The notes under the pieces were generated by a model that worked only from the letters and a program-made list of their open reading frames with translations, had not been told where the DNA came from and ran no database searches. From NCBI GenBank assembly GCA_027923505.1, contig BROI01000001.1, forward strand, positions 1,148,501 through 1,212,500: a DNA stretch of 64,000 nucleotides. Reading direction: 5' to 3'. The position numbers and the translations under genes are program-made. Shown here piece after piece: positions 1 to 64,000 of this stretch (position 1 is the first letter of the stretch; each line of letters starts with the position of its first letter). This DNA is from Mayamaea pseudoterrestris (taxonomy: Eukaryota; Bacillariophyta; Bacillariophyceae; Sellaphorales; Sellaphoraceae).

Positions 1-3000
1 TCATCTTTGTTGGTGACAAACAATGGAATGATCTCTTTGCTGACGAGAATGTTCGTCAGGCAGTCATCACTTTTTAACCATAGGTCCGGATTTGGTTCCT
101 CGAGAAAACTCTCAGCATTCATTGAGACTTCTATCGTTCTCAAAATTAAAAGCAGTCGATGGTCTAATATTCTTGCATCCGGAATTGGACATCGCTGGTG
201 ATCTTTGATACGTTCAGATGATGCGCCATCAACGCTGTCGTCGCCATCTGCTGAACCTTTGATTATATGGGATTCGCTTTCGCTTTCCATATTCACAGGG
301 ACGAGCGCAGCATGCTTGCCGATAGCGTCCAGTAAATCAGATTGCATTCTTAGCAGCGTTACAAAATGTGAATCAGTTCCATCGTACGCAAACGCGTTTT
401 CGACTTGCGTATCAGGCATATTTTTCGCTGCAAGCTCTGCTTCCGCTCCGCCTTTCCGTAGTCTGGCAGCATCCACTTCTCGCTGGGAAGCGGCTTTCGC
501 TGCGGCAGCTACTGCCGCCTGCACTTCAAGTTCCGCTTTAATACGAGCAGACTCTAACGCACCATCGAACGTTTGGCGCGCAGCAGCAGCGGCAGTGCGA
601 AAGCAATCCATTGCTTCTTTGCAAGCCTCATCCTCGTGTACGAGTTTTCGCAATTTTTGCGCAAATGGAAGTTCCGAGTCGTTCCGCATCGATTCATAAT
701 TCCCTAAACCATGTACAAAAGAACCGATCAGCAGACCAATGTCACAACTCCGATCCCACCAGGACACTGGCTCGCGTACACGTATCAAGCTAAGATTTGT
801 GCTAATCGCAAGCGACAACTCTTCGGTCGAGATATAGCGAGCCTTTAAATCAACATCAAGGTTGATAAGGTCATGACTTGCACAGCCTCGCTTTCCAAGT
901 TCTTCGTGACCTAATTGACTTAGCACCGAGTCGATGCAGTCTTCGATAAATTGGTTCAGTCTTGTAAGTAATCCAATACGCCGAAGCGCACGCAGAGCAC
1001 CACCATTTCGGAGGAGGTCAACGTAAACAGGTTCCACCAAAATCGCGGGCATGCGAAGCATCCGGCGGTAACTCTCAACGTCGGCTTGCATAATTATGAC
1101 ATCTCGAATTGATTCAGTCAACCAATCAACTTCCGAAACACTCAATCCGCCGAGCCATTCTTGAAAAAGTGCTCGTAGATGAACGAAATTGGGTCCACCT
1201 GGAAGTTTCGTTATCAACATTTGCGCGGCTTGAAGGCCCAACTGGAACACATAGCATCGGACAAAATTTTCAAGGTCTTGCAGTGGAAGACTGCTTAAGT
1301 TCGACTCGCTGCGCATCTTGCAAAAGCGGCCAAATCCGAATCGGAGGAACGCTGCAGTAGCTTTCGCTCGCTGAGGAACTTCCCATCCTTGCTTTAGCCT
1401 CTCCATGAGCGGATCCTCATTCTCGGCTCGCTTCAAGCTTAAATGCCTTTCAGATTTCTTCGTTTTCTTCGGTTTCAACAGTAAGTCTAAATTTTCGGAT
1501 GGAGTCTTGTTCATCTTCACCACCTCTCTGGAAAGCGTCGGTACTTTTGCTCCGCCTTTGTTGTCCAAAAGTTTAACGCTCTGCTGTTCCTGCTCAAGCT
1601 TCTTCTTGGCTTTCACTTCTTGGATTTTTTGCTTCTTCTCCAATCTAATACGCTCCTTTTCTTCTCTTTCCATAAGCCGTTCGAGCGCTAGCCTATCCTT
1701 CCTCATTTGCTCGGCTTCAGCTACTTCGGCATAAGGATCGTAAACTTGCACTTGCTTTCGACTTCGTTTCACGCCATCGTCGATCATTTGCGCAATGTCT
1801 TCCGGGGTCTCAAGTGGAACTTCCAAACCAATCGCCTTTGACCAGAAATCAGGATCGTCTAGATCGACATCCTTTTCGCCTTCGTCCGTACTTGCCACAA
1901 AGCTCGCTTTGCTGAAACTACCAAGCCCGCTTCCCAGAGAGGAACTAGTGGCGTCTCCATAAACAACCTTTTTGGAACTGTGTGCAAGCAGCTGATCTAT
2001 GTCCGTCTCCATGAATTTTTCTGCCTCGCGGTCGTCTTCGTCGCCTCGGAAGACATCATATGCCCCTTTTTTCAAAAGCTCGTCAATTTCCTTTGCTTGC
2101 TGCTCTCGATCCGCTTTCTTTCTCGATTTGTTGTCAGCGTCGCTGTCGTCTCCAACACCTTGCTCCCTATTTTGCGACAGGACGGCTCGCTCAAGGCCCA
2201 GTTTCATGCTCGCGGAATGAAACATGTGCATCTCGTATGTCTTCGCTGTCAAAAGACGAAAAACTTGGACAGCTTTTGTCTGTCCGATTCGATGACTGTA
2301 TACAAATTAATGAAACCGAAAATGCAATTAGATACGACAGGACAAGCGAGCTGATTTTTAACGAGGAATTTCAACGAGGGATGCAGTACTTACGCTCTCG
2401 CCATTCTGCAAATGAAACATGAGAAATGAAGTGAGTAACGTCGGTCGCCACGATCAAGTACAGTTCTGATGTCATGTATGGTGCTTACGCTTGGAGGTCC
2501 TGTGATTGGCACAACCAGGAATGATTAGAGATCACAGTCATTACCTCCCATCTCGAACGCCACTCGACAAAACAACTTACATTTTGGGGGTTCCAATCAC
2601 TGTCGTAGATGATCACAATATCAGCTGCAGTCAAATTCAAACCAAGACCCCCTGTAAAACGATGAAGAGTCAGAGAGAGCCTTTCGGCAGCTGCTCCGCC
2701 AAAGCTTGGCGCTTGAACTCACCGGCCCTTGTCGACAGAAGCATAACGAACCGCTTCAACGAATTGCGGTTAAAACGATCGACGGCATGAGTACGAGAAG
2801 AGGAGGACGTCGACCCGTCTAAACGCTCATAGCGATAGCTTTTCATCTTCAGTAGCTCCTCAATCAAGTCTAGCACACGAACCATCTGAGAGAAAATGAG
2901 AACCTTGTGGCCGTCGGCGAAAAGCTTATGTAGTAGCTTCTCCAGTAAAACCATCTTTCCAGAAGACTTGACCAGTTGTTCTCCAAACAATTTTCCTTGG

Positions 3001-6000
3001 TCATATTCTATTGCGTGTCCTCGCTCATCCTCCTTCTCCGACAGCTTCGCCGCTGCTTCACTGACGATGCGATCCTCCGCACCTTTCACAAGATAAGGAT
3101 GGTTGCAGCACTTACGCAACTCCATCATAACATTCATTAGTGACGGCTGGGAAGTTAGACAGAGATGTGAGCGGTAAGTATATGCACATTGCGTTAACAG
3201 GGCAATAGCGAGCTGCAAATTCGACATACCGCATTATTGGGTTTAGCTCCTTTGTATAGAAACGCTGTATTTCGCTCGTAAATTGCCTTGTAAAAAGTTT
3301 TCTGTATAGGTGTTAACGAAACCTCCAAAATTGTCTCTTCTTTTGGTGGCAATGACTTTTCAACGTCTTCCTTCACGCGACGAAGCAAGTAGGGTTTTAA
3401 AAGGGAATGCAACGCATTCACTTGCTTCGCATCAGTCATTTGCCCAAACTTTTGTAGAAAATCGTCCTCGTCATCGAAGATGGTTGGATTCGCAAAATGG
3501 AGTAGCGCATAGAGCTCATCCACGCAGTTACCAATAGGTGTACCGGTGAGTAAAACGCAGTAGTCGCGCGGAACACTGGCAAGTTCTTCAAAAAGCTTAG
3601 CTTTAGAGTTTTTTAGGCGATGGGCCTGCGAAAACACAAATAATTGTGATGCATGAGACAGAGGGTGGCAGTGTCGCGAGGTTGATTCAAGACTCGTTGC
3701 GCAAAAGTATGACTCCCCAACAAAAGCTGTACTCACCTCGTCTACTATAAGTGTTCGCCATTTGAGCTTGGATAGGACCGTGATATCTTTCAGAACAACT
3801 TCATATGTAGTAATTAACACGTGAAACTTAGTGATGCCGCTCTTCTTTAAGCTCGCGGCTTCTTGTTTCGATACAAAAGGCTCAGCGTAATAAAACTCGT
3901 GTTGGACAAGAAAGTCTCGGGCATTGGCTGAGCCATGAAAAAACACGACGTTGAGGTCGGGTGCCCACGCTTTTAGCTCAGATTCCCATTGACCAATTAA
4001 TGACAAGGGAGCAACAATGAGAAATGGACCACGCACTCGCGCGCCTGGAGTAGTTTGAAGCTCTTGCAAAAAGGCGGCCGACTGAATAGTCTTTCCAAGA
4101 CCCTGTATAAAGATGTTATGCTGTCAAAACGCATGGACCTTACCAGACACAAGGTCCAGCAGCACGTCTACCGAACTTACCATTTCGTCTGCTAAAATGC
4201 AAGAGCGTCGATTCCACCAATTAAACAACAGCCAGTTCACACCCTCCAGTTGGTAACTGCGTAACTGAAATCGAGGCACAGCTTCCTCATCATCATCATT
4301 AACCACAATCGGCGCGCCGTCAAGCCCAATGATGGGTCGCGCACGCATTGACTTTCCATAATTAATTGATCCATCGAGCTTACGGAAGTCGCGTATGTTG
4401 GGATGGGGTCGCATGGCAGCCTCAATCGCCTCATCCACGTTCGGAGCGCGCTGCCGATGCCAAAAGTCTTCCGCTTCATCCACTGCATCGCGTTTAATGT
4501 CGCGCCAGTATTCCCATGTCATTTCCGAGTAAGGAAGACCCTTCCATTTGACAACGTATCGAACGTTATCTTCGGGATCCCAAGGAGCATCTTTGCTGGC
4601 TATGTCTAACACGTTGCAAGCCGCCTTTCGAATGTTTAGCGTGGCCTTGTCTAATTCGACGCAAGCCGAAGCATTAACCGTTTCGATATCGTCGACATCC
4701 GCGCTCGCATCCTCCATTTCCTGTACCAGTGCACGATACTTCAGTAAGTTTAAACCCCGTTGTTTAGCTAAAACTTGCATGTTCATCTCCGACTCATCGC
4801 AAAACATGATACGTTCCACTTCCAAACATTGCGGCGAAAAGAACCCATCATTGGCCTCGCCGTTGTCGTCATCGGCTGTTGCGATCCCATGCGCTTGAAT
4901 CGTGGCAGCCACTCGACGTTCCTCCTCCATGACTTTCTTCCAGTCCAAACCTAATAATGCTTCTTGCTGCTGATAATACCGACGTATCTTGTTTTTTGCA
5001 GTGCTATTATTGGAGGGATCCAGTCGCGTCAGATCAGACGCTCGCTCCCAGGAGCAATGCATGTGCGAGCGGCCCCGCCATTTGATGAGTAAGAGCTCCT
5101 CGCGCGGACCAGCTTGGAGTGTGTATTTTGGTGCAGCATTTGCCACCTTGGCTTGCTCGGCCGCTATCGCGAGAATCAATGGACACTTCGAAGGAAGCAA
5201 TCTCGATACTTCCAGACGCCTGAGTGATTCCCCGAAAAAGTCTTCGTTCGCCAAGAGTCGACTTTGAATGACGGTAGCTTCCGCCAGAGACAGTTCCACT
5301 GGCTTGTCGTCTCCATCCACCAGCTGAAACGACGTGCGCGTCTTCCATGCGTACACCTTTTCGAGCACAAACACGTTCAAAAAGTTTTCTCGTGAGTACC
5401 AAAGCGTATTCAATACTCCAGGAGGTGGACTGTCAGCTACGATAGTGTTGAGTTTCGATGTAACCACGATTCCATCTGCGGCAGCTTCATTGGTTGCAAA
5501 AGCTTCATCCATCGCACTACTAGTTTGTGTCTGTTTAAAAGGTACCAATCGTTGTCGCTTCTTCTTGGGAGCAACCTCGTCCTCATCCTCCGTTTCCGTC
5601 ATCAACAGGTCATCGTCATTCACATCGTCCACGTAGCTGGCTCGTTTGATTGGCGCTCGCAAACTAGCTCTATGCTTGGAGTAAATGCCGTAACCACTAT
5701 CCAGATCCATGCCATGCGTCCGAATCTTTAGAATTATTGGGTCATTCGAAAGAATGCGGATCGTTTTTGGTTCCTTGTGCTTGTGTCGCTGGCGAGGGTG
5801 CTTCAATGTCGATGATGAGTCACTTGACTTTGATTCTTGTGCATGGCGGGCCGGAGCTTGCGCACTTCCTTGCCGGTCTCGGTCATGCGGCAGATGCTGC
5901 TGCGAGGAGGATGTTGACATTGGCAGCGACCGACCCGATAGCTTGTGCTTTGGCTTTTTAAACTGTCGCAGTCGCGCATCCTCGACTGATCCTGGCGTCG

Positions 6001-6139
6001 GTGGGGCAACTGGTATTGACGACGCAGACGCACTCGACAACGATGACGGAGGCGGAGCAGGAAGCTTTTTGCGTGGAATGGCACCAAGGACTGGAGGAGG
6101 AGGCTGTTTGCCATCGCCGCTACTGCCTGATCGTTCCAT
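1..6139 (-). CDS. CHD-type (class III-like) chromatin-remodelling ATPase, 3' end outside the window
   Basis: An ATP-driven nucleosome remodeller acting in the nucleus. I infer eight exons: 6139-4181, 4102-3737, 3625-3230, 3146-2723, 2651-2581, 2499-2489, 2405-2394 and 2295 to the window edge, all joined at GT-AG sites in frame. At least 1844 residues are present. The N terminus is low-complexity. Two chromodomain-like blocks follow ([13 protein letters not shown] near residue 350, [16 protein letters not shown] near 530). The SNF2 motor then shows ADEMGLGKT (motif I), VDEAH (II), LLTGTPIGN (III), STRAGGLGLNL (V) and QAMARAHRIGQ (VI). Far downstream, [16 protein letters not shown] resembles the SANT/SLIDE-side block of CHD6-9. 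The first ATG is 6139; the open frame to 6163 begins with TTG. The two tiny exons carry motif VI. Family assignment is secure; the CHD7-like subclass is inference. Confidence 0.9.
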
Positions 6140-6909
6140 GATGCTAGATTCTTGAATGATCAATCGGCACCTCAGCTAATGTTGTGTGTGGAGTATATCT
6201 GAAGTGGGGAAAATGATTTGTGTGAATGACCTGTTCAGATACAGAGCACAAGCGACAAGCATAGCTGCTCAGCAATTGTAAACATCAAGTGTAGAGTTTG
6301 TAGAGCTGCAGAGCTGCACTCGCCCTAAATCACGGCCTCATTCCATCCTTTAATCATCCGGCGATCAAATTCAGTTTGTCGGAAGGCATGCATGCATAAC
6401 AAGCGCTTTTCTTCAATTTCAACGTCAGCAGGCTCTCATCGCTTCTTTTTCAGAGCTACCACTGCTTCCCAACATGCGCCGTTTCCCATTCCTTAATGAA
6501 AGCAACAACAATTTGTTCTATAGAAACTCACCTCAATGTGTATGTCAATCGAGCACTTGCTTCAAGACCAATCCCAATATCACGACTTGGCTATATGCAC
6601 AAACAAACGCTGCAGTCTTATCGCTGCAGCTGTCCTGCGTTCGAAGAAATTGTGTGGCTGCCACATCATGATGCCTGCCAATTTCACGTCATGGTCGAAG
6701 AAGTTGGATCGGATCATCCGCGTTTTCGCTTCAAAACTTTGAATGGCTAATTATTTCGCATCATGACGTGGATAGAAGCTATCCTATGCTGGCGGAGTAA
6801 GCTATGCAAGTGCCACCAGAAGGTACCGATGAAGCTGTATTTTAAATCATAATAATTATTAAAGCACTTTGGCTTTTACTCATGCTCACCGGTTATTGCT
6901 TTCGACTCA
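6140..6909. other. Intergenic: upstream region of the CHD gene
   Basis: About 770 bases between the CHD start and the stop of the next minus-strand gene. Only short, biased open frames are present and none looks like a known protein. It should hold the CHD promoter and the 3' end of the neighbouring transcript. I see no clear regulatory motif. Confidence 0.6.
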
Positions 6910-8539
6910 TTAGAAGCCTTTCGTCGCTGACGCAACCTCCTGCTTGCTAAATTCATTCGCCGCTTGAACAGCAGCTGCCTTGGCCATGGCGACAATGGCA
7001 TCGGCTTTCGCCATTGCTTTGGGGTTCGCCTGTATCTCAGCTGTCGTCGCATTCGCCATGGTGGAGCGGGCCTGCGTCAATATACGATTGGCCATATCAA
7101 TGGCAACTGACGCAGCTTGCTGGGACGGAAACACGCCCAAGTAGCGAGATTGACCGACAAAGAAGATTTGCGCTTGCTGAATGTAGATATTTGGTTTGAG
7201 TGATTGACAGATTCAGCGAGCGTGCGAGAACATGACGAGAAACTTTGCAGCAATGACACCACGAGTTGTATCATGTTCGTCCACGTACCCATTTGCCGGA
7301 TGGTCGTTTCGTCACACCAAGAGGCAAATTCAAAAGATCGCAAGTGTGATCATTTAGAGCGGCTGTGGGTGCTATTTCAATTGACGTCTCGTCGCTATTG
7401 GTAGCAGCTCCGTCCGACGTAGTCTGCTTGTCTCGTGGACGAGTTGTCATGGCATTCTTACTTTTGGGACTACACGCAGCATCAGCTGCATTTTGTATTG
7501 TCGTTGACTCTCTCTTGATTCTCCGAATATTACTGCAGTTGCTATTCTCATCGGCTCCGACATCCTTGTCTGCTGCTACCCTTTCTATGGCGGCTTCAAA
7601 AGGATCTGTTTCGACAGAGGAACAAGAACCCTTCATCCCAATGCGTTTGCTGCCAATCTCGACGCATTTCACAACGTTTTCATTTACTCCATCAATATTC
7701 GTCATGCCAGTCGATAGAGGCCGCTGCTGTCGTTGATTTTCTATCTGTTTCTTTTGCTGAATCGATGCAAGCTGTTTCTCCATACAAATTTTCTGCAACG
7801 TTTCCAATCGCTTGGCCCTGGCGGATGTTTTCTTGGCCTTGTGCGGCGTGGTAGTAAATTGCTTGCGCGACAGGACAAGATTCTTCTTCCTTCGCGCAGG
7901 AGCGTTACTGGTTTCCTCCGAATTGGTCGGAGAAATCGTACTGGCCGTTGTCGTCGTAGACGTTGTAGTTGAAATTGCGCGAGGCTTGCGAGGAATGGGA
8001 AATGGTTTCGGCGCAGCTGACGATTGGTATTGCCAGGCTGGCGGATATGTATATGGATATGAATGATGTTGAGGCGCAGCAGCAGCATGCCTTTGATAGT
8101 AATGTTGCTGATACATTCGTTGCTGCTGCGGAAACGGAGGCTGCGCCAAAGGTACTTGCTGCTGCGGCATGGACGGTCCTGGTTGCTGCTGCTGCATTGG
8201 ACGCGATTGCACCTCCTTGACGTGCGATGCGACGATTTCGAGTGGATCCGACAATGGATTCCATCCGTACCCGCAATACACCATGAAGCGTCCGCCTCGT
8301 GAGTGAATCGTCTCCACAATATCGCGCGAGGAAACTTTAGCATGAATCATTTGATGAAAGGCTGCATTGCCTGGCCATCCAAAGGCTCCTAGTAGAACGT
8401 CATGCTGCTGCTGCCGCTGCGCTAACGTCAAAGCAATATGATGAGGTTGATTGTCGGCTGCTGACGAGGCTGCTGAATCTGGAATTGGCTGGCGCTCCAA
8501 AATGGCAGCTGCTTCAGCAATGCAATCCAAGCTGTTCAT
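6910..8539 (-). CDS. DUF6824-like plus AP2-like domain protein (putative transcription regulator)
   Basis: Two exons, 8539-7289 and 7176-6910, with a 112-base GT-AG intron, give 505 residues. Residues about 48-110 (HDVLLGAFGWPGN, then SRGGRFM) match the DUF6824 pattern that is common in diatoms and related algae. The middle is Gln/Pro-rich, then basic (residues about 180-270), as in many nuclear regulators. Splicing joins TKRPSGKW to QAQIFFVGQSRYLGVF, followed by AIDMANRIL. This rebuilds an AP2-like fold of the stramenopile type (GKWxAQI..GKSRYxGVF..A). The intron lies right after the GKW of this domain, which supports the join. Nuclear DNA binding is inferred from the AP2-like part; targets are unknown. 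Confidence 0.82.
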
Positions 8540-9235
8540 TGTAGTTATATACAGTACAGTTTAGTACGCTTCACTCATGGAGCAATTTCGGAGCGTTGTT
8601 GTGCGCTGCGCCATCTCTCGTCGATGCTTTCGCTTTGGCAGTTTCTCGCCGTCGCGCGAGCATGGCCGTCAACGGTCGGTTCCATCTTTTCAAAAAATTG
8701 AAATCTGAAACGTCGCACTGGTTTCCTGATTCGTGGAGAGCAAGAACAACTGCGATTGCGCCTCGTCATCTCCTTCCTCTTTATCCTCTCGCCGCATCTC
8801 ACGTTCAGGGGCTACTAGTATCGATGATTGCATCACGACGTACGTCTTTCATTAGTCATGAACACCGAGAGAGTCCGTTGTTGGTAGAGGCCGAGAATAC
8901 GAAGCAAATGTCGCGTGCTGCTCGCTTCTGATGCTACTTGCTGATAATCATTACCAGGTCATTAGAGTATCTCTGTTCGAAGCAAATGCTATATATAAGA
9001 AACTCAATCTCGTCATCGTCCTCCACTTACACGATACTACAGGCTTCCAACGAATCAGCAATGTCCAAACTTGATGCTTTCCCGCGGTGTTCTGTGTCGC
9101 AATTCGCAATGTACTTGGATCTTGAATATTCGACGTCGACCGCCAAGACGCCAAGAATTGCTGGGAAGCTTTCCATGAGCGCAATGGCCTGCACTCGAGA
9201 TTCTACGCGATGAGGGGACTCGCTGTAAACTTGGT
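8540..9235. other. Intergenic: upstream of the DUF6824/AP2-like gene
   Basis: About 700 bases with no convincing gene. Open frames on both strands (for example 8596-8931 plus) look compositional. The last part, from about 9100, may already belong to the Cys-rich relic that follows, since a plus-strand frame there reads DRQDAKNCWEAFHERNGLHS. Confidence 0.5.
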
Positions 9236-9695
9236 CTAGTGCCTTCTTGTAACGACGGACGCATGAAACGAAATGGATACTTTCGTTGCGACAAGTGCGA
9301 CGTCTATTTCCACCGAAACGACCCTTAACAAGGAATCTGCGGAGTGACGCGCTGTCGCGGAAGCCTCATTACATTGTCGAGTTGCAATGCCGCATTGCAT
9401 CCAAGTGTTTTGACTGTGAAGATCACACACCTTGCGACCAACGCGCACAAGGCCGTCGTCTGCCTTGATTGCATAGGGGGTGTCGTGTGGGTCTGCCAGG
9501 TTTGCGGCATTCGGCCGCGCTGACTGCTGTGGTAGTCAACTTTGCGGTGATTGCGGCAATGCGTGGAGCGATGCCTATCTAATTGCGACGAATGTAACGG
9601 TGGCGCATGCAGCGTGCGATGTGATCGGCCTGATCCTTTCCCTGGTGCCAGAGAGCTTGAGCAATGCTCCAAAAATGTGCCATTGTAACTGCTTC
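9236..9695 (+). pseudogene. Relic of a Cys-rich, zinc-binding-like protein gene
   Basis: Plus-strand translation shows successive Cys-rich pieces in changing frames: RNGYFRCDKCDVYFHRND (about 9273-9325), then CLDCIGGVVWVCQVCGI (about 9460-9510), then LCGDCGNAW (about 9540-9570), then NCDECNGGACSVRCD (about 9585-9630). Together they look like one zinc-binding Cys protein whose frame is interrupted by at least three shifts or stops. No GT-AG introns fit the breaks. I therefore read it as a decayed host gene. Untranslated exons with unusual splicing, or sequencing errors, are less likely alternatives. The original function is unknown. Confidence 0.4.
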
Positions 9696-9755
9696 GCAGA
9701 CTCTTTAAGTGTTTACACTAATAAATCACGTCAATAAATATAGTATCAGTGTAAT

Positions 9756-11957
9756 CTATTTTTCCTTTTTCCCTTCGCTTCCGTTTTCGCCAACATTGTC
9801 TCCCTCTTCCACCCCTTCCTCTGGTTGCTGCTCTTCCTTCTCCATTGGCACCGCTTTGGCCTCCCGTCCCGCTTCCTTGGAGCTCAGGACAATCGCGTCG
9901 ACTGTAAACTCCGTGTCGCATCCCATGAATTCGTGACTTTTAAGACTCACAGTGAATCGGTATTCGCCAGGTTCAGAGGGTGCCTCGAACATAATTTTGC
10001 CCTGAATCGCACCCTGCTTTGGGTTTGCAACCACCACTGGCCGAGCACACAGAAAGTCACGATCATTATTTTTCTGTCGTTGTTCAAACATATCTAGCTT
10101 GTCATCGTCAATCTCAAGCTGCGCCAAGAGTGGGTCGTGTCGGTCGATGCGCTTGTGCCATCGCGTTTTCGACTCGTTCTCAACATTGCCCCCAAGTCGT
10201 TCAGCCTGAACAATAACCCACCATACTTCGCGAAAGGTTTGAAGAGCAATCTCAATTGGGATGCCTTGTTTTTGCCACTGCATAAACTTTGCTTTAAGCA
10301 TTGGTTCTGCATGTGTTCGTTCTACCGCAAACTGCAACGCTGTTCCAGAGTCACCAGCGACAATGTTGCTTTCACCTTCCGTCGTAACTAGAGGCGCTTC
10401 TTCTTGATGCACCTGCAACTTTGGAACGCAGTTGACTGTTCTCATGCAAAAACTATGAAACTTGTCCTTTTCGTTCATCTGACAACCAACCGAAAACATG
10501 GCGACAGATTCAATCGTTGTTTGCAGCAAACTAGCGGAATGAAAGGTGGAAGCAAGTCGAATAATCGCTTCCAGTAAAAGTCGCATGCGATGGCGAAACA
10601 TGACGTTTGCTCCAAAGTAAGTTTGATCAATCATTGGTGGAGGACCAGCAGCAGCAGCCGCTAATAGTTCCTTATGCGTGTTCAAAAATTCGGAATGGGT
10701 CCGACCTGTCAGCATGCAGAGGACCCGGCTTATAGCGGGATCCTGAAGTGGATTGTCGATTGCTGTCATATCCTCGAGTGCTGCCACGTCTGGTGGTGGC
10801 CACAGGTTTGCATTGGTTAGATTTCGTTGCACCCATGCTTGTCCCAAGACGCCGTCGTCAACTCCTTCCAGAAGCATGGAGTGTATTTCCGTGGATTTTT
10901 TCTTCATGCTTTCTTGTAGCTGTTGCTGCTTCTCCTTCGCGGCTCGACGGGCGGCTTTTGTTGCGACATCGTCGTCGTCATTCTCATCATTCTCGGAATC
11001 ATCAGCCCAGCCGTCATCATTCTCCAGCAACGCATCCCAAGCATTTGAAGTATTTTCAGCTTGCCCTTTGCTCTTTTCTGCTAGCAACTGCGCGACCCGC
11101 TCGTTTCGTAGCTTGTCGATGCGTTGCAGATCCATCTTGGCCCAATGAATCATCATTTTGGGCGCGGTCGCAGCCAGATACAAGACTTGTTGGTGGGACA
11201 TGTCGGGCTTCATATACTTGGCCAGGTGCTGCAAGTCTTCCTGGATTACTTGATTCTGCATCATGGCAAAGTCTTCTTCCGGAATTTCGTCATCTGTATC
11301 CGTTTCATTGTGGCGGCGACTCCCTAGAGCAAATCCAACCACGCCAAGTATGATACATGCGTATGCAAGCTTCATTGACGTCGCAATTTCTTCATCCCAA
11401 ACAAGCAGCCACTTTGGAAATTGCAGTGAAAACACCGGAGTCAATAGAGGTCCTTCTGGATGCCCATGTTTTGCGTATTGGTCCTTGGCCGAGTCTTCGG
11501 TGAGTGAGCGAAACGCCCAAACAGCTTCTTCGAATGCGGCGCGACTTCCGGTATCCTTATTCGATGGATGTACCTTCTTGACAAGCTCGCGGTATGCTGC
11601 ATTGATAATTGTCGTGTAGTCAGTATCGTTGCGTTCAGACTCGCCTGGGCGAGAGATTTGAAGAATTGCGTACGGATCGAATTGGGAATGTTCATGTTTT
11701 AGAATAGCGCCTTGTATCCGACCAACCGTGAAGGTGTAGCCAGCGAGCGCCAGCAATGATATCAGGTGCCAGGTATATCGCGAGTACATAGCTGGTGCTG
11801 ACTTGTTGCGTGATGACGCTGCAGACCGACTTAGTCGAGTTGGTGTTCCAGAAAACTGGAGGTAGACGGCTCGTGCGAATGCCATGAAACAGATTGCCAA
11901 AAGCCCGGCCGCCACGGGCATGAGCTCCACTGGTACTGGATAGCTGTTCTTTGGCAT
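9756..11957 (-). CDS. SEC63: SEC63-like ER translocon J-protein with altered HPD motif
   Basis: Single-exon gene of 733 residues, ATG at 11957. It should help move proteins into the endoplasmic reticulum with Sec61 and the Hsp70 BiP. Visible parts: membrane segments at about residues 10-35, 58-80 and 185-205; a J-like domain at about 92-160 between segments two and three, the known Sec63 topology; a long cytosolic part with acidic stretches; and a C-terminal Sec63/Brl region with WWVIVQAERL and the closing beta-sandwich (IMFEAPSEPGEYRFTV). The J domain reads KKVHPSNKD where HPD is expected, so the Asp that triggers Hsp70 ATPase is replaced by Ser. The tail is acidic/basic (EEGDNVGENGSEGKKEK). 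Length and order fit the family; the HPD change raises a question about its J activity. Confidence 0.88.
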   Translation of the reverse strand: MPKNSYPVPVELMPVAAGLLAICFMAFARAVYLQFSGTPTRLSRSAASSRNKSAPAMYSRYTWHLISLLALAGYTFTVGRIQGAILKHEHSQFDPYAILQISRPGESERNDTDYTTIINAAYRELVKKVHPSNKDTGSRAAFEEAVWAFRSLTEDSAKDQYAKHGHPEGPLLTPVFSLQFPKWLLVWDEEIATSMKLAYACIILGVVGFALGSRRHNETDTDDEIPEEDFAMMQNQVIQEDLQHLAKYMKPDMSHQQVLYLAATAPKMMIHWAKMDLQRIDKLRNERVAQLLAEKSKGQAENTSNAWDALLENDDGWADDSENDENDDDDVATKAARRAAKEKQQQLQESMKKKSTEIHSMLLEGVDDGVLGQAWVQRNLTNANLWPPPDVAALEDMTAIDNPLQDPAISRVLCMLTGRTHSEFLNTHKELLAAAAAGPPPMIDQTYFGANVMFRHRMRLLLEAIIRLASTFHSASLLQTTIESVAMFSVGCQMNEKDKFHSFCMRTVNCVPKLQVHQEEAPLVTTEGESNIVAGDSGTALQFAVERTHAEPMLKAKFMQWQKQGIPIEIALQTFREVWWVIVQAERLGGNVENESKTRWHKRIDRHDPLLAQLEIDDDKLDMFEQRQKNNDRDFLCARPVVVANPKQGAIQGKIMFEAPSEPGEYRFTVSLKSHEFMGCDTEFTVDAIVLSSKEAGREAKAVPMEKEEQQPEEGVEEGDNVGENGSEGKKEK

Positions 11958-12444
11958 GATTCGCGGTAATTTTTAGGACTGACTGTGAGAGGCAGCCTTC
12001 AATTGGCTTGGATTGCCGTCCGTTTTTTGTCATGGTGGCCATCAAAATCGGCGCGGCGCTAGAATCGAGAACTTCAAGTGCGTATCCATGTCGCAGCAGA
12101 ACTCGATTAGCTAATCCGCCACACCCTTTGACTGGACGGATGACAGATCTATATCATACAAGCGGTATCTTGATCCGAAAAAGATCACATTGACATGCGA
12201 TGAACCGTTGCCTACCGGTAGATTATATGGTGTAAAAGTTCCTGTCGTTGTGATATCTAAGAAAGAAGCGAACCCTGAAGCTCTGCTACAATGATCAAGT
12301 AGTACATATAATCCACTTATTTTATGCAAACGACACTTTCCGTCTTTGACTATGCAGATATCGAAATTGATTGCGAGAACGCTCGAAACGCATCGCCCAG
12401 ATATATTGTGCACGAAAGTAACAAACCAGCAACGCCGGGCAAGC
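11958..12444. other. Intergenic between SEC63-like and FAS1 genes
   Basis: About 490 bases: the upstream region of the SEC63-like gene and the 3' flank of the FAS1 gene, both on the minus strand. One exact palindrome TACCGGTA lies at 12213-12220, within the longer palindrome CTACCGGTAG. No gene is seen. Confidence 0.6.
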
Positions 12445-14010
12445 TCAAGGAAGCAACACGTGATCTACTTCATGAATCACTCCGCCGCAATTCGCAATAT
12501 CGGCCTTGACAATTTTTGGCATGGCATGTCGGGAGTTGCCCCGTCCCTTCTGATAAATAGCATCATCGCGACAGACGGTGCGCGTGTAATGATCGTTCGC
12601 CATCTGAAGCAAATGAGTGCAGTGCAGAACAGACGAATACAGCGTCTCGTCCATTACAACATGGTAGAGCAAAAGATCTTTCAAGTCGTCCACGTCTTCC
12701 AGCAAATCCTCCAGTGTCCCGTGCGGCAACGACGCAAATGCCTCGTCGTTCGGAGCGAATATTGTAAAGTTGCCAGAGTCACTCGGTGCAGATTCGCCGA
12801 GACCAGATGCTTTAACGACACGGCACAAGGTTTTATACCCAGCCGATCCGCATGCAAGGTCTTGTACTGTAGAACAATTGCCAGTTTCGTTGCGGCCTGA
12901 AATGGGGCTGATCGAGGGTAACGATGTAATAGTAGGACTCGTCGTGCTAGCTCCGTACGACGGTGCTCCCGACGGTATTTCTGAAGCCATTGATCCGCCG
13001 CCGCTTGGCGCATATGATTCCGTCGAAGGAGTCGGTGTTCGGATGCCGATTACTGGTCGAGCTGTGCGACCCGACACTGGTTGAGTGGAAGGCGTAATTG
13101 ATGCTGCGCGTCCCGAAGGCTGAATTGAAGAAGGCGCCACGGATCCTTTGGCTGGGCGACGTGGAGTCCTCGTTTGCTTGCTGGAAGGTTCTATCGACGG
13201 CACCAAGGATGGCTGCATGATAGACGGGGCCACTGACTCCTGACTTGGGCGAGGCCTCGCCGTCCGTCCCGGGACGGGTGGCGACGTTGCAATTGATGGA
13301 GCTCCCGTCGTTATCTGGCTCGACGGAACGAGCGACGGCACTTGTGAACCAATCATTGACGGAATGTCGCTGGCGGCCGCTGTTGGCGCTTGAGTTGTTT
13401 CGTTCGTCGGCACCAGACTGGGAATCAAAACGTGATCAATTCCATGAACTACACCATTGCAAAACTCCACATCCTTAATATCAATCTCCGGCATCATGTT
13501 GCGCGAGTTCTCCGCTCCGACAATGTAAATGTCGTCGTCTCTGCAAACTGTTTGCGTCGTTTGTCCGTTGCCCATGGTGTTTGACTGGCCGCACTGCAAA
13601 TCGCTCGCGTACACTGTCTGATTTGGAATCGTATGATACAGTAAGAGACTTTTGATTGCATCAAGGTCATCCCAGTACTGCAACAAGAGTTCTTGCGGGA
13701 CGTCCTCAAACGCTTCGTTGGTGGGCGCAAAGATTGTCCAGTTTCCTTGATCCAGAACACTTCCCATACCAGAAATGGCGACCGCCGCGCAGACTGCCTC
13801 CAAGTCTTTCGTGTTACAGACGGCTTGCTCAAATGACGAACAGTTTTGCTGCTGCCGTGAAATGTTTCCACCGCTTCGCTCCTCCGTTCGACCGCCACTA
13901 GTCTCGGATCGGTTCTTGGAAGCATGCTGCGTGCCGTCCGACGGCAAGGTAAAGGCTGCAGCGTGAACCGCTGACGCAAGGGCAAGTATGCATACAATGA
14001 AGAGTTTCAT
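12445..14010 (-). CDS. Secreted protein with two FAS1 (fasciclin) domains and a Pro/Ser linker
   Basis: 521 residues from the ATG at 14010; the four codons upstream begin with TTG and are not used. The start KLFIVCILALASAVHAAA is a clear signal peptide, so the product enters the secretory path, probably to the cell surface or wall. Two FAS1 domains (residues about 55-185 and 375-521) each show the family blocks: FTIFAPN(D/N)EAF, the LLLYH motif (LLLYHTIP, LLLYHVVM), and a VxHxIDHVL-like end. The 185-residue linker is dominated by PSxxPS and Thr/Arg/Pro stretches, as in diatom wall-associated proteins, and is probably heavily glycosylated. FAS1 domains mediate adhesion. The two domains are near copies, suggesting internal duplication. 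Confidence 0.85.
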   Translation of the reverse strand: MKLFIVCILALASAVHAAAFTLPSDGTQHASKNRSETSGGRTEERSGGNISRQQQNCSSFEQAVCNTKDLEAVCAAVAISGMGSVLDQGNWTIFAPTNEAFEDVPQELLLQYWDDLDAIKSLLLYHTIPNQTVYASDLQCGQSNTMGNGQTTQTVCRDDDIYIVGAENSRNMMPEIDIKDVEFCNGVVHGIDHVLIPSLVPTNETTQAPTAAASDIPSMIGSQVPSLVPSSQITTGAPSIATSPPVPGRTARPRPSQESVAPSIMQPSLVPSIEPSSKQTRTPRRPAKGSVAPSSIQPSGRAASITPSTQPVSGRTARPVIGIRTPTPSTESYAPSGGGSMASEIPSGAPSYGASTTSPTITSLPSISPISGRNETGNCSTVQDLACGSAGYKTLCRVVKASGLGESAPSDSGNFTIFAPNDEAFASLPHGTLEDLLEDVDDLKDLLLYHVVMDETLYSSVLHCTHLLQMANDHYTRTVCRDDAIYQKGRGNSRHAMPKIVKADIANCGGVIHEVDHVLLP

Positions 14011-14284
14011 TTTCTTGAGCAAGTGTTGTTGTTGCGTTGTGTTTGTGAATTAAAAATCCCGAGACGAAAGGCAGGTGAACGACTTGAGAATGGGGCGAAA
14101 GTCCACCAGATATCCATTGTTCGCTGCAAGTAGCTTCCGGAAAATCGCGTGTCGTTCGTTAAGCAAGCCCGTATCTTCGCAGGTCTGAGACGTAGATGCC
14201 GACAAGACAATATGACCTGTTTTATGATAAAAGAGTTCTATATAAAAGCAATAGAACATTGATTTTCGGGGCGGCTCTTGTCTT

Positions 14285-14785
14285 TTACTGCTTGTGGTAA
14301 CACTGTCCAGTCCCCATGCGCATGACGGCCATCGGTCCAAGCATGGAAGCTGGCAGAAAGGATCCTCCATTTTCGCAGACGCATTTCCATTTAGAAGGAT
14401 TGCTTACTGCAGCTTGGTTTGATACCGAATGTGATGCAGCTGTCAACGTCTGATCCAACGTGGTCGTTGGTGATGCAGTTGCAGTGGATGGTGCCTCGGT
14501 TTCAAAGTGAGGCATCTTGACAACACCTTGCTCCTGATGAAACTGATCCGAATAATCGCGGAGCAAGGAAACGTTCGATGGTTGCTGCGGATGCTCTGTT
14601 TTCGGTTCTTCGCCAGAAGGTGAAGGTTTCTCATTGATTGCTGTTGTGCTCGTACTTGCTTGACGAAGAAAAATGCCCGACACGAAGGATGGGAAATGAC
14701 TCATCCAAGGAACAATCAGCAGCGAAATTAGGGTCAGCAGCAGCGCAAAACCAGTTGAAATTTGTCGTTCGTCAGGATCGTCCAT
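14285..14785 (-). CDS. Type II-like membrane protein with conserved Cys C-terminal block
   Basis: 166 residues from the ATG at 14785. The frame stays open upstream to about 14959 but begins there with GTG, so either that part is untranslated or an upstream exon exists. A hydrophobic segment (GFALLLTLISLLIVPW, residues about 11-27) is followed by a Ser/Thr/Pro-rich region. The last 30 residues, CVCENGGSFLPASM then GTGQCYHK, hold three Cys and look like a conserved domain; I recall similar endings in stramenopile hypotheticals but cannot name a family. Topology and secretory location are inferred. It is divergently paired with the gene at 15131. Confidence 0.6.
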   Translation of the reverse strand: MDDPDERQISTGFALLLTLISLLIVPWMSHFPSFVSGIFLRQASTSTTAINEKPSPSGEEPKTEHPQQPSNVSLLRDYSDQFHQEQGVVKMPHFETEAPSTATASPTTTLDQTLTAASHSVSNQAAVSNPSKWKCVCENGGSFLPASMLGPMAVMRMGTGQCYHKQ

Positions 14786-15130
14786 ATTGTTTGCTGATTT
14801 ACCAAGCGCAGGCGATGATGGAACGCAAGGTCCATGGTGGCGCGGCGCGAATGAGCTTGTTCGTGTCGCATCGTCGCTCGTGTCGCAGCGTGGACTCCTT
14901 GGCGTTTTAAGCTCGGTCTGACTCACCAAAGTCGTACTAATTTTTTTCGCGCGGAACACGTTTTGTGTTCTCCGGCACGCTAGAGAGTCGAGAACTTCGA
15001 CGAATCCTTTCTTTTTTGGATTCGGTCACCATCGGCATGTTACAAGAGTCGAGCTGAATAGTTCATTTGCACTGACCTGCTCTACTACTGTTCATCAAGA
15101 AGTTAACAATTTACACTCTACAAAACAGAT
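14786..15130. promoter_or_regulatory. Shared upstream region of two divergent genes
   Basis: The minus-strand gene starting at 14785 (or an upstream exon ending near 14959) and the plus-strand gene at 15131 are transcribed away from each other. The 170-345 bases between them should hold both promoters. No TATA box or TACCGGTA site is evident. Confidence 0.4.
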
Positions 15131-16219
15131 ATGACGAATGCAAACTTTGGCGACTCGGAAAAACCTCTGCAGGTGCTTTCCCGCAAACAGACAATCGTTC
15201 ATCAATTCCATCAACCGCAACAAGAATTACTGAATCACCTTCGAAAGCACACTATAAGAGACAGTCTTGCCAGTCGCATTATCGGAGACGTTGTCATTGC
15301 TCTTGGTGTCACTGCATGTGTGTCTCCCATGTTGACGGTTGTGGACAAGGCGGTTGTGCAGACAGCATCGCCGTCATCGTCGCACACATCCGTCGCCTCG
15401 TCGGCATTTGCGACTACGTCAAACATGCTGCATCGTCCGTTGGCTTTTCTCAAAAGTCCAACGTTTCTCTGGATGTGGATGACCTATGCTGTCACTTACT
15501 CGGCGGCAAATGTTTTGCAAACATTGATGGAACATCGAACTGATACTGCGCCTTCCAACGACACGAAACTTCCAAAGGTCTTGTCCAGTCGAGTCGGCCG
15601 TACACATGCCACGAAACAAGGCGAACGCTCAACATCACCGCCGGCATCTCCTTATATCCTTTTCATTGGGACAACGCTCGTAAATAGCGCAGCATCTTTG
15701 GTCAAGGATCGAGCCTACGCTAAACTATTTGGCCAGTCGTCCGCAAAAGGCGTTCCGAGAATTACCTATGCACTCTGGATGGTGCGTGATTTCACAGTGA
15801 TTGGGTCTTCTTTTGTCTTGCCCAAGTATACGACTCCAATGCTGGCTGATCACTTTGGCTGGACCCATCATCGGGCTGGAACAATTGCACAAGTCGGAGT
15901 CCCCGTTCTCATGCAAGTCGTCGCGAGTCCACTTCATCTCATTGGACTTGATTGTTACAATCGCCGCATGGCGGGAGTTCCTTGGTCGCAACGCGTGGTT
16001 GAGCGAAGCAAATTCTTGGCGAGAGACTTACGCCAAGTCGTTGTCGCCCGGATGCTTCGAGTTTTGCCTGGGTATGGGATTGCTGGCGTTTACAATACGA
16101 AATTTCGAAATCAGTGGAAGTACTTTCTAGCTGAACAAAAGCAGCATCAGATAAGAAGAACGAGTGATTTTGGTTACAGGCCGAGATTTAGCGAATTGTT
16201 GGCGCGGATTCGAAGTTAA
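15131..16219 (+). CDS. Multi-pass membrane protein, probably mitochondrial, function unknown
   Basis: 362 residues, single exon, ATG at 15131. Hydrophobic segments are visible at about residues 55-75 (IIGDVVIALGVTACVSP), 110-130 (FLWMWMTYAVTYSAANVL), 175-195 (ILFIGTTLVNSAASL), 225-240 and 255-285. The C-terminal part is well ordered: FGWTHHRAGTIAQVGVPVL, then SPLHLIGLDCYNRRM, then RMLRVLPGYGIAGVYN. This looks like a conserved eukaryotic family seen in fungi and algae that I cannot name; an inner-membrane location is suggested by the Arg-rich loops and carrier-like length but is inference. It shares an upstream region with the divergent gene at 14785. Confidence 0.68.
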   Translation: MTNANFGDSEKPLQVLSRKQTIVHQFHQPQQELLNHLRKHTIRDSLASRIIGDVVIALGVTACVSPMLTVVDKAVVQTASPSSSHTSVASSAFATTSNMLHRPLAFLKSPTFLWMWMTYAVTYSAANVLQTLMEHRTDTAPSNDTKLPKVLSSRVGRTHATKQGERSTSPPASPYILFIGTTLVNSAASLVKDRAYAKLFGQSSAKGVPRITYALWMVRDFTVIGSSFVLPKYTTPMLADHFGWTHHRAGTIAQVGVPVLMQVVASPLHLIGLDCYNRRMAGVPWSQRVVERSKFLARDLRQVVVARMLRVLPGYGIAGVYNTKFRNQWKYFLAEQKQHQIRRTSDFGYRPRFSELLARIRS

Positions 16220-16385
16220 TGGTTTGAACAAAATGACCGCTTGTTGACTCGCAGCATGTTTTAGACGAATTGTACATACAGTGTAACATTTGCTTATAGA
16301 TTAAGGCAGGTGCAAATAAGCGAAAACCTTTGATCGCTTCATCGTATTTAAATTCCCGACTCTGGCCCCACTGCGCACCATGGAT

Positions 16386-19300
16386 CTAATTTTCGTCACC
16401 TTCCATAGAACGCATCGTATTTGAAGTTGAAAACACCCTTATGTAGTCCTTGGGTTCAAGAGGAACGTCAGTTGGGGGTCGACATGCCGACGCAACACCG
16501 GTGAAACGTGCGAGTCGCTCGTACGCCAACAAGGCCAAACTAAATTGCGGTGCAACGCGCAGCATTCGGGGTAAAGCTCCTTGAAAGAATGCTTTCGTTC
16601 CCTCCAACTCATAGATTTTTCTGGCGCAGTCCCTAATACCAGCATAGCCAAGCTCGCCAGCACCAGGAATTGCTTGCAATCGTACCCGTATTACGTCGAA
16701 CGGTGTCGTCAAGATGGCCGACGGAACTGCCGCCAGAGTTCCAGCAATCAATACGTCGGATAGAGTGATTTGGCCGTCCGGTCGAATGTCCGCTAAATAT
16801 CGCTTACTCGCAGCGTAACCAGGAAAGTAAATAGCGCTAAAGGTAATGTCGCGCAACAGACATGCTGTCGCTCCATGAACAAGTATCTGCGGAAAGCCAA
16901 GTTCCCGGACAACGCCGGTCAATGTCAGCAATCGCGGTGGCTCGATGGTGCGAGCTTTGTATAGCTGTAACATTTCGTCATGAAGTATCAGGCGAGTCTT
17001 GCTCAGCTCCATGGGATTTGAAACCAAAAGCTGGCAAGCGCCTGCGCAGGCGCCCGCTAAAGCCTCCACAAACACGTTGCTCTCGCGGCTGCTCAAAGAT
17101 GGATCATTCTTATTGTCAGAGGACCTGAAAGTGTTCATTATCAAATCGTTAACATGAAGTTTGATAGCCTTTTCGGGTGCACTTAAAAGCAATTGTGGCA
17201 GCAATCCACGGTATAGACCAGCAAAACCATTAAATCGAAAAATTTGACGGTAGCAGTCAAGCGAATTGGCGTATAAACGACGTTCGACTATTCGCTGATT
17301 CATTAAACGCGTCTTTATCACGTCAAAAGGATAGCAAACCACAACGGCAAAAATGGTAGCGAAAGTACTGAGACTGACTTGGGCCACTGAATCGCCACAC
17401 ATCAAGCCGACTGAATCACTCTCGTTGTTTTCCAAAGCATCGCGCCGCGCCTTTGCAGGGGGTATCAGAGTGAGTGCATCACCACGATCGGCGTCTGGAG
17501 CCAGTCGTTGCACAAAATCAATGCCGCATACTCTGACCGTATCGTCGTGGTCTACAAAGCCGTCGCAATCCACATCGAACAAAGAGAACACAATTTCCAC
17601 CTGTCGACGACTCAGCCGGTTGCCAAAACCGATAGCCTTGTTTGCCACTTTGAAGTCATCGGCTGACACTGGACCACCCTTGATCGCCTGTGCTTTGTTG
17701 ATCAAGTTGCAAATACCCGGCAACACGGCAATTACCTCTTGGAAGGCCACAAAGTCGGCGTAATCCAAAAAGTGCATGCTCTCGAGCGATGATCTTGTCG
17801 TCTGTGCCGGACTTTGTTCTGTCGGCACTGGCTGCGTTGCAGATTTGCTCGATTGCTTCTCCAGCGTCGAAGAGTGGGCCGTCTGCTCAGTCGTTGTTGG
17901 AATACTACGTAGTGTTTCACGCCAGGAAAGGCTTTCTAATCGATCAATTACACCACGAGGCAATCTCCCTCCGGAGCTCGCAGTAAGGACTCGGACAAAG
18001 TCTTCTGGAGGCAAGCATCCGTAATTTCGTCGGTCGCTTCCAGACTGCTCATCCACGGTTTGCCAAAACGATTGCTGACCAAGTTCTCGTTGCAACTCAA
18101 CTAAAAATTGCGGAAATGTGGATTGGCGGATACACTTTGATGCGTCTTTACCAAAATAGTTTTGGAAAAATTCGGATCGATAATTCACACTCGGAAAGTA
18201 AGGATGAAGACACCGGTGAACGTCTTTCATAAAGACTCTCCCAGATTGTTGCTCATCGAATAGTAAGAATGCAAGGTCCACTTCCGGATCCGGCCGAGCC
18301 ATGAGCAAATGTAGGAAGCAAAAGTCGGCGAGGTAAACGTTTTGACTGTCATCGTTGCTCCTGTCTCCTCGCCGGCGATTAAGCACTCGATATAGATTGA
18401 CGAGGCTCACGTCGACCAAAGGATCCGACGTTGGAATATTATTGCTCCGATACAACTCCTGCCAAGCTTGAACAAACTCCTCTAGAGTCAGGTAGAAAGT
18501 GCCTCGTGCATCTTTCTTGGTTGCATATTGCAGAAACAGGTTATTCATTCGACAAGACGGCAAGACATGGTTTCGAAAGGCCGAGTAATCAACCACCCAG
18601 CACTGCAACGACCGATTATCATGATCAGCTGCACCGGCCACAACTGATGCAGAATGTTGTCTTCCAAACAGAAAACCCCCTTCTCCAAATATAGCGCCAG
18701 GTCCGAGAGACGCGGGACGAATGGTGCGATCGCGAAGTGAATGATTTGCCGAAAAACGCCCTGGCACTTGCTGTACAACGTGGGCACGACCTTGTCGAAC
18801 AATGTAGAGTGCTCTCGGCGCGTCAGACTGGGGAGGTGGTGGTAGTATTGAATCGTTGTTTTCGTACTCATGCTGCGTCGCTGTTGTAGATTGCTGCATG
18901 GCTTTCGTAGACTGCTGCACCGTTGCGAGATTTGACGACGAGGTGTACGTCCGCGACAATGGCTGGGTACTAGCAATATCCTCTTTCGCCTCCTCCGCCT
19001 CCTCCCTCGTCTTTTCCAACTCCTCCAATAGCAAGACTGCTTCCGTAACTGACTCTGCATATTCAAAGGGCTCTTGTGTACCACTTTGTACAGTGGTTCC
19101 ATCACTTTCGTCGTCGGCTGCGGCATCATCAACTGTCGTTCGCCGTCGTGTGACATCTTCCGCATCGACAGAAGCTACTGCAGGACGATTGACGGTAGCT
19201 GCGACTTTATTATTCTCGAGCCTTTGACTGTCGTGTCCATTTTCTCCTTCTGCATCAACATCATCCATCCAATCTGCAGCGTCCACCGTTTCCTCTAGAT

Positions 19301-19622
19301 CAGCTGGTCCATGCGAAGCACTAGTCTGACGTTGCAAATGTACCTCTGGTGGCCGGACGTCGACATCATTCTCATCGTCTGCATATACATCGACGCAGCC
19401 TTCTAGAATGATAATGTCATTTGGCTGATACTCGGACAAGTAGGCGGCTGCAACGAGTCGTTCCACTTGCTCATCGTCGAGACACGAAAAGAAGGAATTC
19501 TTGCGAAGCGCCAGTCGAATGAGCCGCTCATCGTCGGAGCTTTTATAGGAGGACACTGGTGGAACTGGAGCTGCAAAGGTTGACGACGACGATGATGAAG
19601 AGGACGCAAAGTTTGTAGTCAT
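16386..19622 (-). CDS. Fusion of cyclic-nucleotide-binding-like domain, EF-hands and mitochondrial (SLC25) carrier
   Basis: 1078 residues, single exon; the ATG is 19622 (the open frame from 19658 begins with TTG). The last 340 residues are a full mitochondrial carrier with three repeats, each with the signature: YPFDVIKTRL, NPMELSKTRL, TPFDVIRVRL. Before it lies an EF-hand region (about 360-730) with one clear calcium loop, DVDCDGFVDHDD, and weaker copies. This order matches the calcium-controlled aspartate/glutamate carriers. New here is the N terminus: residues about 30-72 and 267-355 form two halves of a cyclic-nucleotide-binding-like beta-roll (LYIVRQGRAHVV, GAIFGEGGFLFGRQHSASVV), parted by a 190-residue acidic insert. 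Location: mitochondrial inner membrane. The substrate and nucleotide binding are inference. Confidence 0.88.
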   Translation of the reverse strand: MTTNFASSSSSSSSTFAAPVPPVSSYKSSDDERLIRLALRKNSFFSCLDDEQVERLVAAAYLSEYQPNDIIILEGCVDVYADDENDVDVRPPEVHLQRQTSASHGPADLEETVDAADWMDDVDAEGENGHDSQRLENNKVAATVNRPAVASVDAEDVTRRRTTVDDAAADDESDGTTVQSGTQEPFEYAESVTEAVLLLEELEKTREEAEEAKEDIASTQPLSRTYTSSSNLATVQQSTKAMQQSTTATQHEYENNDSILPPPPQSDAPRALYIVRQGRAHVVQQVPGRFSANHSLRDRTIRPASLGPGAIFGEGGFLFGRQHSASVVAGAADHDNRSLQCWVVDYSAFRNHVLPSCRMNNLFLQYATKKDARGTFYLTLEEFVQAWQELYRSNNIPTSDPLVDVSLVNLYRVLNRRRGDRSNDDSQNVYLADFCFLHLLMARPDPEVDLAFLLFDEQQSGRVFMKDVHRCLHPYFPSVNYRSEFFQNYFGKDASKCIRQSTFPQFLVELQRELGQQSFWQTVDEQSGSDRRNYGCLPPEDFVRVLTASSGGRLPRGVIDRLESLSWRETLRSIPTTTEQTAHSSTLEKQSSKSATQPVPTEQSPAQTTRSSLESMHFLDYADFVAFQEVIAVLPGICNLINKAQAIKGGPVSADDFKVANKAIGFGNRLSRRQVEIVFSLFDVDCDGFVDHDDTVRVCGIDFVQRLAPDADRGDALTLIPPAKARRDALENNESDSVGLMCGDSVAQVSLSTFATIFAVVVCYPFDVIKTRLMNQRIVERRLYANSLDCYRQIFRFNGFAGLYRGLLPQLLLSAPEKAIKLHVNDLIMNTFRSSDNKNDPSLSSRESNVFVEALAGACAGACQLLVSNPMELSKTRLILHDEMLQLYKARTIEPPRLLTLTGVVRELGFPQILVHGATACLLRDITFSAIYFPGYAASKRYLADIRPDGQITLSDVLIAGTLAAVPSAILTTPFDVIRVRLQAIPGAGELGYAGIRDCARKIYELEGTKAFFQGALPRMLRVAPQFSLALLAYERLARFTGVASACRPPTDVPLEPKDYIRVFSTSNTMRSMEGDEN

Positions 19623-19865
19623 GCTGCTTGTGACGACTTTCGACAATGTTCGATCCAAGCGTCGTCGGCAGCGAACCTTTAGCTACGGTACGGTACCGTA
19701 TCCAGATGCAAAAGACAGATAGTTTAGGTCTTCGATGCCTGACCTTGCGAACTGTACGAGTCGCTCTACTAATTCCTATAGTTGAAAACTTCAATCTTAT
19801 ACCTGTTATACTCATCTGGTTCATCGCACTAAACATTCATCTATGCCGCTGCCAAGCAAGCTGAC

Positions 19866-21130
19866 TTACTCCGACTTCTCCTTCTTGCACATCTCCTTGA
19901 AATCTTCAATCGCCTGTTTGATGATGGCTGGGATCGCCAAATACGCTTCTTCAATCGCCTGCTTGATAAAGGCTGGGATCGCCTTATTCGCTTCTTCAAT
20001 CGCCTGCTTGATGATGGTTGGGATCGCCTTATTCGCTTCTTCAATCGCCTTCTTGATGATGTCTGGGGTCTGTTTGGCATCCGCTTCGACAATAACTTTG
20101 ATTTCGGCGAGCGTCTTCTTGTTGTCTTCGGCAGCAGCTTTGATGGCGACGAGCGTCTCCGTGTTGGCGGCGAGCGTCGCCTTGTTGGCTTCGGCGAGAA
20201 TCTTGCTTCCATTGACCGTCTCCGTGATGGCGGCGAGCGTCGCCTTGTTGGCTTCGGCGAGAACCTTGCTTCCATTGACCGTCTCCGTGATGGCGGCGAG
20301 CGTCGCCTTGTTGGCTTCGGCGAGAACCTTGACTCCCGTGATTGACACTTTGTTGTCCACAACGGTGTTCAGGACCAAGTTGACGCGGCCGTCATTGAAA
20401 GACTTGTCTTCACTCAATTTCTGCATCAGTGCAGTATGGTGGGCAGTCGCTTCCGTCGTGAGCGCATCCTTGTTGGCAGTCGCTTCCGTCGTGAGCGCAT
20501 TCTTGTTGGCAGTCGCTTCCGCCAAGATCGCTTCCTTGTTGGCAGTCGCTTCCGCCAAGATCGCTTCCTTGTTGGCAGTCGCTTCCGTCGTGAGCTCACC
20601 CTTTTTGATGGCCACATCCGCCATGACCGCATCCTTGTTGGCAGTCGCTTCCTTCGTGAGCGCCTTTGAATGCTTGTCAAACACGGCTTTGACCGCTTTG
20701 TTGATGTCGTCGCCTGTCATCTTTGCATCTTTGACGGCTTTCAAGACAAGGGCACGAAGTCGCTCCTCCGAATCTGCAGAAACATGATGCAATGAAAGCG
20801 AGCGGTGAGACGTGAGACTTGTCATGATCATTGAGTCATGCCGGCATGGCTACTTTGACTCACCTTCCTCGGCATTGGCAGCCGCTAACAAATTGGAAAA
20901 AGAATAGCAATCATGAGACAAAGTGCTTGGTTTCTCAAACGACCCTGCACCATCACTGTACGAGTATTCTTACCGGTACGCAACTTCTTGTCCTTGGGCT
21001 GCGAACCCTGCGCAGCTGCACGTTTGGCAATGTTTGGACGGGGAGGGCAGGTCGTTGCTGTTTGGTTTGACAGCTCTCCGTCCTTGGCATTGGCTTTCTG
21101 CTGATGGCGCAACTTGGCAGAATCAGCCAT
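19866..21130 (-). CDS. Ala/Lys-rich coiled-coil repeat protein, three exons
   Basis: Exons 21130-20974, 20884-20864 (21 bases) and 20773-19866 join at GT-AG sites in frame to give 361 residues, starting MADSAKLRHQQK. The short middle exon encodes AANAEE. After a basic N terminus come three tandem repeat families: an 11-residue unit (ALTTEATANKD and variants, about seven copies), a 21-residue unit (VLAEANKATLAAITETVNGS, three copies) and a 14-residue unit (IIKQAIEEANKAIP, four copies). The periods 11, 21 and 14 all fit coiled-coil geometry, so a long rod is likely. No signal peptide or membrane segment. I do not recognise the family. The first splice donor falls inside a TACCGGTA palindrome. 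The long minus-strand frame beginning at 20831 reads through the second intron and is not the true start. Confidence 0.75.
19890..20668 (-). repeat. Three blocks of in-frame tandem DNA repeats inside the coiled-coil gene
   Basis: Block one, about 20436-20668: 33-base units, roughly seven copies. Block two, about 20146-20334: 63-base units, three copies, nearly identical. Block three, about 19890-20065: 42-base units, four copies. All unit lengths are multiples of three, so copy number can change without breaking the frame. Confidence 0.85.
20971..20978. repeat. TACCGGTA palindrome on a splice donor
   Basis: This exact copy overlaps the exon 1/intron 1 border of the coiled-coil gene: on the minus strand the exon ends ACCG and the intron begins GTAAG. 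Its presence may be fixed by splicing rather than by the process that spreads the other copies. Confidence 0.7.
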
Positions 21131-22085
21131 GGTGATGAATGAAGGGGTGAATAGGGATCGAAAGTGGAGGACCGTGCCGTTTTGTGGCATCGTTCAGCCA
21201 GAATCGCACCTTCGGGGTTTTGCCGAACGATGACCGTCGGAGTCGTCGGAGAGTTCCAACTTCCGAACTTGAAGGAAAAGTGCCAGCAGTTGACATATTT
21301 TACCGAAGAAAGGGTCATTCTGAATGTTGAGGCTGTAGTTAATCAACGGTTCTATCCGGCCCTTCCGGATCTCAGACTTATCACTGAATCATTCGTCAAG
21401 TAAGCCCCAAGACCATCTGTTTAAGCCTTGCAGCGGTTTAAACCTGGAATCTTGGGATTCTGAATTGGTCGTTCCAGTTTCTTCAAGCCACGCCAGTGGC
21501 GTTCGCAGCGAACAGCTTCTCCAGACATTTTTCGTTTCCGGTTCGGAGTGACGCATATCCCACGGGCTTTCACTAGCAACTCTGAACTACTACCGGTAGT
21601 CGTGGTCATCCCGAACGATGACCTTGACATGATGACCGTTTGGTCGCTGCAGCACACCAACAACGAACCGTATCACGACGTACAGTACTCACTGTCAGTA
21701 GCAGCACTCGGCCAAGTTGCAGAAGCCTGCAACACATAATATGACATGACCATGGCCTTTACGGGTGTGCGATTGTTTCATCATTAGTGCGATACGTATT
21801 GTAAACAAATTTGACAAAGCTACAGGTACTTGTGCACATCAAAGCAAACGCTCGCTGTGCTACCGTACGAAGTACCGGTACGACGTATCGAAAGAGGGCG
21901 CAGCAACGTCATTACCGTACATATGCGATCTTTTCAACACCGTTGCGATATTCTTCCCTCGTCGATTTCGGCGCGCCACCTACGGCGAGTTCAAAGCAGC
22001 ATTGAAGATGACGAGGGAGGTGTTGATACTCCACTTCCGGGTTCCTTATCCGGTATCCAAGGAAGCTGCACTGGCTCGGCTTCCA
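21131..22085. other. Intergenic with two TACCGGTA palindromes and an ATIC fragment
   Basis: About 950 bases between the coiled-coil gene and the Copia element. It holds palindromes at 21591-21598 (within ACTACCGGTAGT) and 21873-21880 (within GTACCGGTAC), and the copied ATIC end described separately. Short open frames on both strands show no recognisable protein. Confidence 0.6.
21710..21833 (+). pseudogene. Duplicated 3' end of the ATIC gene
   Basis: This stretch matches, in inverted orientation, about 120 bases at 29857-29976: the last twenty or so codons of the ATIC gene, its stop and about 40 bases of 3' flank. The copy begins GGCCAAGTTGCAGAAGCC and runs through TTTCATCATTAGTGCG. I see a short insertion and a handful of substitutions, so it is a diverged, non-functional fragment rather than an assembly artefact. 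Confidence 0.85.
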
Positions 22086-22091
22086 CCTAAG

Positions 22092-22289
22092 TGAAGCCTC
22101 CACCGTTGCCTAGCACATGTGTTTTAGTTATGCCTCAGCGACAGGCGGTTAGATCAGCGAGCCAACCGAGGTTCCCACCGGCCACAAGTAGCGATAGAAC
22201 TCGGCAGGCAGTGCGACAATTGCCGCTCATAATAATTCACGTCAATCGTTTTGATCATTTCTAGTGTCTCTCCCTTAGAGGCATCAACA
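22092..22289 (+). repeat. 5' LTR of the Copia element
   Basis: 198 bases, TGAAGCCTCC at the start and GCATCAACA at the end. Identical by eye to the 3' LTR. The match extends a few bases on both sides (22086-22290). Confidence 0.88.
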
Positions 22290-22461
22290 GACGTGAATTA
22301 TACGATAATATCCGGCAAGTAACATCATTGACTCTTTCGTTTAACAATCTAAAGAGCACTCACGTTACCACCTTCGTCTTTTGCGTCCAGCGACTGAACG
22401 ACTCGAGCAACCCAGCTCTTCCCTCCGAGTGTGATCCTCCGCTCTTCTACCCTTCGTCACC

Positions 22462-23589
22462 ATGGCGGATTCAAGCAGCACCAAGCTGGTCTTTCCTCTC
22501 GAAGAACTGACTGTTCTAGGCTCTACTGGCACCATCACGTTCGACGAGGCGCTCCAATTCGACAAGGAACTCCTCCAGAACGCGCGCTCCGTCACCAGCC
22601 AGTATGGCAACGGCAACGTGGGTCACATTCATCAAGTTGTCACCCCGGCCGAGTATGCCGCACGTTCCCCCATCGTCTATGAAGCTGTCGCCTTTCCGCA
22701 GCTCATCATTGCGCCAGGCGCCACTGGTCCCCAGATTGCTCAAGCCAACCGCGAGTACTCGGCTGCACTCTCGGCTTTCAACAAAAACAACCTGGTCGCC
22801 ACAGCGCTGATCTCTCAAGTCACCAAGGCCATTCCATCCATCTATCTCCAAGCGTTGGAAGATCCAGTCACTGGCATGGAAGAAGTCACCATCTTTCAGT
22901 TGCGCCAGCACATCAAGATCGAGTACGGCACTGCCACGGCGCAGCAAATCGAAGCCAACTACGCCATGGCTGGCGAACCGTTCAACTTGAGCGAGTCGGT
23001 AGAAGCCTACACTGGCAAAATGGAACGCGTTCGTCGTCTTGCAGCAGCAACCAACGACCCCATGTCGGACACCGCCTCCATCCGTTTCGCTGTGGCCGCC
23101 ATGGCTGCAATGGGCCAGTTCAAAGCCGACTTGCACGCCCGCACCATTGAGCAACAGCTCCCAGGCCAAGCTGATGAAACTTGGCCAGCTTTTGTCTCTT
23201 GGCTCAAGCGTGTGGACAAAGCTCGCCGCCAGGAGAAAACCGTTGCCGACGCTGGTTACATGGCGCAGGCAAATTTTGCGTCCGCTGTCGCAGCTGCTGT
23301 CCGAGAGCAAATCGCTGCGACACACCGCGCGCCTGCGAATCCGCCGCCGCCGCCGCCCAACAACAACAACAATCAGGGCAACAACGGCAACAACAACAAC
23401 AACAACGGCAACAACGCTCCTCACGTCAAGAAGTACTGTCATTCCCATGGCTACTGTGGACATACAAGCATGCAGTGCAACCGTCGCAGCCCCGGCCACC
23501 AAGAAGCAGCCACTAGTGCCAACAAGATGGGCGGCAACGAAACCAATTTCGTCTACCGCAACCAACGCAGTCGCGCGCAGGGAGAATAG
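22462..23589 (+). CDS. Gag-like protein of the Copia element
   Basis: 375-residue capsid-like frame of the element, ATG at 22462 in good context (caccATGg). An alpha-helical body is followed by a Pro/Asn-rich stretch and one CCHC-type zinc knuckle near residues 330-350. This part looks whole. It belongs to the mobile element, not to the host. Confidence 0.85.
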   Translation: MADSSSTKLVFPLEELTVLGSTGTITFDEALQFDKELLQNARSVTSQYGNGNVGHIHQVVTPAEYAARSPIVYEAVAFPQLIIAPGATGPQIAQANREYSAALSAFNKNNLVATALISQVTKAIPSIYLQALEDPVTGMEEVTIFQLRQHIKIEYGTATAQQIEANYAMAGEPFNLSESVEAYTGKMERVRRLAAATNDPMSDTASIRFAVAAMAAMGQFKADLHARTIEQQLPGQADETWPAFVSWLKRVDKARRQEKTVADAGYMAQANFASAVAAAVREQIAATHRAPANPPPPPPNNNNNQGNNGNNNNNNGNNAPHVKKYCHSHGYCGHTSMQCNRRSPGHQEAATSANKMGGNETNFVYRNQRSRAQGE

Positions 23590-23918
23590 GCCGGAGGGAC
23601 GGCATCTACTCGTAGTTCATTTAATAAGCTTGAGTTAAATGAACTTGATGTCTCCTCCCCGCCTATATCTCTAGCCATAGCAGACACTGGATGTACTGGA
23701 CACTACATCTCGTGCCAGTTGCCCTTCACCAACCGGCAACCCGCCAATCCCAGTCTTACCGTCCACGTTCCCAACGGAACCACCATGCATTCAACTCATA
23801 CAGTCCAGCTCGACCTGCCCGGTTGCTCCTTTGAGGCTTGTACAGCACACGTCTTCCCCGACATGACGCAGTCTCTCATTTCAATCGGTCAATTGTGTGA
23901 CGATGGATGCTCCCTAAG

Positions 23919-24116
23919 TGAAGCCTCCACCGTTGCCTAGCACATGTGTTTTAGTTATGCCTCAGCGACAGGCGGTTAGATCAGCGAGCCAACCGAGGTT
24001 CCCACCGGCCACAAGTAGCGATAGAACTCGGCAGGCAGTGCGACAATTGCCGCTCATAATAATTCACGTCAATCGTTTTGATCATTTCTAGTGTCTCTCC
24101 CTTAGAGGCATCAACA
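23919..24116 (+). repeat. 3' LTR of the Copia element
   Basis: Second 198-base LTR, identical by eye to the one at 22092-22289; it ends the element. Confidence 0.88.
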
Positions 24117-24360
24117 GGAGGAGCACCTGATGATTACTATTGTAAAACAATTCTCGTTCTCTCTTTGTAGTCAAGCAACGGAAAAATAGAAAGCCGTCGA
24201 ACTTTCTACAGGCAGGTTTAGCGCTTGTGGGCGTTGGCAATCGTCAATCGACAATCGACAGTGATTTGGTTCTTGCTTGCACTCAAGTCGGTGGGGCAAT
24301 ATACAGTAATTTCAGACTTGCAAACAGCAAGTGACAAGGACGAGCAAGAGGCGATTGATT

Positions 24361-25686
24361 ATGCAGTATGTGTTTGCTACGGCTTGTTTTGCAGTCTTTA
24401 CTACTACTTGTCAGTCAGATGTCGTTGCGGCAGGAGCAGCAGCAGCAGCCTTTGTGACGCATCATGACGGCAGCCGGACTAGAAAAACGCTACCGGTATT
24501 CATGCACGAGAGCAACACGAACATTAACGAGGAGTTTGTTTCACCATCGCAGCTACTCTACAAGGAGCAAGAAAAGATGCTAGTGGAACGAGGCAAGCTG
24601 GAGGCGAACATCATGGCATGCGCTCCAACTTCCATACTGACTGCTTCGGTCGTCAAAGGCGTCGGATCGGGTGGAGGCTTTGGCGGCGTAGCAACAAAGA
24701 GTACAAGGAAGAAGCACGGCAAGCCGACGAAGGCGTCCTCGATGGCTACGCTAAAGAGCAATCAAGCCATTGGAAATTATCATGCAGCCGAGCTACAAAC
24801 CCAAGGAGTCATTCGGATTGACAAAGTCATTTCGGATGCAACCGCTGATCGGATGCGCAACTACGTTTTTCAACTACGCCAACAATCCGAAGCACTTGTA
24901 CGACAGGGAAGCGTTGACTCGCTAGATTTGTTTGCCAATGTGCTGCTGCAAAACAAGCGATGCGATTTAAAACTGCCATTGCTCGTGGACAATGCTGCTG
25001 ATGACGACTTAGACTCTACCGTCGTTGTGCAAGCACTATACGAACTGCTCGTCGCTAGTCCAGTCGGAGCGACAATGAACTCTTTGCTTGGCCCAGATGC
25101 AGTCCTACAGGAGCTCAGTTGCCTAACTTCGGATCCAGGGAGTGACAGACAGGTTGTTCATCCTGATACACCATGTCGAACTGGCAATGATGGGACCAAT
25201 GATGAGGCGGTGTTGTACACTTGTTTCGTCGCTTTACAAGATGTTCGTGCCGATATGGGTCCAACCACGTGGCTTCCCAAAACGCATACATACGAGATAC
25301 ATCAAGTTTTTCAAGATGATTTTGTACCGACGACGAATTCGAAGTTTGCAACAGTTGGTGACGATAATAGCAATCATAACATCTCTACAATGAGTCCAAA
25401 AAACCAGTTGCTGCAGTCGCAACCGATTGTTCTCGGCATGCTTCCAAAGGGATCCTGTGGAATTTTTGACTCGCGGCTGCTTCATTGCGGCGGAGCGAAT
25501 ACGTCCGAGACGAGTCGATCCATCTTTTACGTGAGCTTCAAGCACCCAAGCGTTGGCTATTCAGGCAATCCTCCGAGCATTCGTCCTGAGCTTGTCAATC
25601 AATTCACTTTGGGCGATTTGGAGGAGGAGTTGACGCTATTTTACAAAAAGAAACCGACGCGGCGGATAATGCGGAATGATCGGTAG
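24361..25686 (+). CDS. PhyH-like Fe(II)/2-oxoglutarate dioxygenase, probably plastid-targeted
   Basis: 441 residues from the ATG at 24361; the open frame upstream begins with GTG. The first 20 residues (YVFATACFAVFTTT) form a signal peptide, and AAAAAF follows at about residue 30, like the Ala-Phe cleavage point of diatom plastid leaders; plastid or secretory delivery is inferred. The body has the phytanoyl-CoA dioxygenase pattern: the iron-binding VHPDT (HxD), the distal His in RLLHCGGANTSETSRS with the 2-oxoglutarate-binding Arg, and YTCFVALQDV..GPTTWLPKTH between them. Such enzymes hydroxylate small molecules or side chains; the substrate cannot be told. A TACCGGTA palindrome lies in the coding region at 24491-24498. 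Confidence 0.82.
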   Translation: MQYVFATACFAVFTTTCQSDVVAAGAAAAAFVTHHDGSRTRKTLPVFMHESNTNINEEFVSPSQLLYKEQEKMLVERGKLEANIMACAPTSILTASVVKGVGSGGGFGGVATKSTRKKHGKPTKASSMATLKSNQAIGNYHAAELQTQGVIRIDKVISDATADRMRNYVFQLRQQSEALVRQGSVDSLDLFANVLLQNKRCDLKLPLLVDNAADDDLDSTVVVQALYELLVASPVGATMNSLLGPDAVLQELSCLTSDPGSDRQVVHPDTPCRTGNDGTNDEAVLYTCFVALQDVRADMGPTTWLPKTHTYEIHQVFQDDFVPTTNSKFATVGDDNSNHNISTMSPKNQLLQSQPIVLGMLPKGSCGIFDSRLLHCGGANTSETSRSIFYVSFKHPSVGYSGNPPSIRPELVNQFTLGDLEEELTLFYKKKPTRRIMRNDR

Positions 25687-26480
25687 TTTTTATGAACAAT
25701 AGAGCAATCAAAAGCACAAGTTACTCCTATTGGTATGAACTGCGACATTGGCCGAAAAGAGAGTGTATGTACGTCTAGTAGAAGAATACAACTACGTAGC
25801 TACTAGAGTAGCGCGTAGCTGAGAGCACAACAATTCATGTCTTTATTGGGCGTTGCATCGCGGTGTACATGTAAAGCACTTCGCTTTGCTGTCGTCCTGA
25901 CCAAACAAGGATATCGTCCATCGAATACATCTGCCATCTGCCAACAGATGCAGTCAGATGCACTGCCAGTCTAGGTAATGACATGAAGCGGATGCATCGC
26001 ATTGACTATGAATGCCGAATAGACGCGAAAAAGCCGTTCGAAAAACCAAGACACGGCGGCCGGCCTGCCAGTGTCGCGAAACGACTTGATGATATTCTGT
26101 ATGGATCCCCAATGAATGGTCGCGACGGACGTGACTGTTCTGCATGTCCAATTCGGTTTGAACATTGATCTGAAATCTGAAAATGCAAGATAACACGACA
26201 GGACGAGTGCTTGCTTAACAACTTGTGTAGCAGAGATAACAGTGGCGTGCAAGTCTGGACAACATCTTTTGAAAGTCTGGCGGCTTGACTATCACCAGCT
26301 TGTTTTCTTTGAATGTTTCCATGGTCATTTTGCTTTCGGTACGTACGTTCGCCGACGCCGACGCTCGCTTCGGGATGTCACCCTGAGTACCGATACGATT
26401 GATTCGCAGTACCAATGCGATACTTAGCATTCGCCGCTCGGCGCGTCCATCCAAACTCGCATTTTTGCTACCATTTCACC
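25687..26480. other. Intergenic between dioxygenase and zinc-finger genes
   Basis: About 790 bases. It holds the 3' flank of the dioxygenase gene and the promoter of the zinc-finger gene. Short frames on both strands at 25950-26450 do not resemble proteins. Confidence 0.6.
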
Positions 26481-27521
26481 ATGACAAAAAAGTCACAAGA
26501 ACCACTTTTGACAGCAGCTGAGCTGCTGCGACGCAACAGAAGAGGGAACAATTCAAGTCTCGACGAGGATGAAGCGAAAAGTGGAGGAACACTTACTAAA
26601 TCCGCGTTGTTGGCACCATCCGATGCGATTGATGACGAAATCCAACGGTTGGAACGAGAATTACAACTGGATGATGGCAGTAGTAGCGATAGCGAAAGCA
26701 GCAGCGAAGATGAAGATACATCGACTGCTGATATTACTTGTAGTAGGAAAACGAATCAATACAATCTTTCCAGACTTCGAAACGAACGCATCGAACCACT
26801 TCCGTTAACGTGCTTGCCATCGCTCACCTCCAAGCGAATTGCAGCCATTGACAAGACCACCGACGACTTGGACCGACCAAGCAAGAAACACAAGACTTCT
26901 ATAAGTGGTAGCAGCAGAGCATCAGCCAAGTCTTCAGCATCTCCTATTGATCCCGACATTCAGCAATCCGTCCAGGCCATGCTACAGGAATATGTACCTC
27001 GCTCACGTGACAAGCTTCCCTTTTATTGTCGCTTTTGTCAACATCAATACGACAATGAGGATGCGTTTAGAAACCATTTTGCAAACGACTTCCACAAGGC
27101 TGCTGTTCAAGTGGAGCGAAAGGCGACATACTGCAAACTCTGTCAAAAGCAAATGACAAGTCCGACGCAAATGCAGGAACACTTGAGTAGTGGGCCTCAT
27201 AAGGAGCGATTGCAGTATCGCAAAGGAATGCAGCAGCAGCAGCAGCAACAGAATCGTAACGGAAACAGAGAGAGTAGCGGAAGATACCACGAAATCGGTA
27301 GCGGTGGTGGGCCCGGCCGAGGCGGTGATTGGAGGAGAAACAGTCATGCGCCAAATGGCAGACGACATGAACAATCTCGACCAAAAGAACGAGGACGACG
27401 ACAAGGACGAGACAACTTTTTGCAGCAGCAGCAGCGAAGCGCAGTCATGCATTTGAAGGCCGACGACTGCAGCAAACAATACCAACCGCAAGAACTAGGA
27501 CGGCGACGACGACAAGGATGA
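26481..27521 (+). CDS. Two-finger C2H2 (U1/matrin-like) zinc-finger protein
   Basis: 346 residues from the ATG at 26481 (caccATGac context); a longer frame from 26415 is less likely. The N-terminal half is acidic and Ser-rich (SSSDSESSSEDEDTS). Two widely spaced C2H2 fingers follow: FYCRFCQHQY..HFANDFHK (residues about 182-205) and TYCKLCQKQM..HLSSGPHK (about 216-240). The spacing between Cys and His pairs is that of RNA- or splicing-related U1/matrin fingers. The tail is Gln-, Gly- and Arg-rich with RGG-like pieces, as in RNA-binding proteins. Nuclear RNA binding is inferred. The stop codon lies inside the second copy of a tandem duplication (see findings). Confidence 0.78.
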   Translation: MTKKSQEPLLTAAELLRRNRRGNNSSLDEDEAKSGGTLTKSALLAPSDAIDDEIQRLERELQLDDGSSSDSESSSEDEDTSTADITCSRKTNQYNLSRLRNERIEPLPLTCLPSLTSKRIAAIDKTTDDLDRPSKKHKTSISGSSRASAKSSASPIDPDIQQSVQAMLQEYVPRSRDKLPFYCRFCQHQYDNEDAFRNHFANDFHKAAVQVERKATYCKLCQKQMTSPTQMQEHLSSGPHKERLQYRKGMQQQQQQQNRNGNRESSGRYHEIGSGGGPGRGGDWRRNSHAPNGRRHEQSRPKERGRRQGRDNFLQQQQRSAVMHLKADDCSKQYQPQELGRRRRQG

Positions 27522-27569
27522 GACAGCTTTTCGCAGCAGCAGCAGCAGCAGCAGCAACAGCGAAGCGCA
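27390..27569 (+). repeat. Imperfect tandem duplication across the zinc-finger gene stop
   Basis: Copy one (27390-27444) and copy two (27497-27569) share GACGACGACAAGGA.GAGACA and a following CAG run ending CGAAGCGCA. The CAG run is longer in copy two. Copy two contains the TGA that ends the protein. Confidence 0.75.
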
Positions 27570-27763
27570 TGGTGCCATCGTCGTTAAGATTCTATTTATA
27601 GTTTAAACAACACAAGTAAACTCTACCATACGTATTACCAGTTTCTTGCATTCCGCTATGTTGTGAGGGCACTAGCATCGACAGCACAAGTACGTAAAAG
27701 GTATATGCAACAGTTATAGCAGTTACTACGAAAACATGCTATCTGATCGATTCTCCAAGTGGT

Positions 27764-29176
27764 TCACTCCAATTCACCTGATGACGAAGAGAACAATCGC
27801 TGGCTAGTTTTGTGGATCTTACTCGAACGAGGCGTCTGGGATGCACCTGGACGAGTGCGAGGCGTGCGAGGCGTGCGTGGATGAGAGCGAGGTGTGCCCA
27901 TGATGGCGGTATGATGCTGTGCCTTCTCCATGAGGCGGTCTTGGAATGCCTTTGACTGCAAATAGAAAGCGCCGCCATGCATTTCAGTAACTGACTCATT
28001 GTCCCAGTGCATAGCCAAAGCTGTAACACAACGTTCTTGGAGATTTGACAAGGTGTCATTGGCCACCAGCTCACGCTCCTTTTGAAGTAAAGGCCATGTT
28101 GCTTGTGGATGCAGTTCTGGCAGGACCGTAGGATCTGTTACTTCAAAAAACGTTTTGGCGTTTTCAAATCCAGGACTCTCACAAAACTTTGCAACGACAA
28201 GGCTACAAAGCTGACTCCGCTCTTGGTTGCCCCACAAGACTGCCAAAAGTGCCGACAACGTCAGTTTGCTGGCAAGTTGCTCCAAAGCAGCATCATCTTG
28301 AAAGGTGAGCTTGTCCAAATGGTCCGTAATGAGCTGAATTGCCTTCTCCGACACGAAGGACTCTGCCGAATCTTCATCGAGCCCGATTGCTGCTGCAGGG
28401 ATGAGGTATCCGGCGCAACTGAGCGGATCTTTGTTGCCAGTCGCCATGAGATCCACCTGCAGGATGTGCTTGAGGCGGTGCATCTTCAAGTGACACGCCA
28501 GCCAGTAAAGACCCACAAGTGCGTCATGCCGGCCGACTCGCACATGGACAAGATTGCCGCCACTGTAGAGGTAGTCGAGTAGGATTGGAAACGCTGCTGC
28601 AGACAGGTCATTGAGCAAAACCTTGGTTGCAAGGAAGTCCAAGCCCTGCAAGAGACCAGCGAGCCTATTCTTGTGCACATGGTAGACTGTCGAAGCCCCG
28701 CTGCTAGTGATTTCGATCTTGCAGTCGGCGTGACTGTCCTTGGGGTCTTGACGCCAATCGACCAAGCGCTCATTCTCGTAGAGTAGGATTGGAGGGCGCA
28801 TAACTGCAGCTTGACGCTCCGCAGGAACATCTGGGCCAATATACGACCAAAGCCGCGTTGGAGGCGTCATCAATGCAACGTCCGAAGCAGCATTGCTTTG
28901 GTAGTAGTACTGGAGAGTATCATCGCTGAAACATCCAATGCGCCAGCTGCTGCACTCGTCGACGCGATCCATCCAATACGTCGCAGGTTTCCCATCCTTG
29001 GTTCCTTCCATGCTGTAGCGCGGAGCGCCTACTGCATCGCTTCCATCAATGCCTGGCACTGCTGCCTCGGAACGCCCTGCAAACTTGTACGTGCCGCAGA
29101 GTTCGCTCATGCCGGCGCCGAACACTTCAACTGTCGCAAGCTCCCAATCCTTTCGCTTTACATCTGTCTCCGTCAT
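27764..29176 (-). CDS. BTB/POZ-like domain protein
   Basis: 470 residues from the ATG at 29176; the longer frame to 29224 begins with TTG. After an N-terminal region of unknown fold, residues about 165-260 show the BTB pattern: CKIEITSSGASTVYHVHKNRLAG, then SAAAFPILLDYLYSGG, then LYWLACHLKMHRLKHIL. A helical BACK-like region follows. The C terminus is basic with repeated TPR(S/T) motifs (HPRTPRTPRTRPG), possible phosphorylation sites. BTB proteins often bring substrates to cullin-3 ubiquitin ligases; that role is inferred from the domain only. No membrane segment or signal peptide. Confidence 0.72.
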   Translation of the reverse strand: MTETDVKRKDWELATVEVFGAGMSELCGTYKFAGRSEAAVPGIDGSDAVGAPRYSMEGTKDGKPATYWMDRVDECSSWRIGCFSDDTLQYYYQSNAASDVALMTPPTRLWSYIGPDVPAERQAAVMRPPILLYENERLVDWRQDPKDSHADCKIEITSSGASTVYHVHKNRLAGLLQGLDFLATKVLLNDLSAAAFPILLDYLYSGGNLVHVRVGRHDALVGLYWLACHLKMHRLKHILQVDLMATGNKDPLSCAGYLIPAAAIGLDEDSAESFVSEKAIQLITDHLDKLTFQDDAALEQLASKLTLSALLAVLWGNQERSQLCSLVVAKFCESPGFENAKTFFEVTDPTVLPELHPQATWPLLQKERELVANDTLSNLQERCVTALAMHWDNESVTEMHGGAFYLQSKAFQDRLMEKAQHHTAIMGTPRSHPRTPRTPRTRPGASQTPRSSKIHKTSQRLFSSSSGELE

Positions 29177-29901
29177 GGTCAAGTAGTCTTTGAACAAGGA
29201 AGGAGAGACTGAGACACTGATCAAAGGCTTCGTTTTTGTGTGAGCTTGACAGTGAGCTTGACGCTCGCCTTCGCCATTGTGGCACGTTTAGCTCGTCTAC
29301 GCCGAACGCCGTGTAGTGTTCACTATCTAGCGCCATGTGACAAAATTGCACTCCCGTGCGACTGGAAACGTTTTTACGCGAATCTGCCGTGGACGTGATC
29401 ATCAAACTTCTGCATGTCTCTCCGGTATGCTATGGGCAATAAAAATTAGCTACCCATGTTGCCATTAGGTACACTTAGACAACCTACAGCTACGCCAACC
29501 TCCTCCCTCATGCAGACTGATCAATTTTATAAGGTATATGCCAGGAACCCATGCCGCCTACATAAAATTAGATGGCTGAAACAGGTCTCGGTTGCAATAT
29601 TTGAGCCATTCTTGTTGCAAGCACCTACCGGTAATTATTTAAAGTATCATTCAAGGTGCAGCCCACCACTCAAGGCTGCAGTGAATCCGTTTCGAAGCAA
29701 GTGTCAACCCATCTAAATAGTTACTGTTACAGTACCATTTGTTCATTGACTCATTTTAGGCAGGGAATAAACAACAATTATAAGCTGAATTGTATTGTAT
29801 TAGTCTGTATATTTTATATGGCTGGTAGCACAGCGAGAGTTACTCGTATACATATACAAGTTCCTTTAGCTTCGTCAAATCTGTTTACAATACGTATCGC
29901 A
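29177..29901. other. Intergenic between BTB-like and ATIC genes
   Basis: About 725 bases, AT-rich toward the ATIC side. It holds the BTB gene promoter and the ATIC 3' flank. One TACCGGTA lies at 29626-29633. No gene is seen; the frame at 29656-30126 plus is a shadow of ATIC. Confidence 0.6.
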
Positions 29902-31954
29902 CTAATGATGAAACAATCGCACGCCCGTAAAGGCCATGGTCATGTCATATGTGTTGCAGGCTTCTGCAACTTGGCCATCCTGCACGGATCCACCTGGCTG
30001 CGCTACATACGACACACCCAGCTTGCTCGCATGGTCAATGGAATCGCGAAAAGGAAAGAAGGCATCGCTACTAATGGCAACGCCGGAGCTTGTCTTCATA
30101 AAGTCGTCCTTTTCCTCCGCTGTTAGTGGTTCCGGAACCGAAACAAACTGCTCTTTCCACAGTGCATACTCTTGAACGGTAAAATCGCCTTCAATGTACC
30201 GCACCCGCGCATTCACCTTGTCCTGGTTCTTGACGCCATCCTTAAAAGGCAATCCAAGCACCTTGGGATGTTGTCGCAAATACCACGTGATCACTTTGCG
30301 GCCTGCAAGTTTGACGCAATCGACCCGACTCTGCTGGCCTGCACCGACACCTACCATCATGCCATGCTTGCAAAAGCCAACCGAGTTACTTTGAGTGTAC
30401 TTGATGCAAATAGACGCAACAATCAAGTCGCGAATGGCGTCTTGTGACAGTTCCTTTTTCGTCGTGGCAATGTTTGAGGTGAAATGATTGGCGCAAAGAA
30501 TCACGTCGTTCCGCTTTTGCGAAAAGACCGTCCCAAAGACTTCCCGGTACTCAATGCTGCCGGGTTGAAAGGTTGGATCGGCTCGAAGAATGATAAACTT
30601 GCCAGCCTTTTTTGTCTTCAAAATCTCCAAAGCCCGGTCGGAGAAGCCTGGAGCAATGATTCCGTCCGAAACTTGCTTCTTTAAAAAGAGCGCCGTCGCC
30701 TCATCAACCTCATCACTCAATGCGCAAAAGTCGCCAAACGAGCACATGGGGTCAGCGTTGCGGGCGCGTACGTAGGCCAAGGCGGCTGGCGTCAATGTTT
30801 CCGTCGCTGGAATGCCGTATGCGTCTCGCTCCACGTCCGACAATGGAACTGCTGATACGGCGGCACCGGCTGGGCTAACGTGCTTGAAGCTGGCGGCTGC
30901 CACCAAGGTCCCTCCTGTTCCTTCCTTGAGTTCTGACACGAGTTGCCACGCATTCAAAGCGTCCAGCAAATTAATGTAGCCCGGCGATCCACAAAGTACT
31001 TGGAACGGCAACTTTTGTCCGACGCGACTCAATATACCAGCTGGATTTTGGTGGGGATTGCACCCATACTTGAGTGGAAACTCTGGCTGATACACGTTTA
31101 CAACAGCGGGTGTCGAAAGTTTCGATTCGCCTGTGCTGGATTTCGAGAGCTGGTCTGAAAAGTAACTAGCAATCGCGCCGTCGTAGCTTGCACTCAAGGC
31201 GAATGCCTTGGCGGACAACAATTTTCGCAGCTGCAATGTCGTCGAATTGTCGTTACTCTTCATGCACTCCATGACCTGTGCATAGTCGGTGGGATTTGTG
31301 ACAATGGCTGTAAACTGATGATTCTTGGCCGTGGATCGCATCATGCTTGGACCACCAATGTCAATGTTTTCAATACACTGTTCAAACGAGTTGCCAGGTT
31401 GAGCAACTGTCTCTTGGAACGGATATAGGTTCAAGACCGTCATGTCAATGTACTGCATCTTCTGCGCCAGCATGTCAGCGTCGTGCTGTGGATTTCCTCG
31501 CACCGCCAGCAAGCCCCCGTGAATCATGGGATGCAAGGTTTTGACGCGGCCATCCAAGCATTCCGGAGCTCCAGTAAATTCAGAAACATCCGTAACTTGT
31601 AATCCAGCTTGTCGCAAAGCAGCCGCCGTTCCTCCAGTGGACAAAAGATGAACGTTGCAGCTAGCAAGAAAGGTGGCAAACTCGACAATGCCAGTCTTGT
31701 CCGAGACGGATAGGAGCGCCCGCTTGACGGGAACAAGGTCGGATGTTGATCCTAAATCAAATAAAGAGAAGAGAAGAGAGACAATTTTAAGGAATATTTA
31801 TGCCTAATATTTCTTGGCAAGGTTTTTCTAGATAATGTGCACGCCATCATCAGTCAAGCTATCATGCTTTATTGCATCGGCCATTCGCCGCCGCCTATTC
31901 TTTCCATTTTCATAGCTTCTTCGTACCTTGAACAGCTTGTAAAATGTGCGCCAT
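29902..31954 (-). CDS. ATIC: Bifunctional AICAR transformylase / IMP cyclohydrolase
   Basis: Catalyses the last two steps of purine synthesis: formylation of AICAR and ring closure to IMP, in the cytosol. Two exons: 31954-31927 (28 bases, MAHILQAVQ) and 31751-29902, with a 175-base GT-AG intron, giving 625 residues; the family is usually about 590. The N-terminal cyclohydrolase part shows ALLSVSDKTGIVEF, STGGTAAAL and KTLHPMIHGGLLAVRG. The C-terminal transformylase part has the catalytic FKHVSPAGAAV (Lys-His pair) and the closing YVAQPGGSVQD. Both halves look intact. The short first exon means that the start is defined only after splicing. A copy of the gene's 3' end lies at 21710-21833. Confidence 0.95.
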
Positions 31955-32319
31955 GCTGATGGAAGATTATTAGATGTAAGATAGTCGATTAAAAATAGTT
32001 GGATGCCAGCTAAAGGGGCGATGAATGATGAATGCGGCTTGGTTGGATTTCGTGGATGGCGCGACAGCGCGGCATGGGTTGACGGTCAGACTTTCCAGAA
32101 CCGTTGCGATGCAATAAATTGCGCGGGCCAAAAACCGAAACGCAAGGAGCGAGGGCCTCGTGAAACCATGAGAGACCAACAACACTGCTTGCTACAATAG
32201 CGTTTGCTTGCTTTACTACTCGTCATTGTAGATCAAGTGCAACGACTGGGAGAAAAGCATTACTAGCGTACGAAGAGGACTTAGCGATTCTTTCGGCTTT
32301 CAGTGGTTATAGCGTTCGA
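31955..32319. promoter_or_regulatory. Divergent upstream region of ATIC and the SANT-domain gene
   Basis: 365 bases between the ATIC start (minus) and the SANT gene start (plus, 32320). It should contain both promoters. I see no clear TATA box or palindrome. Confidence 0.45.
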
Positions 32320-35300
32320 ATGAGCCAAGCCAAGAATTTTGGTGCATCGACACCAGCAGCAGCGGCTGCTACTTATGCTCCTAGGACCGACATTCATCCT
32401 TCTGCAGCTGCTTCTGCAGAGCAGCAGCAGGGGAAAGTGACTGCAGAATCTCATGAGCTAGAAGCATCGCGTTACACCAAGACGCTCGATGAGCTCAAGG
32501 CGGAAGCAAGAGCAATTGCACTTTCATCTACAGTCACCAAGAAGAAACCTCCAGCATTTCGTCAGCTTGCTTACCAGCAGCAGCAGCGATATCAAAGACG
32601 ACGAATCAATGTAAAGCCATCGGCAGCGCAAGTTGCAGCGACCATTCATGCGCAGAATGCCAAGGCCAAGCAAGATGCTCGACTTGCACAGAATGGCAAG
32701 GGCCCTACAACCATGCAGGTTCTGCAACAGCGATTACCACTATCAACAACCCCGAAAATGGGACAGAAGCGAAGACTCTCTCCTTCTATGCATGAGTTCG
32801 GTGAGACTATGGGAATGCAGATAACGCAGCAATCAACGAACAGTGGGGCATTTGATGAGCGACAACAACCAGCAAACAGTATGTTAAAGTCGAAGAAGCG
32901 ATATTGCCAGCCATGGTCCGCCTTATTGAATGATACACAACCCGGCTTGAACGATAATGCAACCGTCAACAGTTTTCCAGCCATTCAGTTCGACGCTGAT
33001 TACGCTTTATTCGTCAAGAACCTTGTTGCGACGCAAGGAAAGAAATACAGCAGCGATGGCGATGAGTCAGTGCTGGCAGCCTTGGCATTGGCCGATGATG
33101 ACGACGACGATGAATTCCTCTTTGACGACGATGAAGGAGAGTTTGACGACGACGAAGACGACGATGAGAACGACGAGGAGCAAAGCAACAGTGCGGATGA
33201 CGCTCCTGGCAATGTCAATCGTTTCATAAATAGCGGCTCTCCAAAATTTAATCATTGCGACGCATCTGGCGACAACGACTCCAACGACGATGAACCCATC
33301 GACCCGGTTCTTGAGTGGGAAAGCTCCATCCAAGAGGAACTAGAGGGTTTGCATCAAGAGGACATGCAGGCTGCAGTTGCAACGTTGTTGGAAAATCCCA
33401 TGGACAAGACACGACGGAGGCACCAAAGCCAACATTTGTTGGCTAGTAATAGCGTCGAGCATACACGGACCGGTGGCCATTTGGAAGTGTTGCTAAAGAG
33501 TTCGACAAAAGCGCTTGTAGCTGCAGATGGAACAATACCGTCGCCTGTCAACGCTGGCGCGGCGGCCAATGTAAATAAAATCGTTGAACAGTCACTAATT
33601 TTCCCACCAGCAGCATCGTCAGTCGAACCGTCTATGCAGTACCTTACCTCGGTCCCAACGGAAATCTCGACGGACGAGCAGCTCCAGCGCTTCCAGTCGC
33701 TTTTAAAACGCCACTACCAAATTTTGGTGCAGCAAGCTGTCCTGACTGTTCGGACGGCTCATGATTTTGAACAAAGGCACAAGAAGAAAAGCAGCGACGA
33801 GGACTTGCAGCAGCGACCCGAGAATGCCTTGCTCACCGAGCAGGATGTTGTCTTTTCGAACGAGCATTCTAGTGAGTTCACGAATATTCTTGATAGTACG
33901 GTGCAAATGCTACAAGACTTAGATCAGAACCGCAAGGATGCGATTCGACGTGCCGTCTTACCGAGTGGGGGTGCACGCCGGCTCACGCGCGCCCAGTTTC
34001 TAGCCAAGACGCAACTTTTGCAGGAGCAAGCTCAAACCCTGACCGTGTTTGCGATTCCGGGCTTGCACAAGTTGAAAGACACATTCGCGTTGCTGGATAA
34101 TAGCGCTGTCGATACCGAGGCCGATGACGGATTATTTAAGTATTCGAAACATGCCGACGCCTGTGAACGTGTTTTAAAGGAAGCTGGAGCAGTTTGCGAG
34201 CCCATCTGCCTGCCGAACGTAAAAGACGTTTCAGAATATTTTACGAATGCACAGGAGTTTCTTGGTAAGGATTTTCAGCCTCCCTGCAATCCGGCGCAGG
34301 AAACGATGCTTCGACGCCATCGTAACTTGTTGACGGCTGCAGAAGATAGTTTGATACTGCGCGGGGTGAACTTGTTTGGCGAAAAACAATGGGAGATGGT
34401 TCGCGATCGATTTTTACCTGACAGAATAGGTACCGTTATCAGTCGCCGCTACAATAAGCTGTCAGTGATTGTCTTTCGTGCCTTCGGGGTTCAAATTGAT
34501 GAGGAAGGCGATTTGCCGCTGGTCGCGACCGTCTATAAATCGGTCGAACAGATGTCATCGAGTACTCGTCAACAGTTGCGGTTGCTAAAAAGCGTTGACG
34601 CACCAGCAATTTACAACGTTCATCGATGGGATTTTGAGGAGGATGTGGTGTTGCTTAAAGGGGTTGCGTTATTAGGAACTAGTTGGGCGGTCATCAAGGC
34701 TACCTATCTGCCCCACCGCGATCGCACACATATCCGAAAGCGTTATGAGGTGTTGGCCCGACGTTTCAAGTCAGTTGAAAAGGTGTTTCATCGCGACGTG
34801 CAGCTGTACGACCAATGGATGGCGAAGCGTCAAGTCGAGCTGCCGCCTCCCGACTTGGGAGCCGTCGGTCTGGCGGCGCAAATTCTCAGAAAGGCCAAGA
34901 CTGATGCCATGATCATGTCGCCATCAGGGTTTAGCAACGCTGAATCTGAAGTATCGGAAACTGATATGCCCATTAGAGGGAGTCGACTTTTTGGTCGCGA
35001 CAGCTTCACATCACCGCTGCGATTTGCTCGGAAGCCAGTGCAAGGTGTAGCTAGTCCGCTGCATACAGTGGCGAACCTAGCAGCGACAATAAATACAGAG
35101 GTCGACAGCTCGCGCTCCATATTTGAAAAGATCGCAATGGATCAGAACTCTTTTTCAGCTCTTGACAATATCGATACAATTGGCATGTCCAATCTGGCAT
35201 CCTTGGCCAGTCCCATGGCAGCCACATCATTGAAACCAGGGAGTCAATTTGCGAGCGATATGTTGCGGAGTCCAGCATACGATGCATCCCGCACCAGCTT

Positions 35301-36195
35301 CGGAGAAATACCAACAATGTCAATCTTACTAAGTCCAGGTGTTTATTCATCCCGAACTGCTGTTGAACAGCTCGTTAGCGACAGAAGTACCAGAGATGCG
35401 CTGGCCGAGAACGGCGATAGGTTAAACGACGAAGACGACCCGAATTTGAACAATGTGGAAGAAGAAGGGCTATCGAATGAATCGTTTGCTTCCGGACTTG
35501 GTTTGGACATGAACGAGTCAAATGGCATATCATTCCTTTGTCTAAATCAAAGCGACCCGAAACCTTTGTCGCCACCTAAGCAAGCATCTCAGCTAGCCCA
35601 CGATCAGCCAAGGCGACTCTTTGCTGGTATATTGGATCAAGGTAACAAGTCGCAGATCACGAACCAATCATTGAGACCATTGAAGAAACGTGCCACGAGT
35701 CAGAGCTTCTCGTTTTCAAGCCCACCGAAAGCACGTGTTTCAAGCCTGATGGAGCCGCCGCCAACCTTTGGTTCGCCATCGGCGCTGCGAACCTATCAAA
35801 GCATCCAACCCTGCGATATTGGCACAACATTAGGAAGTTTCGCTGCTCATTCCAATGTGAATCCTCAGCTTCCACCTCATATGTTTGGCTCTGTCATGCA
35901 CAGCCCAGGCTTGCGCACACCTGTGCGGCTACAGCATAGTAATCTCTACGCCGCGTCATCTGGGTCGACTCCCAGATCACTCTTCTCTCCGGATGACCAA
36001 GATGCAATGGATGCAATTTCTGCTCTTGGCCAGCTAAGTCAAACGCCTCCGCTGAAGGAAGGCTGGGCAGACTCGGCCACTACCGGTAGACCCTCCGGTC
36101 AAAATATGGTCATTAATTCATCAAAAAAGCGGAAATCGCTCTTTCAAAGGGTTGTCGGGGAAAGCGACGAAAAGTCGTCGGCAAGAAAGCGATGA
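32320..36195 (+). CDS. Large nuclear protein with two Myb/SANT-like domains (GON4L-like)
   Basis: 1291 residues, single exon, ATG at 32320. The N terminus is Gln/Ala-rich and basic; residues about 250-325 are very acidic (DDDDDEFLFDDDEGEF). Two Myb/SANT-like domains follow: RRHRNLLTAAEDSLILRGV..FLPDRIGTVISRRYNKL (residues about 662-720) and RWDFEEDVVLLKGVALLG..YLPHRDRTHIRKRYEVL (about 768-825). The paired LPDR/LPHRDR motifs resemble the SANT pair of animal GON4L and plant relatives, which regulate transcription; this match is from memory of the pattern. The C-terminal third is low-complexity Ser/Pro-rich. Chromatin or transcription role is inferred. A TACCGGTA palindrome is in the coding region at 36081-36088. 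Confidence 0.75.
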   Translation: MSQAKNFGASTPAAAAATYAPRTDIHPSAAASAEQQQGKVTAESHELEASRYTKTLDELKAEARAIALSSTVTKKKPPAFRQLAYQQQQRYQRRRINVKPSAAQVAATIHAQNAKAKQDARLAQNGKGPTTMQVLQQRLPLSTTPKMGQKRRLSPSMHEFGETMGMQITQQSTNSGAFDERQQPANSMLKSKKRYCQPWSALLNDTQPGLNDNATVNSFPAIQFDADYALFVKNLVATQGKKYSSDGDESVLAALALADDDDDDEFLFDDDEGEFDDDEDDDENDEEQSNSADDAPGNVNRFINSGSPKFNHCDASGDNDSNDDEPIDPVLEWESSIQEELEGLHQEDMQAAVATLLENPMDKTRRRHQSQHLLASNSVEHTRTGGHLEVLLKSSTKALVAADGTIPSPVNAGAAANVNKIVEQSLIFPPAASSVEPSMQYLTSVPTEISTDEQLQRFQSLLKRHYQILVQQAVLTVRTAHDFEQRHKKKSSDEDLQQRPENALLTEQDVVFSNEHSSEFTNILDSTVQMLQDLDQNRKDAIRRAVLPSGGARRLTRAQFLAKTQLLQEQAQTLTVFAIPGLHKLKDTFALLDNSAVDTEADDGLFKYSKHADACERVLKEAGAVCEPICLPNVKDVSEYFTNAQEFLGKDFQPPCNPAQETMLRRHRNLLTAAEDSLILRGVNLFGEKQWEMVRDRFLPDRIGTVISRRYNKLSVIVFRAFGVQIDEEGDLPLVATVYKSVEQMSSSTRQQLRLLKSVDAPAIYNVHRWDFEEDVVLLKGVALLGTSWAVIKATYLPHRDRTHIRKRYEVLARRFKSVEKVFHRDVQLYDQWMAKRQVELPPPDLGAVGLAAQILRKAKTDAMIMSPSGFSNAESEVSETDMPIRGSRLFGRDSFTSPLRFARKPVQGVASPLHTVANLAATINTEVDSSRSIFEKIAMDQNSFSALDNIDTIGMSNLASLASPMAATSLKPGSQFASDMLRSPAYDASRTSFGEIPTMSILLSPGVYSSRTAVEQLVSDRSTRDALAENGDRLNDEDDPNLNNVEEEGLSNESFASGLGLDMNESNGISFLCLNQSDPKPLSPPKQASQLAHDQPRRLFAGILDQGNKSQITNQSLRPLKKRATSQSFSFSSPPKARVSSLMEPPPTFGSPSALRTYQSIQPCDIGTTLGSFAAHSNVNPQLPPHMFGSVMHSPGLRTPVRLQHSNLYAASSGSTPRSLFSPDDQDAMDAISALGQLSQTPPLKEGWADSATTGRPSGQNMVINSSKKRKSLFQRVVGESDEKSSARKR

Positions 36196-37626
36196 TAATT
36201 GAGTTGCTCGCAGTCGCAATGTGATAACGAGCTCCTTGCATAACTTGTACTCTGCTTACAAATTGCTACAAATCGAGCGATAATTACATACAATAAACAT
36301 CTCGACGCATCATCTTCATCGCTCGACTGAATACTATAATAAATCGTTTAATTCAACCAACTTCATACTCCCGGTTTCGTCTACTCGATGAGCCGAGAAG
36401 CGCGAAGAAAGTGCAATTCGCTTGCAACGCTCACAATTCCAGCTATTATGTCACTTAAGCTGGCTACCTCTAGCTGCAGGTGTTGACAATCGTCAACCCT
36501 TCTTTACTAACAATGTTTAAAGTTGAACGATCTCTATTCGGCAACGGCGTCGGCAGTAGTTCCACTCGCATTGTATAAGGCTTCCGGACCACGTCAGCGC
36601 GATGCCGTGTATCAAGGGTTGCTACTCGACTTACTGTTAGATCGCTGTACAAACGTCCCAGGTATGTGGAGGCTCGGGTGCTATGTCTGAAAGCAAGGTG
36701 GCGGCTGAGCCGGTGAAGCTTCATCATCATCAGCAATCTGGTCTCGTCAAACCCGCATCTACATCCTGCTCGTACAATGCGTTTTTCGATGCTCCTATGA
36801 GTTGCACTGCTTAATCTTCGCTGTCTCGTCGGACCCGGCTCGTACAATGCGTCCTTCGATACCCCTATGATTTATACTGCTAAGTCTTCGTTGTCTCGTC
36901 GGAGCATGTACAGTATCCATTCTGCGTGTCTGCATGGTATCAAAAGTATATAACTCACAACTCACAATGAACTCGACAAGTCGTGGTGTTCATGGTCACA
37001 TATTGTAGTCTGATCGTCGAATGGCAAATGAAAGTTCTTGCCATGACACGAACGATGCCATGGATTAATATTATTAATTCAGCCCGACAACGGCGAAACT
37101 GATATAAGCTGTCAGTTTATCAGCACGCAATTCTTCACCCACCCATTTTCGCAAAACGACGGGGAGGGGATCAGAATATGTTCTGGCCCTGGCAACGCTG
37201 ATTGACATGTCGCAGATTGTATAGTGATTCATTGACTCCAGCTATTGGGAGCATTTTGCATCAACGACACTCTTGTGAAACTGTCGCGTATCGGAATCTA
37301 ACGTCGGCATGGGTTTTTCGCCTTCATGATTACATGCAAAACATCGAATCCCAACGCTCGCCGAAAGTTTGTGTCACATACACACTTTTGAGGTATCTTT
37401 GCAAATGAACACATCCGTTGCATCATAGTCGGCTGGCGCAGCTGTTTTAATCTAAGTATTTTGGCGACTGGACAACTGGCTCGCTCGACGAGCACGTGGC
37501 ACATTTTTCTTCCGATGCTTTTCGACGCGAACGCTTGCAACTATGCAAAGGCACCCACCGTCAACAGCAAGATAGGCAGATACCAGTTTTAGCAATTACG
37601 CCGGTATATCTTTCATACTGGGTCTC
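36196..37626. other. Long intergenic region with a tandem repeat
   Basis: About 1.4 kb with no supported gene. The frame 36470-36847 minus begins with TTG and looks random. A 68-base tandem duplication lies at 36767-36902. The rest should include the promoter of the gene at 37627. Confidence 0.6.
36767..36902. repeat. 68-base imperfect tandem duplication
   Basis: Two adjacent copies begin CTCGTACAATGCGT and end CTGTCTCGTCGGA or TTGTCTCGTCGGA. They differ at roughly ten positions, so the duplication is not recent. No coding role is seen. Confidence 0.8.
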
Positions 37627-38865
37627 ATGAAGAAGGATAAAATACCGTTTCTCCTCGGAGGTGGCAGTGAGCACCTGCAGCCGCCATGGTTTCACCCCGA
37701 CAGCAAACTCCTTACGCCCGCCCAGCGGAAAAGTATTGCCAATCTACAAAAATACATTTACGGAGGTGATGTTCCTCAGAACAATAAAACGCTCGATGAA
37801 GACGAATCGCAAATTTCCTATCCCAAGGGATGCAACGCTGGAGCACACTTTCGCGAGGTTCTTTCGTCGTCGTACCGAACAAATTTTCAGTCGCAGCAGC
37901 TACATCAGGTGCCAGCACTTACTCCGTCCAAACGCAAACCAAAAGCATCTATAGTACAATGTTTCTCGGCATGCACGTCTACCAAGCTGGATGAGGTCAT
38001 GGATTTTTTTGGACGAGGTTACAAGGAGACATTTGATCCTCGATGCGGCGGCCAAGACGACTATTACGACGACGAAGTCACTCTACGCGGTACAATGGAG
38101 ACTTTTGAAGACGATGAAGATGTTCGCCTCCGCCGACTTGGATCGTGGAGCACACAGGGGACGTTTGGGACGTTGCCGACAGATGGAACGATGGAGTTTT
38201 CAGCGATAATGGACGATGATGGGCACTTGATCCACCCCAAAATTCTGCAAGCTGCCCAGGACAAAAAACGAAACCTGCCGATTGCCAGCAAGAAGATGCG
38301 TCTTGTCAAGTTTGACTACCCGCCTGTCTCGAGCATGCGACAATGTCCGCGAGCGGATCGAGACGACTTGGCCGAACTTTTCTTTACGGAGGAGGAGCTG
38401 GAAAATTATGAGGCGGATCGGGAGTGCACACGTCGGACAGATGATATCGAAATTGTCGCAATTTCGCAATCATTGAGCGACCTCAATGATGCGCAGAGAC
38501 ATGGAGCGGATGACGAGGTGCGAGTTTCAGAACCAAGTCCTTGCAACTCGCACATAACGGCGAGTGTTAGTCCACGATCCGGTGGGTTTGGGGCCTATGT
38601 TCCGACCCCTCGTAATATCTGCCAAAGAAGGAACTCAAGGGTGAATAGTGAGTCATATTCGACAGTAGTCAACACCGATATATGTCCCGATAAAAATAAT
38701 GGTGGTAACTGCACTCGACGAAACTCGTGGAGCAAAGTCGGTCGGCCTACGCCCGAGTCACCCTCTCTGGAGCCGCTTAAACAAGAATTAGCAGCACCAC
38801 ACGCATCGCCACGCCTTGTCAAGTCGGTGCAGATATTCTTGAGAGAGCGATCGACTGCAAAGTAA
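37627..38865 (+). CDS. Conserved hypothetical protein with an acidic FFTEEEL block
   Basis: 412 residues, single exon, ATG at 37627. Mostly polar and probably disordered. A central block, LVKFDYPPVSSMRQCPRADR followed by DLAELFFTEEELENYEADR (residues about 222-265), looks conserved; I recall similar blocks in diatom hypothetical proteins. Nearby are acidic and Tyr-rich stretches (DDYYDDEVTLRGT). The C-terminal third is Ser/Arg-rich with RRNS sites typical of phosphorylation. No membrane segment, signal or enzyme motif. Function unknown. Confidence 0.62.
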   Translation: MKKDKIPFLLGGGSEHLQPPWFHPDSKLLTPAQRKSIANLQKYIYGGDVPQNNKTLDEDESQISYPKGCNAGAHFREVLSSSYRTNFQSQQLHQVPALTPSKRKPKASIVQCFSACTSTKLDEVMDFFGRGYKETFDPRCGGQDDYYDDEVTLRGTMETFEDDEDVRLRRLGSWSTQGTFGTLPTDGTMEFSAIMDDDGHLIHPKILQAAQDKKRNLPIASKKMRLVKFDYPPVSSMRQCPRADRDDLAELFFTEEELENYEADRECTRRTDDIEIVAISQSLSDLNDAQRHGADDEVRVSEPSPCNSHITASVSPRSGGFGAYVPTPRNICQRRNSRVNSESYSTVVNTDICPDKNNGGNCTRRNSWSKVGRPTPESPSLEPLKQELAAPHASPRLVKSVQIFLRERSTAK

Positions 38866-40142
38866 CGCTGTGATGGTATGCAATTGGATCCAAGACATCC
38901 GTCATGTTGAAATCACTGAGCTTGCACGCAACAAAACTGTACGAAGAACTTAGATTTGTACCGTAGCCGAAGCATAAACGATCTAGGAGAGCTTTGGAAG
39001 GCCATGCTGAGGCGACATTCAATGAATAGTTAGACTGGGCCACAGGTTGAGACAATAATGCAAACTATAACGCTATTAGCACTGGCAAATGCCGTCGGTG
39101 CTCGAATACTTCCGTAGCAGATCAAGAGTTGTGCTTTCTATACGCAAGCGCCAGTCCAAAATACGAAGGCAAATCACTCGAGCTGTAGTCCAAAGACTTG
39201 ATACATTAAATTGGATGTATAGTTTTTAAGTGAGCAAACAGCGGGCCCTTCTTTTAATAGTTACGCGAGCATAAACTCCGCGACTTGTTCCAACAGTATC
39301 ACACCATGAACGAGCCAGCATGGACGAATTCCTCGAAGGAAAAGAAGAGGCAGCAGAAGAAGCAATAACCACTTCATAAGGAGCAGATGCAGGATCGTGA
39401 CCATGACGCAACCAAGTGAACAACGATGATGTTGGCGACCAAGAGGAGACTGACGATGATTAGATGGACGAGCAAAGATATCGCCGATGTTGAAGGCGAT
39501 CTGGAGACAGATTTGTTTTTCGCCCGAGCGGGTGGATGCCGTGCAGGCCCGAAACGCTTGGAAATATGGATTGACCTTTACAAAGTAGCGGCCACCTCGC
39601 CTTCCCTCGTTGCGGCTGCATTAATTGTCGGTTTAGCTTCAGCTTTAGCTTAATTGCTTCCTTCGATGCCACACTACGCTGCCTAATCTTGATCTTGTCG
39701 GCGGCGGGATGATATGGTAACGTACACACGGAAATTGACACTACCGGTAGTCTTTTGTTGCAGCCGCCGAGCCGCTAAAAGTCTGTGATGCGGCATGCGG
39801 CGACAAGTGTGCAATTGTCGCCCAGATAGCGGACTTTGTGGCAACTTTGCGGTCCCTTGTTTGGCGATTCAAACTGCACGTTTGGTAATTGGCGTTGGCG
39901 GTGTTGCGGTTGTCATGTTTCTTTGCGACTCCCATCTACGTACAGTAATACCGGTAGTAGAGAAAGCACGACTCCCTTGATAGTGCCTTGGGCCTATTCG
40001 ATGTGTCAAGTGGGACCGAAAGATTAGCCGAGTCATTTTGGGTCATTTCGATCGATGCAACGAAAATCGCAATCGCAACCCGCTCGTCGCACATTCACAA
40101 GCATCAAGATCCAATATTAACCACGATCAAAGACAATTGACC
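38866..40142. other. Long intergenic region with two TACCGGTA palindromes
   Basis: About 1.3 kb without a supported gene. Palindromes lie at 39742-39749 (within ACTACCGGTAGT) and 39949-39956, 200 bases apart and 200-400 bases upstream of the leucine-rich-repeat gene. Short frames at 39226-40027 are not protein-like. Confidence 0.6.
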
Positions 40143-41263
40143 ATGAGCATCGTCCAGCAAATCAAGGAGAACGATCCGGAGCTGAAAGAGATTCGTCTCG
40201 CCGAAGATCCTTTGGCATACGCGCCAACCGTCGCAGAGCTTTGTGACGCCTTAGCGTCCAACACTGAAATCAACCACGTCCGCATCGATCGTGACTTTTT
40301 GCCTTGCATGAACGATGAGGACATTCAGCCATTTTTCGAAGCTTTGAGCAAGATTCCTTCATTGCTGGATGCGCAGATTTGGCATGCATCAGTTCAAGTC
40401 TCCATTTTGGCGGCTTTTATCAAGGCAACCAAGCAGTTGGAACACTTGCAGTTTGGATGTTTGGAACTTGAAGGCGAGGAAAATGACTTTAGTCTCATCA
40501 ATGAGGCCATTCAGGGCCATCCGACGCTCAAATCGTTTACCATGAGTGATTTGTAAGTACATTACGTCGAATTGAGGCGACATGCGCGCTAACATCGGCA
40601 ACCAGCAACACACCACTGACACATCATTTTCATCGCAGCTCACTCAACAACGAAAGTATATCCATGGACGAGACCATTGCTGTCCTCGGGACGATTCCCA
40701 ACCTGCAGAGTGTCAAGCTCGAGGTTTCCAATCGTCGTCGTGCATCCGTCGTCGGACCGACGCGCGCCGCCCAAAAGGTGCAAGTCACGCTGAGTGGCGC
40801 CGGTCTCGCCAAGTTGTTGAGCGAATCCAAAAGCATTCAGAAGCTGCATTTGAATCGTTTGAACCTGGATTCTACTGATTTTGGAGTGCTTGCCGAAGCA
40901 ATCAAGACGGCTCCATGTCTCCGCGAATTTGCCTTGCCGCACTGTAACTTGGACGACGGCGGCTGCGTAAAGATTGCGGAAGCAATTGGTCAGAACAAGA
41001 CGCTGGAAAAGATCGACTTGTCGTGCAACAAGCTGACGGATGAAGGTTGCGTCACGTTGGCCAGTGCATTGGAAGGGAATAAAAGCGTCAAATTTCTTCG
41101 CCTTTGGGGTAATGTCAAGATTAGCAACAATGGATTTGACTCGATCCGAGAGATGCTCGAACAAAATTGCGTCTTGGAGCGTGTTCCGCTCATGACTGGA
41201 GGTACCTATGGAGTTGCCACTATTGACCCGCTCCAGGCTGGTCGAAGTGGCAAGGCAGCGTAA
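40143..41263 (+). CDS. Leucine-rich-repeat protein (ribonuclease-inhibitor/tropomodulin-like)
   Basis: Two exons, 40143-40552 and 40639-41263, joined by an 86-base GT-AG intron in frame (MSDF then SLNNES), give 344 residues. The start MSIVQQIKENDPELKEI resembles the tropomodulin-type opening. The body has repeated 28-30 residue leucine-rich units, for example LREFALPHCNLDDGGCVKIAEAI and KIDLSCNKLTDEGCVTLASAL, the RI-like subclass. Such proteins act as protein-binding scaffolds; in this subclass actin capping or signalling roles occur, but none can be assigned here. No signal peptide or membrane segment, so probably cytosolic. Confidence 0.8.
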
Positions 41264-41486
41264 AGACGAAGGATGGTAACTTGAATCGGCAAGGATTGCG
41301 ACGAACGTGATGGAACAGTAAGGTGAACTATATGGCATTACTGGTTACGAAAAGTTTCAAGCTGTAGCTGTAGCTGCATCGCAGACTATCAGTAGTAAGA
41401 TAGGTAAAGTGCAATCAACTATAATACCAAGACGCTCACATTTAAGTAACCTTGCCCATCCATTCTGCTCCAATCCCGACACAAAT

Positions 41487-42080
41487 TCACTTATTCCACT
41501 GCCAATGGAAAAGCTTGGAAGCAAATCGCTTCTTGTATCGCGGATGAAGCTTTCCGTCATGGTGACATGCGGACGCTTCGTCAAACTCCACAATCGCAGC
41601 TGATCCATCATCATTCTCCTGTAAACTTCGTCGCCGCTTGCCAAGAGTCCCTAAATCTTGAAGATAACTGTAAATACGATAGAAACGAGATGGGTCTTAA
41701 TTTATACAATGACTTTCGGTCGTGCCGTCAAGTTCGTTTCAACTGTAGACTGACCTTTGATTTGGATTGTTCACTTCGCACCAAATTGCGAGGCAATTGG
41801 CTCCAAGGAGTAATCCAAGAAAGGCCGTCGCACTCCATACGCTTCCAGAGTCTTCAGGCAGTTCCTTGGGAGTCGACGCTGCTCCGGAGGCTAATGCTGT
41901 TTGTCGATGCTGCTGCTGCAACAAGACTGCTTCGAGGGCATGATAGTTGTACAGGCGTTGTTGCGACTGACAAGCGATTGATCCTCGCGCAAATAATTGC
42001 CGCTGCTGCGGCAAACGTTGTCGATTAGCCGTCATGATTAACAAACGGCTGTTGCTTGGTCGAAGAGCGGACATGAGCAT
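41487..42080 (-). CDS. Possible small mitochondrial membrane protein, two exons
   Basis: Exon one, 42080-41755, is open from ATG 42080 (another ATG at 42074). It starts with a basic, Gln/Arg-rich stretch that could be a mitochondrial leader, then one hydrophobic segment (ATAFLGLLLGANCLAIW, about residues 85-102). A GT-AG intron of 87 bases (41668-41754), a size typical of this window, would join it to 41667-41487, encoding a basic tail ending FHWQWNK, for 168 residues in all. The alternative is that the frame simply ends a few codons into the intron. Neither part is recognised; the exon join is uncertain. Confidence 0.42.
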
Positions 42081-42339
42081 CGTCGAGCATGTGATTGTTG
42101 TTAACTTGTGATCGATTCGTTGGACCGCGTCTTTCGACGAATGGGCAGCAGCTGTCGATCGGGTTCGGATCCCAGTCCCACTTCAAAACGTCACTATGTC
42201 GTTCATGAAAACGTTACTACCGGTACGATTGCCGCGCCACAGCGGGAAATATTTGAGGCTCTACCTACCATAAAAATTAACATGCAAAAGCTTATACTTC
42301 TATATACACTCATGATAGCCACGCTACATATGCTTTATA

Positions 42340-45300
42340 CTAAATCTGCGGCAACATACTCGCCCGCTTAGCATCCTGCTTGCGTTTTTCCTTCTTGATA
42401 AGCGAGCCCTCAATTTCGCTCCGATCAAAGTCAATCTGGTACACACTTTGTTCGTGCATCAATTCACCGCTAACCAAACCTGACTCAGTCCATGATTCGT
42501 TCATGTACGACAGTTGCTCATAATCTTCGTCGCAGGATGCCTTCTGTGCCACCTTGTTGTCGTGCAGCGCACCCATGACTTCCCTCTTATCCATTTCCGG
42601 CACGGTGTAGCGCCTTCGAAATTGCCTCTTGATGACAAATTTCAAAACCACAACTAGGATTACGCCCAAATACTTGAGTTGCCGACTTGGAAACGTAAAG
42701 GATGTAACAGAGCGAGCAATATAGCCTGTCAGAATGAACGATGTAACAAAGACGAAAGCAAGCTTGGCAAATGTGGCAACGCCACCGCCGCTGGGATCAA
42801 CTTCTGTATAGTCTTGATACTCGTAATTTCCATTTGCCAAGAGCATGAAGCGGATCGGCGTAACTTGACAGTATGCTGCTCGAGCATAGTCCTTTACCAT
42901 TGCTTCATAATTGGCATCAGTGGTCCTGGACACCATAATAACTCGCTCTCCAAAGTCGCATTGACAGGAAACATCAACCATTCCCTTTACAGGCGCTGTG
43001 ACGGTATTGCGAGTCGTATTGCCGGTGTGTTCTTTTTCAGGTATCAACACAACTTTTTCCAAACGTTCCGACACACCAGAAGAAGAGCCATTGTTCGTCG
43101 AAAAGGATGCTGCGTGTGAAGTTGACAAGGATGCATCATTAATGTCTGCCAGTGCTGCGACCTTCTCTTCGCCGACCGCTGGCTCCGCCGAAAATTCAGA
43201 TTCCTCATAACTTTCATCGTCACCTACGCTCGACGATAGTTCCTGTCCATCGTCGGCCTCCTCAATCGCGTCGGCACTGTGGTCACGTCCGTCCTCGATC
43301 GCGCGCTTTCCCTGCGACGAACGAATCATTTCAAGAGCCAAAGCTTCTCCCGACTGTCGTCTTGAAGCGACCTGACGCTTCGGCAGAGGAGGCATAAAGG
43401 GTGTGCTGATGTCGTCAATCCCAAAGTTCTTTTCGTTCTTATCGGACGCACTAGACTTTGCCGCCATTATCATTTGCAAGGCAAGAGATTCGCCAGACCT
43501 CGTTCGTTCCGGGGCGTTTCGCAGAGGAGCAGCCTGGTCGTGCGTCTCGTCGAATGCATTCTTCCTTGCCTTGCTTCGTTTCCCGCGTAAAAACTTCTTC
43601 TTCTTTCGCTTCTCTTTATTAGTCTCCTTCGTTATTGATCTTGACGATTGTTCTTCCTGCAATCCCTCGAAGTTGCTTTCATCCACAGATGCATCTGAAG
43701 ATTCACCATCCTTCTTGTTTCGCTTCATTCTGCGAAATAGGCGCAACTTCTTTCGCTTCTTACGTTGTTTTGTAGTTTCCGAGTGCGACGAGATCGAGTC
43801 CTCTTCATGTGTTCCATCATCGCCCGCCACTTCATTTTCTGCATGAATGTCAACGGCTTCGGAGTCGGAACAGTCCAAATCTTTGTCTGCCTTTCGATTC
43901 TCCTTCTTCTTACGCCTGAAAAGCCGCCGTTTCAGTCTCCCTTTCTTTGTTTTCTTCTTGTCTAGTACCTCCGATTCAGAAGACGATGATGCACCATCGC
44001 TGTGCGCATCCTCGACAAGGTCTACTTGTGCACTATCGTCGTCGGAGACACTACGAACCTTTCTGCTTTTCTTTCGACTCCAAAGTCGTTTCTTCGTTCG
44101 AATTTTTTTCGTTGAGGCGACGGATGGGTTTGAGCTACTAGCTTCATCTTCGGAGGCAGCATCTGCCGCGTTGTCTCTGTCGTCGTGGCTCTCTGAGTCA
44201 GAACTCCGCTTTTGATAAGATAGACGTCGCATTGTCTTTGACTCCGTCGTGGTGACGGATTCGTCGGAGGAGTGAACAGACTCGTCTGATACTGACTGCT
44301 GGATATTTTCGACAGCTTCGCGATTCTTGTTGGACCTCTTTTTTCGGCCGAAAAGCCGATTTTGCTTTTGCTTCTCCTTCATGACAACAGATGATGACGA
44401 ACTTTCACTGCTCTCATCTTCGTCGCTTCGTGAATGCACATCCTCAAGTATGTTGTCTTCTATTACGTCACTATCATTCGAACTATACTCAGACAAAGCT
44501 TCAGCATGTTCATCATCCGAAGAACTATAATATGGATCGCTCGGTTCGTTGCTTCTCTCATTGTCGCTCCCAGTAAGGATAGGCTTTGGAGGAAGCAAAA
44601 GCTGAGCTCCTGCAGGTGGTCGTCCAATATTATCCATGCTGAAAAAACTCCCGCCGGCATTATCAAGGTTAAAAAACATGGTAGATGAAGAGCTATTGAC
44701 AGGTCGCTCTGGCGTAAACGATTCATCGCCAAGAACGTCCGCTGGATAAACTTCTTTGGAACCATGCGACTCGTCCACTTGGATTTGATCAACGTCATGA
44801 TCGCGACCGCCAGCAGATGCACCGACATGCAACACGCTTGCCGCACCTCGCGTCGTTGCCGAAATGGCTTTCGCAGCTCCTTTGGTTGTGTACCTTGCCG
44901 CTCCAACTCCCGCCTTTGTTGTAAATTTCGCAGCGCCTACTCCGGCTCCAACCGTTGCCTTGGCAGCTTCATATGCAACTCCGCCAGTCACCTTCGCAGC
45001 ACCGAGAGCAGCTCCGCCAGCACCTCTAGCGACGTCTAACATGGTTCCACCAAAGGCAAGGGATCCTGACCGTGCCCGCCTTCCTTGACCAGGGATTCTT
45101 CGGGTATGAGCTGGTTCGTCACCCACAAAATCGCCATCGCCGTACTCGTCTAGATATACACTTGATTCAGTTTGGAAAACAGATGCACCAGCGTGAAGTA
45201 CGCTCACAGCGCCTCTTGAAGTAGTTGAAATTGCTTTAGCAGCTCCAGCCGCTGTTAATTTAGCAGCCCCAACCCCGAGTTCTGCAGTTGCTGAAACAGC

Positions 45301-48300
45301 TTTTACAGAGCTTCGGGCAGTATATTTCGCCGCTCCAACTCCAACTTCAGCTGCAGCCTTGGCTGCTCCGCCTGCGCTAGAAGCCACTTTCATGGCCGCT
45401 CCACCAGCGCCTTTTGCGACATCCAGCATCGTCCCCCCAAAAGCAAGAGAGCCTGACCTGGCTCGTCGCCCTTGGCCAGGGGGTCGTCTACCTGATGCTT
45501 GACCAGGCGTACCACTAACATTATCAACGTCATCTGACTCATGATGACCTTCACCGTGGAAAACTGACGCGCCCGCATGAATGACATTGGCAGCGCCTCG
45601 CGAAGTCGCCGTCATAGCCTTCGCAGCCCCGCCGGCAGTAAACTTTGCAACCTCCATTCCTGCCCCAGCTGTGACTGAGATCGCCTTTACAGAGCTCCGA
45701 GCTGTATATTTGGCGGCGCCAACTCCTGCTTCTGCGGTCGCAGAGATAGCTTTTGCAGCTCCTTTAGTTGTATATTTGGCAGCGCCGACTCCAGCGCCCA
45801 CCGTTGCTTTGGCAGCACCAAATGCAGCTCCTCCGGCTCCTTTAGCAACATCAAGCATCGTTCCGCCGAAAGCTAATGAGCCCGATCTTGCTCGTCTGCC
45901 TTGTCCCGGCGGCTTTCGCAGCGCATTCGGAGCAGTGTAATCGGCAACAGCAAGAGACGCGGGTGCGTTTGACAGATCTTCTTGCAACTGTGCCTCAGCT
46001 CGTTCACATCTCTTCACAACAGTGGGAACGCCAATCATGTCCATGCTATACGGCACGCAAGTTTGCTGATACTCGAATGAATTTGGTTGGATCTGCTGCG
46101 GCGCCAAAGTTGTCTCGTCCAATTGGCTAGTATGCTGTGATTCCGAGTGGGATGCAGAGCAACTGCGTCCAGAGTACGAACTCATTGACCTAATACTGTT
46201 CGACAATGAGTCACTTGAATCACTATGGTTTTGATGCGTCACAGGCTGTGATAAGCTGGATCTGTTTTCACCGCTTGACCGAGTGCGATCAGAAGACGAA
46301 TCAACCGAACATGACTGTTCAGAATGTTCGTCATTTTCGTCCGACTCAGCGATTGGGTAGGTCAACACTGTAAAATCAGCCTTGCGCGATGAGCACGTGG
46401 AGAGTTCATTAACTTGCAAACCGTCTTCGCCAAGAGATGCATTACCCGACGCCATGCGTTCTACAGCTGGAGGAAGCGGCGTCGCGTCAAAAACCATGTC
46501 TTCGCGTGCGCTGTCATGGAGATTATGAGGCATGGTCCTCGATCGAGGTTGCTGCATCAAACCTTCCGAAATTCGAGCATTTCCACGCTCATCATAGTGT
46601 GGATACCGAGGAAAAGATGTACTACCGGTAGTTTTCATTGTTTCAGGTGCATCATCGATATTCAGTGAGGCGTCTGATGAGTCCATCACTTTTTCGATAA
46701 CGCCATTGACGATAGGCACGTTTTTGCCAAAAGCCAAAGCTCCTGGCACTGTTTCTTCTAATTGATAGTTCATCTTGGCAAATGCGTGCTTGTCTTGGGC
46801 GACCTCCTTGCGCTCCACTCCAATCTCTGCTATCTTAGACTAAAAACAGTAGATGAGAGTCTATGAGAGAAAGTACAGCTCGGCAACATGACCTAATACG
46901 AAAACTTACCTTGTCGCTTTCAGCCACCCCAGCTGGTAGTGCTTCTTTTGATTCTTGCGCGCGCATAATTTCTAGCACGTATTTATCACCCGTCTGCCGA
47001 TTGACAACTGGTTGAGGTGGTAAAATATCGTCCACATCGGGGCAAACCCAATCATCAGGACCAACGGAAGATTCCAACTGTGAGGCATTATGGCCAGCAT
47101 CTGTAGCTAAATCATGAGGCGTCAGCTCGTCATCGTCATTCACAAGCAATTTTGTATCAATTGATGCTAGCACACCACTCGACGTTCCATCATGCCGAGC
47201 ACACTTTTCATGCAACACTTCGTCCAAAGGCTCTAGAGCAGGTTCCATTGATGCATCTTCGCGAGCATCAGAAGCTTGTTCTGTGTCCTTTTTCCCTTGT
47301 GCTCGAAGAATCTCCATCGCGTATTTGTCACCAGTGGGTCGATTGACAATAGGCGCTGGCGGCAATACTTCCAGAATGTCAGGGCATGTCCATTCGTCGG
47401 GACCAACGGAGGACCCCGAAACAGACTCATTGTTATCGTCAAATGTACTTTCTACAGCATGTACCGAACGCTCGCAGCTCGCAACTGAGACAGAACGCTC
47501 ACTGCGCGACGATGTATCGCTGCCTTTACCCGAGATGGAGCCATATCCGTAGCTAATGCCCCCGCAACTGGAGCCTGAATGTGCGCTTCCGCCAGATATA
47601 ACTTGAAGTGCACCATCAACATCGTCTTCCACAACTGTTAATAAATTAACTGGAGCATCCGGTGACAAACGATGTTCAATAATCTCTACGAGTCCCTCAT
47701 TCTGGACTGTCGACAATGCTTGGGTTTTTTCGAAGGTGCCAACACTTTTCACACCTGGCTCCGCCGCATTACCAATTTCAACTGAAATCACTGAACTTTG
47801 AGCCCGAAGAATCTCCAGCACATATTTATCGCCGGTAGGCCTGTTCAGTGGCGCGGTTGGAACTATTGGTACTTCTGGGCAGACCCACTCGTCTGGACCG
47901 ATGGACGATTCCGAGACCGATTTATCGCCGTCCATGTTTTTGATTGCTTTAGCATGGCCAACATCTTCCAAAGCTAAAAAAGTCTCTGCTATCTCAAGCG
48001 CTGCGGGTTGCTCAATTAAAACCATATCGTCCCCCTGATTTTGCTCTTTAACATGCTCATCAATGTCCTGAATGGACACCATCCCAGCTTCACCAGGCTC
48101 CGATTCTTTCATCCCTTGAGCTCGAAGAATTTCAAGCACATACTTGTCGCCAGTAGGCCGATTGACAACAGGCTGTGTCGGCAAGACTTCAACTACTTCT
48201 GGACATACCCACTCGTCTGGGCCAACAGATGAACCACATAGTGATGAAGCGTCGCCCTCCTCGTCATGGGTAGCAACTGGCTGCCGGCCTTGAGCTGAAA

Positions 48301-50137
48301 GTAGACTTTCCCGTCGAGAGATGTCAGCACTTCGCCCACTCCGTGAAGAAGCATCACTATCTTTGCCTGAATATGAACCGTAACCGTAGCTCTCCGCGAC
48401 AGATTCAGCATCGTCTTCATCATCAGCACTATCTTGACCAGAAAGTGAGTTCTGATCTACGTCACTGCCAACATGGCTCAACGAGGCAGATTTTTCCGAC
48501 AGATCAAGATCTTGTTCATTTGGCGGCGCTACTATTGGCATATCAACTGCAGCGTCTCTCGTATCGTTGGCTGGACGCCTCTGCACAATCATGTCGAGTC
48601 CAAGAAAAGGAAGGAGGATTGTTTCCTCAGCCGCCTTGGCATTGATCTCGGCAACCTCTTCCGCTGTGGCGGTACTTTGCGTCGCGTTATCGTCAAATAC
48701 CGCCAGCATGGGTTCAATCACCCAATTATGGTTCTCAAAGTTGGCAAACGGAACATACAATGGCATGCTGGTAGCCCTCGGCCGTTTCGGTAGACCAGGC
48801 GTTCGTGGCATACGCGCCGTGGCATCGTCATTGTATTTTGGATACTGTGTACCAGTTTTGCGGGCTACCGTAGTCTTTGGTGCTTCTTCGTCGTCACTTG
48901 AATTAGCTTTTCCTTGCTTGAGTGGCATGCTCGCCGTTCGTCGTTTGTTCGTAGCAATGTTTTCGGTGACACGAGCGTTGCCTCTTTCGTCATAACGAGG
49001 GTACAAAACCTGTTGCCCAGGTTTATGGTCTTCCAAAAGCGGGTCATCATCCGACGAAGCATCGTCAGCTCGTGAAACCGTAACAGTGTCACTTGATGAA
49101 TCGTCCACATGTGCTTCCTTGATTTCTTCTTCATTGAAACGCACAGAACTGTTCGCTCGTTCAATTTCCTCTCGAAGTTGACAGATAAGAGCATCCTTTT
49201 CAGCCAGGGTACGGCCTTTGTCGTTCAACCTGGCAAGGAGCTGATCATACTTGCTTTCCGCTTCGTCTGCTTGGTGCGCCATTGACTTTCGGAGCGACTC
49301 GACCTCTCGTTCCTGTCCCTGCGCATACTCATGAAGGCTTGTAATCATGTCTGTCAGTTTGACGATGCGGTCGTCCTTGTCGATTAGTTCTGCGGATGGA
49401 CTTGACTTGGAGTCACTAGAATCACTAGCAGCATCAGGTTTCGTTTGCTGCAGCTGCAACTTGTCTCGTTCCTCCTGCAATTCATTTTGATAGTCTTTGG
49501 CAATGCGCACTTCCGCTTCCAGAGTCTTCAACTTGACGTGTAGCAAAGCATAGGCTCGTAAGACACGGTAGCAAGTCACTCGGTTGACTTTGATGGGCTT
49601 GGTGTCAAGAATGGTTTCGAAAACGTACTCGCACAAGTCGCGCACTTGCTGAGCGTCAGAGGACTTGTCGCTTGCGTCGACGGACGAAGATGGCACGATG
49701 AATTGAGTCGAGGACTCGACAACGGCATCGCTATTGCTTGCTTTCCCTTGCTGCTTGCTAGCGTAGTACTCCTTCCAGTCACGTCCCTGGGTACCCTTGA
49801 TCTTGCGGCGATCCTCCAATCGACTACTACCGGTCGTCGGCGTGCTTTTTGAAGATGCTGGTCTCACCTCGGCAGCTCTGCTCGATGAAGACTCCATCTT
49901 TGGCTGGCTGCTGCTGACAATGAAGCTACCACTAGATAAGAAACTCCATGGTGGGGATGGTGACTGCTTGATATCCTCTGAAAAAAGTTGGAGTGGATTT
50001 GTGTGGCGCTTGGTTTTGATGTTTTGATCATGCGCGTCGCGCACTTGCGGAAAAATCGAGTCACCAAATGACTCCAAAATGACCGTATTTCTAATTACGC
50101 CCTTCGCAGGCTCATTCGTTTGCGTTGGCAACAACAT
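42340..50137 (-). CDS. Giant repeat protein with amphipathic Ala/Gly/Lys repeats and a C-terminal membrane region
   Basis: Two exons, 50137-46910 and 46839-42340, separated by a 70-base GT-AG intron, give 2575 residues; the join reads AESDK then SKIAEIGVERKE. N terminus: GRDWKEYYASKQ (about 115) and a helical/coiled-coil segment (about 165-240). Then repeat families: YDERGNAR..RTxSMP (three copies), GPDEWVCP..NRPTGDKYVLEILRAQ (four copies) and RRARSGSLAFGGTMLDVAKGAG (three copies), each of the last followed by long Ala/Gly/Lys runs such as GAAKYTTKGAAKAISAT. These runs resemble amphipathic lipid-binding repeats. Next come acidic/Ser stretches with basic clusters (RRLFRRKKKENRK). Two hydrophobic segments near the C terminus (LAFVFVTSFILTGYIA, LGVILVVVLKFVI) suggest a membrane anchor. 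Family unknown. Confidence 0.8.
44820..45920 (-). repeat. Three large repeats inside the giant gene
   Basis: Each unit starts with the codons for GQGRRARSGSLAFGGTMLDV and continues into Ala/Gly/Lys-rich sequence ending in ASVFH-like or GASA residues. Starts are near 45910, 45490 and 45085 on the plus scale. Units are 280-420 bases, similar but not identical, and vary in number of inner Ala/Lys subunits. Confidence 0.8.
46957..48245 (-). repeat. Four dispersed GPDEWVCP/DKYVLEILRAQ repeats
   Basis: About 115 bases each, near 48130-48240, 47810-47920, 47300-47410 and 46957-47070. They encode SSVGPDEWVCP, a variable Val/Pro stretch, NRPTGDKYVLEILRAQ, with conservative changes (DDW for DEW, AME for VLE). 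Variable acidic sequence separates them. Confidence 0.8.
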
Positions 50138-50559
50138 TATTTGCTACGAAGACTGCTATAGTAGTGCGGAAATGTACAGTGTTACCCTAGGCAGACGAAA
50201 TGCAAAATGCAATCAACACATATAACTATAGATAGCCTCATTGTCCTTGCATGGACTGTGAAAGTGCACAGATGATATTGACGCTGATCAGCCAGATACT
50301 ACCCATAGTTCATCAAACGCGGTACGACGAGTCGACGCTATCTTAGCAACCCATTTCAATGCAACAACCATTCTACCGGTATACAATAAGTACGTTATGC
50401 ATACAGCGATTCAAGTCAATGATATCAATCATTAGATAATGTTTCATTTCCCATTGATCTATAAAAAGGGATAACGCAACCAACCAGCCTAATGCCAACA
50501 TACGCGAGCGGCGGCAAACTTCTGGCCCTTGGACATCCGGATGCAGACGCCAACCAACA
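50138..50559. other. Intergenic upstream of the giant gene
   Basis: About 420 bases; promoter of the giant gene and 3' flank of the Cys/His-repeat gene. One TACCGGTA at 50374-50381. The frame 50373-50699 minus is a shadow. Confidence 0.55.
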
Positions 50560-51247
50560 CTACCAAATGTAAAGATTATTGTGCGGTTGCTGCATCTGAT
50601 AATGATATGGAGACAATTGCGGAGGCAAAGGAAGTGGCTGAATCTGCTCATGACGGTCTGCTTCGTATTGCTGTTCCTGCTGCGAAGCAAGTGGAGCACT
50701 GTACTTGGTCCAGTGACGCTTGCACATGCCGTCGTGTGTTCCCTGAGCCTGCTTGTCGCAACCTGGCAGTAGAAAAAGATTCAAACATTAACGAGTGAGT
50801 AGGATTTAGCGAAAAACAATGACGCAACGGTCGACAATTACCGGTAATTCTCGATAACTCGCTGCATACAGGCCAATTCTTACCTTCAATGCGGCATCGC
50901 TTCACCTTGGCACCATGGCGTTGACAGTGACCTTGCGACTTGATCACACGAATGCATCCTGGGAAGCGACAAAGACGCTTTGCTTTCTTGGGTGGAGGTT
51001 CTTCATTGTGGGACGATTCCTCATGCGGCTGCTTCACCGGCAAGCAGACACGCTCCTGTCGAGCGTCGTCCAAACTAATCGATCGCGCCCCATGGTCCTG
51101 CGGCGCAATCCCTACTGGATACGAGTGCAGCTGCTGCTGCTGCTGCTCCTGTTGGCGAGGATGATAGTTGTGATGGGCGACAACATCAAAGTCTTCAAAG
51201 CCAAGAGGATAGCTCGAGCCTTCCATGCCGTCGCGCGTCATGTTCAT
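50560..51247 (-). CDS. Cys/His-rich repeat protein (CxxPGC..GHCxRHG type)
   Basis: Two exons, 51247-50884 and 50762-50560, give 188 residues (first ATG taken at 51247; a longer frame reaches 51400). Gln/His-rich ends flank a compact core made of two and a half Cys/His repeats: LCRFPGCIRVIKSQGHCQRHG, then KRCRIEGCDKQAQGTHDGMC followed by KRHW. The intron cuts the second repeat between its Gly and Cys, and splicing restores the motif, which supports the join. Such repeats are very common in diatoms and oomycetes, often in putative nuclear regulators, and probably bind zinc. The function is unknown. A TACCGGTA palindrome lies in the intron at 50839-50846. Confidence 0.78.
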
Positions 51248-51656
51248 CTCGATAAGAGTGCACGCGCTGCAATAATTGTGCGGATGGCCGCGGCGTTGAG
51301 CGTTTCGCTGGTTCGCTCGGCGAGCGCCGAAGTCCTCTGTAGAAAGAGTACTTGCCCTACATAGACCGCGACTCGTGCATCGTCCTCTCCGACCACCCAC
51401 GCACGAGCTTGAAGTTTAGCTATTGCAGTACACACAGAATGATACATCTTGTGACGAGGTTTTTGATACGCCTCCAGCGAATCAATGCAATTCAAGTCAA
51501 AAACGTACTCCTATTTAACATTGCCTATTGTTCGTTCGATCATGAAAAGAAGTGTTCGCCGGATTCCAATTCAAATCCATCGTAGCGGTATCGGACGTCA
51601 TCCACTCGTTCCACTCGATCCACTCTTCCGTCTAAACGAAGCAGCACCAAGAAGGC
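51248..51656. promoter_or_regulatory. Divergent upstream region
   Basis: About 410 bases between the Cys/His-repeat gene (minus) and the small membrane protein gene (plus). It should hold both promoters, and possibly an upstream exon of the former, since its frame stays open to 51400. No distinct motif seen. Confidence 0.4.
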
Positions 51657-52205
51657 ATGATGCAGCAGCAATTGGAACAGACACGAGCACAGAAGCGAGA
51701 GCGTTGCCGTCGGCGTGTGGTTTGTAAGTCTTTATCTGCTCAAACTTCCCTGATTGTCGCATTTTTCGCCTTGCAGTCGTTCCAGACGAATGCGACGAAA
51801 ATTACCTGGCATGCGAACGAGCACGACAATGATCCAGCCAAGACGGCACCGCGATCCCAAAAGTACTGGGACGAGCATAACATTCTACGACCCGACTACG
51901 CGAAGACAGATGCTGAGTTAATTGCCGAAAGAATAAAAGGAGGAAAAGATGATGGCGGCTCGCGGTCATGGTGGATCTTGCATCCACTGATTGGTTTCAT
52001 TGCCACAAGCTTCGCAGTTGGCATGGCTGCTGGACTCATTTTCTTGTACTTTGTTCGACGCAACACTGGAGGTGATCGTCTGGGTGGTAACTCGCCTGGG
52101 ACACGGTGGAGCTTGGACGAGCAAGCTCTAGACATTGATGATCTAGTTCGAGCAGCGAGGCTCGAACGATTCCAAGCCAAGGCAGCGGCTGACAAAGTAG
52201 ACTGA
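51657..52205 (+). CDS. Small single-pass membrane protein with a conserved KYWDEHNI motif
   Basis: 182 residues, ATG at 51657 (a second ATG directly follows). An N-terminal hydrophobic stretch (TSLIVAFFALQSF, about 30-42) may be a signal sequence behind a basic start. The luminal-side motif SQKYWDEHNILRPDYAKTDA (about 68-88) looks conserved; I recall similar motifs in algae and plants but no named family. A clear membrane helix follows (LIGFIATSFAVGMAAGLIFLYFV, two pieces, about 108-132) with a basic stop. The tail is acidic. The function is unknown; the secretory or plastid membrane is the likely place. Confidence 0.7.
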   Translation: MMQQQLEQTRAQKRERCRRRVVCKSLSAQTSLIVAFFALQSFQTNATKITWHANEHDNDPAKTAPRSQKYWDEHNILRPDYAKTDAELIAERIKGGKDDGGSRSWWILHPLIGFIATSFAVGMAAGLIFLYFVRRNTGGDRLGGNSPGTRWSLDEQALDIDDLVRAARLERFQAKAAADKVD

Positions 52206-52429
52206 AAGCTGTATACCATTTAAAATGCGTTCATATTCCCAATCACTCGTTCCGCCTCTTTTGGCCATGCTTTGCGATCGCAATACCGGTAGCTTCTCCC
52301 AACGCCCAACGTGCGTGTGACCGTGTGACCATGGCCAAGTACCGGTACTGTAGCGTAAAAGCGTCACGTCAGTCGCTTGAGTTTATTGATTTAACGTTAA
52401 CGGTACTTAATGAGCCTAAACACGCAATT
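52206..52429. other. Intergenic with two close TACCGGTA palindromes
   Basis: Palindromes at 52284-52291 and 52340-52347 are 56 bases apart, the tightest pair in the window. No gene is seen. Confidence 0.6.
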
Positions 52430-53140
52430 ATATATATGAACTTGCAAAGAATCTTATGAAGACAGTTAGAGTACCAGCGACTGTGCCGATTTCCTTTCAT
52501 CGGTACGCACGATGACGCCGACTCAATGTCGTTCCAGTGCTCCATCAACGCCAGTTCTAGCATGCGCTGGCTGACCTGCGAGAAAGCGTCTTGGTTTGTG
52601 TCGCCCGAGAAAAGAAGCCAATTTGTAAAGGTCGCTCCTGCATGCGCTGGCTGACCTGCGAGAAAGCGTCTTGGTATGTGCCGCCCGAGAAAGAATGACA
52701 AGAGTCTTCGGGATCGCTGCAACGGGTGATGCCCAGGATAGATTCGAAGACACAAGGCCAAGTCATCGTACACTGCGCATCCAGGCCCCATCTCCAAGTA
52801 CACGCAGAAGTTCTCACAGTCTTCAAGGCTGATGAGAGCCCGCATGTCGCAAAACGGCGATAAAGCGAATCTCAGCAACCAGTGCATTTCGTTGAACTCG
52901 TTTAGTTGCTCGTTATCAGCCGTATTGGGAACATTGCACACAAGGTCACATACTCTCCTAGACGACGCGTTTCACCAACTGCAGCTCGTAGATCATCCAA
53001 ACCATTGAAGGGACGTATCGAGGAACGTCAACATGAGGTAGCGCACGTTCGTTATGCCGCCAAAGTTGGCGAGGGAGGGGCGCAAAGGCTGGTCCATCTC
53101 GTCATCAGTCGCCAGCGCAAGCCCATGCACATTTAAAGCC
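52430..53140 (-). pseudogene. Relic of a repeat or F-box-like gene
   Basis: Minus-strand pieces in changing frames look like one decayed protein: HGLALATDDEMDQP then NFGGITNVRYLMLTFLDTSL (about 53140-53010), LDDLRAAVGETRRLGEYVTL (about 53000-52940) and QDAFSQVSQRMLELALMEHW (about 52600-52530). Stops and frame changes separate them. An 80-base-period duplication inside shifts the frame. I read it as a broken host gene; one expressed product is unlikely. The original function is unknown. Confidence 0.35.
52561..52692. repeat. 52-base tandem duplication, period 80
   Basis: Copies 52561-52612 and 52641-52692 begin CATGCGCTGGCTGACCTGCG and differ at two or three positions, so the event is recent. 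It lies in the gene relic. Confidence 0.85.
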
Positions 53141-54332
53141 TCCGCCTAATTTTCCCAACAAAGAAGCTGCCGTGGCAGAGGAGCATTTCGTAGCAAGAAA
53201 TATACCTCTCGTGTGGAATGTGATTCATCATAAGTAGCGGTTTCAGTCAGGCTCGCTAACACTGTAACGGCTCATGGCTTCACCAATCATAGAGCTGAAC
53301 GTCCCAATAGCATGCAACGATTCACGGGTTGCCTCTTTACTTCCTTGGAAAGTCAGTTTGAGTGTCTTGCTCGACTTGATCATGGCGCCCGCAGTGGGAG
53401 AACTGCTGTCGTCAAGAGCGACTAAATCAAAACTTTGGATGGAAAACACTGTTGACACAATAATGACAATGAGGCAGCCAATGCTATCATATGATATGTC
53501 GTCGGCACTTTTTGTCCAACTGTCGGTGCGTGTCTGCATATCTGATGTGCGCTAGCTCAAACGAAATAGGCGGATTTACGCTATGCGCCTCCATGTACTG
53601 TCCTGTAATTGCGTGTCCGCCGCAAGAGCAAGCATGGAAGCCGATGAAAGAGAGCATTCGCGAGAGTGTCCACACGATAGAGAGTGTTTCATTTGCGCGC
53701 AAGCTGGATTTCTGCGTTCGCTCCCCTAGGCCAAACTCGGCAACACTAACTCCGACGGAAATGTATGAGCAAATTGCAAGGACACTTGAATTTTTTTGGG
53801 AAAATTTGAGGTTGCGTGCAAAGCTTGGTTTGAAAGCGGTGGAAACGGAGGTCGCGCAAACTAGAAGGTAAATGACGATTAGCAACTTGTCATTATTAAT
53901 CTCCAGGTCCAACTTCAGGTTCATAAAAGCGCTCATGAGGAAGACGGCGTCAATCTTCCCTGCATCTCTTACCTGAGCCACGCACTGCAAGCTGCAAACC
54001 GGCCCCTTTCTTCTTGCTTCCGAGGCTCACGCGCTAAAAGTGCAGGCTCCTCTCGTCTCGCTTTCCTTTTGCAGTGCAGATGCAGAATCAGAAAGCTTTG
54101 TGATTGTCTGTATGGACGTCAAGCTGTCATGGGGAGCTGGAGAGTAGAGTGTGTAGATACAAGCTTGTACCACGGGCGCTCAATGTAGAAGCGTTCCTCG
54201 TGGTGACAGTTAGCCATGCATTTCAACTCGGTATGTCATGTTGAATACAATGCTTCAAGTACACGAAGATGCGTGAATTGCTATAAAATTGGCACAACAC
54301 GTCTTTGCTCCCAATGTTTCGTAGGCACAAAG
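53141..54332. other. Long intergenic region, no supported gene
   Basis: About 1.2 kb. Overlapping frames on both strands (53243-53539 and 53487-53990 minus; 53491-53871 plus) are open for 90-170 codons, but none shows a recognisable motif. The plus-strand frame ends in a helical, basic stretch. A small lineage-specific gene cannot be excluded. Confidence 0.45.
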
Positions 54333-56921
54333 CTAATAATTGCGTGCGTTTCGTTCCAAGTTATCAAAGCGCTCGAATTCGCCTCGGTCGCACACCTTGA
54401 GTTTTACGTAGCGCCTGCCCATGTATTCCATATGCAAGGTCAACGCCGTCAAAGCATCAGTCTCGTTCGCGAAAAAAAGATACGATACTCCAATAAAGTT
54501 GCCGTCGCCTTTAAAGACTTTGACGATACTCTCACAATCGACCTTCCTTTTCAAGAAGAAATCACTGATATCTTCCTTTGTTGCCTCATAAGGGATTCCT
54601 GACATACGTATATATCGACTAGTGGGCAACTGACCTGAAATTTGTTTATCGGCGCCCACTTGATTCACTAGACGTGCACGTTTGCCGTCTGTGTCTGACG
54701 GAAGGAACGCATCCGTTCTTAATCGCTTGTGCGATTCACCCAGAAGCTGGTGTGGGCCAGGAATCCCAGGAGATGGATAAAAATTGTTTTGAATCGCCCA
54801 GAACGTTACCAACGCTGCCCTTTCTAGAGCCGATCTAGCCTCACTCTCTGACTTGTACCAGTGTAAGCTTGCTCGGTCCTGAAAGCAGCTGCCCCCTTCA
54901 ACAAAAATGACATCCTGCCATGTACGTTTCGCAGCCAGTAAACAAGAATATTTCGCTGTATACCAATGTGTGCCTTCCGTGTCCCAAACTTTGTAAATGA
55001 AAGTCTGTTCCGCTATCTGCTGGCGAAAAACAGCAGTAAGTGCATTGGAGCCTCCAATCTGTTCCCAAAGCATCTCAAGTCTCGATCCCCATGGCCTATG
55101 CACGTGAATGAAACTGCACCCCGACGCGGAATGCCGAAATTGGCAACCTGATCCGGAAGCTTCTTGGTGATGGCAACGATCATTAAGCCTGGAAGGGTGC
55201 AAGATCCATGACGGTTGTACGGCTGGCAAGACTGGGAAAGACTTGGCGATTAACCCTGTTTGCTCCACGAACGACGACATTGCAGATTCCGCCGGCTGAG
55301 AATTAAAATCAACGCTGCTGTGTGTTTCACTATGCGACGAGAGGGATATCGCATCGTTTGATACATGCGCTTGCCGTGTTATACTGTTGCAATTCGACGT
55401 AGGTTGCGAGGAGCGTTGTGTATCAAAATGATGCGAAGAAGTCATCAGTTGTGTAGGTTCAAGGCTCGACTTTGATGGTACCGCCGCTTCGATTCTTAAC
55501 GACGCAGTGTCCCCGTGATTCTTTTCCGAAGAAAACGCGGCAGGGATGTTAGCGCATCCACTGTCCCGCTGACTTGGAACGCCTTTTTCAAGCGCTTCAA
55601 TGATTGACTCCAGCTCGGCCATTCGTTCCTCTGTACAGCCTCGAAGAATATTTCGCGACAACTCAAGTGGATTGACATCAGATCTGTATCCATAATCTGG
55701 AGGAGCGCCTCCTGCAATGAGTCGCTCGACCAAAGCCAAGTCGCCCAAACGCACTGCTCCATGAAGCAGCGACTCCCCGCCAACTTGAATATGAGTAGAT
55801 GCTGCAGCGGATTGTGAAGGCATGTCGTTTGCGAGATCCTTGTTTAAAAGTTGTAAAGCCGCTAAAGTCTCTTCCATGCACTGGCGAGCGTCCACGCGCT
55901 GATTCTCATCAAGTGTCGGTGGCACCACTTGTCGACGAACACTGCCAATGAGCTTGGCTCCAGCTACGAGGCAGCTACCTTGCATTGGCAAAATGTCTAA
56001 ATGTATTGATTCTTCCTCCAACGTTGATACTTGATCAAGGTTCCGAATACTAGTGCCGGCTTGGCCAATGACGACAACGCTGCCACTGGATAGTCTAGCC
56101 AAAATGTCAAATGCAACGGTACCTTCCTGCGCTGCCGAAAACTTAAACTTGTAATCATCTCCGTCTGTGCGCTGAATGTGACCGGATGGGAGCGATACGT
56201 TCGCTGATTGCGGCAGCTGCTTGGAATTAAGCAGCATCTGCATGCCCGATGAGAGTCCTACTGTCAGTTCGCACGGATGGTGGAGCTCCATCAGGTTGAC
56301 GACGATATCCGTGACCCCAACTATCTCGAATGCAATTGAAGCAGGCTGCCTTGTGCCTTGACACATACGCACTGCCTTGGCGGCTTTTTCGTAAATCTCA
56401 ATGACCTTGCTGATTGCTCCAGCGTGTCTAATTTGAGATAGCAACGCTAGGTCGTTCGTTTGTTGAAACTCTTGAAGCAACTGGAGGCGAACTGGCTCAA
56501 CCGATTGCGCTCGTACCGCCTTTACATCCTCCAAGCCAAGATTGGCAAGGATTCCGTCTTCTAAATGATCCATTACTTTGCTGACAGTCGGTAATGCTCC
56601 TCCAGAGAGTCCCATTGCTTCCAGAATGATGGCGATGAGTCCGGAAGGAGGACTGCTACTTGTAGACGTTTCCACTGCAGATGCTTTCTCCTTCGAGGCG
56701 AGTGGTAGCTCCTCCAATGCTTCAAAACTTGATGCTCCTACAGTCACGGCGGCAGCATTCCGATCAGTTTCGCTGCCGGATGATTGAATAGCAGTATTTG
56801 CTGTACTGCCGACGGACGTTCTTGTTCCTGGTGCCTCTGCATGTTCCAATCTGATTTGACCCGAGATTGCGACTTGCGGCATGACAATGTCGTCACTTGA
56901 TGACTTGGCTAAATTATCCAT
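54333..56921 (-). CDS. RNA-binding-like protein with ankyrin repeat, CCCH-like block and C-terminal RRM
   Basis: 862 residues, single exon, ATG at 56921. Residues about 140-330 form a helical then beta-rich region of unknown family. An ankyrin-like unit follows (GGESLLHGAVRLGDLALVERLIAGGAPPDYG, two pieces, about 388-420). Next is a Cys/His block, GCQFRHSASGCSFIHVHR (about 605-625), with CCCH-like spacing. Then WYTAKYSCLLAAKRTW and FWAIQNNFYP, possibly a small fold of its own. The C terminus is an RRM (about 765-850): YIRMSGIPYEATKEDISDFF matches the qRRM style of hnRNP F/ESRP proteins. RNA binding is likely; the target is unknown. No membrane segment. Confidence 0.75.
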   Translation of the reverse strand: MDNLAKSSSDDIVMPQVAISGQIRLEHAEAPGTRTSVGSTANTAIQSSGSETDRNAAAVTVGASSFEALEELPLASKEKASAVETSTSSSPPSGLIAIILEAMGLSGGALPTVSKVMDHLEDGILANLGLEDVKAVRAQSVEPVRLQLLQEFQQTNDLALLSQIRHAGAISKVIEIYEKAAKAVRMCQGTRQPASIAFEIVGVTDIVVNLMELHHPCELTVGLSSGMQMLLNSKQLPQSANVSLPSGHIQRTDGDDYKFKFSAAQEGTVAFDILARLSSGSVVVIGQAGTSIRNLDQVSTLEEESIHLDILPMQGSCLVAGAKLIGSVRRQVVPPTLDENQRVDARQCMEETLAALQLLNKDLANDMPSQSAAASTHIQVGGESLLHGAVRLGDLALVERLIAGGAPPDYGYRSDVNPLELSRNILRGCTEERMAELESIIEALEKGVPSQRDSGCANIPAAFSSEKNHGDTASLRIEAAVPSKSSLEPTQLMTSSHHFDTQRSSQPTSNCNSITRQAHVSNDAISLSSHSETHSSVDFNSQPAESAMSSFVEQTGLIAKSFPVLPAVQPSWILHPSRLNDRCHHQEASGSGCQFRHSASGCSFIHVHRPWGSRLEMLWEQIGGSNALTAVFRQQIAEQTFIYKVWDTEGTHWYTAKYSCLLAAKRTWQDVIFVEGGSCFQDRASLHWYKSESEARSALERAALVTFWAIQNNFYPSPGIPGPHQLLGESHKRLRTDAFLPSDTDGKRARLVNQVGADKQISGQLPTSRYIRMSGIPYEATKEDISDFFLKRKVDCESIVKVFKGDGNFIGVSYLFFANETDALTALTLHMEYMGRRYVKLKVCDRGEFERFDNLERNARNY

Positions 56922-57168
56922 AGCGTAGATTCATGTCAAGTAGCGAAAGTTTAACAAGTTCAGTTGTTGGAAAGGTGGACGAGAAAAACGCAGCGATTAT
57001 TGTGCGGATACGCTCGCCCTGGATGTCGCATCGGCTATGAAAAGCATTCACGAGCTCCAAGCTCGCTCCACCACGAAAACGAAACGGACGCTTGTCACAG
57101 TCACAGCTCGCAGTCAATCCGCTGCCACCATGACCGTCAATCATCAATAATTCAAGCACTCTTGCAGC

Positions 57169-58944
57169 ATGACAGACACGATAAACAATTTAACGTTTCG
57201 AGCGGTTCGCCCGACGGACATGGATCAATGCTACGCGCTCGAAAAGGCTTCCTATCCTACTGACGAAGCCGCTTCCAAGACGACGCTTCAATTCCGACAG
57301 CACCACGCCGCTCGTTACTTTCGATGCGCTGTTTTGCAGCATGCAGATGAAGGAGAGGGACCAACGGAAGGAGACGGAGAAGGAGTAGCTGAGGATTTGA
57401 TTGGAGGAGGTGAGACGACAGCAATTACAGCAACCATGGCAGCGCCGTCACCGAATAGCGGAAACAGCACCAACACTCATCACAGTCACGAGAACGAGGA
57501 CTCGGACGACGACAAGGTCATTGGTTTCATATGCAGTACACTCTGCAGGGAGTTTACTTTGGAGAGCATGCAGAATCACGTTCCCGCCGGTCCGCTGCTT
57601 GCGATTCACTCGGTTGTCGTCGATGAACGCTTTAGACGCAAAGGAATTGCTACGAAAATGCTACAGGATTACATCCAGTTCATTCAAGATTCGAATGCGG
57701 AACGAATTACACCAATCGAAAAGTTTGTTCTACTTGCTAAGCGAGAATGTCTTGCCTTTTACATTAACTGCGGATTCTCTGTGATTGGCAAGAGCTGCAT
57801 TGAGCATGGAACGGAGCAGTGGTATCACCTTGAACGAGTCCTTCCCCGTGCGCATTGTGAATCTGGCCTGAGCTGCTACATTGTCAATGCCTTTGCGGAG
57901 CCAAACAAACAGTCGACGACTCGAACGAATGGAAGTGGGAATCCAGCCGCCGTCGTTGTCCTACCAGCGGATCATAAAGTTGACTTGGAAAGCGAGGACC
58001 GGCAAGCCTGGATGCAAACCGTTGCAGCGCAGTTCAATCTATCGGAGACTGCCTTTGTTCAGCGGAAAAGCATTTCTGGGCAAAACAAGGACGGTTGTAT
58101 CGAGACAGACTCGATGAACTTGACAACATCCGAAGATGACGCGGCTCATTTTGACATTCGCTTCTACACGCCAACCACGCAGATTGCTCTTTGCGGACAT
58201 GCCACGCTGGCGTCCGCGGCGGTCCTTTTTAAGACGTTAATACTACCAGAATCTCAAGCTCCAATTTGCTTTCATGCTCTGGATCATGTCGTTTTGAACG
58301 TGGAAAAGTCGTTGCTACTGCCGGGCACCAACAATAATTCGCGTCATTCGAGTATCACGATGAAATTCCCCATAAAACCACCACTTGAAATTGAAGATGA
58401 AGATGCCCGACGCGAAATCATGAAAATGCTACAAGTCGCTTTGGAGGTGAATACGGACACTAATGACGATTGCATCTTGTTCATTGGCTTTACGGATCTG
58501 GGCGACTTGCTTGTAGAATTGACGTACGAAAGTTTCATTCAAATTGACGGAGGAAACGAACACAGTGAAGCATCGCCTTTGTCCATTGACTACAAGGCGT
58601 TTTCATCGTACGACGGCTACACTCGTGGGGTCATTGTGTGCTGCCAGGCACCGCCGACATCCGGGCATGAAGAGGAAGAAGTTTCTATTGCATCCGATGT
58701 AACGTTTGACTTTTACTCGCGTTTCTTTGCACCCAAAGCTGGTATTTCCGAGGATCCAGTTACGGGATCGGCGCATGCTAGTTTGGCACCCTACTTTGCC
58801 AAGAAGCTTGCCAAGGACAAGGTCACTGGTATGCAAATGTCGCGACGAGGCGGAATAGTTGACTGTCAGCTGCTCTGGGATGATGGCACGGTGGATTTGA
58901 CGGGATTGGCGGTCATTGTCATGCGCGGAGAAGTGTTTTTGTAG
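57169..58944 (+). CDS. Fusion of GNAT acetyltransferase and PhzF-like isomerase
   Basis: 591 residues, single exon, ATG at 57169. Residues about 8-225 form a GNAT domain of the arylalkylamine N-acetyltransferase type: FRAVRPTDMDQCYALEKASY, then the acetyl-CoA site HSVVVDERFRRKGIATKML. An acidic 60-residue insert interrupts it. Residues about 235-591 are PhzF-like: GNPAAVVVL, NLSETAF (with the catalytic Glu), RFYTPTTQIALCGHATLAS, and EDPVTGSAHASLAPYF. PhzF proteins isomerise small metabolites. Both halves look complete, so the fused protein may act on one substrate in sequence, but this is inference. No targeting signal is clear; probably cytosolic. Confidence 0.88.
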   Translation: MTDTINNLTFRAVRPTDMDQCYALEKASYPTDEAASKTTLQFRQHHAARYFRCAVLQHADEGEGPTEGDGEGVAEDLIGGGETTAITATMAAPSPNSGNSTNTHHSHENEDSDDDKVIGFICSTLCREFTLESMQNHVPAGPLLAIHSVVVDERFRRKGIATKMLQDYIQFIQDSNAERITPIEKFVLLAKRECLAFYINCGFSVIGKSCIEHGTEQWYHLERVLPRAHCESGLSCYIVNAFAEPNKQSTTRTNGSGNPAAVVVLPADHKVDLESEDRQAWMQTVAAQFNLSETAFVQRKSISGQNKDGCIETDSMNLTTSEDDAAHFDIRFYTPTTQIALCGHATLASAAVLFKTLILPESQAPICFHALDHVVLNVEKSLLLPGTNNNSRHSSITMKFPIKPPLEIEDEDARREIMKMLQVALEVNTDTNDDCILFIGFTDLGDLLVELTYESFIQIDGGNEHSEASPLSIDYKAFSSYDGYTRGVIVCCQAPPTSGHEEEEVSIASDVTFDFYSRFFAPKAGISEDPVTGSAHASLAPYFAKKLAKDKVTGMQMSRRGGIVDCQLLWDDGTVDLTGLAVIVMRGEVFL

Positions 58945-59112
58945 CAAGGCTGTTGTGTCAGTGAATGTTATTTCATGCCATAAGTTTGCTATCAGTCTTT
59001 ATTACAATCGTAACTAGTTAAATTGTTTGTCATTGCACGTGTAAGTAAATCACACGCGTAATCGGCGCGATGTCAATTAAGCATTGTCTTTCTACGTTAA
59101 CAAGTGTCAATG

Positions 59113-60522
59113 TCAAGAGTTGGCCTCGTTATCGCCGATATGCATTGCTGCCGACTTGTCTGGGAACCTGTACAAGCGTCCCAAACTCCCATCCGACTTG
59201 ACAGCTTGCGCGGTCCATGGCTCAGTGGCGTGCGCATTAATCTGAATTGTAGCCTTGTACCAGTCACTCGCCACCTTGCCAGGAACAATTTGATCATTCC
59301 ATACTTGATCTGACTCGCGCTGAATTTCGTCTAAAACGGACGATCCATATGGACCACCTGCGTTGGCATTGATAACCTCAAATACATCGCCGGCAGCAAC
59401 TGCTTGGGTTCCTAGTAGTATTTCTCGCATCATGCGCTGGTCAACGCTTGTTTTCGCCAAGCTCAAATCGTTGATTTGAAAGTGTAACGCAAGTTTCCTG
59501 TAACCTTTTGGGAACAAGTAATCGACGTAGTGAAACATGGCCACGTCTCGGCCAGACGATTCCAGGAGGCAGTTCATGCCAAGCACTTGCGCTTGATTCA
59601 GAAGCCAGGCACCAAGCACTTCTGATATGGTGCGATATCGCGAAAATATGGCAGCCTTGAGGTTTGAGTAATCGTCGATAATATCGGAGGACGGAGAGCC
59701 CGGAGGGTCGCCCTGCTGCAGGCGCACTCGCTTTGCCGTCAATTGATACAGCATGGCAAATTCCTCGTTACAAAGTGTAGAAATCATATGATCGAGTTGT
59801 CGAAAGAAAGAGTTTTGACCTGTTGGGAGTGAAACAGAGCCGGTCGAATCCAAATGGCTAACGTTCGTCGCTGCACCTATTGCTCCTGTTGGCACTACCA
59901 CAGCTTCCTGAAGCAACTGGGAGAACCACGGCATGTACATACTTGTCGACTTGCGAATTCCATTAACTCCCGTCACTAGAACGACCCATGGTTGCTCCAC
60001 TACTTGTTTCTTGCTAGCAGAAAGGTCAGCAGCATGTTTCGCGGCCTCGTTCCAGTTTCCCTCGCGCAATATACGCTCCAAAACTTGTCGGAAGGGAGCG
60101 TCCGCATTAAGCAGTCCCGATTCATCATTGTCGGCACCTGCAAGAATGCTTCCAAGCCGTTTAGCGTTTGCTTCTGTCGAAGGCCAGTCCGTGTGTGGCA
60201 GATGAGCGACTTCCAAAAGTAGACGAGCTAATTCCGCACGTGGAATCTCATGCTCTACTGGTCGAACATTGTCGAGCGAATCGATAATTTTGTCAATTTC
60301 TTCGCTTGTAAACGGCAGCCGCTGCTTGGCGCGTTCCGTCATGGATTCGGTATAATCATACAGAAAAGTAGACGCAGTGGTTGAGGCATCAAGTGATGAC
60401 TTGAGCTCGCGCGCAGTCTGCCTACGCTGCAATTTTGCGACATCGGAGTCGATTGAAGATTGAGAATTCGGTGCCGTCATGGACAAATAGCAGCAAGACA
60501 GAAAGGTGAACGATGATACCAT
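59113..60522 (-). CDS. P-loop NTPase/kinase-like protein with modified Walker A
   Basis: 469 residues from ATG 60522; ATG 60480 is an alternative start that would drop a hydrophobic opening (FTFLSCCYL). The central VVLVTGVNGIRKSTSMYMPW (about 182-201) looks like a Walker A loop, but the Gly before Lys is Arg. Other blocks: ELARLLLEVAHLPHTDWPS, ADNDESGLLN, EEFAMLYQLTAKRVR and CLLESSGRDVAMFHYVDYLF, the last resembling the part of nucleotide kinases that follows the P-loop. I recall the same GVNGIRK motif in fungal and algal proteins, so the Arg is probably family-typical. Substrate and pathway are unknown. Confidence 0.68.
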   Translation of the reverse strand: MVSSFTFLSCCYLSMTAPNSQSSIDSDVAKLQRRQTARELKSSLDASTTASTFLYDYTESMTERAKQRLPFTSEEIDKIIDSLDNVRPVEHEIPRAELARLLLEVAHLPHTDWPSTEANAKRLGSILAGADNDESGLLNADAPFRQVLERILREGNWNEAAKHAADLSASKKQVVEQPWVVLVTGVNGIRKSTSMYMPWFSQLLQEAVVVPTGAIGAATNVSHLDSTGSVSLPTGQNSFFRQLDHMISTLCNEEFAMLYQLTAKRVRLQQGDPPGSPSSDIIDDYSNLKAAIFSRYRTISEVLGAWLLNQAQVLGMNCLLESSGRDVAMFHYVDYLFPKGYRKLALHFQINDLSLAKTSVDQRMMREILLGTQAVAAGDVFEVINANAGGPYGSSVLDEIQRESDQVWNDQIVPGKVASDWYKATIQINAHATEPWTAQAVKSDGSLGRLYRFPDKSAAMHIGDNEANS

Positions 60523-61283
60523 ATCGACTTGCCTCGCTGGAAGAATGGTGATGAACTTGCGGAAGGAACGACCGAGTGGGGTCTGCTGAAGGAGAGAGTG
60601 CCGGGCCTCTTACCGGTACTCATGCGACAATGCCGTTTCCTGCATAATGAGTGGCACAATATCTACGGTACAAGTACTACTCTACAACTTGCCGATTACT
60701 GATAATTGATGCCAAGAAGATCCGAGCAGAACTGATACTGCTACGTGCAGGCAGTCATGACGCAGATTCCAACGTTAATCATTATGCACAGATATCATTG
60801 CCTTAACTGTAAAGTTGATTGGCTGACCAGCTAATAACTACTTTCACGTTTGTTTTGTGGTTTGTAGTCCGGCGCAGCAAAGTAGCCATGGCTATTGCCG
60901 TGCAGCTGTGTCATGTGCATTGGAGTAGGTGGCCACTGCCCACTGCTATTCTGTACCAGTAGGTAGGATCAAAAGTGATGCGCTCACACTTATGCTGCTG
61001 TGGATCTTCCCTGGCGCCAGCTATTATGAGCAAGAGTGGGCATCGGCTTCTACTCGCTCGCGCTACTATCTAGAAGTCTTGATTGTTTTGTTCATCGCTT
61101 GCGCGACCTGATGCATTGTTTTGTACTATGCGATCATAGTATTAATCGTACCGGTATTGATACTAGCGCAAAACCCAAGACGATGATGGTGTGCGGATTA
61201 CGCGCAGCATTCTACTCGTAAAGGCGTGAAATAAACCTGTTGATGCTAGTATCATATTATATATATACTGATAAAACAGAAAA
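60523..61283. other. Intergenic with two TACCGGTA palindromes
   Basis: About 760 bases upstream of the P-loop gene and downstream of the kinase gene. Palindromes at 60611-60618 (about 90 bases upstream of the P-loop gene start) and 61149-61156. No gene is seen. Confidence 0.6.
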
Positions 61284-63798
61284 TCAAGCACTTGCACTGC
61301 TTGAATCAGGCTCTTGCGTCGCCTGGGTCACGTTTCCTCGAGGAGGAGTTAGTTTCACTATGTCTCGAGGCAAAAACCGTCGGTGCTGCGAGGGTCGCAT
61401 AGTGAGAAACATGGCTGGTACGAACTCGCTTGGTTGCCGAAAAAGGGAGCACTGGCGAAGATGCTCCCTTTCGGAACCAAACTGCAACGAATAATGGGCG
61501 ACATCTTGCAGAAACTGGGTGGTTTTAAGCAACCGTTCACAAACCGTGGACAACCTGTTCTCGCAAACCGCGTGCAGTTCCGTCAAAATCCACAAATCCG
61601 GCGTGTAAAACAAGACAATGTGACGGTAGAGTGCCTTTACGATGCGGATCGCAAAGCCTGATGGAATAGTGCCGGCGTAGCGATCTTCGTCAATCTGAAT
61701 TGACGCCTCGATTTCGTCCCAAAATTGTTCAGGACAGATGGCGAGCTCATTGCCGTCCACATCTCGCCAGAGTGGCTTGAAATCGTTACCAATCAACAGC
61801 AACAAATCGCCTAAAGCGTAATTATCGTTGTCGACAGAGTCAAATCGGGTATTCACGCCCAGATTTTGGCCAGGATCATTGTATTCTGGAGTTGCAAATG
61901 GCATGCTTCTATTGGGAAGATCAAATTCCGCTGTGCCCATGTCAATAAACTTGACGTACAGGTCGCCCACAGCAAGTTTTTCCATCTTGCCCTTGTGGTT
62001 AAATCCAAAACGGGTTTCACCTTCCTTAACAAACGCTACGACTAAATTGCCATCCTTCAAGTCAGAGTGAATGAATCCACCAACAGCATTGGCAAGTTCC
62101 ACGGCGCTGCACAAACCCTTGACAAGGTTATTTGTCGCCTCCTTTTTGTTGGCAGGGTCCATATTACGAATCTTGATAATATAGTCATCAAAGAGAAGAC
62201 CACGTTCCATGAACCAAAAAAGCATAAGCACTTCCTCTTCTCTGTTTGTCGGTATTGGAAAGGTCACAAATTAGTTACGACAAAGAGTTGTGCGATAATA
62301 CGCATGCACCGAAACGTACCCCTCAACGGCGCTAAATCCTCCGTAATTAAAAACCTTTGCTGCAACCGCGCCATTCAATACGCTGGAGGCGTATACCGCC
62401 ATAAGCAACTCATGTTTGGTATCCTCCGTCGCCTCGCTGCGTCATCAACAGCAGGAAAGAGGCAAGTGAGGAATTTGAAAAGCTGGAGGCAGGTGCGACG
62501 AACGATGCGACGTACCACAATGCCAGGACCACATTGTTCGTTTCGTCAATGTAAATTTTTTTCCCATTGTTATCATGAAAGAGCTTGACATCCTCGCCTT
62601 GGATGAATGCGGTGACAGTGGTCTCGTTGGCCTGGTCGAAGTCAATTTCGGGTGGCTTCTTCAATCGCCGTAGCTCTGTACGCAATTCCTTTTGCACCTC
62701 GCCATCGGCAGCTGCAAGCACTCGCTTGTCACTCGTAGCTGTGCGAGTCATGCAGAAAAAGAACGACTCTTTCAACCTAGCTGGAATCACCTTCAGTGCC
62801 CGGCGACGCGCTTCCAACATGTTTTCCACAGTTCCTCGATGTGCAGTAAGACGTCTTCGGTATATCGCCAAGCAACCAGCGCACGTAACACTCCATGTCG
62901 TACACTTATCGCATTTTTCTGTCTTATCATTCGCACCTTCGCCTATGAGCTGACCTTCCACCAATCGTTTCAATGTAGGATCAGTCGCCGCAACCGCAAA
63001 ATCAAGTCCATGGCTGTTGAAATAGTGAATGTATGTTTTTGTTCCTACATTAGACTCGCATGGAAAAAACTTGTTCCACTCGCTTGATCCTAGCAGAATC
63101 CGCATAATGTGCAGAGGAGGCATAGACGAAGTCCCATATTGTAATGCCTTTCTCGCCTTTTCAGCCCTCGACTTTGGCTTCCGCTCCTTTCGACGGCCTG
63201 CTACTGGCAGCGCAGGCTTTTCATCGCCAAGCTCTTCCACATCCACCAGTCCTGGAAAGTACCGTCGAAGGTAAAAGAAAAGATAATACCGACCTGAGCG
63301 AGTGGTGTACGCATCGTCTTTCTGGAGTCTTTCAAGACATATTTTTGCAAACAGATCGTCTTCCCCTTTGCGCTGCTCCCCATGAGATGTCGTTCGAAAC
63401 AAAGCAGCAGCTTTATCGTAACAATCATCGTCATCCCAATCCTCCAAACTGCCATACCAATCGTCGTCTTCCTCGTCGGAATTGTTATACTCGTCTTCTT
63501 GGCTCTCGACGTCATCTTCCAGCTTCCCTTCGGTCCCTTCGTCTTGTTGGTTTTCATCGACGCTCAAGTTCTCCAACAGGCTCGCTTGCTCGTCACTCTC
63601 TTCTTCATCCTCATCGAGGCTCTTGGAAGCCTCGTCTACATGATCAGTAAAGTCATCGCCTGTGTCAGATTGTTCCTCCTCGACTTGAAGGTCCGACTCC
63701 TCCTCGCTCGTGTGCTGCTCTCCTTCACTTCCATCTTCCTCGACCTCGGCTAGAGCAAGATCTAGGTCGGCCTCATCTTCCTCCCAAGATTTATACAT
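61284..63798 (-). CDS. Divergent protein kinase with acidic N terminus and zinc-ribbon-like block
   Basis: Three exons, 63798-62516, 62436-62320 and 62241-61284, joined by 79- and 78-base GT-AG introns, give 785 residues. Residues 1-130 are very acidic. A basic stretch (GRRKERKPKSRAEKARK) and a C-x2-C/C-x2-C block (CDKCTTWSVTCAGC, about 300) follow. The kinase part lies at about 440-690: GAVAAKVF (beta-3 Lys), hinge, FIHSDLKDGNLVV (catalytic HxDxxxxN), FIDMG in place of DFG, ATPEY (APE-like) and YALGDLLLL (alpha-F Asp). The key Lys, catalytic Asp and Asn remain, so activity is plausible. Without the two splices the gene breaks up. I cannot place it in a kinase group; an effector-like or lineage-specific kinase is possible. 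Confidence 0.75.
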
Positions 63799-64000
63799 GT
63801 TCGATTTGCAAACTTGCGCTAGGGTATAAGCACGAGATTCGAATAGGATTGACGCCTTTTTGCAGGCTGGACATTAAAATGGCCGCTCTGCGTCGAGTCA
63901 CAAGAGAGATGGTCCGCCGCTGCGTCTCCACGCGCATCCGTTGAGAGCAGCGGTGCGACATTCTTGGGTTGAGAGTGTTACGGTAAGGTTCGAGTTTAGT
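63799..64000. promoter_or_regulatory. Upstream region of the kinase gene, possible start of the next gene
   Basis: Two hundred bases upstream of the kinase gene. On the plus strand an ATG at 63879 opens a basic, leader-like stretch (MAALRRVTREMVRRCVSTRI) that stops after 21 codons unless spliced. It could be exon one of a mitochondrial-protein gene running out of the window; evidence is thin. Confidence 0.25.

Follow-up and report, generated by a model that had tools for sequence, protein, structure and literature searches.

The 64-kb window, by which we mean the whole stretch of DNA analysed here, has the gene content of a eukaryote and carries exactly 17 exact copies of the octameric palindrome TACCGGTA (Table 1). 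The copies span 49 kb with different genes, and the first 12.2 kb of the window hold none. The window also contains a 2-kb element (22086-24117) whose 205-nt terminal repeats are identical, and a duplicated PurH fragment (21710-21833 and 29856-29976) from which TACCGGTA is absent. A gag-like ORF at 22462-23589 finds no match in Pfam and would resemble diatom sequence. With the absence of a strict oomycete Inr+FPR pattern and a single copy of the oomycete motif TACATGTA, this tentatively makes a diatom the probable source.

Genes were modelled with our own simple Viterbi caller, trained on ORFs from the same window, which produced 46 models. The main gene set comprises the 27 models that either score 5 or higher or have 180 codons or more, the others being dropped before counting, and a stricter set comprises 22 models that both score 10 or higher and have 130 codons or more. 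The caller missed a 370-aa ORF at 15107-16216(+), and two kept models, 8002-8220 and 6910-8539, overlap on opposite strands. The match of model 9756-11957(-) to DnaJ is weak and below the cut-off. Rfam at gathering score returns no match in the window, ARAGORN returns no tRNA there, and no plastid-targeting start was reported for it; a strict oomycete Inr+FPR pattern has zero copies in the window. Searches of viral and genome contig collections confirm neither relatives of the window proteins nor a match to a fucoxanthin-chlorophyll protein used as bait.

Table 1. Copies of TACCGGTA in the window and their surroundings in the gene models.
Sequence	Positions	Surroundings
TACCGGTA	12213..12220	intergenic, ~256 bp upstream of start of model 9756-11957(-)
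TACCGGTA	20971..20978	on predicted minus-strand splice donor (G/GTAAG, cut at the slash) of low-scoring small model 20850-21130(-)
TACCGGTA	21591..21598	intergenic, within 12-bp palindrome ACTACCGGTAGT
TACCGGTA	21873..21880	intergenic, ~200 bp before 2-kb element 22086-24117
TACCGGTA	24491..24498	130 bp inside model start of PhyH-domain ORF 24361-25686(+); start codon uncertain
TACCGGTA	29626..29633	intergenic, ~450 bp upstream of model 27764-29176(-)
TACCGGTA	36081..36088	3' part of CDS, Myb-domain protein 32320-36195(+)
TACCGGTA within ACTACCGGTAGT	39742..39749	~400 bp upstream of model start 40143(+)
TACCGGTA	39949..39956	~194 bp upstream of model start 40143(+)
TACCGGTA	42218..42225	intergenic, ~183 bp upstream of low-scoring model 41487-42035(-)
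TACCGGTA within ACTACCGGTAGT	46623..46630	CDS of large model 42340-50137(-)
TACCGGTA	50374..50381	~237 bp upstream of start of model 42340-50137(-)
TACCGGTA	50839..50846	predicted intron of Zf_WRKY19 model 50560-51247(-); palindrome +3 bp per arm
TACCGGTA	52284..52291	~80 bp beyond end of low-scoring model 51660-52205(+)
TACCGGTA	52340..52347	56 bp from copy 52284; palindrome +2 bp per arm
TACCGGTA	60611..60618	~131 bp upstream of model 59113-60480(-)
TACCGGTA	61149..61156	intergenic space shared with copy 60611, ~669 bp upstream of model 59113-60480(-)

An all-or-none excess of one octamer

The 17 copies, all recovered at the positions listed in a first-pass annotation of this DNA, compare with expected counts of 0.17, 0.3 and 0.34 under Markov models of order 1, 2 and 3, respectively. 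The count never exceeds 2 in 150 order-2 simulations and averages 1.01, with a maximum of 5, in 150 order-4 simulations, whose model itself already holds much of the signal. The top count reached by any 8-bp palindrome has a median of 7 and a maximum of 11 in the order-2 simulations, and a median of 9 and a maximum of 19 in those of order 4. Among the 256 palindromes of 8 bp, TACCGGTA is the most frequent in the real window, and its observed/expected ratio of 100x (order 1) is the highest of all 8-mers with at least 8 copies, followed by CTACCGGT (35x), which overlaps TACCGGTA itself, and GCAGCAGC (16x). Composition was controlled with the 96 palindromes that share it: next after TACCGGTA stands GATGCATC, which lacks CG, with 5 copies, and the 95 others average 1.0. 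Parity among CG-containing palindromes of this composition, named by the first-pass annotation as evidence against its proposal, is absent, as the best of them besides TACCGGTA reach 3 copies each against 17.

The excess is all-or-none and restricted to the exact octamer. Its one-mismatch relatives (24 words) total 11 occurrences vs 9.1 expected, and its two-mismatch relatives (252 words) total 149 vs 135. Lone half-sites show no excess either; outside the 17 sites TACCGG has 2 copies and CCGGTA 6, the order-2 expectations being 5.8 and 6.3. The pattern TACNNGTA occurs 31 times, with CG as its centre in 17 cases and the runner-up, TC, in 4.

A flank preference reaches beyond the octamer. Over the 34 arms, position -2 is A in 20 (P=3e-5), while position -1 is C in 16 (P=0.004), G in 8, A in 5 and T in 5, so that the favoured outer bases A-C give the preferred long form ACTACCGGTAGT. 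Each arm of the palindrome gains 2 bp or more at 5 of the 17 sites vs 1.06 expected (P=0.003), which bears out the earlier remark that some copies extend to longer palindromes. No co-enriched motif stands out beside the sites, the best of 221 6-mers tested giving P=0.0015.

Placement of the sites relative to genes

By our own gene models, 13 of the 17 sites lie outside CDS, although non-CDS DNA makes up just 30% of the window (P=9e-5). With 4 sites in 44,990 bp of CDS and 13 in 19,010 bp outside it, their density is ~7.7-fold lower in CDS. This agrees with the first-pass count of 13 copies outside coding exons and one more at a splice donor, the latter being the CDS copy at 20971. The 4 CDS copies exceed the 0.13 expected there (P=1e-5), and 2 of them lie inside high-scoring genes, an uncommon placement for a pure promoter element.

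Ten of the 12 intergenic sites are situated at most 700 bp upstream of one of the 27 model genes. Intergenic sites are not significantly concentrated towards gene starts, an observation that runs against the regulatory reading: in the main set 8 of 12 sites fall within 500 bp of a start, for a background of 51% (P=0.21), and in the stricter set 7 of 13 do so vs 43% (P=0.31). Pairing of the copies, also proposed earlier, proves weak, as adjacent gaps of at most 700 bp number 6 of 16 for a simulation mean of 4.0 (P=0.17).

When viral contigs are scanned for three copies of TACCGGTA lying close together, 40 stretches emerge. In 28 of the 40 every gap shorter than 60 bp is divisible by 3, as expected for in-frame coding repeats, and several of the others are regularly spaced at 20 or 22-23 bp. 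In all 40, no more than 2 copies are separated from every other copy by over 200 bp. In our judgement these clusters have no relation to the single copies dispersed over the window.

The same octamer in oomycete promoters

The available text of PMC3597505 describes TACCGGTA as M94, a motif over-represented in Phytophthora infestans promoters; in hyphal promoters its over-representation is weak (p=10^-2, vs 10^-26 for TACATGTA). This sister motif TACATGTA has 4,150 occurrences in P. infestans promoters according to the same text, and 1 copy in our window. In Plasmopara halstedii the motif streme-5, namely ATACCGGTAT, is found upstream of 206 genes, and the accessible part of PMC10031896 treats it as equivalent to GTACCGGTA, the motif-9 described by Seidl et al. 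In the available part of PMC3520976, motif-9 is presented as an inverted repeat that lies upstream of 1,284 genes, correlates with expression in infection and shows enrichment for RXLR effectors; inverted repeats of this kind were considered there to be suggestive of a homodimeric factor.

The likeness to M94, motif-9 and streme-5 resides in an identical, palindromic core octamer, and we infer that TACCGGTA in this window is their counterpart. The outer bases differ, positions -1 and -2 favouring C and A here, and those of GTACCGGTA and ATACCGGTAT are not matched by the window's copies. The oomycete motifs came to notice through over-representation in promoters or upstream regions; the window's sites lie mostly outside CDS, with a proximity to starts in intergenic DNA that is not significant (P=0.21). 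Motif-9 precedes 1,284 genes, where here 10 of 12 intergenic sites precede one of 27 model genes by no more than 700 bp. The first-pass annotation knew of no description of the palindrome; this does not hold for oomycetes, where it has been described as a promoter motif, and for diatoms and other algae a literature search judged mostly by title found no report. Within the portions available, the main text of a P. infestans binding-array paper (PMC11267843) contains ACCGG, CCGG and CGGTA zero times, and the main texts of two diatom promoter papers (PMC12538271, PMC4915529) are free of CCGG. No named binding factor for the oomycete motif was found among the papers listed, judged mostly by titles or the starts of abstracts.

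A candidate dimer site and its alternatives

An excess that is mostly noncoding, together with the match to an oomycete promoter motif, makes the binding site of a common regulator the most likely explanation. We therefore regard TACCGGTA, with ACTACCGGTAGT as its preferred form, as probably the site of a symmetric-dimer regulator and a common cis-regulatory element of promoters or enhancers. One subunit would occupy each TACC/GGTA half, and the putative homodimeric transcription factor so bound would act on transcription; bZIP-type or palindrome-binding helix-turn-helix factors are conceivable candidates for the binder. Of the options listed in the first-pass annotation, the regulatory one is best supported, owing to the noncoding bias, the exact dyad, the flank preference and the occurrence of the same octamer as an oomycete promoter motif.

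A noncoding bias without significant promoter-proximal bias could also reflect a chromatin-architecture or boundary element, in which a dimeric protein on intergenic copies would shape nucleosomes, loops or replication domains and not regulate individual genes. Two of the 12 intergenic sites do lie in a 3'-3' gap between genes (main gene set) and one further site in a predicted intron, but the oomycete counterpart was discovered through over-representation in promoters and upstream regions of regulated genes, and the spacing of the copies is not special, which leaves such a role unlikely. Exact, all-or-none, dispersed sites that are present in CDS too might instead constitute a highly iterated palindrome like HIP1, for which the available part of PMC4390886 suggests a methyltransferase link, kept by DNA modification or repair with no gene-regulatory role. 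Sparseness in CDS and a flank preference reaching past the octamer render this quite improbable. Composition lends no support to the methylated site envisaged earlier (CpG observed/expected 1.10; CCGG 135 vs 152 expected), though a link to methylation is conceivable.

The dispersal of the copies, some of them close together, in a window that holds a 2-kb element whose terminal repeats are identical would suit footprints of a mobile element or its preferred target. However, the +-300 bp flanks of different sites are unlike, barring neighbour overlap and one PurH-fragment copy, and the terminal repeats of the 2-kb element lack TACCGGTA. A mobile-element origin, another option of the first-pass annotation, is largely refuted here by flanks that are not shared between copies, and we consider it highly improbable. 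The chance of a local or compositional accident is likewise very slim: one 64-kb window was examined and its beginning is free of sites, but simulated order-2 sequences never approach the observed count and the sites are spread across 49 kb of different genes.

Returning to the regulatory site, we suggest more tentatively that TACCGGTA may be an ancient, pan-stramenopile general regulatory palindrome common to diatoms and oomycetes, whose core has stayed the same while its flanks have diverged, and which is recognised by one conserved dimeric factor. It would have grown so frequent in this lineage as to serve a large share of genes, in the manner of NRF1 or DREF sites in animals. Should the excess extend to the whole genome, the octamer would rank among the most frequent cis-regulatory sites there, and its identity with the oomycete motif would offer a direct route to a transcription factor that may be ancestral to stramenopiles. 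In either lineage, a single pull-down with a 12-bp probe could be enough to identify the binding protein.

Other known palindromes place the octamer in context. The Grainyhead/CP2 site, AACCGGTT, has the ACCGGT core and the dyad in common with TACCGGTA; it has 0 copies in the window and is not enriched there. The Drosophila DRE, TATCGATA, bound by DREF, is an exact 8-bp palindrome common in promoters and offers an analogy in the way it works, with a different centre; its 1 copy in the window is no enrichment. HIP1 of cyanobacteria, GCGATCGC, is likewise a high-frequency octameric palindrome (PMC4390886, available part), from which TACCGGTA is set apart by its sequence, its domain of life and its avoidance of CDS.

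Abundance and exactness of the octamer

The excess of the palindromic octamer TACCGGTA in the window is real and strong. An exact count over the whole window (64,000 bp; GC about 49%) returns the 17 copies claimed by the first-pass annotation, all at the positions it listed. Markov models predict 0.17 (order 1), 0.3 (order 2), and 0.34 (order 3) copies, and each of 150 simulated order-2 sequences contains at most 2. The annotation would have given up the claim had sister palindromes been equally frequent in the window. They are not: for the remaining 95 palindromes with this base composition the mean count is 1.01 and the maximum 5.

Word counts in the window limit this excess to the exact octamer. 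Its 24 single-mismatch neighbours add up to 11 occurrences (9.1 expected) and its 252 two-mismatch neighbours to 149 (135 expected). Beyond the palindromes, the half-sites TACCGG and CCGGTA occur 2 and 6 times (order-2 expectations for the window, 5.8 and 6.3), and among the 31 TACNNGTA words in the window 17 carry CG at the centre, with every other centre represented at most 4 times. The base next to the octamer is preferentially C (16 of 34 arms, P=0.004) and the one beyond it A (20 of 34, P=3e-5). Palindromy extends by at least 2 bases per arm at 5 of the 17 sites (1.06 expected, P=0.003). Exactness and flank pattern together have the appearance one would anticipate from strict recognition by a symmetric dimer.

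The possibility that the sites are copies of a repeat was rejected. When flanks of ±300 bp are compared all against all, they are unrelated save for overlaps between neighbours and one duplicated PurH 3' fragment, which does not contain the octamer. Pairing of sites closer than chance was not found, with 6 of the 16 gaps measuring 700 bp or less (P=0.17). A search of their surroundings in the window brought up no outstanding motif.

Placement and genomic setting

The main gene set retains 27 of 46 models and assigns 44,990 bp, 70% of the window, to CDS. Despite this coverage, 13 of the 17 sites fall outside CDS in our own gene models (P=9e-5), a density of 0.68 per kb versus 0.09 per kb within CDS; even so, four sites in CDS are more than the expectation of 0.13 (P=1e-5). 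At most 500 bp upstream of a model start lie 8 of 12 intergenic sites versus 51% of random intergenic positions (P=0.21), and at most 700 bp upstream 10 of 12 versus 63% (P=0.12). The stricter set of 22 models gives 7 of 13 sites (P=0.31) and 9 of 13 (P=0.24), respectively. These upstream counts do not differ significantly from random, and the window by itself shows that the octamer avoids coding sequence, not that it is placed in promoters.

Chromo, mitochondrial-carrier, Myb, and Zf_WRKY19 domains exceed Pfam cut-offs in the window, which is therefore eukaryotic; CHD1-type, EF-hand, and cyclic-nucleotide matches come in slightly below. A diatom host is our judgement, drawn from three points. 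The gag-like ORF between identical terminal repeats, which has no match in Pfam, looks like diatom Copia gag. The oomycete Inr+FPR pattern is absent from the window in its strict form, with 56 occurrences of the less strict Inr portion. The palindrome TACATGTA of oomycetes is present once. ASAFAP-type plastid-targeting starts were searched for in the window and gave no match, which does not help a diatom reading. Were the host an oomycete instead, TACCGGTA would be the motif already known there, at an apparently higher density.

Octamer sites within CDS and other elements of the window
Position	Strand	Feature	Remark
16386-19622	-	One ORF	Mitochondrial carrier domains; matches to EF-hand and cyclic-nucleotide-binding domains slightly under threshold
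19866-20720	-	Repetitive protein	Encoded by direct repeats of 33, 45 and 63 nt; overlapping + strand ORF has no Pfam family
20971		Octamer	Predicted splice donor of weak gene model
21710-21833 and 29856-29976		Short duplicated gene fragment	Inverted copy of PurH (AICARFT/IMPCHase) 3' end and adjacent sequence; 95-100% complementary
22086-24117		Looks like young gag-only LTR element	Two identical 205-nt direct repeats around gag-like ORF 22462-23589 (+); no obvious target-site duplication at reported boundaries
24491		Octamer	Close to uncertain start
36081		Octamer	Within high-scoring gene
42340-50137	-	Very large gene model	Neither exon has a convincing Pfam domain; repeated units at 46955-48257; 2,576 codons
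46623		Octamer	Within high-scoring gene
57169-58944	+	Single ORF	GNAT acetyltransferase domain joined to PhzC-PhzF domain

Stretches of viral contigs also carry arrays of TACCGGTA, regularly spaced by 20 bp in L010, L017, and L035 and largely alternating between 13 and 11 bp in L036. These arrays could be iterons or operators.

A possible oomycete counterpart

Most likely, TACCGGTA is a transcription-factor site, a known kind of thing, and the strongest outside evidence on its identity comes from oomycete reports of the same octamer. In Phytophthora infestans it is the motif M94, listed as over-represented in the promoters of PcF, sterol-carrier, and RXLR genes, which are three pathogenesis-candidate groups, but only weakly so in hyphal promoters (p=10^-2) (PMC3597505). 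An inverted repeat, motif-9, lies upstream of 1,284 genes (PMC3520976). Its letters, GTACCGGTA, are taken from PMC10031896, whose authors equate it with streme-5, ATACCGGTAT, found upstream of 206 Plasmopara genes; ACCGGT has 0 occurrences in the main text of PMC3520976.

The available text of a P. infestans binding-array study names no cognate factor, and reports that about 85% of its bZIPs appear to bind palindromes and that about half lack an ACGT core (PMC11267843). For these reasons bZIPs are one candidate binder family, and nothing beyond that.

The literature searched gives no diatom or other algal record of the octamer, which is already published for oomycetes and is probably new for this lineage. 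What makes it of interest is how dense and how exact it is, together with its possible conservation across stramenopiles.
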